Shown here: one piece after another, positions 1 to 64,000 of the stretch
How positions within the stretch are numbered: the first letter of the stretch is position 1
How the letters are laid out: each line of letters starts with the position of its first letter
Assembly (NCBI GenBank): GCA_021030905.1
Contig: JAGFMI010000016.1
Coordinates: 1-64,000 of the forward strand
Origin: Pyrenula massariospora
Taxonomy: Eukaryota; Ascomycota; Eurotiomycetes; Pyrenulales; Pyrenulaceae
Reading direction: 5' to 3'
DNA length: 64,000 nt
Program-made: the position numbers and the translations under genes
Notes under the pieces: generated by a model
What the model was told of the DNA's origin: nothing
Database searches by the model: none
What the model saw: only the letters and a program-made list of their open reading frames with translations

Positions 1-71
1 CCACGTATGCGGCGGGCAAGTATGCGTTTGAAGCGTCCTGCTATGAGGACGCGAGTGTGGTTTGGAGCTGA
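1..71 (+). CDS. possible 3' end of a gene entering from the left edge
   Basis: Reading from base 3, the plus strand gives 22 codons before a TGA at 69-71. The peptide (TYAAGKYAFEASCYEDASVV and two more residues) has a composition typical of coding sequence, while the other two plus frames look less protein-like. It could be the last codons of an exon whose gene lies outside the window. No family can be named from so few residues, and chance cannot be excluded. Confidence 0.25.
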   Translation, partial: TYAAGKYAFEASCYEDASVVWS

Positions 72-600
72 GGTTTGCTGGTGTTGGTTGGATGGGCTGG
101 TCAGGGATGTGCTAGGTAAGGTGGGTGGGTGTATTCGTGGAGATTTGAAGGTTGTGAGTAGGGAGGCTTGGCATGGGTTGTCTGTGAGTATTTCTTGGCA
201 AGAGAGGAGATATTAGACCGACAAGTTGAGAGGAAATGCTATCTCATTTAGGGGCGGGGAATTAGGGTTGTCACGACCGGCGGTAAGCTGTGGGCTGAAA
301 GCTGGAAAGAGCTTGGATCGACGCAGGCCATGGGATCTGGAGGGAGCTGTGGAGTCTCTCTAAGGCTAGGTAGGTTTTTCGATGTTCTGTGAGGACACGC
401 TAGGCGTATAGTAGTAGAATGGATGAATTGCGGCTCCATGTAATACACAAGGTCGGGTTGCGGGCAAGCACTAAGTCTTCAGGACAACCCGTCTCGTGAA
501 GCTTATCTCTTATTCTTCAAGAATACTTTCAGAACCTAGAGACAGGCACTCCTATCACAGCTCGATCGAGAAGTAGGCCCCCCTATCATCCGTCGCCCCT
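72..600. other. gene-free stretch
   Basis: I see no supported gene. The first half is rather G-rich on the plus strand. The C-rich half of the first skew island begins near 580 and runs into the dienelactone hydrolase gene. Confidence 0.5.
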
Positions 601-1482
601 TCACAAAAACCGCTTAAACCACTCCACCGCCTGCCCCTCCGCCTCCACCTCCGCCGCACTCCCCTCCTTACTCTCCGGACTCGCCCTTACCGCAAACCCA
701 TGCCGCGCCCCCTCATACACCCGAAATTCCCAATGATACCCCCCTTCCCCATCCCCCTTCCCCACCTTCTCCCTCACCACCGCCTCCACCTCCTCAACCT
801 GCTTCTTCGGAAACGCCATGTCGTTGTCCCCGATCGCCAGGCTATAGGGGACTTTGTATTTGCTGACCGCGTCTGCGACCATGGTTGTTGCAGGGCTCAT
901 GGCACTGGGGTGCGCGGTGAACTGCGCGTCGATGAGGCGCGAGGTGCCGTTTTCGACGGAGGGGTGGGCGCACAGCGCTGTACTGAGGTAGCCGCCCCAG
1001 CAGAAGCCGGCAACCCCCAGTTTTGCGGTTGGAGGGAGGGAGGCTTTGACGCCGCGCGCGTAGGCGAGGACTTGGGGGAGGTGCTTCTTGGGGGCGTGGA
1101 GGAGGAGGAAGGGGAGGAAGTAGCGGAAGACGGTGAGGATGGCGAAGAGGCGTTTGAGTTGGGCGAGTGGGTTCCAGGGGTTCGGTGGGGATGTGTAGAT
1201 GGTATCGATGGTGTAGAGGAGGGACGGGGGACACCAGGCGGGGCCGAGGAGGTCGGGGAGGAGGACGGTGTGGGTGGTGCGGGCGGCGTAGGCGTCGGCG
1301 AGGAGGAGGTTGTTTTGGAGGCGCGGACCGAAGGCGTCGCAGATGAAGATGATCGTGCTGCCTGAGGCGGAGGGGGTTGGGGATTTAGCGACGTAGGTGC
1401 GAGTTCCTGCTGTGGTGGTCCAGGTACCGGTTGGGGAGGCGTGGTCGTGGACGGAGCCGCGGAAACAGTCAGGACAGGACAT
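601..1482 (-). CDS. dienelactone hydrolase family protein
   Basis: This is a single-exon alpha/beta hydrolase of 293 aa, close to the usual 240-300 aa of the family. The nucleophile elbow GFCWGG near residue 160 carries the catalytic Cys. The Asp follows in IGDNDMAF and the His in GARHGFA near the C-terminus, completing the Cys-Asp-His triad of dienelactone hydrolases. Family members cleave lactone or ester bonds, classically in chloroaromatic breakdown; the substrate of the fungal cytosolic paralogues is usually unknown. The ATG at 1482 is the first in frame. The gene diverges from the methionine sulfoxide reductase gene across about 550 bases. Oddity: the coding strand uses mainly C-ending codons up to about base 850 and then mainly G-ending codons to the stop, an abrupt mid-gene change. 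Confidence 0.9.
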   Translation of the reverse strand: MSCPDCFRGSVHDHASPTGTWTTTAGTRTYVAKSPTPSASGSTIIFICDAFGPRLQNNLLLADAYAARTTHTVLLPDLLGPAWCPPSLLYTIDTIYTSPPNPWNPLAQLKRLFAILTVFRYFLPFLLLHAPKKHLPQVLAYARGVKASLPPTAKLGVAGFCWGGYLSTALCAHPSVENGTSRLIDAQFTAHPSAMSPATTMVADAVSKYKVPYSLAIGDNDMAFPKKQVEEVEAVVREKVGKGDGEGGYHWEFRVYEGARHGFAVRASPESKEGSAAEVEAEGQAVEWFKRFL

Positions 1483-2033
1483 GGTTGTAGAGTGTTGGGT
1501 AGAGAAGACGGCGAAGAGGGTCGGAGGGTTTTGAATAAGGACGATTGAGGAACGAGCAGGTTAAGATTTTCCGGGTGGAATTTGGGAGACTGTCAAGATG
1601 AAGGGAGCCTGTTGATATACCACCGATATTAGAATTTTTAGCCCCAGCAAACGAAGCAGCGCCACACGAAGTGCTTGCCCCAAATGAGGCCCCAAGATGC
1701 GAAACCTGAGCTTCTGCAAGAGATGGCGGCGATAAGCGGAGTTAGAGAGCTTGCCGCAAGGGCCTCGGCAAGAGTTGCCGGAGGACGGCCGAGCACGCGA
1801 GCTTGAAACCTCAGCACCAAGAGCAAGAAACAGTGGATCGTAGCAGAGATGGAAAATAGATATTGCTCCTGACCTTGGTCTTATACGTCCTACTCACTTC
1901 TAGTTCCAGTAAAGCTTCGGTGCACTGGTTGAACCGTCGGGCTCCGATCTAACAATGCATTACTACTGGTCAGCGAGATTGTGAATGCATAAGCTTACTT
2001 ACCCGGGCAGCTTGCAGGTAACATATTCACATC
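1483..2033. promoter_or_regulatory. divergent intergenic promoter region
   Basis: This 551-base gap separates two divergent start codons, so it should hold both promoters. A possible hairpin lies at 1750-1772 (CTTGCCG, 9-base loop, CGGCAAG). I see no confident TATA box or named operator. Confidence 0.5.
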
Positions 2034-2648
2034 ATGGTATGTTTTCCAATTGAGCCTCGCTTTCAGTAGCCTTCGATCCTTCGTTGCCCCGCTGATGCTG
2101 TCTGAACGTCCTAGACAGGTACTACAACCTCACCCGCCGCTTCAGCCCAAGCTGCCTTAGACAAGAAGTCCGCATACGAAAATACCATCAACTCCCTTCG
2201 TTCCCTCCTTGATGGCCAACGTAATTGGGTCACCGCCCTCGCGAATACGTCCGCGCTTCTACACGAGCATTTCCATTCCTTGACTGTTCCCTCTACCCAA
2301 GTCAATTGGACCGGATTCTACGTCCTCAACCCTCTTTTGCCTGGATCGCTCATCCTAGGCCCATTCCAGGGTAAAGTCGCATGCCAGACCATCCACTTCG
2401 GTAAAGGCGTGTGCGGAAAGGCTGCAAGAGAAGGGGAGAGTGTGGTGGTTCACGACGTGCATCAATTCGAGGGGCATATTGCTTGCGATGCGGATAGTCA
2501 GAGTGAGATTGTGGTTCCTATCAAGCATGGAAACAAGGTAATTGGGGTGATTGATGTGGACTGCAAGGAAGTCGGAGGCTTCGATGAAGTGGATCAAAAT
2601 GCGCTGGAGGAAGTTGCCCGCATTCTAGGAGAAGGTTGTGACTGGTAA
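2034..2648 (+). CDS. free methionine-R-sulfoxide reductase (GAF-domain fRMsr)
   Basis: The protein reduces free methionine-R-sulfoxide in the cytosol using thioredoxin, as yeast YKL069W and bacterial MsrC do. It is a single GAF domain of 178 aa. The three family cysteines are all present: KVAC, KGVCG and HIACD. It also ends in the family-typical GCDW. Gene structure is odd: the ATG at 2034-2036 is followed at once by a GTATGT donor, and the intron (2037-2114, ending CTAG) removes an in-frame TAG. No other in-frame ATG exists before the conserved WTGFYVL, so the first coding exon is just the start codon. Exon 2 is 2115-2648. It lies opposite the dienelactone hydrolase gene. The family assignment is firm; the start rests on the splice reading. 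Confidence 0.92.
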
Positions 2649-5209
2649 CCATCGTTTCCGAAAAGAGCACGTGATCGATATGGGGCTTTGGTGGCGGGGA
2701 GTTGGATCGGCGTTACAGTATGGTAGACGGTGAGACGGCGAGGGCGTGAGCCTCATGATAAGTTCCTCACGGCAAGTTTGTCATGGCAGAGATTTGATCA
2801 CATATTGTAGTGGGCATAATTGCACGAGGCTGTCATTGCAGCTTCACTACGCTCTCCTGCAATGCCAGATCATAAAATGTGCCATCCGACTTGCTATCCA
2901 TATACGCCTCACCTCACCTCACAACATGCTCTAAACCCCCAATCTATCCTTCCTTCCTGCACCCAGATCTAACCCTCTCCACGTCCCCAGACCACCTCCT
3001 TCCTCCAGGCGCCTCATCCCCAACATCTCATATGGCAAGCAAAGGCACCATGGAACGCACAAGCCAACAGCAGCCGATCAGCCCAGCACTAACATTCTAC
3101 CAGCGAGTGCCTGCCTAGCACCAGGTATCCCGTGACAATGAGCCTACCTCAGCCGTCAGGGTAGCATGACGTGTGGCTTAATGTTGCCAGTGCCCTACCA
3201 TACGGGGCGAGAGCTCGCTCTGTGGGGAAAGAGACGGAGCGTGGGAGGAGGGAGGCTGTGCAGAGAGAGTTATAGCAGCGGACTCGGAGGGGAAAGCACC
3301 TAGGTACCTGGCGTTGGGAGTTGCGGTGGGGATGGGGAATGCTGGCACTAGAGGGAGGTTAGGACGGGTTATGGTTGGGTTCGTGGTGCGTTGGCTTGGA
3401 TGAGAATTGCTTTGAATAAGCTGGAGGTCGTATTGGGGAGTTCGGCTGCTTTGACTGTGTTCCTTTGTGGGTCATTCTGGGGGGAGGCTTGGGCTTCGGA
3501 TAAGTTGACTTGCGCATATGACGATCATGGTCAAGGGTGGGGAATAGGTGGTGAGCTCCAAGTGCGTTGGATGGGGTTGGTGTTTTCTCCTGGGTGGCTG
3601 AGGCTGCTGCTTCCAAGAAGCTGGTGAGGCTCTTACCTGTGTCCCGTACATCGTATCCATAGAACGAATTTCTTAAAGTATAATCCCCAATGTCGTTAGG
3701 TTTCAGTGCATCGTCATAGACTGATGCCGTTCTAGCAACCAGTAAGCACCTAACACTCAGTCTAGGCTAGTTCATTCATCGAGAAATAGGCTTCGTGTTC
3801 GCCAGGCTTCTAGATGACTTGCAGAATGTTGTGCTGTGGACCTTAGTATCGTCATAGCGCGGTGTCGAATGTGGCTGTAACGTGCACAAGGTCTCGGTCA
3901 TCGACATTGCATGTTTTCTTTGTCTAGCACCGTAGGATTGAACAGTATCAGTCTTGTTCATCTAGTTCATCTGCAAGTCAAGATTGAAACCAGGCAGTAA
4001 ATGTTCTAAATCAGCATAGCCCATAGTGAAGATAATCCATACTCGCGTGGTAGACTTACTTCCTGTCAGAGCATGATCGGGAAGACGGTACTCTGACCCC
4101 ACGTGCAATTTTGTAGGGAGTAATATCGCGTCATGCTGGAAGTCACGTCATGGGCTCCTGCTTGTCGGTGGAAATGATGCCTCAAAGAACAATAAGAAGT
4201 CTGACTTAGTGGATGACTGAACGAGGCAGTGCCACCTTTAGGGTAGAGCGACTAGTATGGCATGAACCTCATGCTTGACCAGCAATACTGTGATGGTTTT
4301 TGTTGATCTCGAACGGGTCTTTGATCCTCGAGGGCGAAAAATCCACTCTCATTCATAGCGAAAGGCTAGCCTCCACAGATGAGAAAGAAGGCTTAGATCT
4401 TGGATCAGAGGAGGAAGATGCTGGCTCCCGAAGGGGAAGCGAGAGCGAGAACATGACCCACCGGTCCCGGAACTGCGCTTCAAGAAGGTTCATAGGAGTA
4501 GTGAAAGGGGTGGAGACATCGGAGGAATCGAATAGAAGAGGAGTGTTAGGGTGAAGAACGCCGAGGAAGAGTCAACCGATACCATGGTTAACGTGAAGAA
4601 ATGAGCTCAAGAGCAACATCATAACACGGGCCCCTGAGCCCCTAAAGGCTAAGAGAAGAAGTGGAAGTCATGATGCCTGTGCCGTAAAGACGGTGTCTTT
4701 AGCGAGCCCACGATCCTGCGCATCATTAGAGTGAAGTATGGGTAGGTGGGCAAAGGTTCGCCCCAGCCTTGCCTGAGTGTCATTCTAGATAGCGCTTGAA
4801 GTAGAGGATGAAATAAACAGCCTCAAGAGAGCCTTTCTTCCTTCCACACCTTGTCATCCACTTTGCAGAGCTGCTCCTTTGTACCAGGCGTGAATAAAGG
4901 TCAGAAGATTTTGGTGGTGATGTCTTTAGTGTGCTCGTGTGACAGTGGAATCCACCGGACATGAGCCCTCTGGTCGGTCGCTATAAATCCCAGCACCAGG
5001 TCTCCATGAAATGATTCTTTTCTCACTCACCATATCATCATTTCGATCCTCTTTGGTGCTATACGAAACAACAAAACACCTTCTCAGTTCGTGTCAGCCT
5101 GTTGTGGCGGAGTGCAGTCCAGCGCCACGAAATTCGTCTGGCGGGTCTAGGTAGACGCCGACCCCGGCCTAAACCCGTTTAGTGCGGCTGAGCGCGAGCC
5201 TTGGAGAGC
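2649..5209. other. long gene-free stretch with one C-to-G skew island
   Basis: About 2.5 kb without a gene I can support; open frames here are short and have no family features. From 2880 to 3010 the plus strand is C/T-rich (including a short CCTCA tandem). From about 3190 to 3610 it is strongly G-rich. The rest is of average composition. The 5' leader and promoter of the next gene should lie at its right end. Confidence 0.5.
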
Positions 5210-6867
5210 ATGGTGGAGGCACCCGCCCCGCGCCCAACCTCCTCCTGCAAGATGGAAGCGCAGGTAGCAATCAAGGGCAAGAACACCATGTACGTTGCTA
5301 TCTCGATTCTCCATTAAGCCGTTGCCCCCTTTGGTGCCTGGTATGAGCTCGGGTTTGATTTCCTCGAATAGATGTCATCACAGTAAAAATATGCGATTGA
5401 GGCGTTTTTTGAAGAAAGCCAGTTGGTCTTTGTTTCAAATACCCAGCTCAGGGTCAGATAACTCTTACTTTTATCCACATGTCTACCAATCTCATGAGAA
5501 TGACCAGGAGAACTACCCTCGATGATGTTGTCTCCCACGGTCAACTCGCGGATCTATCGGACGAGAAGGCGGTCACTCTATTTGCAGCCCAATTTCCCAC
5601 AGAACTGGAAAGGCTGAAGAATGCGGTCGGTACTATCGAGAGCAGAGACGACAAGAATGAGGCAACTAGAGGCAATTTGAAGAACGAAAGTCAAAAAGAT
5701 CTGTCGCCGAGCCGCTTACTGTATGGTATGGATTATGATGAGCCAAATCGCACACTTCTAAGCTTCTTGGCGTTGAAATGGCTCGTCGCGAGTGACTACG
5801 CAAAATTCTCGCAGTTTCAGCCAAATGTGGTGAAAATCTCCAGAGAGAGCTTCGATCAACTACATGACTTGGCGATGGACACGCTCGACGATACGAATAA
5901 TCTTCGAGCTCTGATTGTCGCTATCGCTGTCGGCGATGTCGGAAAGGACGACAGCCTTGTGGAAACGGTCCAGAAAGCTGGTGGAGAGGTCGAGGACAAG
6001 AACCACGACGAGATCGTTTATCAAGCTGCTGAGTTGGACTTACTTCCAGCGCTCCGCCTGTTAGGGCCTATCACTTCGGAATTGCGCAAAGATGTTGTCG
6101 CCGGTCTCGAGGTTGGTTCTCAAGTCAACATACCCCAACTCGCGCAAGGCGAGAATGTACCAGGCAGTCTCAAGTCCCTCGCTTTGACCATGCGCGGCAG
6201 AACACGGGCCTTCAACATCAAGTTTCTAGAGATCCTCCTCGACGTTGCAGGGGCTGGCGGTCAGAGTGATGCCCGCGCACCTGTTCGCATGATCGAGCCT
6301 GTCTATCAGTCCTTCATGACGGCTCGACAGGCGCTACTAGAGATCGTCAACAAGAGCAGCTCTCCTCGTCAAGCTTATGATTCCGTGCTTTCTCAGCGCG
6401 CCAACGATCTCGCCAAAGCAGGCTTCAGACAACTCTTTGCCGGAGAAGAAGAAGACCGTGCTTTAATGCGACTATTTGCTATGACACGTACAGCAACCAA
6501 GGACCAAGCCGACCTTGTCTCCGACGCTTTTGAAAGTCTACCTACAAGGACTAGAGACGCGCTAGTCGCTGGTCTGAATGTGGATGGGGACGACGACGGG
6601 GATGCTATTCTGCCGTACTATTCCCCAGCCATTTTCGCTGAATGCTTAAAAGCCGTCAAAAAATACGACCGCAATCATCAAATTGCCGCTCTAGCCAGCT
6701 GCATGCGCTTGCTAACGAAAGTGTACGATGGTTCGTCAAAGAAGCCACACCAGGAAGGGCGTGTCATTGAGCGAAGTCTTACGTTTGCGATGGACACAGT
6801 CAAAGATGCCAACTTTGCCAACCGGCCGGAGATTTTGGACAAGGTGAAGTTGCCATGGAAGAAATGA
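5210..6867 (+). CDS. conserved-looking fungal protein of unknown function
   Basis: I do not recognise a characterised family. Exon 2 (5508-6867) is one long frame rich in amphipathic helices with no signal peptide or membrane segment, suggesting an all-helical soluble protein. I infer exon 1 as 5210-5289: an ATG opens MVEAPAPRP and runs to a GTACGT donor after codon AT. An acceptor at 5506-5507 restores the frame as KGKNTM-RTTLDDVV, giving 479 aa. The intron of 218 bases is long for this genome, so the 5' end is less sure; the alternative is an internal ATG at 5479 (462 aa). A central block (residues about 200-280) with MRGRTRAF looks like the best conserved part. The downstream neighbour is convergent. 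Confidence 0.78.
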
Positions 6868-9454
6868 GCTCGGATGGGTGGGCTCAGTTGTATGATTATG
6901 TTTGAACACCATCAGGATTGTTCTGATCTAGAAAGCGCTATTAGTGCTGCGTTCGGGGCCTGCATGCAGCTTGCCTCTCAGTCCTTCACGCACGGTGTCG
7001 TACAAAGTCGAAATATGTGCATGGACATGACTACTAAGGCTTGCTCTCAAGCCTTCCAACGACCACATATTCTCTTACCTGCGCGCAGCAATTATCCACT
7101 TGGAGCTGATGGGGATACTTGAATACATGCTGCCAAACTCCAAGCATCCTCCCAGAAGAAGATTACACGACAACTGAGGCTGACCACTTACCCATCAGCT
7201 TCGCTCAGATCGAAAATCTCGCGCGGAGCCTCTACGCCACATCTGCACTCGGTCCGCAAGCGTAGCCTTTCACAGGCTTTCAAAATCTTACAAATTCTCG
7301 TATGGGGTGTGGCTGCGCAATTTAGAAACGGGCGGGCATCTGACACGCGGCTCTAGCGGGTTCGGATGGATTGGTCTTGGGCAGCAAAGATGGTTCCCAA
7401 TTTAGATAGTTCGGGTTCGGACGTGATACCTAAATATCCAGGCACGTCGAATCTTTACAATTTTTGAGGCGTTATACATTCAGATTGAACCGGCTTCTAC
7501 TGATGAGACTCCACATTGCCAGCACCTACAATGCCTAGATTGGGGCATCGTAAACGGCTGCATCGAGCTTGCCGTCGTCGCTATACAACGCGTGTACTAC
7601 AATGATCTATCTCATCATCATCCGATTTCGTTCTCCTCCAATTCATCTTTACACCCGATTTTATCCTATTCTATCCACCTTTTGATACGAATTCGCTCAA
7701 CCCAACCTAATTTCTCGTACGACCTCATTTCATTTGACCCAACTTCCCACACACGTTTATGCCACTCGATTACTACCCTGCACAGCTTTGTTCTATCTAA
7801 TATACTCCCCTGCACGCCTTTATTTCATCCGATTTGTTATTCCACCCAACTTCATTCCCTCTGATCCGTCTCTGCACAGAACTTCCTTTCCCTCCAACTA
7901 CATCCCATCCGACCCAACTCCAGCCCCCCCAATCTCTACCCAAAACCTACCCAAGCCAAATCTCCTCCCTCATCCCTCCAAAACTCATCAACCTCACCTT
8001 TTCCCCGTCCTGTACTCTTTCCATTCTCCTATCTTTATCCCTATCCCTCTCCCTCATCTCCCTAACCCCCTATGTCCCCTTTCCCCTATCCATCCTCCAC
8101 CCACAAATATCCCATCCCACCGCTTACCCTTCCCAGCCGTCCCCATCCAATGCCCAATCTTTCTTCATTACTCCCTGCTCCTCCCCATACCGCCTCCCTT
8201 TCCAAACCTTCCCCCTCTTCCCGGCCGCGCTCCCCAGTAAAACACGCACAAGGACAAATATTTATACCTGACCTGCCGAATACATCCCCTCTCAATCCCT
8301 GGCTGATTTGGCTCCACACATTTCCGGGGCCGAGTTTGTACGGGGTTAGGAGGAAGGGCGGGGCCGGCGACGGCGACGGCGACGGCGGGAGGTGTGAGGT
8401 CGAGGTGAAGTTGGCGTAGGGGTGGTGGGAAGTTGGGAACAGTGCGAGTCAGGTAGGACATGGGGACAAGATCCAGAAGGGAAAATAACACTCAGACATA
8501 CGGGTGCATCGATTAACACTATCCGCAAACGACGCCTTCAAGCCCTGGCCTCCCGCTTGCTCCTCCCTTGTGTCGAGCTCAAAGCCCCCCTCCCTCCCTA
8601 CCTCTCCTTCTTCCATCGAAAGATCTCTCCCCCCTCCCCCAAATCTCTCCCAGTACTCACCTTCTCCCCCCGCAATCGCCCCCATCCTCCTCCCTCACCC
8701 CCAAACCATCTATCATACCCAGCCCTTCCAGCACAGTCGGGTCGGGGAGCATGCACGCCCTCAGCAACCGCCCTCAGGCAAAAGGTCGAAGCATGCTTGG
8801 CGCGGAGAACTCCCTCCCTGTGTGTGTGTGTAAGCGGCATGAAGTTGAGTTGTACGGTCACGGTGAATGATGCGACCTGCAGGCGGGATGGGGATGGAGA
8901 CTGGAGTTTTTGATTGGGGGAGGGAGGGAAATGGGGATGGACGGGGATTGTTATGGAGGGGCGCGCTGAGGAAATTGAGGGGTGCCGGAGCGAGACGGGG
9001 TAGAGTAGGGAGTACGATGGGGGAGGATAGGATAGGCGCTGGGCTTGGTGGGACCACCTAGGATGTAGAGGGATCGATGAGAGGAGAGGAAAGGGGAAGG
9101 GTATGCGGAAGGTTAGAGAGAGGGTTTACGGCTAACTTGCTGGGTTGGGTATATGGGTAGAGGGTCCACGAGAGGGTGTGGTAGGGGGAAAGGGGGGAAG
9201 GGGGGAAGGTTGTGGATACAGGTGTTGCGGAGAGGTTCCCCATTTTAATCTTAGATCATTGATGTAGATATTTATTATTGCCAGACTTGTCGCAAGAATT
9301 GCAGTAGACGTCGAACATAAAAAGACAAGTCATCTCGGTATCGGTCAAATTATCCATCGACATCAAACACCGCTCATGCCCAACACAACGCCACAGCGCC
9401 TTCGCAAATGATTATACAAAGCCAAGCTCCAATTCCTGGACTGTCTCTTTCTCA
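6868..9454. other. convergent intergenic region with two C-to-G skew islands
   Basis: About 2.6 kb between convergent genes. Bases 7590-8310 are almost pure C/T with A, containing degenerate repeats of a phrase like CATCCGACCCAACTTC. They are followed by a G-rich block at 8320-8480 with (GGCGAC)3 near 8370. A second island is C-rich at 8520-8750 (line 8641-8700 has 34 C and 3 G) and G-rich at 8860-9240 (line 8941-9000 has 31 G and 8 C). A short TG repeat lies at about 8820-8832. Long open frames here come from low-complexity composition and are not genes. Bases 9241-9410 are AT-richer. Confidence 0.55.
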
Positions 9455-11278
9455 TCATCCAACAATACCGTCCCCCGCCCCCCGGACGATCAATCTCTGT
9501 TGCCCCTGCTCCGGACTCCCCTCCACCCCCTGCGTCACGCCTTCATCAGGAACAATACTCGCGCTCCGCCCCTCCCTCCTCCTCAACCCATCCGTCCCCT
9601 GTATGTTCTGCTTCTGCTGTCTCAACCAATCTCTCGCCTCTCTCATCAACTCATTCTTCCGATCAACAGCATCCCAGTTCCAATCCCTCTGCCGCGCGTG
9701 TTGCAACGCGTCATCCAGCCACAAAGCCCAGGCATCCGTTCTCGGTGCCATTCCGCCATCCAGTACCCATTGAACTTGTTGGGTGTGCATGATAGCATAC
9801 CACATGGTCCGGGTGAAAGACGCCTGCTCGCCTTTATCCGCGTTCTTCAAGCGGTCTTCGGTAATATCCACCCAATGGTAGCGTGACATGTCCCAGTGCA
9901 ATGAGCGTGGGACGAGGGCGGCGGCCCAGTACATTCCATTAAGCAGGATGTAAGCGGCCCCGATTGCGGCTTGCATGGTCCATTCGCAGTTACCAAGTAA
10001 GACGACGCCAACCATGAGGAGTAGGGTGCCAACGCCGACGAGGATGCGGTACAATTGCTCATTGACGATGTAGTCACACTTTTCGGTGCCGTGGTAGAGT
10101 TCTCTCGCTATTTCCTCGACACATTCGACGATAATGAACGCGCCCGCGCGAGTCTTGATGACGATGTCGCCATAGGGGACAGGGGCGGAGGTCGTGCGAC
10201 GTGCGAGTTTCGGTTTCCACTGAGAGGCATAGCCGATTATGCTAGAGGCGAAGGACATGATGCCGAGGGCGACGACGGCGACGCCGTCACGGATGAGGCC
10301 GGCCCAGATTAGGAGGCCAATGTTGAGGAGGACAGAGAAGACGGTTAGAAGGTTAAGGGGAGAAAAGCGTTGAGCGGGGATCTGGGGGACTTCGCCAGGG
10401 TCATCTGGTGGAGGAGGTGTGGCCTCCGGTTCTGGATGTCTCAGGAAGGATAGTTTGGAGGTTGTCGAATGGGTGGACAGGCCGGTGTGGTGTTTTCGTA
10501 AAGTCGGTTCGAAAGCGGTAGTTCCGGTACTCGTCGTCTCATCGATTCTTCTTCCGTCTGCTTCTGGTCCTGATCGGGTCGGTGATTGATGGTGGTCTGA
10601 CAATGTAGGCTGTTGAGAAGACGGTTCTTGTCGTTCAGTATCCCCAGATGCTCGGTCCCGCGTGTCTGCCAACTCCAGAGCTTCAATGTGGCTGTGGTCT
10701 CCCTGGTTTAGTTCTGAGCGTCGCGAGGTGTGGCTGTTTCGGCTATTTGGTCTCGGCGTAGGGGCCTGCACTGTGGCTGTTGTTGACTGTACTTGAGTAT
10801 CGACTTCTCCGTTGTGGAATGGTAATTGGACATTCGATGATGGTGTTTGATCTTTTTCATCGTCTTCATCCTTTTCCATAACAGTTGCTAATGTCGCGCT
10901 AATCGAATGCTTCTTTTCCTGTTTCGCTACCGCTTTCTGCTTGTCTGTTGCATAATTGATTCTGATCGCCCTAAACTCATAAGGGGCAACATTTTCCACT
11001 TGATGGATGATGTCGGCGAAATAATTAAGTTCGTCGACTAAAGTGCCCCCATACACTCCCATCACTACCACACCTTTGGCAGTTGGTAGTCGATACGGCC
11101 GAGAGCTTTTGAGGAGGGCTTGTGGAGCTGGTATAAGTCGAGGAAGGCGACACAACCAGGTGGAGGTGAGAGGCTGGGCATGGATCGACATTGAAGATTC
11201 GCCAATAACGGCCAAGAGACCGACGATATCGAAATGCCAGCCCTGGCCATTGTCGCGGCGAGAAGGAAAGAATGGCAT
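9455..11278 (-). CDS. fungal multi-pass membrane protein, unknown function
   Basis: A single-exon protein of 607 aa that I cannot assign to a characterised family. The N-terminal 110 residues look folded. Residues about 115-300 are polar, Ser/Thr/Gln-rich and probably disordered. Two hydrophobic segments follow (about 308-355, starting LNLLTVFSVLL), then a soluble stretch with PYGDIVIKTRAGAFIIVECV. Two more hydrophobic segments lie at about 415-465, and a charged C-terminal tail follows. This pattern suggests an integral membrane protein with four helices and a cytosolic regulatory N-terminus. The ATG at 11278 is the first in frame. The coding strand is C-rich at third positions between about 10440 and 9890 and G-rich from 9850 to the stop, one of the skew-switch genes of this window. 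Confidence 0.8.
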   Translation of the reverse strand: MPFFPSRRDNGQGWHFDIVGLLAVIGESSMSIHAQPLTSTWLCRLPRLIPAPQALLKSSRPYRLPTAKGVVVMGVYGGTLVDELNYFADIIHQVENVAPYEFRAIRINYATDKQKAVAKQEKKHSISATLATVMEKDEDDEKDQTPSSNVQLPFHNGEVDTQVQSTTATVQAPTPRPNSRNSHTSRRSELNQGDHSHIEALELADTRDRASGDTERQEPSSQQPTLSDHHQSPTRSGPEADGRRIDETTSTGTTAFEPTLRKHHTGLSTHSTTSKLSFLRHPEPEATPPPPDDPGEVPQIPAQRFSPLNLLTVFSVLLNIGLLIWAGLIRDGVAVVALGIMSFASSIIGYASQWKPKLARRTTSAPVPYGDIVIKTRAGAFIIVECVEEIARELYHGTEKCDYIVNEQLYRILVGVGTLLLMVGVVLLGNCEWTMQAAIGAAYILLNGMYWAAALVPRSLHWDMSRYHWVDITEDRLKNADKGEQASFTRTMWYAIMHTQQVQWVLDGGMAPRTDAWALWLDDALQHARQRDWNWDAVDRKNELMREARDWLRQQKQNIQGTDGLRRREGRSASIVPDEGVTQGVEGSPEQGQQRLIVRGAGDGIVG

Positions 11279-12394
11279 CTTGGAAGAAAGTCTACCGGTT
11301 GAAGGTTACCGTAGGAAATTGTTAACATTGAGCGAGTTCGACTCTGTGAGAGCCCAAGTTAAATGCCGCAGCAAGACCAGAAAGAGCACTTCTAACAAAG
11401 CCATCAGGATTCAAGACGCGGCGCTGCCATGTCTATTTGAGGTGATCGCAACGAACGCTAGCTCAACAGACGCCCGTAAAAAATGCCCAGGCAAAGGAAA
11501 CGTCGTTGATGCTATCACGGCAGTAAGGCTGGAAGTTTTCGCCACCGGCGTGGCCGCGTTGCTTTGCAGATTCGCCGGATGATGTAGAAAACAAACACCA
11601 GGAAATGAGACAGAAGCTGAACTATCAGATCAAACACATGGACAGGGCAGTTTTTGCTAGATGAGGCTGAACTTCAACAAGTAGTGCTCCCCTCCTTGGG
11701 GGATCCATGACGACCGACGGCCCAATCGAATGATGGAGCGTCGCCGGGGAAGCTAAAATGTCGCTGGTGGCGGCGGCAATCCCTGACAGGATCGCACACC
11801 ACCTCTCCGGCGTGTGGACGACTGCAGTAGGGTTGTGCCACGCTCTAAGGGCTGTGAAGGGGCAGTGAGCCCTTGGCTACATATCGAGAGACGCAGCGTG
11901 ATCAAGTTGCGGATGGATGATAGGTGAAGCGCTATGACATGCTCGGTAGAGGATAGTCTGCTCTGAGTAAGAGCGGATGGTTGGTTTTGAAGCCAGAGAA
12001 GAGTGCGAAAGCACTGGCAGGGAAGGAGGCGGGGGCCGATCCTCTGACGGGCCGTACGCGCTGTAACCCCGGCAAGTCCTAGATAGCGCAACTCTAACCA
12101 CCATGCTTAAGCTGCCAAATGCCGGGGGCCGGAAGCACGATAGCATTTTATTAATGTGAAAGAGATAGATTCGCAAAGCAGAGGGAGGGCCTATTCTGAG
12201 ACACCGCTCGAAAATACACGATAGTGACGCTCTATGGATTAGGCACAAGAGCCTTTTATTAAGAATTATAACATCAGCGCCGAAAGAATTCATGGCCACG
12301 ATCGTTCCTAACGAGACAATTCATGAGCAGCAAGAACTTTTCCAATTCTTCTAGAGCAGTGCTCGTCTATCTATGCTAACATCTAAGCCTCCCG
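11279..12394. other. gene-free stretch between two minus-strand genes
   Basis: It should hold the promoter of the membrane-protein gene on its left side and the 3' flank of the NAD kinase gene on its right. Several short antisense frames exist, but none has domain features. I see nothing else. Confidence 0.4.
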
Positions 12395-14350
12395 TCACAT
12401 ATTCAGCAAGCTCATCTGCCTTCTGATCGGGCTGTTCGCGCCAGCGCCGCCATCTTCACTTGGACCGATCCCACTGTCAGTACCACCTGGGACACCCAAG
12501 TCGGTGTCGATGTCCCACTTTTCTTCCTCTCCATCCTTAGTGTCCGCTCCCTCGTCCCAGCCCTTCTGCATTGCGCCTCGGACATTCCATCTCAGCGCTC
12601 GCTGCACGCTCTCAACCCACTCGTTGCCACCCGACATGACGGTCGGGAAGGGATACTGCGAGGCCTCGAGGGTAACGTAGTCCCCTTGCTTGAGCTCGAT
12701 CCGACCCTTCCCATCAAAAGAGCAGTAGGCTGTAGAACGAGAGTTGGAGGGTACAGCGATGCGTAGTAGGAGCGTGTCAGATAGAACCATGGGGCGAAAA
12801 GACAGTGTATGAGGACAGATCGGCGTCAGAAGAATGGCGGGAATAGAAGGGTGGATGAGGGAGCCGCCAGCGGAGAGCGAATACGCAGTCGACCCAGTAG
12901 GTGTTGAGAAAATGCAGCCGTCAGCCTGTACCACAGTCAAGAGCTCATTGTCACCATAGAGCTCAAGATTCGATACATAGGGTGATGGCCCACGATCGAT
13001 CACAAGTTCGTTAAGCACCTCGAATTGTTCGCCTTCCTCAACCGAACCAAGCTCGGCTCCTTCGCTCTTGTCTGTCCGAAATACGGTACAGGTGAACCGC
13101 ATACGCAAATTCACTCTCATACCAGCGTCGCCCATCACCTTTGATAGGTGCGTCTTATACTGCTCGAATTCAAAGTTGGTGAGGAAGCCGAGGCTGCCGA
13201 GGGAAAAGGACAAGATTGGAGGCACGATGCGTTGGAAAAGCCAAGAGGTGAACAGCACGGTACCGTCTCCACCGAGCGTCAGGACAAGGTCGAATTTCTC
13301 CGGCGATGTCCAGCAAAGGTCAGGTGTCCAGTATCGCAGCATCTGCTGAAATCTTGCATCTTTTGCGACCAAACTGTCCACATCGAATCTCTTTGATGCC
13401 TTCAACTTCGCGTCGACATAGACGTTTACTCCTATGTCACTCCCGTACCGTGGCGTTATCAAGAGCCACTCAGCAAGCTCCCTCGTCAAGTGTACCAACC
13501 GATTGTCGCGCGCTTTGGTGACGATCATCACGTTTCGGACAGCTCGCTTGATCGGCCGTCTTGAGAGCTGCTTTGAAACTTCTCTCACGCCGGTAGCAGT
13601 CTGCATTAGACGAGAGTGAGAGAGCCATTCGTCCGTGCCAACCTCTTCTAGAACTTTCTCAATATTGACCGCATCGTCGAATCTTTGGTGAAAGTAACAC
13701 GGGGATTGGAGAGGTAATCGTGCAGTCGATGGAGAGCGCTCGGGGAAGTTGTTGCGAAATTCGTACATTTGAAGGTTCGAAAGTGCCGCCGACAGTTTCT
13801 GGGAGCAGGAGCTTTCAGGGCGCGTTTCTTTGTCCTGTTCGGCTTGACTGTTGAGTAAACCAGTCAGAGAAGCAGTGAAACCGGAGGAGTTGGCCTGATG
13901 ATTCGGTTGACGTGACGCTAGTGCCTTCATGATTGTCTGCTGCGGGATGGAGTCCATAGATCGAATGTTTTTCCGATGATGGAAGAAGGATTTCGGAGCA
14001 CGCAGGGATAGAAGAGGCGAGTTTGGTAGAGAGGCAGCAGCTGAGTCTGGAGAAATGTCTGCTGGGCTGGATGGAGAGGAAGAGTTTGAGGGAGGTTGAT
14101 GGCCCTTTACAGCGGATTCATGCTCGGGGCTTTTGGAAATGGATGGGTTCAGCTGCGCATCATGGGTTCTGTGAAAGGTGTCTCCGAGACCGCAGAGTCT
14201 TGGCTTCGGCGTGGGCTTCCCGTCGCCATCAACACTCAGGGGGGAGGTTCGAATGGATAGAGGAGAGGGAACATCCTCATCGATGGGAGGAAGCGTCGAG
14301 ATGGGCTGCTGAGGAGGGGATAAGATGGGATGCGTAAAGGGCGAGCTCAT
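12395..14350 (-). CDS. UTR1: NAD kinase (ATP-NAD kinase family)
   Basis: The enzyme phosphorylates NAD(H) to NADP(H) with ATP, the only source of new NADP in the cell. A single exon encodes 651 aa, longer than yeast Utr1 (530 aa). The extra length is an N-terminal, Ser/Pro-rich, probably disordered region of about 200 residues. The catalytic domain starts near residue 230. It shows the family GGDG motif (LTLGGDGTVL, about residue 360) and the second conserved block TPTGSTAYSLSAGGS near residue 485, with SFRPMVLSD following. No mitochondrial presequence is evident, so a cytosolic Utr1/Yef1-type enzyme is likelier than Pos5. The C-terminus is acidic. The ATG at 14350 is the first in frame. Confidence 0.95.
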   Translation of the reverse strand: MSSPFTHPILSPPQQPISTLPPIDEDVPSPLSIRTSPLSVDGDGKPTPKPRLCGLGDTFHRTHDAQLNPSISKSPEHESAVKGHQPPSNSSSPSSPADISPDSAAASLPNSPLLSLRAPKSFFHHRKNIRSMDSIPQQTIMKALASRQPNHQANSSGFTASLTGLLNSQAEQDKETRPESSCSQKLSAALSNLQMYEFRNNFPERSPSTARLPLQSPCYFHQRFDDAVNIEKVLEEVGTDEWLSHSRLMQTATGVREVSKQLSRRPIKRAVRNVMIVTKARDNRLVHLTRELAEWLLITPRYGSDIGVNVYVDAKLKASKRFDVDSLVAKDARFQQMLRYWTPDLCWTSPEKFDLVLTLGGDGTVLFTSWLFQRIVPPILSFSLGSLGFLTNFEFEQYKTHLSKVMGDAGMRVNLRMRFTCTVFRTDKSEGAELGSVEEGEQFEVLNELVIDRGPSPYVSNLELYGDNELLTVVQADGCIFSTPTGSTAYSLSAGGSLIHPSIPAILLTPICPHTLSFRPMVLSDTLLLRIAVPSNSRSTAYCSFDGKGRIELKQGDYVTLEASQYPFPTVMSGGNEWVESVQRALRWNVRGAMQKGWDEGADTKDGEEEKWDIDTDLGVPGGTDSGIGPSEDGGAGANSPIRRQMSLLNM

Positions 14351-15551
14351 GGCTGATGCGGTCAGCGGCGGGCGGCAGCACCGGACTTAACTTGATCCTT
14401 TCGGCGCGTCGAGTTGCCCCACGTGGTGTCGGTCGCTCCGGTCCGAGCGCCCCCGAGCAAGTTGAGCCGAATAGAAAAAGTCGCCGACCAAGGAAGAATC
14501 CACGCCGACGACGATTTCTCCTTTTCAATGTCTCCCTTTATATGTGATGAACAGACACTAGCCCAGTCTCAATGCACAGCTGATCGGCCCTCCCAAAGCG
14601 TAGCAGAGCCTTGATCACCGGCAGAGCAAACCCTAAGATGCAGGGGTTCAGGGTCGCAGGGCCGAGCTCTTGGAATCACCAGAAGAGATGTTGCTAGCTC
14701 TCACCAGCGGCACGGTCGATGCCCATTTATCAGCCGACGTTTTGATATTCCCACCGAGCACGATCGGCGCCCCGACCGGATGCGATGTTTTATAAGTGAA
14801 CAAAGGCCAAGACTAGCCTCAAGCGCCTCTCTTGATAGTCTTGTCCCTTATCCCTTCGGTCAGTACGGAGCCACTACCGTTCAGGGAATCTTCAGCCAAG
14901 ACGGGTCAGGTTATAGAATTCTCAGGAAACCTTCGGGGTATGAACTGTTTGAATGATAATGCTAGTGACGATGGTGTGTGACGAGACCCGCAGGAAAGAC
15001 TTGATCATTCGGCGAGTAGGCGCTGGTTACGGGCTAAATGTGTAAAAGAGACGATGCAATAATAACGAGCTGTCTATAATGCCAAGGGGTCCTTGGGCTC
15101 TCGTTCTTCTAGAAACGCCAAAGAAATGCAGAGAACAGAATTGAATGAAATAGAATTGAGTGGCCAGCACTCCCAGAACGATGGGCTCGAGTGGGATCAG
15201 GAGACCGGCTTGACAGAAGGAAAAGGTAGATTAGCATCAGAAAGAATCGAGCATCTTTTGAAGGGCCTCAGCCACGACGCCATGAACGCCGAGTTGGCAG
15301 TCATACCCGCCCCTGCACATTGTTGTTGTAAGCCTCAACCGCCTTGAGCTGCCTTCTGGAGCACGTAAAACGTGAAGCTTGGTGTGCTTGAACTAGATCT
15401 AGACCCACAAGCCGAGGGAGGAAAATAGAACCCACCGCTTGGCCGAGAGACTCATCCAACAGCGTGGCTGCTAGCTATGCTACTGGAGGACGTCCCAAAT
15501 CATCGGCAGCGATCTTGAGAGATAACCCACGCGGTAACCCACCAGCATGAG

Positions 15552-15565
15552 TCGGAGCGCTCCGA
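15552..15565. promoter_or_regulatory. perfect palindrome with inverted CGG triplets
   Basis: TCGGAGCGCTCCGA is a perfect 14-base palindrome holding CGG and CCG six bases apart. That spacing is the one bound by Ppr1-type Zn(II)2Cys6 dimers. It sits in gene-free DNA more than 1 kb from any confident start codon, so function is doubtful. Confidence 0.25.
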
Positions 15566-15900
15566 TTCGGGGAAAAGCTCAAGTCACTTCTCTGGCAATC
15601 AAACAAGAAGGTAGGACAGCTTGAAGCAGCCTATCATGGATCGCACGAGCAAGAACGAGATTCACGGGGGTGAGTGGAGGTCGTGTGGGCATCCTGAAAC
15701 GGCCGTGGTGATAGTCGTCCCTAATGTCGGCGGTCCGCTCCCTCGGCCCCTGAACATCCCACCCCGCCAGCTTCAAACGAGGACAGTCTCATTGCCTCTG
15801 CGCAGGCGTCCAGTGATGTAGAGCTGGGAACCAACGTGGGCGGGTTGACGCAAGCTATAATACACGTCTACCAGCCGGAGTGGCCTTTATCTAATTGAAA

Positions 15901-16461
15901 TCACAGGCTATTTTCAGGCACGCCCAAAGACATTCCACTGGCACCCCTGGTTTCTCTCCATTTCTTATCTACGGTTGTAAATATGCAATCGGTATCACCG
16001 CAGCCAGGAGGCTTGGCTGTGACGAAGTGCATCCCGTCCATGATCCAATTCGGGTTGCTTTGAAGCGAAGCGCTGCTCAGCTGATAGTGACGAATTACAG
16101 TCAGAACAACGTGTGACAGGCCGTCGTCATACGCTCCAAGCTCGACGCAAGCAGCGCCTTGAGGGAATAGGCTCCCAGCGACTTCATTGCTGATGAAATC
16201 CACGCATGATGGCTGTCATTGCCATGTGGATCCTGTTTTGCGCAGTGATGAAGCTCAGCTCGAAGCAAAATTTCCTTTTTCTAAGCGCCCTGAATGTGTC
16301 AAAAATTGATTCTCCATGACGGAACCAAACCAGTTAGTTGCGTGGGTTGACATGCTTTCCGTTCCATCTTGTCGAAAATCGTGCTCGACCATATATCCTT
16401 CAAAGCGCCCAAGGAAGTTGTCGTTCCACCGCACGCCCTGTAGGACTGTTGAAAAGGTCAT
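15901..16461 (-). other. coding-like minus-strand segment, unrecognised
   Basis: Two open segments (16461-16255 and 16203-15901) read as ordinary protein. The first begins MTFSTVLQGVRWNDNFLG. The second contains ACVELGAYDDGLSHVVL and a Trp/Met-rich run NPNWIMDGMHF. They are in different frames with no clean intron between them, so this could be a small gene with an unusual structure, or a relic. I recognise no family. The next gene on the same strand (RRP46) is upstream. Confidence 0.22.
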
Positions 16462-16614
16462 GGCGGGACAAGCGCCATCACATTCAATACAGCTCAGACT
16501 TTCTTGGAGCGTTGCTCAACTGCACCTCCATCAACGACGCTGATATTGCGGTGTGATTGACCTTGGACAGAGTATGAATCACTCGATAGGCCACTGAGTT
16601 TGATCAGACGTCTC

Positions 16615-17332
16615 TCAGCCCTTCCAACGCTCACTCTGCCGAACGTCCTGCTCCACCTTCGATCTCATATTTTTCTGTAGCTCGTCTGTGGCCTTCCGCG
16701 CAACTTCTTCCAGGCGCTTCAGCTCATCCATTGAGAAGGCTCCCTCACTTTCGAGCAATAACAAACACCCAAATGAGTCGTATGAGAAGACATGGACGCT
16801 ATTGGCTACGTCAATTTGCTTTTTGGTTGGCCCAATAATTACTTCCCCAGATCTTGTCATGCAAAGCAGAGTAATATTAAAGGTACATCGCATAGGAATC
16901 GCAGCATCCATCAACGCGTGGCAGCTAGCTTGTAGCAACGCAGGCAAAACCGGGAGACACTATTCCGCCCAAGTCAGCTCAGTGTAAACAATACATCGTA
17001 GCTAAACCCACACTCTCACTCTGCCCCCTCCCCATCCCCTCCGGCACCGCAAGAACCTGCAATCCCACCTGCACCACCGCCCTCGGCATATCCTCAGCCA
17101 AAACCGCATTCCTCACCGCTTTGCCCACCAGCCTCTCCAGATGTCGTTCTCGTACCTGCGCAACGCCATTGTGCGGTCGGACGGAAATATCGAGGTGTGC
17201 CTCGGTCGGATGCTCGTCGCGCCGCTGTGGTGGCTCGTGAGGGCCGTTCACGGCGCAGAGGATGGTGAAGCCGTACAGGGAGACTGTCGCGGAGCCGGTT
17301 GCGCGGTGGAGGGGGTGGAATGAGACGGTCAT
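16615..17332 (-). CDS. RRP46: exosome RNase PH-like subunit Rrp46
   Basis: Rrp46 is one of six RNase PH-fold subunits of the catalytically inert exosome ring that threads RNA to Rrp44 and Rrp6 in nucleus and cytoplasm. Exon 1 is 17332-17012, starting at the ATG of MTVSFHPLHRATGSA. A 52-base intron follows (17011-16960, GTGGGT donor, AATAG acceptor), then exon 2 (16959-16615), giving 221 aa. Family blocks are intact: CAVNGP, VRERHLERLV and, across the junction, SES-CLPVLPALLQAS. The frame continues open 5' of the ATG but with no other ATG. Exon 1 shows the skew switch at about 17130: the coding strand is C-rich before and G-rich after. I see no catalytic residues of active phosphorolytic RNase PH, as expected for the eukaryotic ring. 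Confidence 0.92.
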
Positions 17333-19058
17333 TTTGGCTTCGTGGATACTGTAAAATGACTCCGGTGAGGCATTGGGGTCTGAGGGATCTTCTGAGATGG
17401 GCAAGGGTCAAGCATGATAAATGTTTGGGTTTTCCTTCTCCAAGGTCGCGCCTATGAACCATTTTCCTCTTGGCATTACGCACATAGCATTTTGCAGTGT
17501 TAGAAACCCCTCCCCGCCCTCTTCACGCTTACAGACACAGTATCTCTTGTATTTTATATTTAATATATTCCGATATTTACTTCTTTAAAATCTAGTCCAC
17601 TTTCATAAGCATTTTTACTACCCCTCTTAACTGTACTACCCTTGCACCTCTACCTATCTTCTCAGTGAAAACCTATAACCATGCTGCCGTTCTTAAAATT
17701 CAAATCAGAGATATTACCTTTTATGGTGATACTAGTACTGATTATTTGCTATCAATATCCATCTCATTAATTGTTAGCCCCAGCTTTGGAGACGCTATAT
17801 ACCAGAGCCTCTAGCAGTCCGCGCGCTGGCAGATGCCTGCAAAGGAACGACAGCCGGGTAGCTTTTCCGCCATCCAGACCGAGACACCAGTTTTGTGTGT
17901 CAATAGGAGGCCAGATCCGGTAATACTGCCAGTGTATACGCAGAATGCGAACGAGCGAGGGATTTAAGGGGAGCTTCGTGCTTAGGCATACGGGATATAG
18001 GTACAGAGTTTTTACGCATGCTTTTCGGTAAACCACGGAGGCAGTTCAGGAGTATCAAAGATGGGAAGCTGCCGGGGGAAGAGAAGCAGTATAAGCCGGC
18101 TTGGAGTACGTCAGAGGCATGGGAAGACAGTGTAAGGGCGGCGAAGGGTGTTGGCAGCAATTCTACTTCTGGCAATGGTACCACGCCTGTAGGGTTCGAG
18201 AATGCGTCGAGCCGCTGTGGGAGCAGGGATCTTTTGTTCGCAGTAGCGGTTGCAATGGGCGCTGTGGTGGTTATGTGTCTGCTGTTGTAGAGTAGAAATC
18301 CCGGCTCTGTTGAAAGGGTGGTGAATGGAAATCGAAGTTCTCGCTGGCACTACTGCCTTCTATCGTTCTTGTCAGGTGCAAGACAGCGGAGGCCTATCAA
18401 GGTGAGGTCACGATGTCTCCGGAGCAGACTAGGGGTTTCGGGGATTAAGGTGGAGTGCCTTGAGATCGAAGAGGCCGTAGCTGAAGATACCTGTTTTCGT
18501 GGCGAACGGAGATTTTGGCATTGTGCTGCTGACGGCGAACAGTTTAATGCTGTAGAAGGGGACGCCTGGGACCTATTCATCTATCTATCCGGAAGCTGGT
18601 CATAGGTTCTCGAATTAGTATGCGGCCACATTCGTCGAGCACAATGCTTTATTTTTGGATTCTAAGAATGTGGTGCAAGAAGAGCTGTGTATATTTGAAG
18701 CCGACGCTCTAGATTAATAGGCAAATAGTATCAATTTCGTAAAGAGTGATCGCTAAACTAATTTTGGGAGCAAGTAACGAGTGGTGGATTGTGTTCGGAC
18801 ATTACTGTCGGGAGCGGAGCTTCGGGAGTGAAACTACGCTTAACCCGCACCGCTCTTAGGACTTCTATCAAACTATGCTGATAATCTGGAGATGTCTTCC
18901 CAACACTTTCCTCTGTCGTAGGCGTGGTGACCAACTTGCACCTAGACACGCCGACAGATCCGTATGGGACGCCATTCGAATAGTAATGAGATTCTAGGCA
19001 TATGGTTGTGGTCGTCAAGGGGGTTTGCAGTACGGTCAACACCGTAAAATATAACCTT
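17333..19058. other. gene-poor stretch with an AT-rich block
   Basis: Bases 17520-17770 are AT-rich and TpA-rich, the look of old repeat-induced point mutation or of a degenerate repeat, but no element can be named. A small open frame ending in a hydrophobic tail lies at 18018-18290 (separate entry). The remainder is unassigned. Confidence 0.4.
18018..18290 (+). CDS. small open frame with a hydrophobic C-terminal tail
   Basis: The 90-codon frame starts at an ATG. It has a polar body with an N-glycosylation-like cluster SNSTSGNGTT, and ends with a 20-residue hydrophobic segment (LLFAVAVAMGAVVVMCLLL). That is the shape of a GPI-anchor signal or tail anchor. It could be the last exon of a cell-wall or tail-anchored protein whose 5' part I cannot find, or chance. 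No family is recognised. Confidence 0.25.
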   Translation: MLFGKPRRQFRSIKDGKLPGEEKQYKPAWSTSEAWEDSVRAAKGVGSNSTSGNGTTPVGFENASSRCGSRDLLFAVAVAMGAVVVMCLLL

Positions 19059-21245
19059 CTAGTTTCCAAGGTTGAACATCGTATTTGACTGTTCGTCCAC
19101 ATCAAAGCCAGAGATACTGTTGAGGTTAAACCCCACGGGGTTGGCAAGGTTGTAGAATGGGTCGGGTTGGACTGGAGCGTTGAAGGAAAATAAAGAGTTG
19201 TCAGAGGGAAGGTTACCCAAGCCAAAGGTCGACACGGCAGAATTGGGTTGCGACGCTGGAACGCTTCCTGGATTTACTGGAGGCATTTTCTGTGCCAAAA
19301 CAGAGTTGATGATCTCGGGCAGAATACTTTGCAAAACCTGTTGGAGAGATGATCTGATATTTTGAGCAGGATGGGTTCCATGGTTAGTGGGAGTATTTTG
19401 TCTCCGTGGGCCTTTCGTTGATATCCCTGTCAGTGTTGGCATAGAACGTGCTTCCTGTGCTTTTCGATTGTATTCGAGCTTGGCTCGCCATCTCTTAGGT
19501 GATTCGTTTCGGGGTTCGACTGGACTTCCGCTTTGAATTAAGAAATTTGCAATTTCGGAATGATTTTTGCTGATCGCGACTGTAAGTGCACTATCCATGT
19601 CCGCATCAATCGCGCCCATATCCGCTCCCTGTCTGACTAGCATGCGGACGGTGTCATAATTGTTGTGGAGTGCAGCTCGTATGAGGGGTGTCGTACCGCT
19701 AGCATTAATGGCATTGATGTTCACTCCCGGCTCTTTTACGACAGCCTCCGTGACATTGCAGATGTCTCGCATGCAAAGCATATGGAGCACGGTCTCGTCA
19801 TCATCAGCTTTTGCTGTAAGGTCCGCACTCTTATTCATCATTTGTAGTAGCAACTCGGCTGAACCGCTGACACACGCATAATGCATCGCAGTCCTCCCTT
19901 CTTCGTCAGGTACATTGAGGTTTGCTCCAGCCTCCATCAATGTATTGGCGTAGACTTCGTTATGTGAAAGCACTGCCGCGTGCAGAGCGGTCAAACCCAT
20001 ACTGTCCTGGCTGTTCACGTCTTTGGTCTTCTTCACCATCATTTCGACGACCTCATCCATATCGCTCTTCATACAAGCTATATGCAAGGCTTTTCTGCCC
20101 TTGTAGCTGCCCGCATCTGGATCTGCTCCATTTCGTAGTAATACTATGGCACAATCTAGTGACGGTGTCAAAGTTGCAAGCATCAACGCAGTCCAGCCGC
20201 TGTTGTCGATAGCGTTAATATCGATATTTTCTTCCTCCAATAGACGGCTCAGGACCCTAAAATTACTCATGGTGGCAGCAACATGAAGTGCCGTAATACC
20301 ACACCCGCCTCGTGCGTTCACATCGGCGCCATATTCGAGCAATGTATCAGTAATTTCTCTCGCATCGCGGAAAGCCGCAGAATGAAGTGGTCCTAGGTCT
20401 GTTCGTCCTGAGGAATCTTCCGTATCTTCCTCTTCATCTACTGCGACCGCCAACATCTTTTCCAAAAGTTTGAGGACAGCACTCCAATTGTGTTCATCAA
20501 CATTCAATCGACCGCCTAAGGCTTTGAGAGCAGAGATGGATTCTCTTACTTTGCGTTTCGTGGCATTCGTAGACTTTTCATTGTCGCTATTATTATCGTC
20601 GATGGGACCGTTAGTGGCGTGATCGTCTTCATCGAGGCCGTTCTGCTGTGTGTCTTGAGGTTCAACTCTATCGACTGGCGATGATTGATGAAGAGTCCTT
20701 TGTTTCTTCACCGGTCTGTCATCATGAATTGTGCTGGAAGACTTTGTTGCGGCTTTCGAGGTATTTGCTGTTTCGGGCTGATCCACACAAACTAGTGCCA
20801 ATCTCGCAGCGTCGCCTTTTAGTTTTGGAAATAAAACTTGAAGGTATTCCGGTAAGGCCTCACCACTCGCTTTAGTCGAGGGGTTGTCTTTCAAAAACTC
20901 GTGGATATCGACCAAGGGAAATTCTTCACCAAATCGCTTGAAGGTCACAGTCTGTCCTTGCTCATGATGGTGGCGAAAGCATTGTGCCATGATTCGAAGC
21001 TCATCTTGGAGCTTGTACCTTTTTATATTGTACTGTTGAAGTTTCGCCTTGACCGAAGAACCCCTATGTGTCGTTAGCCATGTAGTACGGGTAGTGAACG
21101 AGGCATACGATGTTGCAAAGTTTAAATTATTGGTGAGATGTTTTGCTATACGTTCGTAATTCCAGCCATCGCGAATATACAGCTTTGCAATTATGTTGAC
21201 ATGCCGTTTCCATTCTGCATTGGAGTGACTACGTGTCTCGGCCAT
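19059..21245 (-). CDS. Clr5-like domain protein with ankyrin repeats
   Basis: The first ATG in frame (21245) begins MAETRSHSNAEWKRH. Residues about 9-60 fit the Clr5 domain, a fungal N-terminal module named after a silencing factor of fission yeast. A 45-base segment (21108-21064) has GTATGC donor, GCTAAC branch and ACATAG acceptor. Its length is a multiple of three and it lacks stops, so the unspliced frame reads through. Splicing it gives NFATSGSSVKAKLQQYNIKR, a better Clr5 match, and a protein of 713 aa. A nuclear-localisation-like PVKKQRT lies in the middle, and about nine ankyrin repeats span residues 280-590 (for example GWTALMLATLTPSLDCAIVL). The tail is Asn/Pro/Phe-rich. A nuclear regulator is plausible but unproven. 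Confidence 0.85.
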   Translation of the reverse strand: MAETRSHSNAEWKRHVNIIAKLYIRDGWNYERIAKHLTNNLNFATSYASFTTRTTWLTTHRGSSVKAKLQQYNIKRYKLQDELRIMAQCFRHHHEQGQTVTFKRFGEEFPLVDIHEFLKDNPSTKASGEALPEYLQVLFPKLKGDAARLALVCVDQPETANTSKAATKSSSTIHDDRPVKKQRTLHQSSPVDRVEPQDTQQNGLDEDDHATNGPIDDNNSDNEKSTNATKRKVRESISALKALGGRLNVDEHNWSAVLKLLEKMLAVAVDEEEDTEDSSGRTDLGPLHSAAFRDAREITDTLLEYGADVNARGGCGITALHVAATMSNFRVLSRLLEEENIDINAIDNSGWTALMLATLTPSLDCAIVLLRNGADPDAGSYKGRKALHIACMKSDMDEVVEMMVKKTKDVNSQDSMGLTALHAAVLSHNEVYANTLMEAGANLNVPDEEGRTAMHYACVSGSAELLLQMMNKSADLTAKADDDETVLHMLCMRDICNVTEAVVKEPGVNINAINASGTTPLIRAALHNNYDTVRMLVRQGADMGAIDADMDSALTVAISKNHSEIANFLIQSGSPVEPRNESPKRWRAKLEYNRKAQEARSMPTLTGISTKGPRRQNTPTNHGTHPAQNIRSSLQQVLQSILPEIINSVLAQKMPPVNPGSVPASQPNSAVSTFGLGNLPSDNSLFSFNAPVQPDPFYNLANPVGFNLNSISGFDVDEQSNTMFNLGN

Positions 21246-22980
21246 GCTGAAAGATATGAGAACGCGATGAGGAGGTGCCAACTTCAATTGACATCTAATA
21301 TGGCTTACATGGTGCTTCTTTCCTCATTGTATGTCTGTGACTGACCATGGGAAAAGTGACATATATATACTCCAACCCGGCAAGGCTATGGAAATCGATA
21401 ATGAGTACTTTGCATTTACAGTGAATACGATATCCATAGACGTTAGCTCTCAAGGTTAGGACCGACTTTGCAGGGCTAGGAGTCTAACTCTCTGGGACAA
21501 ATCTGGGACAGTTGGCTACAAGGCTGATTTGTAGACAGCCTTAGCAGCAGCAAGGCACTGGGGGTTCTGAACAGCCCTCGGCTCGCTTTTAAATGGCCGC
21601 CACCTGAAGTAAAACATCGCGGAGTGGCGTCAACTAGATGTCCCCCACTTTGTCCATCACGGCCAAAAGTCTGTCCCGCAAGGCTGGGCAACTCTTCCGG
21701 TCAAGGGAAATTGAAACTGCTAGAATGACTTTCGCTGGTCAGATAGTGACGACGTGGCGGTTGTCCTTGATTTGTCAGGCGGCACCTTTTTGAAAACTTT
21801 GTTAGATACTATCGTAGACTTGTCAGATGTCGCGTTTCTCGGCAGCCTACCTATACTCTACCTAGACAACCTATCTGACCCTATCTAGCCTAGGCCGATT
21901 GACGTCGCCGGTGGGCAGCTTACCTTATTCATAGGCAATCCTCTTAACCTTTATATAGGCTTGTTATCTAACTCTGCAGGTTTAGTGTTTAGCTAGCCTA
22001 CCTCGTCCGTTTGTATAGCGGTTTTGACGGTACGTATTGAAATGCCTGTAAAGAATTACAATATCACTATTTCCAGGTCGTGTGAGAAGTATGTATGAGA
22101 TGTTGAATTCACAGTCGGGCATCAATCATGTCCATGAATGAAGCCAACACCGACAGGGACTTGTATTCTCAAGCTCGTCACAAAGCCAGTTACCGATAAT
22201 TGGGCTGGACATTTGAAGAATAGTTGATACGCCATTGCAGCTAGCATCAAGCATTGAGCGTTACGAAGTATCACTCCTAGCTTTCCTATGCATCAATGAT
22301 TTACCAAGCATGTATCACTGTTCAATGAACAGACCCGACTCTTCCCTGGCCAGACTTGGTCAGCCTCTCCAACAGGTATCCACGGCTAAGATATCCTCGC
22401 GGCGGAGCTGTCGTGGCCTAATGCGGTGTCGAGGGGTGTCTAGAGAAGATAGGGGAAGATAGGGAATGATGAGGTGGAAGCAGAACTATTTCGTGGAGAA
22501 ATACCCTCCTAGCTCCAACGGGAAACGCGAAAGAAGGCGACAGCCAGGTTTCAATGTCTCTGCACGCTCAAATCTATATGACATTAATACTCTATGACAG
22601 AAATATATTCGTTGACGGCATGAAGACTATTGAAGCTATTGGCGATACTGGATAGCCTGCTCGAGTGGCCTACCCGTCATTTCGGTCGGTTAGATCTCCA
22701 TGGTTTCCTCTGGGTACATTGCGAGTACTGACAGGTATCTGTCTGCGAGAGAGTCAACAACAAGTTTTCTAAAGGATGACTACAAAGGCAAGCTCAAGCT
22801 CGCTCTGCGCTTGGAGTTAGACTGAAGACGTTATAATTGAGTCATTTTCAGCAGTCCTAACATCCAACACCATTATCGAAACAAGCGTGCTCTGGCTTCC
22901 TCGAATTTTCTGAATGAATGTCAATCGATTTGATCATCGAGATCAAAATCAATTAGCATCTATCGATTTCGCCGTGCCCG
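21246..22980. promoter_or_regulatory. divergent intergenic region, 1.7 kb
   Basis: It separates the Clr5-ankyrin gene and the plus-strand membrane-protein gene and should contain both promoters. Bases 21840-21990 are rich in CTA/CCTA words and TpA steps, like a degenerate mutated repeat. There is no recognisable element or gene. Confidence 0.4.
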
Positions 22981-24339
22981 ATGATGAACACAATACTCAA
23001 CTTCACAAAACTCATTCCCCTACTCCTACCACCCTTCAATCTTGGACTAATATTCTTACAACAGAGCACGCCCGGGTTCCTACCGGCACTAGCTTCAATG
23101 CTTCATATCTTCAGCAACCCTATCGATGCACTGTGGAGTATACTCTGTCGACGAGAGGCTGCTCGACGGTGCTACCTCTTCGCTGCGAGCAATACGCCTG
23201 ACCTAACGCGAGAACTTGCCGCGATCTTGTCAACCTATGACCAGTGGCTTCAAAATGCTCAGCCGCACATGGTTCGATCATTAGCAGCTCGACGGCGGCC
23301 TCTGTCGCATGCTGATGCCCATGGCGTTCTTCTAATCACTGAAGAAGAAAAACACTTGATCCGTAACGCGGCGCTGAGACTTCGAAGCTGCCGTGGTGAC
23401 AGCCTCTGGAACACTCGGCTGTCTATCATCTCATACGTTACCTCGCTAGCCGCAGTCGCGCACAGAATTTTGCGATCAAACAGCGGAGATGTTCAACGAG
23501 AAGCTGGACATATCCTTTCGCTCATTGCGATTTTCAGCCATCTTGTCTTCGCCGTATCCCTCAATGGATACGTTGGGGCATTCCTTCAACAAAAGGAAGC
23601 AGCGAGAATAGTGTTCGATCTCTGTATGTCTCTCAGAGACCTCCGCGTCAGCCGGCAACACACCTTCCAGCTGCTACCACTCCCGTTCCCCGGCAACGGT
23701 AGACACGAGTCCAGCACAATCTGCACCGACGCTCCTGCCTTTTCAAGGCTTTACGCTAAGCTTGGCCTTGCGTCTGGAACGCTTAATTCTTTGCGTCCAT
23801 GCAAGAGCAAGATGGCCCCAGACAACGGAGGTCGCCATACCTTGACCCTTCTCGCAATGTCGACTTGCGCTGTGCTGGTTTCATTTGCAGGTGCCATGGC
23901 CGTCCACCTGCTTGCACCCACGAAAAAGACGGCAGTCGAGCTGCTCCCATTGGCGGGTTGCTTCGTACTTTGGGTTGTCAATTGGCAGGTGTCCGTCGGC
24001 ACATCATGCTTGTTGTCCAGAAAATCCATCAAGACCGAAATGTATTCCTACATTATCGTCAGCAGCGACATAATTTTCACGGCACTCATCTTCTCTTGTT
24101 TTGGCTGGTCTTTCACGAACCACCCGAGAACAAGCCATACTTCAGCTACCGTGAGCGAGTTGACGATCGTTACCTGGTTTGTTATCATGCTCATGACCCT
24201 TGCAGCAGTACTGCTTGTCGGGTTATGGGCTGATTTCGGTGGTGATAATGCAAAGCTTTTGTTTGTGCGGTCTTTGGACGAGGCGTTGGCGGACATGGAA
24301 GCTATATCAGTACTTATGGTACGACGGACCAGTATCTAA
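22981..24339 (+). CDS. predicted multi-pass membrane protein, orphan
   Basis: A single exon of 452 aa with no family I recognise. The N-terminus is hydrophobic (LIPLLLPPFNLGLIFLQ), followed by a soluble basic stretch (RSLAARRRPLSHADAHG). Hydrophobic segments lie near residues 150-165 and 180-205 (LSLIAIFSHLVFAVSL), and four more near 290-430, such as LTIVTWFVIMLMTLAAVLL. Codon use is even and long hydrophobic segments are maintained, which argues for a real gene. Two neighbouring gene-free blocks are AT-rich and decayed. The ATG at 22981 is followed by a second ATG; either could be the start. Confidence 0.65.
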   Translation: MMNTILNFTKLIPLLLPPFNLGLIFLQQSTPGFLPALASMLHIFSNPIDALWSILCRREAARRCYLFAASNTPDLTRELAAILSTYDQWLQNAQPHMVRSLAARRRPLSHADAHGVLLITEEEKHLIRNAALRLRSCRGDSLWNTRLSIISYVTSLAAVAHRILRSNSGDVQREAGHILSLIAIFSHLVFAVSLNGYVGAFLQQKEAARIVFDLCMSLRDLRVSRQHTFQLLPLPFPGNGRHESSTICTDAPAFSRLYAKLGLASGTLNSLRPCKSKMAPDNGGRHTLTLLAMSTCAVLVSFAGAMAVHLLAPTKKTAVELLPLAGCFVLWVVNWQVSVGTSCLLSRKSIKTEMYSYIIVSSDIIFTALIFSCFGWSFTNHPRTSHTSATVSELTIVTWFVIMLMTLAAVLLVGLWADFGGDNAKLLFVRSLDEALADMEAISVLMVRRTSI

Positions 24340-25817
24340 AATCTATGACTGTCCATTCCAGAGCATCTGCAATGGTGGGGGTACTGAGGCCTTTCGCGGG
24401 ACAGTGTCCTCCCTTGCGACCTCTTATCATGAATAGCTCTAGCATAGCGTAGTACAGATAAGGGGCTCTATCTGCGTGGTGATCCATGCAGTAGCCTTAA
24501 TAACATTATCGTATAATCGTTTTCTGTCCATTGTTGATTGTCAATCGAAACCCCCCTTTGCATCTCTAGGCCATCATTCACTATACTCTCATATCTGTCC
24601 CCTGGGGATGCTTTGTTAGCCGGCTGGGACAGTCTTTTGTCGTGATATCCACGATACGGTCCCTACACGTGGTAAAGGGATGATGTTCCATATATCCCGG
24701 ATGTGGACAGGCTAGGTTCGCGAGGAAGGTACAAAGGGCGGGAAGACGCTGAGAGGCCGTCCATTGGAGCTGCCTCGGATACAGGCTATACTAAATGAGG
24801 TTAAATAAAAAATTCGACGGATTTGGCAGCCAGCTATATCTTTTCTAGTTACTTTAAATATGTTATTTAAATTAGCGGAGTTTTAGCGAATATTAAAAAA
24901 ATGAAAATTATTATTTTATATATGTGAGATCTAGGTGGGTGACAACAGACAGAGAGCTAAAGAGCAAGAGCTAATTCCTATATCCCATAGGTTCAAGACT
25001 CAAAGCTTGAAGAGCTATGTTCGTATACGCAGCGAGGGTAAATATCTCACAGGGAGTCTTAGCAAGGCTTGGCAGGCCTCGGCAGGCCTGACAATATATT
25101 CGGTATAAGTAATACCTAAAAACTGCCTCAAGATACATTAAATAATCCCAAAAGAAATAAGTATTATATAAGCCGCTTAATTGAATAAGTGATCTAACTA
25201 TTTCTGATATGGTGAAAAATACTGTCACACATCTATAAAAGAATATATCAGATAGCAGAGCAGCGTAGTCATGCCACAGACTGACAAGGAAGTCGCCGCA
25301 GAGTGCGTGCTCGTATGTATTCCTTATGAGCGCAAGCTGCGCGAACGCCTCAGCCATTTTGGCCTAGCGGTAGCTCTTCATGACAACCACACATCGTCAT
25401 TGAAGCTGTTCTATCTTCCTTTTACGTCGATTCTCTTTTACTAGTGTATGCTATGTACTTTCAGTATGGAAGATGCAAATCTTATCCTGACCGTCGGAGC
25501 TATTGGTGGGTATGCTGGGAGCTCGCTATGCTTACCGGACAACGCCTCAGAAAGCCTTGGCTGACTGGCCAAGCGCCCGTCAGAGCCGCTCCTGCCCCTA
25601 CATCGCTTAATTCCGAGCAATCAGGGACTTCCTTTCTGACGATACGGACTCTGTAGCATCAGCCTCTTTATCATGGCGCGCTATAATCTGATGGGGAAAA
25701 GGCTACAATATCACTCCCTTTCACCCCGCCAACTTCTGGAACAAGGTACGTTCTTCTAGAACAGCATTGAGGACTCAACCACTTGAGAGGAAAGTCATAC
25801 GGAAGAAATATTCAGTC
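24340..25817. other. gene-free stretch with an AT-rich, RIP-like block
   Basis: Bases 24785-25260 form an AT-rich, TpA-rich, CpG-poor block with homopolymer A/T runs. It has sharp edges and returns to average composition near 25265. It resembles a short relic of a repeat hit by repeat-induced point mutation. A minus-strand open frame crosses it (25357-24971) but has no family features. A tRNA A-box-like word near 25352 has no matching B box. The right end holds the promoter of the next gene. Confidence 0.45.
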
Positions 25818-26599
25818 ATGGTCAAAGTCATAAACTATATTAAAAAGCCGTTTACATCGGCCAAAACCACTTCGACTCGCGATGCAGAAAAAGCAAAGTC
25901 GAGAAAAGAGACCAAGCTCGACCGGGAGACCCGCGCCATGCACCTCTCTGACGAAGAGCTCACTCGCAAATACTACTCTGCGGCGAGTAAAGCCAGCTGT
26001 AACATGGGATCTGCATACAACTCGTTCGGACGTTGGGCCTTAAGAGCAGGAAAAGTCGCAGGACATGCGCATCATGGCTACGCCGATGGCTTCTCTGTCG
26101 TTCGAGCAGGCTTGCACGCGAATGATAGCCTCGAGTCAAACGCCAAAGGTGCTTATCAGGTGAACCGTGCTTGGGACTATGGGAGGCAGCTGGAAGCCCG
26201 CGGAATGTCTTCGAGATTAGATCCGGCTCGGCTTAGGAACGACTTTACTGATGGCTTCTTCAGAAAGCGGAATAAAGAGAGCAAGCAGGCCGATAAGTTC
26301 CTTTCCTACGGACAAAAGGTAGGTAGGGAGTATGACAGAATGGAGCAAAACATCCAAAGCAATCAGGGTTCGATTGATCCCTCGCTCTTTCAGCGTATGT
26401 CCCACGAATCCACGCGAAGGATCACACTTCAGCTATTAACATTCTTGTCAGCTCACTACATTATGAGTCCCCAGCCAGGAAACGGTCCAGACTTGTTGTC
26501 TCAACGTAAGTACCTAATCAGAGTTTTGAAGATCGATCATTTCACCTAACTGAGTACATAGTCCAATCACTTCCTGATGTCAGCGATATGCAATTTTGA
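25818..26599 (+). CDS. small orphan protein, two exons
   Basis: Exon 1 is 25818-26505. A 56-base intron with textbook signals (GTAAGT, ACCTAAC, ACATAG; 26506-26561) leads to a 38-base exon 2 ending in TGA at 26597-26599, giving 241 aa. The protein is basic and helical. It has a Lys-rich N-terminus (KVINYIKKPF, then KSRKETKLDRETRA) and a Gly/Ala/His-rich middle (GRWALRAGKVAGHAHHGYADGF) that could form a weak membrane-associated helix pair. There is no signal peptide. I recognise no family. The good splice signals and even codon use support a real gene in an otherwise gene-poor interval. Confidence 0.6.
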
Positions 26600-27286
26600 G
26601 GAGGGGGAATAGGCGGGATATCTATGTCTCCCGCATGCTCAGAGTCTCAAGCTCTTCAAGTGCCTAATAAAGGCCGGTGGCACCTTTCAACGGAGTATGA
26701 CCATGACTTATAACTTGGGACAGCAACTAAAGAGTAACGACGTCATTCCGTAGCTACAATGGGAGACTTGCTTAAACGTGATAGGACAATGCGTACTTTA
26801 TTTCAAAATCTACAAACACTGTAGTATATATGGGTGCACTTTGGTAGCCATAAGAGGTGTGGCCGCTATGCTCTACCAACGTGGCACTAGTAGACTTGCT
26901 AGTAAAGGCGTTACGCAACTTGCTGCCACCCTGACAGAGTCATTGTTGCGGGGTTAGGCGCGCACCCACACCTGGGTTCAAGCCATTAATGTAGCACACT
27001 AGAGTCCGCTGGGTCTCTGTAGGCAAGCTCCCGGAGATGGGTTTCCATCGGCAATTTGGTAGAGGCATTTTGGAGAAAGGCTTGGACAAGTTTCGGTTCC
27101 AGAATCACTGCCCTTTGTAGAACATTCCTATTTCCTCAAGAATGAAGTGAGAACAAGAATACCTATGACTTACTCTCTAGTAGTCACCTTCAGTCCCTTG
27201 TTCGACATGAGCTTCTCCATCTCCAGTGTATTATAGAGTTAGAGAATGGAAGTCCCGCAATTATTGGCTCGAGAAGAAGGCCATTT
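26600..27286. other. gene-free stretch
   Basis: Average composition with no supported gene. A word resembling a tRNA B box (GGTTCAAGCC, about 26974) lacks any foldable tRNA around it. Confidence 0.4.
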
Positions 27287-28768
27287 TTATAGGAGGTACC
27301 CTCTCCTCCTCCCAATAGAAGGGATGGGAGGGAAGGGGAGAGGAGTTGTCAGCTGGCTGCTGGTAGCTTTAGGGGTTGACATTAAATTGCTAATCGAGCC
27401 AGCAGATGGTTGACTGCCCGATTGAAGGCTTAGCACGTCCTCATTCAAAAAGCTCGATGGTTGCGTCGAGATCCGACTGTTCGTCTGGCTACCGCCCACC
27501 TGCTGCTTCCTCACAGGTTCTATGAAACCATATGGATACAGCTCTTTCAGCTTCTCAACCACCCGTGTCTCCTCGACATATTTCCTGATGCTGTAACCGT
27601 CTCCCCATCTCTATTGACCACTTTTCCTCCCTCTTCGAGAATCGTATCGTGTCCGATCAGCGAATTTGTAAGTGGTAACATCCATCAAGTCACTGTGTTA
27701 CCGTGCACTCTGCTCACTGCTTTGACGAACAATCCAAAGTGTTTCGGTGTCTCTCTCGCCGCACCCGCAGTCTCCTGAAGAAGCGCCTTCGATGCCGATA
27801 CCCGACGCATTCTCTTGTGGAGCTCCATGTCTTCTCGTCTTGTCTTTGCTCGAGACTGAGAGATTAGCACGTCAATGCTGCTTTCTACCCTCGCTAGGCG
27901 TGCTTCCACACTGCTTGCCACGGCTGAGACAAGAGCAATATTCGCAGCAGCCTCTGCTCTCCTGATGTTCAGGCCTTCTTCCTGTACCGTCTCTTTCATC
28001 TCGAGTTTGCAGCCCTCGAAAAGTCTTTCATTATTCTTCGTTGCCATGGTCAACGACTTGATGTCACTCTCCACCACAGTATGGCCGAGCTACGGCTCCA
28101 CCAATTCCATTCTAAAGGACTCTGTAATCGGCCAAGGTTCTCATATATTTTCATGATCAATACGCTGTTCTCACGGATAGAGGATTCTTGCGTAGAGGCG
28201 GGAGGCAGGTTCGCACGGATAGTCTTAAGCAAATTCCTGAGATCACGCAATTAGCAAGATGACCACAGACGATAGCTTAGGGCGTAAACCTACAATGTTT
28301 CGACAACCAACAACGGCGTGACAGAAATCATTGGCCTTCACAGCGCCTTCCCTAAGTCCGCAACCGTTCGATTCAACTCTGCGGCTACCCATTTCGTCTT
28401 TACGAGTATCTTCCGCGCGATACTCAGCGAGCTAAATCCAGCCTCGTGGTTTTCAAGTACTTGTCGGATTTGGTATACTCGGCGTGAATTGGGTTCATTT
28501 GCATGGCCACATCCGACCTAGCGCCCATCTCGTCATCGCCAGACGCGAGATATTCCTCAATTCGCTCCAGATTTCGTCCGAACGCGTCAAGGAACGCGAC
28601 GGTAAAGGTGTATTGCTTCTCGGCATTTTCGGCATCTTTGATTGCTCGGGAGCCTTTGTAGATAGCTTTTATGGCAAGGACGAGGTCGCTAATGGACCAA
28701 CCCAGGCAGGACGGGAGTATGACGCATGGACGCGAAAAGGGATTCGAAGAAAGCAAGGAGATGTACAT
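27287..28768 (-). pseudogene. broken-looking gene with a fungal STAND-type N-terminal domain
   Basis: The N-terminus after the ATG at 28768 reads LGWSISDLVLAIKAIYKGSR, like the helical N-terminal domain that precedes NACHT, ankyrin or disordered regions in many fungal signalling proteins. Coding similarity then continues in another frame (QVLENHEAGFSSLSIARKIL) with no credible intron between, pointing to a small indel near 28465. An in-frame TGA lies at 28338-28340. A clean intron (28293-28237; GTAGGT, CTCAG) follows, then coiled-coil-like sequence VESDIKSLTMATKNNERLFEG, preceded by a TAG at 28092-28090. The last part is Ser/Pro-rich and ends at 27287. Several breaks over 1.5 kb suggest a pseudogene, but a gene with odd introns or assembly errors is possible. 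Confidence 0.45.
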
Positions 28769-29585
28769 AGGAAAGTCGAGGGAAAATATTGAAGAGGCAA
28801 GGGCAGACCTAGCTTGCAGCGCATCGGGCTGGTGGCTCGAACGCTGCACTGCACCGCCACGAATTGGGGGCCAAGTTTATTTTCTACCGCTCATTTATTA
28901 AGGATTGCGGCATATCCCTTTGAATACACCTCGTCGCGGGAGCTTTGACGGCAACAGTAAGTCCTCTGAAACTGTAGGTGCGAGACTATAGGTCAAGAGA
29001 AGGCTCTGCGAGAATGCCCGTGTCAAGAATGCCCTCGTGCCTAGGTTCATAAGTGGCGTCAGCTGCACGCTCTATGTGCGATTCTTGATGGATTGAAATC
29101 AAGAGCTACTTTGACAATGGATACCACGAAACACAATTTCAACTACATTTACATCATTCCTCAACTCAAAGCAAAAAGGCTCTTGACAGGCACCAGCCTC
29201 CAAGTTAAATGTCATGTCCTCATTTAGAATTTGAGGGATAGATTTTCTTGATTGGTCGGAAGGGAATTTTTAACGAGACTTTCCTATTCAAGCCTTGCAT
29301 CCGTCTTCCTGCAAACGTGGCCCGTCTACAACGAGTTCTCAAAGTTAGTCATCAGAGCCCACAGTGCGTTTTCAAAGAGCTTCACCTCACCCGGAATTAA
29401 GTAGGGCTACGATATGGATGACATCGAGGACTTGGTCTAGCCATGGGTCCGGAATGCCGCGGCACCTTAGCTTAATACAGTGTATGTTGAAGAGTTCTTG
29501 GTACTTCACGTCCTGACGACCCCCGCATTCTTCGTTGCTTTTACCAAGACCTTGTCATTGCCACGGAGCATCGATCTTGTTCAAG
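28769..29585. promoter_or_regulatory. intergenic region upstream of the FMN enzyme
   Basis: It should hold the promoter of the FMN-dependent enzyme. GTCCGGAATGCCGCGG at about 29447-29462 carries TCCGGAA, seven of eight bases of the palindrome found twice in the divergent promoter at 42 kb, about 135 bases before the start codon. No gene is supported here. Confidence 0.4.
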
Positions 29586-30904
29586 ATGGCATATAGAGTC
29601 TCTGATAATGTCGCACATCGTACTGACGGGCCAGCTGCTCGTCCTACTAATCCTGTAGAGTACGAGAATACGATCTATCAGAAAGGACTTCAATTCGAGC
29701 GACCCCCTTTCACGTTCCAAAGTGGGCAATGGGAGGCAGAGGCAGAGAAGCGCATGTCTGCTGAGTCCAAGGGCTATGTAGTCGGCAACGCAGGAACTGG
29801 CGAGACGACGCGCAAGAATCGCGAGGCATTTGCCAAATGGTCAATTGTACCCAGGCGCTTGATAAAAACCAGCGGCTTGCCGGATCTGTCTACAGATGTC
29901 TTTTCTGAGAAGCACCCCTTCCCCATCGCTGTGGCACCAGTCGGTGTCCAGCGCATCTTCAATCCGGAAGGCGAGATTGCTTCCGCTGCCGCCGCGAGCA
30001 AGGAGGCTGTGCCGTACATCATGAGCACGGCCAGTAGCAGTAGCATTGAGGATGTCGCTAAAGCAAATGGGAATGGGGTAAGATGGTACCAGCTTTATTG
30101 GCCGTCAAATGATCATAACGACATCACGGCATCACTACTCTCGCGGGCGAAGAAAGCTGGTTTCTCGGCTCTGTTTGTTACACTAGACACTTACATCCTC
30201 GGCTGGCGGCCAACAGATATGGACAATGGGTGAGCTCTGTCAATGTTCCGAGCTCGAAGATAGTAAACGCTGACCGAGGTCTCAGGTATAACCCTTTCCT
30301 TCGATCTGACAAGATTGGAGTGGCAATCGGGTTCTCAGACCCCGTCTTTCGCTCGAAATTCAAGGCCAGGCATGGAGTCGAGATCGAAGACGACATGCAC
30401 ACGGCTGCTGCGGAGTGGACTAGGACGGTCTTTCCTGCTCTCAGTCATAGCTGGGAAGACATCAAATTCTTAAAAGCCCACTGGGATGGACCAATTGTAC
30501 TCAAAGGTATCCAGACGGTTGAAGATGCTCAAAGGTGCGCTCAGCTCGGGCTTCAGGGCATTGTGGTGAGCAACCACGGTGGAAGACAGGTTGACGGCGG
30601 AGTGAGTTCCCTCGGGGTCCTCCCACGCATTGTTGCTGCCGTTGGGGACAAGCTGGATATCTTCTATGATTCAGGCATTCGATGCGGAGCGGATATAGCG
30701 AAAGCGATGGCTCTCGGAGCACAAATGTGTCTGATTGGCCGACCTTTTGTGTATGGCCTCGCTTTAGGAGGCAAGCAGGGCGTACAACATGTCTTGAAGT
30801 CTCTGCTGGGAGATATGGAGCTTACACTCCACCTTGCGGGGATCCAAAGCGCAAGTCCAGCCCATCTTAATCGCAGCATACTTGAGCGAGAAGATCAGCT
30901 CTGA
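29586..30904 (+). CDS. FMN-dependent alpha-hydroxy acid oxidase, lactate 2-monooxygenase-like
   Basis: The enzyme oxidises an L-2-hydroxy acid, probably L-lactate, with FMN. Oxidase, monooxygenase (acetate plus CO2) and dehydrogenase members cannot be told apart here. Exon 1 is 29586-30229. A 56-base intron (30230-30285; GTGAGC, GCTGACC, CTCAG) joins DNG to YNPFL, and exon 2 runs to 30904, giving 420 aa. Family motifs are intact: APVGVQ, the active-site Tyr in YQLYWP, Lys in IVLKGIQT and His/Arg in SNHGGRQ. The FMN phosphate loop is YDSGIRCGADIAKA plus IGRPFVYGLA. No cytochrome b5 domain or mitochondrial presequence is present, so it is not a CYB2-type respiratory dehydrogenase. A Zn2Cys6 regulator lies 645 bases downstream on the same strand. 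Confidence 0.92.
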
Positions 30905-31549
30905 AGACAATTTCTTCCCCTTTGGGGCAATCGAAAAGGCTCGGTAGGCTCGATAATTTATTTTTACAGCTCGGATTTTGTGAATAGGGCTTATGTCTGT
31001 TGTACTCAATCAAGGTTGGTGAGGGATCAAGCGCAAAAGAGCAGTCAAGTCTCGATATCATGGATCGATACCAGCTCGACTGTAACCCTCTCACGGCGAC
31101 CCGGCTTTGCCACTTTTGAAGCGTAGGCCTCCACCAGCGCGCCTCCAGCACAGTGAAGTAGATGAAATCAAAGTAGAGACGTCTCGAGGTAGCAGGTTGT
31201 TTCGCCATGCCTGTACGAAAGACATTAATGATACTAAGTTCTATGGATTAGATCTCTTCAGCGCTCATTCGCAGCACTGGATCCTCATCCATTCAAAGAG
31301 AATGATCAGAGAGTCCTGCAGGGTCAACCCCCGCCCCCAAATTCTTGACGCCACTATCACATTGGGGGCACAGACGACGAAAATTAATTGACTTTGACAG
31401 CAAATTCACGCGCCAAGTCCTCATTGACGGGGAACCTCAGCGACAGATATCGCTGCAGAACATTTTTTCTGTGGACAACAAGAATACTCTCGTTGCGCAT
31501 TTTGTCCCTGTGCCCGAGAGTGCATTTCATCGTCGCATGGAGTTAAAAC
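30905..31549. promoter_or_regulatory. intergenic region between the FMN enzyme and the regulator gene
   Basis: It holds the 3' flank of one gene and the promoter of the next. I see no named site and no gene. Confidence 0.4.
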
Positions 31550-33227
31550 ATGAGTGTTCCTCGCGCGTGCTTGCCGTGCAGGAACGCAAAGGCTAGGGTA
31601 CCGGAGGCTACGTGAAGGGTTGGATCCCTCCGTGCTGACTATTCGTTTTAGTGTGATCTTGTTCGCCCTACCTGTGGCCGATGTAGGCAGCGAGGGCTGA
31701 CTTGTTCTGGCTTTCCAGAAGATGTGGGCTTCATCTTCCGCGACGAAAACGAAGCCGCCCGGAGAAACTCGGAGCGCGCGAGGGCAGAAGCGAGAGAGAA
31801 TCCAACACGTGCGATCCCCTTCGATGTCGTTGCGTCGCAGGCACAATTGGCACAGGCATCAACGGACAGACCCGACCTTTTCTTACAACAGCTGTACCCT
31901 TGGCTCAATGACCGCGCACTCACAGAAGTTCCTCAACCGTTGCAAAGAGACCTGGACACTCGTGCTGTCGATCGATTCTTCATCAATTGGACCTTGCATC
32001 CGTGCAACGATGGACTGTCTCCAGGGCACATGCAAGACCTTTCTACACTCTATCTCAGTGCACCCTCAGAATCGATCCTTTGGCTTGCCGTGCGCGCGAT
32101 GGCCTTTGCCGACATGAGAAATCGTCGGGCCGGTGACATTCCTTTTGCCACGAAGGCGCTACAACATTACGGTGCGGCCTTAAGTCGCCTGAGAACGATC
32201 ACAGATGATGAGCAAAGACTTACGAATGACCGTGTCCTTGCTGCACTATTACTAATTGACAATTTTGAGGTACTGTCACACTAAGCTACTCTGACAGTCA
32301 GTAACAGCTACTAATCAACAAGTACTGTAGTCAATGTACCTTGGCAGGACCGAGCCGCTTGGGGCTCATAGTGATGCTGTTAGGCACGTACTGCAGGCTA
32401 GGGGTGATGATCAATTCTATGATCGATCGGGTTTCTCTCTCTGGCGTATTGCCCATCATCGCCTACAAGCCCGCCAAGTTTTGCTTCGTGAAGAACCCTA
32501 TCCTGAACAGATAGCGTGGCTCAGCAAGTTAAACATTAACTTCACCCCTCTTCATATCTCTGCGGATGTTCAGCAAATGAATGTTCTTGCGGCAGCAGCA
32601 AAGAAGCTGACAACAGGGAGCGAGGGTACCGGTGCTAGTTTGCCACAGAAAATCGAAAGGGCAAGACAGATTGCACGGGCGATGCAAGATCTCATCGCCT
32701 CCATGACAAGTTGGACAACAGCAATGACTAAAGTATGGCAGCCGGAGTTGATTGATCCTGATAATATTTCACCGTCATGGGAGCTGGACGCATCGTCTAT
32801 GTTTCCCATTCCGAACTACACTTGTCCAGGAGTGCTTAGCTACCATGATGTGTGGTTGGCATACATGTGGAACTTTCATGCTGCGAGCCAGATCGTTTTA
32901 CGAGAGTCACTTGTTGATATCATTAACTACGTTGCCGCAGTACAATCGCAAGAGCCTAGTCAGGAGGACGTGGAACACATTCAAGGCGAGCAAGTTGCTG
33001 TGAATAGCCTATCTACCACCATTATTCGGTCCTTCCCCCAGCTCTTAGGCTTTATACACAAAGATATACAAGGACCACACTCGCTCCCGCAGGGTAAGAT
33101 GGCTGGAAGGTTTTTCTCGCTTTTCTCCATGTATGTGGTTCAAAGGGCACGTTTCACCCCACCAGAACACAGACAGACCGCTTCAGAGGTAATTTCATGG
33201 CTTAACTCGACACATGGACTCAGCTGA
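31550..33227 (+). CDS. Zn(II)2Cys6 transcription factor
   Basis: Three exons encode 520 aa: 31550-31597, 31652-32269 and 32331-33227. The introns are 54 bases (GTACCG, GCTGACT, TTTTAG) and 61 bases (GTACTG, TACTAATC, TGTAG). Splicing the first intron completes the binuclear zinc cluster at the extreme N-terminus: CLPCRNAKARC, then C in LVRPTC, GRC and RQRGLTC, the pattern CX2CX6CX6CX2CX6C. The remaining helical region (FFINWTLHP, then DNFE-SMYLG and WRIAHHRLQARQVL) fits the fungal-specific transcription factor domain 2 that follows such clusters. It probably binds CGG triplets as a dimer. It sits in the middle of a group of central-carbon enzymes and is the obvious candidate for a local regulator, though no target is shown. 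Confidence 0.92.
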
Positions 33228-33599
33228 AGCACACGCACAACTATGCGGGTCTTCGGTAATAGAAGACCTGATAAAGAAGTGACGTTGGTTAAGGCGTCAC
33301 TTAGACTGTACTTGGTGCACTCTAATTCCTCCAAGAGGATGGCTTATAGTGAAAAATTTAGTGAAAAGGTGCTTGGAGTGTACGTGTGGTACATCCTGAT
33401 TGCCTCTATGAGGTGACCTTGAGTTCCATGACACCTTCGTTCTGGAATCACGCTCTGAGGCCAAAATTTTACTTCGCGAGCTACTTCGCTCTTTACCCAA
33501 GCCGAATGTTTGGCTTTTTAAAGAGACCTCTTTTCAAAGAAATCGATGTACCAGAGACCTAATCAAGTCACCCGCCTCCTTAATACTCATCGACCACAT
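33228..33599. other. convergent intergenic spacer
   Basis: This 372-base gap lies between the convergent regulator and fumarase genes. It should contain both 3' ends. No other feature is seen. Confidence 0.4.
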
Positions 33600-35006
33600 T
33601 TATCGTTGTATTTTTCTTCTCTTCGGTGAAATCATGAGCTCCGGCCGCACCTTCTCGTCAAATTGTCGTTCATCTAGAATCTCTAGCTCCATCGCGCTCT
33701 GCTTCAGTGTTATGCCTTTCTTATGTGCATTCTTGGCTGTTTTGGACGCGGCATCATAGCCGATCACAGGATTCAAGGCTGTGACCAGCATCAAGCTGTT
33801 GTCCAGAAGGGTGGCGATCCTGGTCTCGTTTGCTTCTATACCCTCAATAAGGTGCTGGCGGAAGCTGTTGATCCCGTCTGTGAGGAGCCGAGCAGAGTGA
33901 AGCAGATTATAAATGAGCATTGGTTTGAATACGTTTAATTCGAAGTTGCCTTGGGAGCCCGCAAATGTCACAGCAGTCTGGTTCCCGAACACTTGTGCAC
34001 AGATCATTGTCATACTTTCGCATTGTGTTGGATTTACTTTGCCAGGCATGATTGAAGAGCCCGGCTCATTCTCCGGGAGCTTGAGTTCACCTAGTCCACA
34101 CCGTGGTCCAGAGCCTAAAAAGCGAATATCCTGGGCAATCTTGAACAGCGACACGGCGAGAGTATTGAGTTGTCCATGAGCCTCCACGATGGCGTCATGG
34201 GCTGCGAGTGCTTCGAACTTGTTTGGTGCTGGGAGGAACATATGGTTGGTCATTCGGCTCACTTCAGCTGCCATCTCCTCTGCAAAACCTTCGAATGTGT
34301 TCAGCCCAGTACCCACTGCTGTACCTCCTTGGGCAAGAAATCTCAGGCGGGGCAACGCGGACTCAACTCGCTCAATGCCATGCTGTATCTGCGTCACGTA
34401 GCCTGAAAATTCTTGGCCGAGGGTCAGTGGGACGGCATCTTGCAAATGTGTCCGGCCAATTTTAATGATGCTATGAAACTGCTCGCTCTTCCGCTGCAGC
34501 ACGTCTTTCAAATAATGCAGAGCTGGCAAGAGGTCATCTTCTAGTGCCAAAACTGCCGCGATGTGCATCACCGTCGGAAATGTATCGTTTGAGGAGGCAG
34601 AGCGATTGACATGATCATTTGGATGCACTGGAATCTTGCTTCCCATTGTTCCCCCCAAGATTTCGATTGCTCGATTCGCGATGACTTCGTTGGCGTTCAT
34701 GTTCGATTGCGTACCCGACCCTGTCTGCCATACTACTAGAGGAAAGTGGTCGATGAGTTTGAGCGAAGCTACCTCGGCTGCTGCTTGCTGGATTGCTCTT
34801 CCTAATTTCGGATCCAGCCCAAATTTCATATTGACCTTTGCAGCAGCTCCTTTCACGATACCCAGTGCTCGAACTACCAACTGTGGCATACGGTCATGAG
34901 GCTGATTGATCTTAAAATTACGAAAAGAGCGTTCTGTTTGTGCCCCCCAGTATTTGTCGCTTGGCACTTGGATTTCGCCGAATGCATCAGTCTCTGTTCT
35001 CGACAT
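33600..35006 (-). CDS. FUM1: class II fumarate hydratase
   Basis: Fumarase interconverts fumarate and L-malate as a homotetramer. The protein is 468 aa from the first in-frame ATG (35006, [20 protein letters not shown]) and covers the whole class II core. It shows the [12 protein letters not shown] block, [12 protein letters not shown], the catalytic His region [10 protein letters not shown] near residue 186 and the mobile catalytic loop [11 protein letters not shown] near 315. Fungal fumarases usually carry an N-terminal mitochondrial presequence; none is seen here. The frame stays open for a short basic stretch before the ATG, preceded by a possible acceptor (TTTCACAG), so an undetected 5' exon cannot be excluded. 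The tail ends KRRKIQR. It may be the sole dual-targeted enzyme or a cytosolic paralogue. Confidence 0.96.
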
Positions 35007-36069
35007 TTTTCCTAGTCGTGGCCGTGAGCTGTGAAAGTACAACGGGTAGCTAAATAGTAGATCTAATGGGTGTTCCTTCTAGTCGGGACAATGGTTACTC
35101 GGGTACAACAGCGTACACCTGATCGAATGCTAGAAAATGCGTAATTTTTAAGAATCAGGGCATGAGTGAAAAGACTCGAAAGATGCGGGAGCAAGTTTCT
35201 GACAAACCACTATTTGTGTGACATTTTTCACTGTTCTACAGCTCTGGTGGACATCCCTCTGTCCTCTGTCCAGTCGGAAGAATCATGCTCAGGCCTTAGA
35301 ACGTCATTCGGGGCGATTGTTGGCGAAGAGCACTTCCATCCGAGTGATTGACATGACTAGAGTCGTCGTCTGCGATAGTTTGCTGTTCGAGACTAGCCAG
35401 TTCATCCGGGAGAAGGATCTTGCCGTGCATTCTACATACTAGACCATACCTAGTTTCGTTAGGGAGTGGAAAATGTCGTCTGGCAGCTGGTAAGGGTGGC
35501 CAGGAAGCCCGATCGGCTCAGGGCCAGCTCCATTTGAGAGGCATCTCCGACCTTACCGCTCGACCGCTTCGCTGGCATCTATTTCCATTTGCATGTCTGC
35601 TTTACGGTCAACGAAGTATGGCAATCGGGATACCCTCTGCTGTTGCAGAGGTAGTAGTCTTATCTCATTACTTCCCTCCACCGCCTTATCGATATCACTG
35701 ACCAACTGATTGGTCGGTTGGATTGGATTCGATAGCTCAACATTGAGTAATGTGAAATCGTTTCGGCCTTCCCTCACGACACAATGCCGGCTTCAGTCTT
35801 AGCCTCAAGATCAAAACCTCGATAACAGGTTCATAGATGGCGCCTCCTTAAGAACTCGTGTGATGCTAAACATCGGACGATCTCCGCACGGGAACTCCTC
35901 TCCGAACATGTCCGAGCAAGGCTTGAACAACCCCTATCGCAAGGCACAGTCAAGAGGCTGGTTTTGGGGGTCTTTACCCCTTCACTCGGAAAATCTAAGC
36001 TTAATGGAGAAACGTATAAAGCAGATTACTTTTAATGATCTTGAAAACTCTCCAATTTACGCAATAAAG
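35007..36069. promoter_or_regulatory. divergent intergenic region
   Basis: It lies between fumarase and the metallopeptidase-like gene and should hold the fumarase promoter. An ATG-started frame continues into the next entry from 35863, but the signal-peptide-like start at 36070 is preferred. No other feature is seen. Confidence 0.4.
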
Positions 36070-37495
36070 ATGCGGTTAGTTTTGCTCCTTTTATTCATTT
36101 TACCGTCTCTGTGTTTCTTTTTCGATGCGTGGTCTTACTGGTTTCATAAAAGCTGTAAGGATAAGAACCTGGGGGCCTTTGAGAAAGGTCTAGACTCAGC
36201 CAAAGATATTGCGACAACTGCATTGACTAAGTTAAATGATGGACGCGATACATACACAGAGGAGGTATTTCTCGGTCCCATAAATCGTGTCAAAAGGGCC
36301 TGACCGCTGAAGATATTCCAAATACTCTTTAAGACCAGCAGGATCGAGAATAAGGAGGACGCTGTAGGACGAGTCAAAAGTAAGTAAAGCTATCCCAAGC
36401 TTTCCTCGTCTTCCGAGCTAATAAATACAAGCGATTCTCGACGCATTAAGTAAAATGCGTCGAGAGCCTACTCGGGTCGCTGCCGATTTTCGTAAGGTCC
36501 TCCCAACGCACCATTGAGAGAAGAATATTAAGTGCCTGGCTAGGCTATTACTGCGACAATGACCCGCGCAGCCTCGATCGCAGCGTAAATCCCAGCACCG
36601 GTCGCAGAACACGCTGGTTGCTTCGTCAGGATCCTTCGCCATGGTGGCGGCCCGCAGGTTACGTTGAACAACTATTGCGAAATGACGATCCCGAGGACGG
36701 CCCGCCCTTGCAGGAGTGGCAGGACTTTTCCAATGGAATTGTCATGGGAGCTTCATTTCCCGGCTGCGCATCTCCGTACAGACAAGGCGTCACATACACA
36801 GAAACCGGGTGGAAGGATGGTTGGAAATTTCCGGGCCATCCCCCGCGATCTACCATTACGGTTTGTGAACCTGCTGGAACTTGGTTTGAGGATGAAGCAT
36901 GACTAATTGGTCTCATAGATATGTGATACAGTGCTTCTTGGGGACCTTCACGATATCCATGACATCTTTCCTGGCTGTCCCAGAAATCGTTTTTCCACTC
37001 GGCGTGATATTAACTCTAAGCGGTGGAGCCGTGCCAAAGATACTGATGGAAAGATTGAAGACTTGAACTCGATGACGGCGTTTACTATTCTTCACGAGGT
37101 TCGGATCCCTCTTCTTGCACCTGACTCCTAGAATAATGCTGAAACACACTGGCTTCAAAGTTTTGCCACCTTAGACCCTGGTTCAGTAAGCTTTCTTGGT
37201 GTCGATTTTCGCTCATTAAATCCTGGCCCTGCTAGCTTTGACTCGTTCTATTGCCCCTGCCGACAATTTTCTGACAAAATTCCATGTTTTAGCCGACGAT
37301 GTCGACTCGCCAAGTAACCCCAGTAGAAAGGCTTTCAGCTGGAGCGATGTACAGGCCCTCGGAAACACATCGGCCTCGATAAACAACGCGCAAAACATTG
37401 CTTATTTTGCTCTGCTAAGTAAGCTTTCCGATTGCGATGTGCATTTAGCGCCAGATCCAGAAGGGATAGCCAAAGGTATAATCCAATATCTTTAG
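36070..37495 (+). pseudogene. decayed secreted metallopeptidase-like gene (lysine-specific metallo-endopeptidase type)
   Basis: Starting at 36070 there is a signal peptide (MRLVLLLLFILPSLC), then a helical domain with KDKNLGAFEKGLDSAKDIA. Coding character continues after an in-frame TGA (36301-36303). A GTAAGT donor at 36379 and a CTAG acceptor at 36546 join GRVK to SYYCDNDPRSLDR. Later pieces carry RSTITVCEP, a HE dipeptide in SMTAFTILHE (37091-37096) and INNAQNIAYFALLSKL near the end. Their order matches secreted fungal endopeptidases with the HExxH zinc motif. The second His is missing and frames do not join cleanly, so the gene looks broken or its introns are misread. The family call is tentative. 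Confidence 0.4.
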
Positions 37496-38602
37496 GTGCC
37501 GTCGCAGGCCGCTGCGGCCGGTAAACGTTAAAACGTCAGAGGTAGGGCGAAGGAGAGCACACGCGTAGATGACGGTAATTGAGCAGCGGAAGAATCACGG
37601 ACATATCAAAAGCGACATAGTGTTGGTGATGTCAAAGCCGATAGCAGGCTTCAGCTATGTACTTGTCTCCAGGGCTGCTCGAGTACACTAAGCCTAAATG
37701 GGCTATGCATCCGAACCTGTCGTTAAAGAGGAGGATCTAGACCAGCTAGCCTCTGCAAAAGCATGGAAGGTTTTGACACTATGTATCATCATGGTTATGC
37801 TCTGAATCCTTCTTGATCTGTTGACAAGCCTCTTTCTTGCACGATCTACCAAATTCTAACTCACCAGCTTCTGTCACGCTTATCAAGCAATCCCTAGTGC
37901 CCATTGACTATACGCCTGCAGTCTTAGTTTCTTTAAACGTTTACTCGGTTCTCTAGCTCTGCAGCAGGATTTTTTCCTTAAATCTCATAGCGGGAACATT
38001 AGCGTTGATCAGATCGACTTTCCATCTCGTCTTCATATTCACCGCCCTCACACGGACCGCCTCCGCGGCTAGTATCTTGCTAGGTGTTTCTCTGCCATGC
38101 TTTCTCTAAATCACTTTAACATCAGAAGGATCACATCATGCATCGACGGGAGTGAATAGTTCAAATGTTGTTAGGCTCATCTGCACCCGAGCCGTCCGTC
38201 TCGTGCTAGATCGTCCGTCCTGAGCCGGGGAGATGAACTGTTCTCCAGCAATCTGGCCACCAAGTTTACTGCTGGAATCACACTCCCTCCTCTGGATCAT
38301 ACATGCAAGCGAGAAACTTTTCGAGAACGGTATGGAGACTTGCGTCACACTCGCAAACCCGGGTCCAACTTGGACCGTTTCTCGCTCCAACCAGGACATG
38401 GCCATAGCCTGAATGCTTCGTCTCCCTCCACTGTGACAGAACAGTCTGCTTGACACTCTACCAATGCTGGATCCCCATGGCCGCACAGTGATCTCTTCAT
38501 CGAGTTGCTGTCGTACTAGATCGGTTGGTGTCCGGTTTAGAAGTGTTACGCCCCTAGTCAACGAGATACTCTCCTCCCTCTCATAAATGCACCATTTTAA
38601 CA
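37496..38602. other. gene-free stretch with transporter-like fragments
   Basis: A 35-codon frame at 37698-37805 reads like the polar N-terminus and first helix of a membrane transporter (SAKAWKVLTLCIIMVML). Another hydrophobic scrap lies near 38010-38090 in a different frame. They may be relics of one gene, but I cannot name it. The right end contains the promoter of the NADH dehydrogenase gene. Confidence 0.3.
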
Positions 38603-40021
38603 ATGGTAAAACCAGACCGACCACATCTCGTCGTGATCGGCTCCGGCTGGGTTGGCCTCTACGTCGCTCAATATATCGATACTACAATATATTCAGTCTC
38701 CATGGTCTCCCCGCGACGAACCAGCGCCTACACCCCTCTCCTAGCCTCCGCGGCCTGTGGACTCTTTCCCTTCAGCTGCGCCGAGGAATCGATCCGAGCA
38801 AAAGGACGCGATTGCAACTTTATCAAAGCAAATGCCCTGTCCGTCGACTTTGACGCCAGAACAGTGCACTGTGCGCCCGCCTTTGACGACGATGACAGCC
38901 CCTTGACCGGCCGGGAATTCGACCTCGCATACGACAAATTGATCATTTGCCCAGGATGCATGTAGACGCCTGACAAGCAATCTAGCACCAACAGTCGACT
39001 GACCCCACTCTAGGCCAGACGAACACCTTCTCAACCCCCGGAGTCCCCCAACACGCCCTCTTCATGAAACACGTTTCGGACGCCATGGCCCTCCGCAAAA
39101 AGCTCTTCGACCAGCTCGAAAAAGCCAGCCTCCCCTACGTCTCACGCGAGGAAGCCGCAGCCCTCCTCCACATTGCCATCGTCGGCGGTGGGCCTACCGG
39201 TAATCCCTCCCCCCACCCCCTTCCCCCATGCTCAAACCATAATCAAAGACTAACGTCGAGGACCCTTAGGTGTCGAACTCACCGCCGAACTCACCGACCT
39301 CCTAACCCACACCCTCGCGCCCCTCTACCCCACCGCCGCCCCCCTTGCCCACATCACCCTCTACGATGTCGCCCCGCACATCCTCTCCGCCTACGACCGC
39401 TCCCTCTACGAATATGCCACCACCCGCATCACCGCCCACGGCGTCCGCGTCGCCACGCACTCCGTCATCGAGCGCGTCGACGCCGAATACCTACACATCC
39501 GGGACCAGGGGCCGGTGCGGTACGGCATCCTGCTGTGGGTCGCGGGGAACGAGTGCATTCCCTTCGTCAGGGGGCTGGGGTGCGGGAAAAGTAGTGGGGG
39601 ATTGGTGCGGGTGCTCACCGACGAGCGGCTTAAGGTTAAGAAAGAAGGTGATGAAGGTGTGTGGGACTCTGTCTTCGCCCTCGGCGACGCCGCAGACATC
39701 GCCACCCATCCCCTCCCCACCACCGCCGAGGTCGCGGTCCAGAAAGCCCAATACATCGTCCACACCCTCGACAAGCGCCTCGACGAGACGGAGTCCGCGG
39801 AGCCGTTCCGGTACAAGAAGCGGCGGCTGGTGACGTATCTGGGCGGGCACGACGGGATCATCGAGGGGAAGGGGACGGAGGAGCCGTGGAGCGGGAGGGA
39901 GGCGTGGGTGAGCTGGCGGAGCGGGAGCTTTACGTGGACGAGGACGTGGAGGAATTGGGTGGGGATTGGGGTGGCGGGGGTGATGAATGCGGTGTTTGGG
40001 AGGGATGTTTTGAGGCTGTGA
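38603..40021 (+). CDS. type II NAD(P)H dehydrogenase / AIF-like FAD oxidoreductase
   Basis: The flavoprotein is likely to oxidise NAD(P)H and reduce quinone, like Ndi1/Nde enzymes, without pumping protons; an AIF/FSP1-like role is the alternative. Exons are 38603-38957, 39014-39199 and 39270-40021 (430 aa). The first intron is GC-AG: exon 1 ends in PG plus T, the donor is GCATGT and a CTGAC branch precedes CTCTAG. Only this reading keeps the frame and gives CPGCQTNTFSTPG. The second intron is normal (GTAATC, GACTAACG, CCTTAG) and restores GGGPTGVEL. FAD-binding VIGSGWVGLYVA opens the protein; the NAD-binding loop is IVGGGPTGVE; ALGDAAD precedes the C-terminus. No transit peptide is seen. Two C-to-G codon switches fall in exon 3 (near 39490 and 39780). 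Confidence 0.92.
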
Positions 40022-40509
40022 GGGGGAGGGCGGAGGGTGTCGTGGGTGTGGAGAAGTCAGTTGCGAGGTCCTTTTGACGTCCCCACTTTCTCAACGTCTC
40101 TGGCTGCGCTAAAATTGCAGTGCACGAAGCAATTGTGGGGATTACAACAATCGGTGTAAGGAGATGACATCGAAGTCCGAACCATTAGCTCCACCGCTTT
40201 CGATCGAGGCTCGGAGGTAGGGGTTAGGGGAGTAGGTAGCTTAGCAGTAGACACCATTATTTCTACGTAAATCTCTATATTCATTTCCCTCTGGGCATTG
40301 TTTTCTTGGCTCTTCACCATTTCTTTATAAGTACATGAAAAAGCTATGAGGTTGAAGTACGGAGATCGCAAAGGTACGATAAGGTATAAATTGGTGTGCC
40401 CTAGGACATGATTTTTATACTTTTAGACTATTTTCACGTAATAACAAGATGTTTCCAATAAATATACAACTTTCATAACGTCATCCCACACAACTAACAC
40501 ACTCATATC
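40022..40509. other. convergent intergenic spacer
   Basis: This 488-base AT-richer spacer lies between the convergent NADH dehydrogenase and semialdehyde dehydrogenase genes. No other feature is seen. Confidence 0.4.
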
Positions 40510-42006
40510 TCAAGACCCTTGCAACGGCTCATTCATCCCCCCCATAGTAACCGACTTGATAGTCAGATACTCCTCAACTCCATACCGACTCCCCTCCCTC
40601 CCAAACCCAGACTCCTTCACGCCCCCAAACGGCATCGCAACATCAGACACAAGCCCAGTATTAACCCCAACCATCCCGACCTCCATCGCCTCCGCAACCC
40701 TATAGCACCGCTGCACATCCCTCGAATAAAAGTACCCCGCCAACCCAACCTCCGTATCATTCGCGAGCCTCACAATCTCCGCCTCCGTCTCAAACGGAAA
40801 CAGCCCCGCCACCGGCCCAAACGTCTCGTCGTGCGCGAGCAGCATCTCATTCTTCATGTCCCGGATCACCGTCGGCTGGAAGAAGTTCGGCCCCAGGCTC
40901 GACATGCGGTGCCCGCCCGCAATGATGTGCCCGCCCCGCTTCACCGCGTCGTCGATGTGCTCCTGCGCCTTGGCCACGGCGCGGTCGTGGATGAGCGGGC
41001 CATGTGTAACGCCGTCCGCGTACCCGTTCCCGACTTTGTATTTGCTGACCTCCGCCGTGAAGGCCTTCGCGAACGCGTCGTAGACGCCGCGCTGGATGTA
41101 GATGCGATTCGCAGCGGTGCAGATCTGGCCGGAGCTGCGGAACTTGCTCGCGAGGGCGCCCTGCACGGCGCGGCCGAGGTCGGCGTCGTCGAAGACGATG
41201 AAGGGCGCGTTGCCGCCGAGCTCGAAGGAGAGCTTCTTCAGCGTCGCGGCGGACTGGCCCATCAGCAGCTTGCCCACGCGCGTCGAGCCCGTGAAGGAGA
41301 TCTTCTTCACCGTCGGGGAAGAGGTCAGCGTTGAGCCAACCTCGGCCGTGTTCTTGAGGGCCGTGACGACGTTAACCACCCCCGGCGGGATGCCGGCGCG
41401 GTGGGCGAGCTCTGCGAGCGCGCCGGCGGAGAGGGGTGTTTCGCCCGGAGATTTCACGACGACGGTGCAGCCGGCGGCCAGGGCGGGGCCGATCTTCCGC
41501 GTGATCATCCCCGAGGGCCAGTTCCACGGGGTGATGAGGCCGCAGACCCCGATGGGTTGTTTGATGGTGAAGGTCCTGCGTTCGGCTTCGCTTGCGGGGA
41601 TGGTCTCGCCGTATACACGGGGTGCTTCGCCGCTGAACCACTCGAAGAAGTTGGCCGCGTATTCGACTTCGCTTCTTGCCTCGAACAGAGGTTTCCCATT
41701 CTCGGATGTGATGAGCTTCGTAAGATCATCGATGTTGTCCATCATTAATTGGTACCACTTCCGTAGCATCCGTCCTCGCTCTTTCGCGGTGATCCTGCGG
41801 AATGAAGGCAACGCAGTGGCGGCAGCCTCGATAGCCTTTTCCACGTCGTCTTTGTGCATGTCGGGCATCGTGGCGATGACCTTGCCTGTGGCTGGATCTG
41901 TGACCTCGAAGGTCTCTCCAGAGCTGGCGCCCACCCATTTGCCATTGATATAGGCTTTGTTCTTAAGCAACGACTTGTCTTTCAGTGGTGGTGTGCTATG
42001 AGACAT
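40510..42006 (-). CDS. UGA2: succinate-semialdehyde dehydrogenase (aldehyde dehydrogenase family)
   Basis: The enzyme oxidises succinate semialdehyde to succinate with NAD(P)+, the last step of the GABA shunt. A single exon encodes 498 aa, the normal length. The oxyanion/cofactor block TPWNWPSGMITRKIGPALAA, the catalytic Glu in LSFELGGNAPF (about residue 263) and the nucleophilic Cys in SSGQICTAANR (about 297) are all present. The sequence between them matches SSADH better than other ALDH subfamilies, though substrate remains inferred. No mitochondrial presequence is seen, as in yeast Uga2. The gene is GC-rich at third positions and shows the skew switch: the coding strand is C-rich in the middle (41650-41090) and G-rich at the 3' end (40830-40510). 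It shares a 527-base divergent promoter with malic enzyme. Confidence 0.93.
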   Translation of the reverse strand: MSHSTPPLKDKSLLKNKAYINGKWVGASSGETFEVTDPATGKVIATMPDMHKDDVEKAIEAAATALPSFRRITAKERGRMLRKWYQLMMDNIDDLTKLITSENGKPLFEARSEVEYAANFFEWFSGEAPRVYGETIPASEAERRTFTIKQPIGVCGLITPWNWPSGMITRKIGPALAAGCTVVVKSPGETPLSAGALAELAHRAGIPPGVVNVVTALKNTAEVGSTLTSSPTVKKISFTGSTRVGKLLMGQSAATLKKLSFELGGNAPFIVFDDADLGRAVQGALASKFRSSGQICTAANRIYIQRGVYDAFAKAFTAEVSKYKVGNGYADGVTHGPLIHDRAVAKAQEHIDDAVKRGGHIIAGGHRMSSLGPNFFQPTVIRDMKNEMLLAHDETFGPVAGLFPFETEAEIVRLANDTEVGLAGYFYSRDVQRCYRVAEAMEVGMVGVNTGLVSDVAMPFGGVKESGFGREGSRYGVEEYLTIKSVTMGGMNEPLQGS

Positions 42007-42533
42007 GGCGTAGACTATTTACAAGTTTCCAGAGATACTTTTTGGTGTAAAATGTAAGCAGAAAAATGTCTTGATTGAACATCTCCAAGTCGAAGGCCGC
42101 GTTAATAACCAAAGCAACTCCATTATGATTGCTTCTTTTACTTTCGACATTTCTGAGTTCTAAAATGACGTACGCCCTTGTAAGGTTGATAAGCTGGCAT
42201 TGACCGTTGAGATATTCAGAATCCCTCGGATTGCGGAGGCACTTCCGGAATAGGTAGTAAGCTTAATGAAGAAATCCTCCCGCCCCGTAAGATTTTACGG
42301 GCGAGATGCATGGCGAATGCACTCCTCCTTACTAAGCAATCTAAGCAATTGAACTCACTGCCACAAGCACGATGAGGTAGTTTTCCGGAAGTCGCGGCAA
42401 AGATCGCATTTTTGAAGCTTCAGTGCTAAATGAGGACGCCGAATTTGCCCCAGTGGCTGCATATGCAGTCAATAGGCGATGGTCCAGGGCCGAAATCAAC
42501 AGTGGTTAGTCTTGAGGAGTCCTTGCGAGATCA
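42007..42533. promoter_or_regulatory. shared divergent promoter of SSADH and malic enzyme
   Basis: The 527 bases separate two divergent start codons. Two identical 8-base palindromes TTCCGGAA lie at 42243-42250 and 42383-42390, 140 bases apart. A separate inverted repeat CCCGTAA-GATT-TTACGGG lies at 42284-42301, between them. Each TTCCGGAA contains overlapping CCG and CGG triplets, the kind of word zinc-cluster regulators recognise. TTCCGGAA occurs only once more in the window, inside the SREBP coding region. Regulatory use is inference. Confidence 0.5.
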
Positions 42534-44534
42534 ATGATGTGTCGCCTGCAAGTTCAAACACGATCTTCGTTGGTAAGGCGGCCTCTTCAACAACAACTGT
42601 TTCAACGTGATCTAATACAGAAGTCGAGACTGGAGCCGACAATAATCTGTAGAAGGACGCATTACACGACTAAAATGCCAGAAAGCAAAATCAGCAAACC
42701 CCCTTTGTCCACTTCGGGGTCGCAGGAGTGTGCCTTGACTGGAGCCGCTCTCCTACAGACTCCATACCTCAACAAAGGGACAGCTTTCACGAAAGAAGAG
42801 CGAGAAGCGTTTGGTCTCACCGGCCTCCTTCCTGCCCGAATAAACACTCTCGAAGACCAGGTGAAGCGTGCCTACGACCAGTATCATACCCACCGCACGC
42901 CATTGGGCAAAAATGTATTCTTGACCAGTTTGAAAGACCAGAATGAAGTACTGTATTACCGAATTATCCAGGATCATCTGAAGGAAATGTTTCCAATCAT
43001 ATACACACCCACTGAGGGCGAGGCTATCGCGAGATATAGCAGGTTGTTTCGTCGGCCTGAAGGGTGTTTTCTGAATATTGCAGAGCCTGATGCTATAGAA
43101 GCTGCGTTGGAGAAATGGGGCCCGCCTCAAGACGTAGATATTGTTGCTTGCAGTGATGCCGAGCAGATTCTAGGTACGCCTATCAATATATAGAGACACC
43201 TCGTTTCCAAGTCAAAGATATGCGCTGACCTTGGCAACTTGCCGCTCGCAGGTATTGGAGACCAAGGTGTCGGCGGAATTCTTATCAGTATCGCTAAATT
43301 GGTACTGTACACACTCTGTGCAGGGATACATCCCAATCGAACGCTACCAGTTGTGCTCGATGTAGGAACCGATAACCACGAGCTGCTGAACGACGACCTT
43401 TATATCGGCCTCAAGCAACCGCGGGTCCGAGGCGAGGAATACGATGCGTTCGTTGACCGTTTCATTCATGCATGCAGAAAGCGCTTTCCGAAAGCGTACA
43501 TCCATTTTGAGGACTTTGGGTTACAGAATGCAAGACGTATCCTTGACAAGTACACTCAGAAGATTCCTTGCTTCAATGACGATGTTCAGGGCACTGGATG
43601 TGTTACTCTAGCAGCACTTTATGCCGCTAATCATGTTGCTAAGTATAAAATGAAGGACCTTCGGGTGGTAATGTTCGGCGCCGGCTCTGCCGGTATCGGC
43701 ATCGCAGATCAAATTCGTGACGCAATTGCCTTGGAAAGTGGTAAATCAAAGGAGGAAGCTGTCAGACAAATCTGGTGTGTTGACAAGCCTGGTCTGCTGC
43801 TGCAAAGCCTGGGAGAGGATCTCACGCCGGCTCAGCGTGACTACGCAAGGCCGAACAAAGAATGGCAGAACATGAACGAGAAGTGGCTGCTAGACGTCAT
43901 CAAAAAGGTCAAACCACATGTTCTCATCGGTACAAGCACTAAGCCCAGGGCCTTTACGAGAGAGATCGTTGAAGAGATGGCCAAGCACGTTGAGCGCCCA
44001 ATCATCTTTCCGCTATCAAACCCGACGAGGCTTCATGAGGCAGTTCCAAAAGACCTTTTGGAGTGGACTAATGGCAGAGTCCTTACGGCAACTGGGAGCC
44101 CATTCCCTCCGGTTGAGATCAATGGCCAAATACGTGAGATCGCTGAATGCAACAATAGCGAAATTTTCCCGGGTATCGGTCTTGGAGCAGTGCTGAGTCG
44201 CGCTAAGCTCATCACGCCTGCAATGCTTGTCTCTGCTGTCAGGGCTTTGGCTGCACAAGCGCCGGTGCTGAAAGATCCCGATGCCAGCCTACTACCAGAT
44301 GTGACAAACGTGCGGGAGATCAGCGTGAATATTGCAGCTGCAGTCATCAAGCAGGCCGTTAAAGATGGTCTGGCTCAAGAGAATGGTATACCGGACAACG
44401 ATGAGGAGTTGGAGGGATGGATTAGGGAACAAGTATGGAACGCGCAGTATCGACCACTGAAGAAGGTCGCTACGGCTGGAGCAAGCCGAGCAGCATTAGG
44501 TCAGATGGGTAGCAAGGGTGTTCCACAAATGTAA
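42534..44534 (+). CDS. MAE1: NAD-dependent malic enzyme, mitochondrial
   Basis: Malic enzyme decarboxylates L-malate to pyruvate with NAD(P)+. Exon 1 is 42534-43173. A 78-base intron (43174-43251; GTACGC, GCGCTGACC, TCGCAG) restores SDAEQILGIGDQGVGG, and exon 2 runs to 44534, giving 640 aa. Residues 1-47 are Arg/Gln-rich without acidic residues except near the end, a clear mitochondrial presequence. Then come the malic domain (IYTPTEGEA, PVVLDVGTDN, CFNDDVQGTGC) and the Rossmann domain with VVMFGAGSAGIGIAD and ATGSPFPPVE. Two adjacent ATGs open the frame. It diverges from the SSADH gene across a short shared promoter. Cofactor preference is not settled by motif; the mitochondrial location favours the Mae1 type. 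Confidence 0.95.
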
Positions 44535-46270
44535 ACCAGTAGGACATCCTGCTCACTGCCATAAGCTGGCACCGGCAAAAGACAAGTTTCTGTATTATTC
44601 CGAGGGTAACCACGTCCATTAGAACGTGTGTGAATCTCGCTGGGGTGGTTTATCAACTTCATCGGTTTTCCTAGCCGATTTCTCCATATATAGGTGCTAG
44701 GGTAGTACTATAAGTTGTTTTAGAATTCCTGATATGAGGCATCTGACGAAAGAAGTGTGTAATTTTGAAGTCCACCGGGGAGTATTATTTGCATATGTAG
44801 AATGTGAATTGAGACTCGTAAGCATCTTTCATAGTGTCCTGGGAGATTCCGTTCCTTTGGTGGATGCCAGAGTCATGGGTAGTAGCTGTTTTTGTAGCGC
44901 TTCAAGTCGTCAAATAACTCTATACTAATCAGCAATTTGGCGCTTTTGCCAGTGTTCAATGATGAGACATTTCCGGGCCTCAGCCACCTCGTTGAGACAG
45001 GGTCTGAGTCTTAGCTTATCACAAAAGCATTCTAAGATACTCAAGACTTCGGTATTTAACTGCAAGAGTATGGTTGCTAGGAAAGGATTGAGGGACAAAG
45101 AGCAACCAGCCCCTCAAAGGGTATATACACAGAATAAGGGAACCGCGCAGTGAATCAACTTGGAAGAAGAAACAAGCCTGTATCGCCAAATTGCTTCCTC
45201 AAATACTCCAATAGCGACTGCGACTCACAAGCCGACCTCACTCCGCGACTAGAAACAGACCAGAAGCCGTTTCTCTCATCGACCAAGAAAATGCTCATGA
45301 GGGCCCGGTATAGATCTCCATCTTCATTTTTCAGTCCGAAAAGAGAGAATTCGGCGTTTCCCGAGATTCCGAACTCCCTTGGTCTGACGGTGGGTTCCTA
45401 ATAAACCAGAGATCTCTCTCCGAGTCTCTCTCCGAGTCCCTGAATAACGGGTGACGCGTCGGTAATTCCCTAGCCTTCTTACCGAGCCCTTGAGTTGAGA
45501 CTTATGGTGGTGCGGCAACAAGATCTCCAGGATTGTTGGCTCCGACATGTTTGGATGAAGCTGAAGACTCGACACACGTAGCTCGTCTGACTGAACACCC
45601 ATACAGCCGCTAAAGGCTTCTTCGCGGTCTTTTCGCTCGGCTATTGCAAGTAATCGATGATGTCGGCGATGAGGAGGATACTTCTTCTTCAATCAAAACA
45701 CTCTTATGAGATAGGGTTTGTAGCGAAAGAACGAAACAGCGAAAAGTTTGTCTGTGCCTTGACGCGCTTATAAAGTCGCTTAAGTTTCTCTTTTCCGCAG
45801 AATGATAGCCCGGCATTGTAAGAATTAGGCGGCTTTTGGTCAAAACCCTCTTATTAGAACAATACAAATTATCGATGCGGTACAACTCTTGGCATTAGGC
45901 GGTGCCTGAACGGCAGCCAGCATACTGTAGATTAAAATTAGGTGTTTATAATTTTAGTACGACCAACACAATCCAACTCAGGTTTTGGTTGAGAAATTTC
46001 TGAGCTCAGCGTGCGAGAATTAGCGGATTTATCACGCACGGAACAAAAAGGAGACACCTGGTCGAAACGATCGTTTTCCAAGGTATGTTTAATTATCACA
46101 TATCTTGGTAAATTGGTTGGTCTGCAACCATATACTAGGTTGCTAAGTTAGAGAGTCTGATGCAAGGCCGCAGATTATGAAGCTTACAGCTCCTGGAAGA
46201 TTCTTCTAGCCGCCTGCCCGTAGATCAATGCCTCGTCTCATGCGCTACGCTCAAGCAAGTATGACCATCG
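44535..46270. other. gene-free stretch, partly AT-rich
   Basis: About 1.7 kb with only short frames lacking domain features. A near-perfect tandem TCTCTCTCCGAG occurs twice near 45413-45438. A 17-18-base phrase like TCAAAACNCTCTTAT recurs near 45690 and 45840. A palindrome AAACGATCGTTT lies near 46066. No element can be named. The left end is the malic enzyme 3' flank and the right end the BZZ1 3' flank. Confidence 0.4.
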
Positions 46271-48626
46271 CTAGACTTCTTGTAAATAGTTAGCTGGGAC
46301 ACTCTTTGTTTGCCCATTCTTCTCTACTTCCGCCCATCCATCACCCTGATCTTTAGTAACAAGAACAAATCTGTCGCCCTCGCTCATACTCCATTCAGCG
46401 TCACTCGAGGCTGTGTATTCGTACAGCGCTTCCACGTACTGTAACTTCTTAGCACCCCTTTTTGGCGCAACTGCTGGGCCTTTCTTCTTTGGAGCTGTCA
46501 TGCTACCTGCTAGAGACGCAGAAGAGTCAGAGTACGCGGATATTGGTCTATCAGAGACTGAAGGAGGTGCCGCTGAGGCAGGCAAAACTTCGACGTAAGC
46601 AGCCGGCACAAGCCCCTCCATGCCAGCAGTAGTGCGGATTTTCATCCATCCCGATCCGTCTAGATAATTGTAAGTGAAATATGAGGTAGATCTGGCGTGA
46701 GTGCTTCCTTACCATCTGGCTCCACAATGATCAGATCTCTACCCTCATCAACGGTGATTTCTCCGTCCCCATTTTCTTGGTAAGGGTAGAGCATCTTCCC
46801 TTTTGGTTCGGACGACCTGATTCCAGCATCTGATGTTGGAGCACTGATATATGCCGCTGGCGGTGGTGCGACTATTCTGTTTTTCCGGATCGTGTTGGCC
46901 TTGGGGGTCGAAGCGGGCGCAGGTGGTGAAGCGCTTTCTGGTATACTCTCCTCCGTCGGCCGTCCAACGCCGGAAACAGAACGATGCGCACTTGCCGCAT
47001 AGCCAGAGCTCAAAGTGCCCACCGTATCCTGCCGGCTAAGTCTAACGTTATCAGAAGATCCATTCATCGTTGGTTGCTCAATAACAGGCGTCGCGTTCGC
47101 AGCTGCTTGTCGTTCGGTCTTTAATTTTTTCTTCTCATCCTTGGAAAGCTCGCCAGGGCACTCTGCGGGTACCTTGAGCTCGCACTTTGTATGGCAGGTA
47201 TACCCACAATCTCGACAATTGAACCCTTTGGCATTCAAGCCCCAAATCCGCTCCCCGCAGAGGTCGCAGTTCGTGGGCACTTTATAGGTTTCTGACTTGA
47301 AATTGTGATTCTTCGCCCCCAAAGAGAGATCTCCAACGACAGAGGTGATCGTAGAGCTTTCAACCTCAGCAGCAAGACGCTTTCTCTCTATGGCATGCAT
47401 TTCTTCTTGTATAGCAAACATGGCTCTTACCAATTCCGCCTCGTCCTTCTTCTCTTTACCGTCTCGTACGTTGCGTCGCATCCTCTTTAAGCCTTCTATT
47501 TCTCTTCTCTTTGCGTCCACCTGTCCTTTAAGGTCACGGGAGTCCTGTTTAGATTTAACTAAAATATTTCGTAAGAATGTTTTCGAAGATGGATCAGTCG
47601 CCATTTCATCCGAGTCAAGCCAAACTGGGCTTGGTTCAAAAATCATATCTGGAGGGTCCTGCCATTGGGTCACGTTGTGGCGCAGAAACATCGTTGAGTC
47701 CAGAGACGGATCATTTCGAGGGATTTCATTTGATAGGTGCTGCATCTGTTGAATTCCCTTTGAGAGCATTGAGTTTTCGACCTGTGTAGCGAGAGACCAT
47801 AAGGAATTCAAACGAGCGACTCTTGTCTCAGAAAGATCCTGCAGGCTATCGAGGAGCTCCGGTACGTACTCGTGGTAATAGCATTCTTTCATTTTATTTG
47901 TGGTGTTGATGCTAATTAGATACGTGTTCTTGACGATTCTCATATCTGCCATTTGTTGCTGGTACGCAACCTGGGCTTTCTGCTTGCTGCTGTCGTAGGA
48001 GGTTTCGGTTTTCTTGCGCTTGTTCTCAACTTCTTGACAAACTCCATCATATCGGCTCTTCGCCTTTTTCAGATCTCCATAAGAGGAGTCCCGTTCCTTT
48101 TGAAGTTTGCCTGCGTACTCAGCATGACTCTTTCTTATTTCCTCGTATTTCCCTGCGACATAACCGAGCGGCGCGGCAACCTGGTTTATGAGGTCCTGGG
48201 CGAGCTGGTCATGGTCTGTAGCTCGTGCTTCTAATGTCGAAAGCTGGGTGGTCCACGTTGTCAAGGACGCCGATTCCAGCGAGCCTGGTGTCAGAGCAGG
48301 AGTATCTCCGACGCTCAAATTACTCGACCTTTTCGCCTTCTTATCATGATATTTGCGGGCTAAGCCCGTCAACTTAGCGCTGTATTCCTTCTCAATCGCT
48401 GCCCGTTCCCGGTAGAACTGTTGTATTTCGTCCAGCCACTGGATTCCGTTTGAGACCTAGGCTTCTCAGTAATGCTGGTGAAGCTAGCATGGAGTAGTAA
48501 GGGCATACCCAATTATCCACAGGCTTGAAGCCATCCTAGCTGCCATTAGTTACGTAATGTGTAGCAAAAACGATGGTCTACCTTGAGTTCTGCACCAAAT
48601 GATGGTGGACCAGCGGTTTGTGCCAT
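46271..48626 (-). CDS. BZZ1: Bzz1-type F-BAR/SH3 actin-regulating protein
   Basis: Bzz1 bends membrane and recruits the Las17/WASP actin machinery at endocytic sites. Four exons give 734 aa: 48626-48582, a 27-base exon 48535-48509 (DGFKPVDNW), 48456-46713 and 46659-46271. The introns are 46, 52 and 53 bases with GT..AG ends. Domain order is typical: F-BAR over residues 1 to about 300 (IQWLDEIQQFYRERAAIEKE), then a C1 zinc finger at about 409-456 with all His/Cys ligands (CDLCGERIWG, CRDCGYTCHTKC). Two SH3 domains follow, at about 576-628 (ALYPYQ-like MLYPYQENGDGE) and 678-734 (ALYEYTASSDAEWSM to VPANYLQEV). The third intron falls inside the first SH3. It diverges from DBP5 across about 700 bases. 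Confidence 0.96.
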
Positions 48627-49321
48627 CTTGTACAACGCATTGGGCTATGATGGCATTATGGTACCTGCAGGGGAGTTGGGGAGGTCGAGCATGCCACTGT
48701 TAGTGAGGGGTCGCGACACATACTAGGGCGTCCAAAATCGTCCCAAGGAGATTCAGATACTTCTTTCGATCTCCTAGGACTCTGCTCATGTGAGTTAAGA
48801 CACGCCTTTGAAGGTCTCTCCGCAGATTATTGCTAGAGTGCGCATTACTACCGTGCTGCTGATGCATTTCTCGCAGTGTGGGGGAGCTGCGGGCAGAGGA
48901 CCAAGCCACGTCGGTAGGCGGCCCAATGCCCCGACGGCTAACCATCCTAGTGAGCAGCGTAAGGGCGCCAATAATTGTCGTTAAGCGAGTCTTGCAGGCT
49001 AGCCTCGCCGGGAGCTGCATCCCGTGGGGCGCAAGGCTCGGTTGATCATCGGTCCTGGAATTTATGGTCGTTCTCCCAGCGTTAAAGCTCAAAACACTTC
49101 AGCTCACCTACACCTCACCGAGTCACTGACCATAGTGTGTGCATGTTTTGATAATTGCTCTCAAGGAACCGAGAATCTGTTTGGGGACCTCATAGCGTAG
49201 AGGCAGCCCTTCAGTTGCATGTTCGGCGTTGAACTCAAGTCGTACCGCCCCCGCCTTCCACATTGAAGATTCATTGTTTGAACCGCTCTCCGGACGGCGG
49301 CCAGCTTGTCGCATCTCGACA
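48627..49321. promoter_or_regulatory. divergent promoter of BZZ1 and DBP5
   Basis: The 695 bases lie between two divergent start codons. The frame of DBP5 stays open for about 90 bases before its ATG, but without another ATG. No named site is seen. Confidence 0.45.
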
Positions 49322-50947
49322 ATGGCCTCTGACAAAGCGGAGGCCACTGGCGTGCCCTCCCTAGCTGACCGCATAACTCCATCTGCCGCTCCTACAGACA
49401 CAAACATCAACACACAACCACCAACCTCAAACTCCAACTCCTGGGCCGACGAAATGGCTACTCCAATAACTCAAGTAGACGGTGCCTCCCAACCTTTTAT
49501 GGGGTCCTCTTTGGAAGAACCTGACTACACGGTTGATGTCAAACTCTCCGATATGCAGGGCGATCCCAACAATCCCCTGTATTCCGTGAAAAGCTTCGAA
49601 GAACTTGGTTTAAGACCGGAGATTCTCAGAGGCATCATCGCCATGGGTTTCGTGAAGCCTTCAAAGGTTCAAGAACGTGCTTTGCCGTTGCTTTTAGCAA
49701 ATCCGCCGAAGAACATGGTTGGACAATCTCAATCAGGAACCGGGAAAACGGCCGCGTTTACGTTGAACATTCTCTCCAGACTCGACCTGTCAACTGAGCA
49801 GATGCAAAAAACTCCTCAAGCATTGATTCTAGCTCCCACACGGGAGCTTGCACGTCAAATACATGGTGTGATTTGTCTGATGGGAGCATACATGAAGGGT
49901 CTAAGAGCGCAGACCGCAATTCCTCAGGAAAGGGCGCAGCGGATCACAAAATATGATTATTCAGTCATCGTCGGTACTCCAGGCACAGTGAACGAATCCA
50001 TCAAGAGACGACAGATCGACCCAAGGGCCCTCAAAGTGCTTGTGCTAGACGAGGCAGACAACATGTTGGACCAGCAAGGCATGGGTGATCAATGCAATCG
50101 GTGCAGAAGGTGAGCTTAATCCATTGACAGGCAACAAGCAGCTAATCGAAATAGCCTTGTCCCACGCACCGTCCAAGTCCTACTCTTTTCAGCGACCTTC
50201 CCAGACCACGTCGTCCGCTACGCCCAAGCGTTTGCCCCCGACGCGAATCAATTAACCCTGAAACACCAAGATCTCACGGTGGAAGGCATTCGTCAGATCT
50301 ACCTTGACTGCAACAACGACGAGGACAAGTATGATGTGCTTGTCAAATTCTATGGCCTCCTCACAATCGGCTCATCAATCATTTTCGTCAAGGTCAGGAC
50401 CACACTCCTGTGCACCCCCAACTAAACAACCCTCTCACTAATCTCCAAAAAACAGACCAAACGATCCGCCAGAGAAATTGAACGCCGTATGACAGACGAA
50501 GGCCATCGTGTCGTCTCCCTAACGGGCGAACACGAGGGTCAAGAACGTGATGTCATCATCGACAAATTCCGCGTTGGCACCGCAAAAGTCCTCATCGCCA
50601 CCAACGTTCTCTCGCGCGGGATCGACGTCGAATCCGTCTCCATGGTCATCAACTACGACGTACCCGACCGACCCATTGAAACAGCCCCTGGAGGACCCAT
50701 CAGGTTCGAAGCCGATCCACAAACCTACCTGCACCGCATTGGCCGAACAGGACGGTTCGGACGGGTTGGCGTCGCCGTCACGTTCGTGAGCTCGAGGCAG
50801 GATTGGGAGATGTTGATGGGTATCCAGCGCTATTTCGGAACGGCAATGACAAAAGTAGAGACCGGTGACTGGGACGCTTTGGAGGAGACGGTGTCGAAAA
50901 TCATCAAGAGTTCGCGGGCTGGGACCAACTTTAAGGGGCGGGAATAG
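49322..50947 (+). CDS. DBP5: DEAD-box RNA helicase Dbp5
   Basis: Dbp5 remodels mRNPs at the cytoplasmic face of the nuclear pore with Gle1 and IP6, and acts in translation termination. Exons are 49322-50109, 50155-50392 and 50456-50947 (505 aa). The introns are 45 bases (GTGAGC, GCTAATC, ATAG) and 63 bases (GTCAGG, AACAG). The N-terminus [10 protein letters not shown] plus a Ser/Thr-rich linker is normal for fungal Dbp5. Motifs: Q motif with [11 protein letters not shown], Walker A QSGTGKT near residue 136, PTRELA, DEAD in [13 protein letters not shown] in [10 protein letters not shown] and [11 protein letters not shown]. The third exon switches from C-ending codons (to about 50720) to G-ending codons (50740 onward). 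Confidence 0.96.
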
Positions 50948-51902
50948 GAAGGGACGGAATAGGGAGGTCATCTCAGGGAGAAATTTACAGGTGGAAGAGA
51001 GGCAAGTAGGGCGCTGCGCCGCTGAAGGCGTTTATATGTGAGATGAGGAGAGAAGATGGTGAATACTGAAAGATACCCAAAAGTAATCCAATGCAATGCA
51101 ATGCATAGCATTGCCATTCTGCCACATAAGTAGGTACCTACCAACCAACCAACCAACCTCATCCTTTTATCATACATTCCTGCCGCTTACCTCCTTACCC
51201 ATCGACCTATCCTATCCCTACCCCACCAACTCATGATTATCAAAACCCCCTTCTCTCCCGAGACCACAATTCGATTCAATTCGGTTCACCTTTTTTCCTG
51301 CCATCAATCGCAGACTAGAACCGCGCACGGGCCAGCGAAAACTTATAGCGCTCCTTTGGCTGTCGGGAACCGCGGCTCATGAAAGCTTAAACTTTTTGCG
51401 TATACCATGATCTAGAAAACAGAAAGATTCGAAGAAGGAATTCCTTAAGGTGATGATTCCGCTGAAATATGCTCGACCACCTCCTTGAGTGAATCTCAAT
51501 CAAACACGTTGACGGCTCATTAAAACCTGGTTGTAGATATCTGCATCCAATGGATCCCTTGTGCCGAGATTTTATAGTTCGTAAAACTGCATTCACCTTG
51601 TCCCACAAGAGTCCCAATGGTGCAATCAAGTATCGCCGACGTGGGGGGACGATAGGCTGAAACCAAGCCACAGAGCCGCATCCTGTTGCTAACAATGCAG
51701 GAGAAACAAGGCTACTGGCCTGCCCACATGATGATCCGTAATCGAGCACGAGTGTTCTATACCTCAGCATACTACCCCGAGCACGCCAGCTCTATGAATG
51801 AACAGGATACAGTCAAAAGTCTATAGCCGACCTTTAGATACCATGTACTAAAATCATTCTCCGTTATCCGGGCGCTTGTTTCAGCGCTCCAGCCAAATCA
51901 TC
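50948..51902. other. gene-free stretch upstream of the 717-aa protein gene
   Basis: Short tandem words occur near 51090-51115 (ATGCA repeats forming a palindromic patch) and 51140-51160 (CCAA repeated five times). The right end should contain the promoter of the next plus-strand gene. No gene is seen. Confidence 0.4.
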
Positions 51903-54056
51903 ATGGCATCAGACAAAGTCGCAACTTTTCTTGTGCCGTTGGTGATCTCTCTCGTCGCGCTCTTTGTGTCGTTCACTCAATTGTTCTTGTCACTGTTTGG
52001 AACAGCGCAGGAGTATCGTCGAGCTCACTGGCAGATTATCGGTCCTTTTGCGCTGACTCGGAAGCGCAAACTCCGGTTCCTGGAGCTGCGATTGGAGACG
52101 AGGTTTTGCACGCCTCATATACGATTCGTCGAAACAGATAGCCACGGTAGACCCCAGAAAAAGGCCGACGTTGCGAACTGGAAAATAAACGACCCGAATG
52201 ATGAAAGCGAAGGTGAAGCTGACACCGATTTGCATGTAATTAAAGCTAAAGACAATGACGACGTCCATTGGTGGGATGCAAGCTATCCAGAGAAGGATAT
52301 AGAAGACTGGATTAGAAAAGATGGGGATAGAAAGGTCAGCAAATTGGTAAAGTTCAAGGAGTTTCCTGTGCCTCCAAGATCCACAAGCAAAAGGAAGCCC
52401 CATGCTTTGAGAGCCAGTTGGCTAAACTTTTTAAGTCGCCTCTACTATCATGAAACTCTCTTTCAGTCCATTACGGCGAAGCTGGAAGACTGGAAGTACA
52501 GCTTAGAGCTGTTCGGTGATCCCGAAGAAAGGCGACTACAGCAAGAACGGGTCCAGCCTATGCGCCGACCCGCGATCAGATCTATCAAGTGGACATGGGA
52601 CCTGCTCCCGCCGGATGTTGTACGACCTTTGGCGTCCATCAGTCTCGGTGATCTGCTTGTGTATTGCTTTCGACTGCGAATACGTGTCACTAAATTAGAG
52701 CCTGCTCAACGCCAATTTGAAGCCGATGGATATGGCCATAATTTCTCCCCTCTCAACGTTCAAGGTGTCGGACTTGTTTTGCAGTATCGCTTCGACCAGA
52801 CCAAAAAGCTCGGCCCTAAAGAGTGCCCTGCAAAACCAACCTTTATTCCGTCGATGGCAACGGACAAAATGGCGTTTGGCCTAATCCCGGAATATGAGTA
52901 CCTTGGCTTCAAAAATCATTGGGACATAGGAGGGGACGTTTATCTGGACTCGATCAAAACCCTCTTCAAAAAGCTCGGTGTTTCGGAGAAAGTTTGCGAC
53001 AATGTCTTGGGAAGGGAGCGAGATCCTGGCAAAAATGATTTGCTCGAGGTTGCAGCAGAGGCGCCACGACTATTATCGCCATTCATGGGTGTCGACACTG
53101 GTGATAAAGGCTTAGGAATCGTCAAATATCGACCTGCAACACGTCACAAGCATGACGGTGTTTTTGTGTGGCTTGAAAGTCGCCTCGTATTTTACGACAG
53201 CCTTCAAAATCTCCACCCAAAGCCCGCAACTACAGCTGTTGATCTTCCACCAGCAAAGAATGATTCAGACGAATACAAAACCTCACATACGCATTGGGTA
53301 CATGATATTTTCGACTTTTTCGTACGTGAATATAAGTCGGAGTTCCTATGTGACTGGTATTGGGCCAATTTCCGGTCACTTTTCTACCTAAATGCGTCGA
53401 AGAGCCCCGCCAAACGTTGCCTAATACAGCTAAGAAAAGCGTTGTTTGAGGCAGATGAATACCTCCATAATTTACAGAAGGAATGGCCGGGATTTAACTA
53501 CAAAGACCTAGTTAGTGCACATCTAGAGATGGCCTTGTTGGAGCATGAGGAAATGAGGATCCACGCGAAAGATTCCAAAGGCAAAGAGGCACATGATCCT
53601 CGGCTAAACGATTATGATATTAAATCCCCGAAATTGGACAAGTTTAAAGTGGAGCTTGCACGCCGCTACGTTGATAAAAGAACAGTTGTGATCAACCAGT
53701 TGCTAACCCGTTGCGCCGAAAGAGAGCAAAGAGAGCAAAGAGCAAAGTCACGGAGGAAAGAAGGAGAAGCAGAGTTCCGGGTCAAGAAATTAGAACGGAT
53801 ACAGAAGAACTACGGAGCCGGCGGCCAGGCCAGAAGAGGAGAGTCGACTGCTGCGACACGGTATGCGCCAACTGAAGCAGACCGGGAAGAATGGGAAGGA
53901 TGGGACGAATCCACGAAAAGAGAGAAACTTGACGCGGCATGGTGGACGATGATGCTCCGTGGAGTCTTATGGGAGCTGGCCCACTTCCCGGTCCTCACTT
54001 TCAATTTCTTCCCATCACGGTACTGGAAGAACAATGCTCAGGTCTACATTGTTTGA
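51903..54056 (+). CDS. fungal single-helix membrane-anchored protein, unknown function
   Basis: A single exon of 717 aa from the first in-frame ATG (51903, MASDKVATF). Residues about 7-33 form one strong membrane helix (FLVPLVISLVALFVSFTQLF), then a basic stretch (ALTRKRKLRFLELRLETRF) and a large soluble region. Near the C-terminus is a highly charged Glu/Arg coiled-coil-like run (residues about 610-645, EREQREQRAKSRRKEGEAE). It ends with a second, weaker hydrophobic patch FPVLTFNFFPSRYW. The opening helix followed by a TRKRKLRF-type motif reminds me of fungal proteins annotated as modin, but this is weak and function is unknown there too. No enzyme motif is seen. Codon use is ordinary and lacks the skew switch. 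Confidence 0.75.
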   Translation: MASDKVATFLVPLVISLVALFVSFTQLFLSLFGTAQEYRRAHWQIIGPFALTRKRKLRFLELRLETRFCTPHIRFVETDSHGRPQKKADVANWKINDPNDESEGEADTDLHVIKAKDNDDVHWWDASYPEKDIEDWIRKDGDRKVSKLVKFKEFPVPPRSTSKRKPHALRASWLNFLSRLYYHETLFQSITAKLEDWKYSLELFGDPEERRLQQERVQPMRRPAIRSIKWTWDLLPPDVVRPLASISLGDLLVYCFRLRIRVTKLEPAQRQFEADGYGHNFSPLNVQGVGLVLQYRFDQTKKLGPKECPAKPTFIPSMATDKMAFGLIPEYEYLGFKNHWDIGGDVYLDSIKTLFKKLGVSEKVCDNVLGRERDPGKNDLLEVAAEAPRLLSPFMGVDTGDKGLGIVKYRPATRHKHDGVFVWLESRLVFYDSLQNLHPKPATTAVDLPPAKNDSDEYKTSHTHWVHDIFDFFVREYKSEFLCDWYWANFRSLFYLNASKSPAKRCLIQLRKALFEADEYLHNLQKEWPGFNYKDLVSAHLEMALLEHEEMRIHAKDSKGKEAHDPRLNDYDIKSPKLDKFKVELARRYVDKRTVVINQLLTRCAEREQREQRAKSRRKEGEAEFRVKKLERIQKNYGAGGQARRGESTAATRYAPTEADREEWEGWDESTKREKLDAAWWTMMLRGVLWELAHFPVLTFNFFPSRYWKNNAQVYIV

Positions 54057-55826
54057 CTAAACCGCTCGTCTTGTATCGCGTCGACACAAAAGCTAAGGAT
54101 AGACGTGTTACTTAGGCATTGTTCGGATGAGACAGCTGAAGACTATTCACGAGTCACCAGCACGCTAATTCGCAAGAGTTAGCAATATTTGCTTCTTCGA
54201 GCGTGATGTGTTCACGATGTCATACTCTCTCCCTCTTCACATCTCAACGCGATCTCCTCGAAAATAGGCACCACAATTTTCCGCTGGGCCCACGTCAACC
54301 GCTCCTCTTCGCGCCCCGCACACCGTGAATTCATCAAAAACAGCTGCTTTGTGTCCGAATGCAATGAATCCGCTAGTCGGAGCTGCAGCAAGCCCTCTCC
54401 CACATTTGTCTCCACGGCTCATAATGCGCAGCTCAATATGCTCTGGCTCAAGCCGAGCTTACGACTGTCAAGGAAAGACCAGCCCTCAAATCCCCTACCC
54501 GGCCGCCAACAAAAGACGGGCTCCATTTCGAAGTACGGTTTACAATTTACTCTAAGCGCTTACACCTCTGTCACGTCATGCCACCCACTTGAATAAAATT
54601 GGTCAGATCCCGATCAAACGACGTTAGAAGCCCTGCTCCCCGCCAGTGTTGCACGATCTCAGCCTCATTCAGGCGTGCAGCGGCATCATAGCATTGACTA
54701 CCGCTGTCATCCCGTCTCGTACATCACTCATCTCGTCCATAATTCCATCCCGGCCCCCCACGCTGCGCCGTCAGCCTTACCACATCCCTCCAAAACCAGC
54801 TAGCTATACACCTCTCATCTCCCATCTTGTCCTGTCCTGTCCCACGTCACGTCTCCAACATTTCTCCGCAGATCAGATCAGATCAGATCTATCGCTCATC
54901 TCAACTAACTACCTATCTATGCATCCAGATCGAGACGTTACGTACGCATCCCGACCCCGCGCTGGCGTGTTTGTCAATGGATTGCTTCACCGGTTCTTAT
55001 GTTACATCATAGATGATGATGAAGATGAGATGAGATGGTTGGCAGACAAGACAACTTGGCGTATCTAGAAGTGAGGTGTTGAAGATTTAGTGGGGATTAG
55101 CGTCTTGAGTAAAGATGGGGGGGGGGAATGGGGAGAGGCATTCGGGATCTGGGAGGGGCGATGAGAAACTTGGGGCAGGGGTAAGGGGAGAGGAGAAGTG
55201 CAAAGACAGTGGCTAATCAACGAGAGCAGACGGGCGGGTAAGGGAAGGGGTTTTCGAAGGGAATACGTTGTAGGATATCGAAACCTCTCAAATTGGGATG
55301 TCTTAACGTGCCGGCCCCCCTCCCCCCCGGCTATGCGTGATTCTACGCGGAAATAGCAGTATAGAGACCGTACGCCCCGCTCTCAAATGTTAGATAGATT
55401 CCTTGCGCCGTTAACCTTTAGGCGAGAGAAAATAGGACGGGATGGAGGAAAAGAAATAGTTGTTCCGCGCAACGTAGAGCGAGGCTTCTGAAGATTGCTC
55501 AGAATAAAGCCTGCATTAGTGAGGTGAGATGAGAAGCGACCTATGCAGAATATGGGTTAAACCAAAGAAGAAAAGAAGAGGAAGACAAAAATGCGAATCC
55601 ATTTTTTTGCCAAAAGTCTATATACCATGCCATACCATGCCCCGTGGTGTGTGCCCAATCAGCCAAGGCCGACATGGTACCTATGACGGACATATTGATC
55701 CTCACATGCGCCGATACAATGTTAACAAAGATAGAAATATGCGAATCGACTGCGATGAACAAATCGGACCAGAGGTCGGTTCATCCAGGCTTTTGTATCA
55801 GCTCAGCAACTCACGAGCAGCCGGCT
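54057..55826. other. convergent intergenic region with a C-to-G skew island and G-runs
   Basis: Bases 54640-54900 are C/T-rich and 55080-55270 strongly G-rich. They include a run of nine or ten G near 55118 and many GGGG words, then a run of C (CCCCCCTCCCCCCC) near 55315. G-quadruplex folding is possible on both strands. Short tandem repeats occur: GTCCT near 54827, ATCAG four times near 54868-54888, and GATGA words near 55011. No gene is supported; the open frame at 54646-55068 is low-complexity. Confidence 0.5.
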
Positions 55827-57013
55827 CTACTCGTTGTAGTGGTACACCTGCCCAATCGCGTTAGCCAATAATATCCTCATGTAGCGCCTGGAAGGGAAGA
55901 ACTTACAAAATAATTCGGCAGGCCCCAACACTCGTACCCCAGCCGTCTCGCCATCTTCGCAAACCCCTCCGTCTCGAGCAAGTGGTAAAACGCAAAAGGC
56001 GGGAACATGGCCCCGTCACGGTGCACATCCGCCTTGACCATCAACGCCGTTCCGCCCACCCCATCAAGCTTCATGGTCTTCCGCGGATCCCGGCCTTCCC
56101 ATTTATCCGCCATGTGCGCCATCAGGCTACGATAGGTGGCCATCTCATGGTAGCCTTCGAAGAGCACTTCGTCGGGTCCCATCTTGTCGCCCATTTGTTG
56201 CGCCGTCTCGCTGTCGACCCAGCTATTGAAGTCGTAGGCACGAACGTCCATTTTGTTGGTTTCGGTGTTGAGGTAGCGCTGGTAGCAGTTGGGAACGATG
56301 ACGGACTTGTCGTGGGAGGTGAGGTCTTCGATGAGGGAGGGCGGTGTTTCGACGATGTCGGCGTCAAGCCAGAGGACCCAGCTGGTTGCGGGGCCGATGG
56401 TTGTGAAGAGTAAGGAGTTGCGCGCCCGGGACATTGATGAGCGGCGTTTGATTTGGTTTTCCATTTTGTGGCGTTCTTGTTCGTCTTGAGAGATTAATGG
56501 AGGGTCGAAGTCCTGGCGGAGGATGGTGATACTGTTGAAGCGTTGGGATTCCGGTCCGGACTGGGTGGTTTGGATGGACTTTTGTAGAGCTGACGTTGCG
56601 GTGTCGCCGTCTTTATTTTTAGGGATTATGAATCCGATAGATATAAGATCGTGAGGGTAGCTGAGCGTAAGGAGATTGTCCCACCATTCTTGGTAGAAGC
56701 GGGCTAGGGGAGTGAGGATGAGGACTCTTTCACGCTTCTCAACCGAGTGGGCAGAGGCGGTCAAGTTATTGAGCTGATATTGTTTGACTGGAGGAGGCGC
56801 AGGTCGACCATTTTTGAGCGGAGATTGTTTTCGGAAAGCGTTTGTAGGTGGTGAGAGGCTGTTTTCTGCTGCGGTTTCATGTATTCGTTGTCGAGCGACG
56901 CTATCTGCATTGCTTGTAGAGGAAGAGAAGAGGAAGAGTAAAGAGCCGATCGCCAGAACGCCAACAAGTATGATGGTAATGAGGCGATTACCGCCCCGTC
57001 TAGGGACTGCCAT
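55827..57013 (-). CDS. MNN9: GT62 alpha-1,6-mannosyltransferase, Mnn9 type
   Basis: Golgi alpha-mannosyltransferase of the Anp1/Van1/Mnn9 family, a core subunit of mannan polymerase that extends the alpha-1,6 backbone of N-glycans. Exon 1 is 57013-55907. A 59-base intron (55906-55848; GTAAGT, GGCTAAC, GGGCAG) precedes a 21-base last exon giving VYHYNE and the stop, for 375 aa. It is a type II membrane protein: helix at residues about 10-31 (LITIILVGVLAIGSLLFLF), then a short stem. The donor/metal site WLDADIVETP lies near residue 213, followed by VIVPNCYQRY and GVGGTALMVKADVHR. Length and the tail LPNYF-VYHYNE fit Mnn9 better than the longer Van1 or Anp1. The coding strand switches from C-rich to G-rich near 56130. 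Confidence 0.88.
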
Positions 57014-57540
57014 ATCTCTATGATTTGGATCTTAAGGTCTGCTGGGGAGCCGGATGACGGAGGACATCGCGGAGGAAAATTGAAGGGCAGTCAGCCCGCT
57101 CGAGGGAAAGCTAGTCGTGTGAACAAGTCAAGAAGTAGCCTGGGTTGAAACTATTTATTCAGATCGATTAAGCGATTGTGGGTGGTTCGTCAAGAAGGTT
57201 TCGGAGCCAGTTGCATGGATTACAGGCGAAAGACAAATTGCGGATTTCCAGACGTTGGGCCCGATGGTCAGTGCCAAGACTTGACTCGTCAGGACGAACA
57301 TTGAAGTATAGCACTTATTGGACCGGGGTTTAGGGCACATATATGATGAATGCAGAAAGGCTAATAAATTGCATCTTCGCGGTGCGTTATGATGTCTATT
57401 TAGCGATATGACCGGATCCCCATGTTGAATCAATTCGAGGCCGCACCTCATATCCGTCGCCCATTCTCTTGTAAACGCCAACCAACCGAAAAGCCAACCA
57501 CGTGGCATAAGCATCTAGCTTAACGAAAAATTCTCATAAA
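57014..57540. other. gene-free stretch between two minus-strand genes
   Basis: It should hold the MNN9 promoter and the SREBP 3' flank. No other feature is seen. Confidence 0.4.
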
Positions 57541-60207
57541 TCATACATCTGAAAAATCCATATCTCGTTCATCTGAGCTACCGTATCCCGTATCAAGGCT
57601 CAGTCTACTCTTCCTTCGCTCTGGACACTCATCACAAATTGCAGAGCATTGTCGATCGATAAGAGCTCGGATGTTTGAACCCAGACAATCCGCTCTAGCA
57701 CCATCCTCAGAAATCCACGAGCAGAGACAATGCACGATAGAAGGGTAAAGAGTAGGATTTGATGTGGAGTCGTCTTCAGTGAATGTTTTCAATACCGTAC
57801 TTGCCGAAGCAAAGCTGAGCAAAGTCATGTCGGATTCATTGGCCGATAGACTTGCAAAAATCTCAGTAGCGCGCTCGGTGTCGTCTGCTTGGGGAGAGTC
57901 CTGCTCGAGAATAGACAGAATCTCGGCACACCGAAGGGCGATAAGGATCTCAGAACGAGCCGAGAACGGCGTCGACGAATCAATGAAGATAGGTAAGGAA
58001 TTGGGTGAGGTAGGTGTTTCCGGAGACCGCAGGGCGGCTTTAATCGTTTCGATAGACTGAGATCGAGAATCAGGAAGGAATATCGCCCTCGTTGCTGTAG
58101 CTCGAGTGTATGCAGCGGACACAGGTGGAGCGGCCTTAATAGCAGATTCCAAGTTTCGGTAGAACATTTTAGACGGTTCGTCGCTAATAGAGGGAGACGT
58201 GGTTAGCGCTTGCCGCAAAGCTTTGCTTGACCACCATGCAGACAAAGCATCAAGAGGTCCACGGATCGCATGGTCTTCAACCACGACATCCATGAGAACG
58301 TCTTCGGGAGACGTCCGTTCTGCTGTTGGTCGGCCAAACATGAGATTGTAAGCCCGTTGAACGACACCATCGGTCATAATCTCGTGGCAAGGCTGTTGTA
58401 AGAGGAATGCAAGGTGGTTGGGTAGAGCGTCTGGATGTCCTGCAGGAAGATTTTCCTGGATCTGTCGAGCCGTATTCCATTCGTTCTTCGCAGCGATAAG
58501 GCCCACGCGGTTCCAAAATCTTGCAAAACGAGAATTCTCGCGGCCGACACGCCAAAGTAGGACTCGGCAGTGAAGAGCCTTGATCATTCTTCTTGCCGGA
58601 GTCTTGGGTAGAAGGCCAGACGCGAAAATCGTGAGAACAACGCGACTTCTGCGGATCTCCGGGTCGCCACCAGCTAGTTGCGCATCGATGGCGATGTCCC
58701 AAGCCTTGGCACGTGCCTGCTCATCTTCACCAGATAATCCTGTCAGTATAGAATATAGGTATTGTCCCGCAATGACCCGAACCATGTACTTAAGCCATTC
58801 CATTGTCAAAGCCATCCATTCCGCGAAGAAGCTTTGGTGCGGAAGCTTCAGAATCTGAGAGCTGGTAAGCCAGGCTTGTTGTCGTACCTCAATTGGAGAT
58901 GCCAAGGACGGGGCTCGCCGTGGCTTTGCACTTTCGGTTTCGTTGTCCTTCGCCGCCGGCTTCGAGTTGAATAGATACGCGAAGATTATGAAAGCGACTG
59001 CACTCAGAGCAAAGAAACCTTTGACTAAAGGAAAGATACCTCCAGCCTGACAAAAACTGTAAAAAGCTGCCATGTAAACCTTCGGTGAGGCTAGGAATCG
59101 GTACCCGTCAAGAAGTTCCACAGGTATACCAAATAGACCTTTGGATCTTGATTCGGTTCCGGAACTGCTCTCGCTGAAGCCTTCCAAAATCATGAGTCCC
59201 GCCAATGATCCGAGCATGAACCGTGCAGGCCATTTGCGGCCGCCTGCAGGACGACTCTCGCTTTCGAAAACGTGACCGTAGTGTTCTTGAGGCATGTTCT
59301 CGCGTAATTTCCTCATAGCTTCTGGAATCGGAATGAGTCCTTGGATTGGTTTCTTGCTCGGAGGCTCCTCGTTCACGCTAGAGCCTGTCTCTGCAGGACT
59401 AGTGTTTGCGGGCTCAATAGCGCTTTCACTTGTAAAGGCCGCCGCCCTTTGAGCTCCATGATTGCCGCCTTGTGCAATCATCTTCTCCAGCTTCGATAGT
59501 CTGTTTATCAAGGACCTGTTCTCATCGTCGAGGCGTTTCGTACGAAGCTCAAGGTGGCGGATGTATTCAACAGCCTTGGTAAGGATGGAAGCTTTATTCA
59601 ATTTGTTGGACGGAGCAAGACCTTGCAATTCTTCGTCGTCCATATCATCTCCATCCACATCTTCGGCTCTTTTCGCCACGCGAAGACTTGGAACGCTGTC
59701 CCTGAGCTCGGCGATCTTTTCGTTCAAATTTGCTCGATACCTCTTCTCAATAATATTATGGGGCCTTTTCTTTGCCGGTCGTTTCTCATTTTGTGTATCT
59801 TTGATCTGTGGTGATGGGTTGATGTCTGACGTAAATTTTCGTTTCAGCGATGGCGTCGATTCTTCTATGACTGATTGATCCCATAATGTCTCGCCGCTCA
59901 GTCTGGGGTTCCGGCTGTGCGTAGAGTCCGGAGAGCCGGAGCTGTGGCTTGGCGTAAGAAGTTCGTGTGAAATGGTGTGGGAATTGTCCATTCTTGAGGA
60001 TTTCAGAACGTCTTCATTTGTGGTTGTCGGAGAAACGGGATATGAGAGTTGAGTATGGGCATGTTCAGATGAAGGCAGTGTGAGGTTCTCGAGTGTTGTG
60101 ATGGATGTGTTGGGTTGCTCGGCATCTTGATTGCCATCCCACTGCATCCATTGAGTCCAGTCTTGGTCCAACGCATCGTGCTGGGCAGCGCTGAAGCTTT
60201 GGGCCAT
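57541..60207 (-). CDS. srbA: SREBP-type bHLH membrane transcription factor (Sre1/SrbA)
   Basis: Sterol regulatory element-binding protein: held in the ER and released by cleavage when sterol or oxygen is low, it activates ergosterol, heme, iron and hypoxia genes. A single exon encodes 888 aa from the first ATG (60207, MAQSFSAAQHDALDQ). An acidic/Ser-rich N-terminus precedes the bHLH-zipper at about residues 147-250. Its basic region PHNIIEKRYRANLNEKI carries the Tyr that marks SREBPs. The helix-loop-helix ends KASILTKAVEYIRHLE, with a leucine-zipper-like stretch after. Two hydrophobic segments follow at about 322-342 (RFMLGSLAGLMILEG) and 392-414 (GFFALSAVAFIIFAYLF). A long C-terminal region of the fungal DUF2014 kind completes it. 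Confidence 0.94.
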   Translation of the reverse strand: MAQSFSAAQHDALDQDWTQWMQWDGNQDAEQPNTSITTLENLTLPSSEHAHTQLSYPVSPTTTNEDVLKSSRMDNSHTISHELLTPSHSSGSPDSTHSRNPRLSGETLWDQSVIEESTPSLKRKFTSDINPSPQIKDTQNEKRPAKKRPHNIIEKRYRANLNEKIAELRDSVPSLRVAKRAEDVDGDDMDDEELQGLAPSNKLNKASILTKAVEYIRHLELRTKRLDDENRSLINRLSKLEKMIAQGGNHGAQRAAAFTSESAIEPANTSPAETGSSVNEEPPSKKPIQGLIPIPEAMRKLRENMPQEHYGHVFESESRPAGGRKWPARFMLGSLAGLMILEGFSESSSGTESRSKGLFGIPVELLDGYRFLASPKVYMAAFYSFCQAGGIFPLVKGFFALSAVAFIIFAYLFNSKPAAKDNETESAKPRRAPSLASPIEVRQQAWLTSSQILKLPHQSFFAEWMALTMEWLKYMVRVIAGQYLYSILTGLSGEDEQARAKAWDIAIDAQLAGGDPEIRRSRVVLTIFASGLLPKTPARRMIKALHCRVLLWRVGRENSRFARFWNRVGLIAAKNEWNTARQIQENLPAGHPDALPNHLAFLLQQPCHEIMTDGVVQRAYNLMFGRPTAERTSPEDVLMDVVVEDHAIRGPLDALSAWWSSKALRQALTTSPSISDEPSKMFYRNLESAIKAAPPVSAAYTRATATRAIFLPDSRSQSIETIKAALRSPETPTSPNSLPIFIDSSTPFSARSEILIALRCAEILSILEQDSPQADDTERATEIFASLSANESDMTLLSFASASTVLKTFTEDDSTSNPTLYPSIVHCLCSWISEDGARADCLGSNIRALIDRQCSAICDECPERRKSRLSLDTGYGSSDERDMDFSDV

Positions 60208-61542
60208 GATTAATCTCAAACGTGGGTTATCGAAAATCAAGGTTCATATTTTTGAAGACTGGAGATAGATCATGAACGGCGAGAAAGGTTATCGGCCTCC
60301 TTTATTACAAGCGGTCAACGGGTGATAAGCGGAAGCTTAGGGTTACTAAGGCGAGCCGTCTGCGATCGACACCCACCCAGAACCACGGCTCCTGGTCTTC
60401 CGACCCAGCCACAATTGATCCATGTGGTAAAGCCGTTAAAGGGTCTCGGTGGCTGTGCTCGTCACGCTTCCAACCGGCCTCGTCATCCTGCTAAAAATTT
60501 CCGCGATGGGCAACGATCAGAGTGACCCCTTCAGCAACAGTTTATGCTCACATTTAGCGACGAATGAAAGCGTTTATAGACTCATATGAAGCCTTGCTCG
60601 CTTCGAGCTCGTTACACAATGAATACTTCACATCCGGGAGCCGACCTGCACCGCCACATGGACCTCACATCCTGCCAATCACATTAAACTCGTGATCTGC
60701 AGTCTTGCTTGCGGGTTCTTGGTTGTGTTTCTGTCTACCATGGTATTCTCGACACTCGCCACAATCTGTCCTACCTGTGGGTTGCTTGGTAAGTCATGGC
60801 CACGAGATTCGGCAGCCTGAACACTGTCGACAAGGGTAAGCGCCGTTGGAAGTTGGAAGCGTCCAAAGATTCCCTGCAAGCCGTAGATACAACACAACGT
60901 CATTAGGGTTGAGTATCTCTGCAGTCACACTACTCGATGTTGGAGACATTGAAGCCACAGCCTATCAGCCTAATGAAGCCTCTCTCTCTCTCTTTTTCTA
61001 CAAGGCCACTCCGGATGTGACGAAACCCTGCTGGTCTCCGAGGCAAGCTTCTCTACTTCATCACCGTTTATTCTGAGAGCCGATCAGGACCTGGTAGCCT
61101 CCATAACCACTCTCAGTCCGCTACAAGGTTGATGACATATTTTGTAAGAGCCTATAGTCCCAGAGAGCCTAACGATCAGCTCTACATAGATTGTCTACGT
61201 CGAATCTTCACTGCAGTGTCCAGACAACATCACAAGAAAAGAAAGCGAGAATCATTTGTCATTTTTGAACACCTAGAGAATGCCCTTTCCACGGTCACCA
61301 ATGCCGCTGCTGGTGGATGCATTTTCCACCTCGTAGATTGGTAAAAAGAGCAAGCCGCCGTCGTAAGATTCTAGTTCATATCTCCTATCGTCTGCAAATG
61401 CTAAACAAAGTTTTCCAGTCCAATGCTCCAGACGGCCCCCTCAAGATGCGGTCGATTTTGAAAATACACTTTGTTGATCATTGGGATAAAGAACGCCAAC
61501 GCGCCGTCATACCATGTCGTGATATAGTTCCCTCTCTTCTCC
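60208..61542. promoter_or_regulatory. SREBP promoter region and gene-free DNA
   Basis: GGGTGAT at 60320-60326, about 115 bases before the SREBP start, matches the core of the reverse complement of the fungal sterol regulatory element ATCACCCCAC at seven of ten positions. A (TC) run lies near 60980. The far right end is the 3' flank of the next minus-strand gene. No gene is supported. Confidence 0.45.
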
Positions 61543-62903
61543 TCATCTCCTCCCCAGCAATTCTCTTCCGCCAATCTTCGGGCTACCCGCTCTAACACTA
61601 ATCGAAGCCTCTCCCACCTTCTCCCCTCCTGTCCCACTGTCTACCTTCGGGCTCACAGTAGGGTTACCAGGCGAGCCCACCCCAGCGCCAGCAAGGAAAT
61701 AGTCCCCCTCATCTGAACTCTGTTCAAGAGCCAACGGTGTGACGGGTCCGGGACTCCCCATCGGGTCAAGCCGCGGGGAGCTTGGCTTATGGCCGAAGGG
61801 AGACGCGGCGATGCGGGAGGAGTAGTCGGCTCTAGCGAGGAGCTCCCGTTGGTAGCGGCGCATGGCTTTGGGAGAGTCGGCAACAGCGGCGGAGGCAGAT
61901 GTGCTTGTGGGAGACTGTGGTGGAGGTGTCATGGCCGGGGTTGCGGATTCAAAGCGGGCAGGGTGGTAGCGAGGGAGGGAGCCGAGGCTTGCAGGTTTGA
62001 GCGTGCCAGATTTCTTGGTAGACTGGGGAGAGTGGTGGGAGCGGGGTCTCGTGTGAGTGTTTGGTTGAGCGGCGACGGGGTGAAGGGATGGATTGATCGT
62101 GGGAGATAAAGGGGAGGTCGGCGTGTAATAGGAACCCCGTTCGGTGTGCATCTTTACTGTGAAGGACTGAAAGCGAGGTGAGAGCGAGGAGGCAGTGATC
62201 TGAGAGGTCGCAGGAAGGTCCGGAGACCTAGATGTTGACCTTTGTATGCTTTTGATCTGGACTTGGAAATCGGTACGACGCTCAGGCGGAGAGGGAGAAA
62301 GTCGGAGGGGTGAAATGTCTCGGTAAACGGAAGGAAAGCAATTGCTTCTTCGGTCACCTCTGCCTGAGACAGGTGTGGGAACTCTATTCGGGTCGCGTTG
62401 GTATCGAGGCGTTGTAGGAATCAATATTGGACCTGGCGGGGCATGTCGTGAAGAAACGGCTTTGCCATACCCTTTGAAGGATCTCGGTCAGCATCTGAGG
62501 GGCCATATTACCCAAGATACGTGGGCAGGTTCTCACAAAACGTGGGGAAAATACCGGAATAGCTGCGTGGGCTTAGAGACGAAGTGGATTGGCGTGCGGA
62601 TAGAGGGGAGCCAAGATCTGCGGTTTCGTCGCTTTGTTAGTGGATTTGATCAGCGGTCCGTGAGAGTGATGTTTGGCTGAGACAATTAGGACGGGTGCTA
62701 AGGTCCCTGCAGCGGAAGGTATCTGAAGCCCCCAAGGACGCACAATTGGCGCCACAGGGGAATTTCTGTGGGTTGCCTCGATTTCCTCTGTTGGGAAAGT
62801 GGCAGCGATGTGACGAAAGGTAAAGGGACTGAGATCAAAAGGACTCACTGTATCTGGGAGGTGAAGGTGCTGCGGGTGGCGATGCCATAACAGCCGCCGT
62901 CAT
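61543..62903 (-). CDS. conserved disordered fungal protein, unknown function
   Basis: Two exons give 327 aa. Exon 1 (62903-62849) reads MTAAVMASPPAAPSPPRY. A GTGAGT donor opens a 377-base intron (62848-62472), long for this window, and CTTCAAAG closes it. Exon 2 (62471-61543) continues in frame with YGKAVSSRHAPPGPILIPTT. The protein is Ser/Pro/Arg-rich and mostly disordered. A short block, SLGSLPRYHPARFES, and a helix RRYQRELLARADY followed by SSPRLDPMGSPGPVTPLALE look like the conserved elements. I cannot name a function. The coding strand is C-rich in the middle (62110-61740) and G-rich at the 3' end (61640-61550). A further exon inside the long intron cannot be excluded. Confidence 0.72.
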
Positions 62904-64000
62904 AGCTCAGGCGCTTGACGAATATAAGTGGAGGGAAGGATCAGGAACCTAAAACCCTGGACGGGTGATGAGATCGAAAGGCTGCTCGCACCTAGGCGAC
63001 AAGTCTCGTGATGGAGGCGGGCGCGTTTGGGGGGAGGTGGTGGTGAAGGTGGGGTGTTGAGGGAAAGGCACCTGAAAGGACGGCGCTTCCAGGGAGCCTC
63101 CGCAAAAGGCGCTCTGGGTGCCGCACTGCCGGCTCACGACTACAGCTCACCAAATGGCAAGCCTCAGAGGAGCAAGGCAAGAAGCATGATTATGTAGTTC
63201 TGTCCGGGTTTCTGACGTGTCGAAAGTCTGAATGTTTTGGTGATGTTGGCTGCTTTCAGCAAAACTTCCTTTCCTCCGCCGCAGCCTGTTGGCTTCTACC
63301 GAGACTGTTGTGTTTGATTGTTTCAGCCCACGATCAGGTATGCCTCCAAACATTGCCTAATGTAGCTGCCTGTGCAAACGTGTTTGTTCATTCGAATGAA
63401 ATACGCCGCTGGATGGGTCGCCGCCACATCTTGATCAAATCCAGTAAGCAGCAGGCATAACCACTTCTGTTTGTGGCCACTACAAACCCACTTGTTGCTT
63501 TACTACCGCGGCTCCTCTGCCAAAAAGGATTCTGAGTCTATTGTCACCTTGCCTTAAAATCCAAATTATCGGGATTGAGAAGGAGAGGGGCGCGCATCCG
63601 CAGATCTTGCGATATTCCAACTTTGGCTAACGGCGGCCGGGGAACTGGCAAAAGAACATACCAACGCACATACACGGTATACGGCAGCCGCCGGTACCAG
63701 ATCAAAGACTTCTCGCGCAGTGATGCAACTCTACCATAAGCATGAAGGAATTATGGGTTTGCCCATCGCTGAAAGCAAGCCTTTGTAGAAAGCTGAGATT
63801 TTCTTCACGCTAAGTGGCAAAATTCAATATTGTATCAATCAACCACAGGTTGGCGGTTGCTTGAGAATGCTCGGAGGTAGGATAGAGATGATTGATGGAA
63901 GCAAAATGTTCACATGGTGGATTTTATCATTCAAACATTTCCCCATGGCTTAAACTTGTATTTGTACGACATCTTTCAACGCCGATGTTAAGAGATGCGG
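62904..64000. other. gene-free right edge
   Basis: It should contain the promoter of the disordered-protein gene. No gene, repeat or RNA is recognised in the last 1.1 kb. A gene leaving the right edge may begin beyond it. Confidence 0.4.

Follow-up and report, generated by a model that had tools for sequence, protein, structure and literature searches.

Gene ends of unicellular fungi carry a GC skew, with C in excess at the 5' end and G at the 3' end, which gives a single order on the top strand, affects fourfold and flanking sites and changes A and T little between the two ends (McLean and Tirosh 2011, PMC3315797, in the portion drawn on here). GC-biased gene conversion produces local GC peaks on synonymous and other sites together with shifted amino acids (as outlined in the relevant part of PMC7574485). 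At human meiotic breaks, strand asymmetry is mirrored about a point in the flanking 2 kb, and the single-stranded tail loses C (Hinch et al. 2023, PMC7615360, in the excerpt cited). Start sites in plants and fungi can show a strong local excess of C over G, which in the passages cited is tied to gene direction and to the starts themselves (Fujimori et al. 2005, PMC555766).

Here we analyze positions 1-64,000 (forward strand) of contig JAGFMI010000016.1 of Pyrenula massariospora (GCA_021030905.1), further referred to as the window. It contains GC-rich islands in which a C-rich block is followed by a G-rich block. These islands share the single top-strand order, the effect on fourfold and flanking sites and the near-constancy of A and T with the fungal gene-end skew. 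As far as the cited portion of PMC3315797 describes that skew, they differ from it in being discrete and sharp-centred, in coinciding with GC peaks, in occurring between convergent genes and twice in a single gene, and in reaching 58% C or 63% G at fourfold sites. GC peaks, synonymous shifts and amino-acid shifts are common to the islands and GC-biased gene conversion; ordinary conversion, however, is strand-symmetric and favours both G and C over A and T, whereas G is not favoured over A on the C side of the islands. The mirror asymmetry resembles that around human breaks, though with reversed polarity compared with the cited excerpt of PMC7615360. The strong local C-over-G skew recalls the plant and fungal start sites, but those would give G-to-C at divergent promoters, unlike the islands (PMC555766, same passages).

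Order of the C-rich and G-rich blocks

Sequences were segmented with a composition HMM with three states (background, C block, and G block as the complement of the C block). The sample of 264 kb comprises the window and 20 of 22 fetched stretches, three of the 20 adjoining the window; gene calls are predictions and approximate. Direct C-to-G switches outnumber direct G-to-C switches by 43 to 6 (binomial p 6e-8), with 14 against 3 in the window and 29 against 3 in the rest of the sample, and abutting islands account for the location of all six G-to-C switches. An order-neutral HMM yields 40 against 9.

The C-then-G order given in the preliminary description is confirmed. Its four base counts are exact (32 C and 6 G in 601-660, 32 G and 5 C in 1081-1140, 34 C and 3 G in 8641-8700, 31 G and 8 C in 8941-9000), and 12 of its 13 abrupt switches lie within about 100 bases of an HMM boundary. 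The remaining one, at 9870, is gradual: a weak C block (9354-9768) and a G block (10175-10492) are separated by some 400 background bases (overall 9354..10492, in the minus-strand reading frame 9455-11278). Direct G-to-C boundaries are found at 8481, 39665 and 51074, so that the change near 39660, singled out earlier as an exception, has company.

At the left end of the window, island 578..1607 (C 578-839, G 840-1607; switch 839/840) overlies a minus-strand dienelactone hydrolase gene (601-1482, Pfam DLH E 4e-14) and has period-3 in both blocks. Island 2122..2750 (switch 2399/2400), newly found by the HMM, lies mostly within a plus-strand GAF-domain reading frame (2115-2645, Pfam GAF_2 E 1e-14); island 2882..3629 (switch 3154/3155) has neither period-3 nor a predicted gene. 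Between convergent predicted genes, island 7611..8481 (switch 8325/8326) is 50% C and 5% G over 7880-8240, with period-3 p values of 0.57 for the C block and 0.005 for the G block; it abuts island 8482..9235 (switch 8818/8819), without period-3 (p 0.85 and 0.43). A second addition to the earlier list, island 12388..12879 (switch 12636/12637), belongs to the 3' region of an NAD kinase gene on the minus strand (12395-14350, Pfam NAD_kinase). Island 17007..17407 (switch 17168/17169) falls in the predicted minus gene 16494-17490, and the two overlapping open frames there (16929-17237 plus, 17094-17522 minus) gave no Pfam match.

Further to the right, two islands, 38707..39665 (switch 39500/39501) and 39666..40068 (switch 39784/39785), succeed each other in one pyridine-nucleotide oxidoreductase gene (frame 39254-40018, plus, Pfam Pyr_redox_2 E 9e-9). 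An aldehyde dehydrogenase gene on the minus strand (40510-42006, Pfam Aldedh E 7e-164) contains island 40482..41603 (switch 41056/41057), and a plus-strand helicase (Helicase_C in 50426-50944, Pfam E 1e-22) carries island 50578..51074 (switch 50749/50750) at its 3' end. Island 54225..55274 (switch 54958/54959), without period-3, has a predicted plus gene (51903-54056) and a predicted minus gene (55827-57013) converging on it from either side. The last two are 55923..56858 (switch 56221/56222), within a minus-strand Anp1/MNN9-family gene (55877-57013, Pfam Anp1 E 2e-110), and 61530..63096 (switch 61735/61736), which lacks period-3 and whose open frame 61543-62487 gave no Pfam match.

Plain steps in skew (200-base arms, threshold 0.3) are less lopsided in the window than the HMM switches, with 16 C-to-G against 12 G-to-C, but local GC is at least 0.55 at 13 of the 16 and at only 4 of the 12. 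Skew step and GC content are correlated over the window (r +0.22, reached by none of 333 circular shifts). One dinucleotide shuffle of 260 kb left zero blocks. When pieces of 150 bases are shuffled the blocks stay and the order is lost (C-to-G 21-23, G-to-C 14-22 in four trials); with pieces of 300 bases, which can hold a whole switch, the order is partly kept (23-28 against 9-12).

Word pairs extend the observation to the whole genome. At a gap of 300-330 bases, which was picked after inspection of the sample and at which adjacent matches overlap, CCTCCC..GGGAGG occurs 818 times and CCCTCC..GGAGGG 858 times, against 235 for GGGAGG..CCTCCC and 205 for GGAGGG..CCCTCC. The equal numbers of both orders that had been named as speaking against the pattern therefore did not arise. 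Within the sample, the number of C-word-then-G-word pairs relative to the opposite order varies with spacing: the ratio is 0.83-0.88 for spacings under 65 bases and 1.0 at 65-100, climbs to 3.2 at 300-400 bases and stands at 1.6 at 900-1300. The slight G-then-C excess below 65 bases belongs to background DNA (median GC 0.46, mostly off predicted genes).

Profile and base composition of the islands

Pooled left and right profiles are mirror images. GC is.63 at the centre against about.50; the GC excess is gone by about 400 bases and the skew by about 700. On the C strand, C minus G amounts to 0.19-0.26 within 250 bases, whereas A minus T is 0.006-0.024 there. Cytosine deamination in single-stranded DNA is rejected as the main cause given this AT skew, far below the GC skew. 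In the pooled data the C strand carries more A than T in all bins out to 700 bases (difference 0.005-0.033), as could be expected if C-to-T change on the opposite strand made a small contribution.

At fourfold sites on the C side the frequencies of A, C, G and T are.140,.578,.141 and.140 (background.248,.262,.220 and.271), the counterpart in the islands being 63% G. The share of C at twofold C/T sites rises from.512 to.806 on the C side and is.382 on the G side. At twofold A/G sites on the C side the share of G drops from.531 to.429; G falls relative to A also in non-coding-like blocks (odds 0.78), but not at fourfold sites. Given this loss of G against A and the excess of A over T, a gain of C alone is an approximate description. 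Observed/expected dinucleotide ratios depart from background by at most 0.16, which indicates little context. Classical strand-symmetric GC-biased conversion is matched in one trait, the GC peak with shifted neutral fourfold sites, but it does not fit the drop of G at the twofold A/G sites of the C side or that of C (from.512 to.382) at the C/T sites of the G side.

Amino acids track the skew, with proline going from 5.5% to 10.7% on the C side and glycine from 6.3% to 13.7% on the G side. Period-3 (cut-off p < 0.01) is present in 59 of 112 blocks against 89 of 400 random background pieces, leaving 53 blocks and 311 pieces without it. Tandem arrays number only two in the whole window.

Relation to genes

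As had been claimed beforehand, polarity is independent of gene direction: predicted genes on the plus and on the minus strand contain 14 centres each, and the pattern is present outside predicted genes as well. Predicted gene spans nonetheless hold more than their share of centres, 29 of 43 although they cover 44.5% of bases (p 0.003), and the position of centres within genes shows no distinguishable departure from uniform (28 centres, KS p 0.24). Skew step and GC are related both outside (r 0.159) and inside (r 0.329) predicted genes, each value being reached by none of 300 shifts.

Of 84 predicted genes with a coding length of 450 bases or more, 68 show a coding strand that goes from C-biased at the 5' end to G-biased at the 3' end. 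From the first to the last fifth the skew rises from -0.197 to +0.308 in genes with islands (32 of 34 rise) and from -0.037 to +0.090 in genes without (36 of 50, p 3e-5). Part of the signal may thus be gene-linked, as islandless genes keep a weak gradient. It could even be argued that the entire pattern is a gene-linked skew, brought about by transcription-phase mutation or by selection, for which no special sites are needed (McLean and Tirosh 2011, PMC3315797, in the part cited). Since reverse-complementing leaves the order C-then-G unchanged, genes in either direction would give one top-strand order, and the cited part of that paper finds the skew in most unicellular fungi, reaching into promoters and 3' UTRs. 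The rises just given and the enrichment in gene spans also agree with this explanation.

Several observations nevertheless fit poorly with a single gradient per gene tied to gene ends. Convergent genes should be separated by G followed by C, but three centres in two intervals (7611-9235 and 54225-55274) are C-to-G between convergent predicted genes. Genes may have been missed there; period-3 is absent in three of four blocks of the first interval and in both blocks of the second, which is weak evidence for non-coding DNA given that most background pieces lack it too. Two predicted genes hold two complete islands apiece, the relation between skew and GC persists off predicted genes, and centres are spread within genes in a way indistinguishable from uniform. 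Finally, the effect here tracks GC peaks, while GC skew is negatively correlated with GC content in the cited part of PMC3315797. We regard a purely gene-linked origin as a minority possibility, with odds of roughly a quarter.

A site-centred process and its possible origin

The preliminary description had proposed a process spreading bidirectionally from a point. That proposal is in line with the mirror-image decay and with a polarity that is fixed, does not depend on gene direction and is also seen off predicted genes. We consider it highly probable that the islands are the footprint of a site-centred two-way DNA process. A local transaction would begin at a point and reach a few hundred bases in each direction, its footprint accumulating. 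The strand with its 3' end toward the centre (top on the left, bottom on the right) would gain C and lose A, T and G, and the top strand would hence be C-rich and then G-rich regardless of gene direction.

The reading we favour, at about an even chance, is that this process is meiotic double-strand break repair, in which case the C bias would represent a strand-asymmetric form of biased gene conversion at long-lived hotspots. A Spo11-family (TP6A_N) match is present in the genome. Separately, two AT-rich stretches look RIP-like; RIP is part of the sexual cycle. For Zymoseptoria tritici, high recombination within coding sequence is reported (PMC5844332, in the part cited). If the centre is the break, the strand with its 3' end toward it is C-rich here, opposite to the C loss of the human tail. 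Simple mutation of the resected end is disfavoured by this opposite polarity (Hinch et al. 2023, PMC7615360, same excerpt), and conversion bias or damage to the displaced strand would be needed instead.

Conversion bias could arise during synthesis-dependent strand annealing, where the 3' tail would pair with freshly copied donor DNA and mismatch repair would keep the tail by default. Base-excision enzymes would put C for a tail T or A opposite G (T:G presumably being handled by a TDG/MBD4-type and A:G by a MutY-type enzyme), and the tail strand would become C-rich on both sides. In exactly this form, with tail T or A facing G replaced by C, the scheme is improbable. More generally, and still tentatively, we propose a biased gene conversion limited to a single base and a single strand: C, essentially only, would be favoured on the 3'-tail strand at thousands of stable meiotic break sites (an extrapolation from 43 centres in 264 kb). 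One genome would then record the break position, as the C-to-G switch, and the heteroduplex reach on each side, and the gene-end skew of unicellular fungi would be a blurred average of this footprint.

Damage to a displaced strand would produce the bias by mutation instead of conversion. Two-way D-loops, R-loops or divergent transcription bubbles would leave a displaced strand unpaired (top on the right, bottom on the left), and bypass of lost bases by Rev1-type C insertion opposite them would yield changes from any base to G on that strand. At fourfold sites, C on the partner strand has increased relative to each of the other three bases by a similar factor, as for choice-free insertion, and the dinucleotides show little context preference. 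To our knowledge, however, equal abasic loss of all three bases is not a usual damage spectrum. In yeast, Pol zeta is required for single-strand mutagenesis at breaks, which also disappears when Rev1 is absent (PMC2577886, in the part cited), but the translesion signature at human hotspots has the other polarity (PMC7615360, same excerpt). We judge this mutational origin unlikely.

Replication initiation sites with a leading-strand G bias come to mind through the familiar C-to-G switch at bacterial origins. Replication skew should, however, extend over many kilobases and need not raise GC, whereas the pooled skew is about zero past some 700 bases. With one centre per ~6 kb the islands are also too dense, the usual spacing of origins being much sparser, which makes this origin very unlikely. 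Promoter or CpG-island-type skew at divergent start sites is less probable still: slight start-site skews of the opposite sign (G over C) exist in human and Drosophila genes, but at divergent starts the skew known from plants and some fungi, with C over G, would lead to G-to-C (Fujimori et al. 2005, PMC555766, same passages). So would the predicted genes here: mammal-type promoter skew would make the coding strand G-rich downstream of starts, yet over the first fifth of these genes it has an excess of C. Moreover, centres sit within genes and between convergent genes. Codon, amino-acid or low-complexity effects, or chance, can practically be set aside even though proline and glycine do follow the skew, because synonymous positions are strongly shifted (contrary to the constraint that had been put forward as a possible objection), nearly half of the blocks lack period-3, tandem arrays are scarce and the dinucleotide shuffle gave no blocks.

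Returning to the meiotic reading, should the centres mark breaks, a single genome would suffice to read off the positions of hotspots and the lengths of heteroduplex, in a species without a cross or a map, and to infer the strand of biased repair. Standard GC-biased conversion would not make a single base on a single strand gain at the expense of the other three. The signature is strong enough that, in the encoded proteins, proline on one side and glycine on the other occur at about double their usual levels, and it offers a testable alternative account of the fungal gene-end GC skew.

Order of the skewed blocks

The analysis covers one genome (37.8 Mb in 33 contigs), in which the 64-kb window lies at the start of contig C7; base counts quoted from it in the preliminary description were exact on recount. 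A three-state HMM was trained on 264 kb, comprising the window and 20 stretches of ten kb, three of which adjoin the window (22 stretches were fetched; the AT-rich stretches L009 and L016 were excluded, as was L001, which lies inside the window). The model yields 112 skewed blocks, with 43 direct switches from C to G against 6 from G to C, or 29 against 3 with the window left out. The remaining transitions (47 from background to C, 48 from G to background, 14 from background to G and 9 from C to background) show that the typical object is a single unit of background, C block, G block and background, with median block lengths of 318 bases for C and 342 bases for G. We refer to this unit as an island and to its C-to-G switch as the centre. 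All six G-to-C switches fall within C-G-C chains, at abutting islands. When steps are simply counted in the window, the imbalance is smaller than in the HMM (16 C-to-G against 12 G-to-C steps); 13 of the former and 4 of the latter lie at a GC content of at least 0.55.

An order-neutral variant of the HMM gives 40 C-to-G against 9 G-to-C switches. After dinucleotide shuffling no blocks are left; when 150-base pieces are shuffled the blocks survive and the order is lost, and with 300-base pieces the order is partly retained. Together with circular shifts, these shuffles rule out a chance origin of the pattern.

Equal word orders throughout the genome would speak against the polarity put forward in the preliminary description, and they are clearly unequal: at gaps of 300-330 bases, CCTCCC followed by GGGAGG occurs 818 times (235 in the opposite order), and its backward-read relative CCCTCC followed by GGAGGG 858 times (205). 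Reverse complementing leaves each pattern unchanged, hence the test is strand-neutral, although the counts are not independent events (the gap was chosen from the sample and neighbouring matches overlap). In the sampled DNA, the balance between C-word-then-G-word and its reverse varies with spacing, the ratio going from 1.01 at 65-100 bases through 1.26, 1.73 and 2.59 (to 300 bases) up to 3.20 at 300-400 bases, and then down through 2.98 and 2.13 to 1.62 at 900-1300 bases.

Below about 65 bases the ratio is 0.88 and 0.83: here G-then-C is slightly more common, a sign opposite to that of the islands. Likewise, pairs of 18-mers in the window and the other sampled stretches are more often G-rich then C-rich (63, against 33 in the opposite order, at gaps of 30-90), and a G-free 18-mer precedes a C-free one at short gaps less often than it follows one (with AT-rich stretches removed, for instance, 18 cases against 42 at gaps of 30-60); long exact words at short gaps show no contrast between the orders. 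The midpoints of 59 of these 63 reverse pairs lie in background DNA (median GC 0.46), and 14 of the 63 pairs lie within predicted genes. This short-range excess is a separate feature of background DNA, apart from the islands.

Base composition of the islands

Pooled over 43 centres, GC content falls from 0.63 at the centre to about 0.53 at a distance of 400 bases and 0.50 at 600, while C on the C-rich strand amounts to about 0.41-0.44 within 200 bases and returns to background level by about 700. The two sides of the profile are mirror images. AT skew is small: out to 700 bases, A minus T on the C strand is 0.005-0.033 in every bin. Dinucleotide ratios in the blocks deviate at most 0.16 from background, and a context-specific mutagen was rejected on this ground. 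Around the 43 centres no clear motif was found: 6-mers with 12 or more occurrences at distances of up to 60 bases are enriched at most 3.5-fold, and most of those listed contain CG. Tandem repeats were rejected as a source of islands, as only two short arrays are present in the window, and ARAGORN found no tRNA genes.

Synonymous sites were taken from 61 reading frames of at least 250 codons, picked by length and mostly lacking confirmation by a family match, and were assigned to the C side or the G side according to whether the C-rich or the G-rich strand of the block is the coding one. Fourfold sites have A.248, C.262, G.220 and T.271 in background (n=10,529), A.140, C.578, G.141 and T.140 on the C side (n=2,235), and A.088, C.142, G.626 and T.144 on the G side (n=1,073); as blocks are selected by composition, the size of the shifts at these and at twofold sites is exaggerated. 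At twofold C/T sites the share of C is.512 in background,.806 on the C side and.382 on the G side, and at twofold A/G sites the share of G is.531,.429 and.859, respectively. G thus falls below A at C-side twofold sites, as it does in 27 non-coding-like blocks (odds 0.78), but not at fourfold sites. Taken together, C gains over all other bases on one strand and G does not gain over A, contrary to what strand-symmetric GC-biased conversion predicts. Codon or amino-acid constraint, which as a full account would overturn the preliminary description, is rejected since synonymous sites are themselves skewed. Protein composition is pulled along by the islands: in predicted genes (score of at least 30, 264 kb), on the C side proline goes from 5.5% to 10.7%, and on the G side glycine goes from 6.3% to 13.7% and glutamate from 6.1% to 10.1%.

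Islands in relation to genes

Family matches place islands in minus-strand genes (dienelactone hydrolase, aldehyde dehydrogenase, Anp1/MNN9 family, NAD kinase) and plus-strand genes (a GAF protein, a pyridine-nucleotide oxidoreductase and a helicase). RRP46 at 17 kb was not confirmed. A full-length member of Pfam DUF6829, a family of unknown function, lies at 5479-6867 of the window (E 1e-139).

Period-3 signal (p < 0.01) is seen in 59 of the 112 blocks, 53 being without it, against 89 of 400 random background pieces. Islands are therefore above average in coding sequence, and since most background pieces also lack the signal, its absence by itself points only weakly to non-coding DNA. An amino-acid-only gene finder (60 genes) proved too conservative and was replaced by a home-made one with codon use per composition class; its 88 genes are approximate, and it recovered 61 of the 64 frames used for training. 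The GAF frame at 2115 was not among its predictions and was added by hand to later masks. Predicted genes hold 28 of the 43 centres, 14 on each strand, bearing out the claim that polarity is independent of gene direction. Including the GAF frame, 29 of 43 centres are in genes, against 44.5% of bases (p 0.003); their mean relative position is 0.57, with no significant departure from uniform (KS p 0.24).

The strongest rival is gene-end GC skew, which in the gene-end results of McLean and Tirosh (2011, PMC3315797) on unicellular fungi yields the same C-then-G top-strand order inside genes. Coding-strand skew indeed rises from 5' to 3' in 32 of 34 genes with islands, and the 50 predicted genes devoid of any block show a weak gradient from 5' C to 3' G (-0.037 to +0.090, rising in 36) with the sign reported there. 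Gene-end skew does not, however, predict the C-then-G order between convergent genes, where three centres are found (7611-9235 and 54225-55274), nor two complete islands in one gene (2 cases), nor the positive correlation (r 0.159, reached by 0 of 300 shifts) that the skew step shows with GC content outside predicted genes. Large steps outside predicted genes are C-to-G in 175 of 219 cases in the top GC decile, against 14 of 59 in the lower half. On these three grounds sites, not genes, are likely the unit of the islands, possibly with a gene-linked part. Among the matches listed from open-licence PMC literature, no report of such two-sided islands was found.

Possible origin of the islands

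The favoured base is C, on whichever strand has its 3' end towards the centre; if the centre is a meiotic break, this strand is the resected tail. As we interpret the human meiotic-break results of Hinch et al. (2023, PMC7615360) that bear on tails, damage should lower C on the tail, which is the wrong sign for islands. A conversion bias would give the right polarity, provided that tail bases opposite G were replaced by C and remaining mismatches restored to the tail. Mutation of any base to G on the strand that D-loops or R-loops displace would give the right polarity as well. Replication origins are disfavoured, as skew range and island density do not fit, and start sites likewise, since the sign of coding-strand skew near the 5' ends of genes is the wrong one.

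Islands may cluster in domains. A stretch of 20 kb in the window (18571-38706) holds no C or G block and has island-rich stretches on both sides, and the word-pair matches listed for contig C1 cluster at 131-237 kb, followed by a gap to 471 kb. The two AT-rich stretches are RIP-like and very extreme: L009 (G000:C4:1200001-1210000) has 9.2% GC over 10 kb and L016 (G000:C7:500001-510000) about 6 kb at 9-11% GC, with TpA/ApT of 1.06 and 1.03 (0.64 in one ordinary stretch, L010) and (CpA+TpG)/(ApC+GpT) of 0.81 and 0.91 (1.33 in L010).

A Spo11-family match is present in the genome (locus L024), and islands occur at about one per 6 kb. Judged from sequence, this density, island dimensions of a few hundred bases, the Spo11-family match and the RIP-like stretches would fit a sexual fungus with putative stable hotspots.
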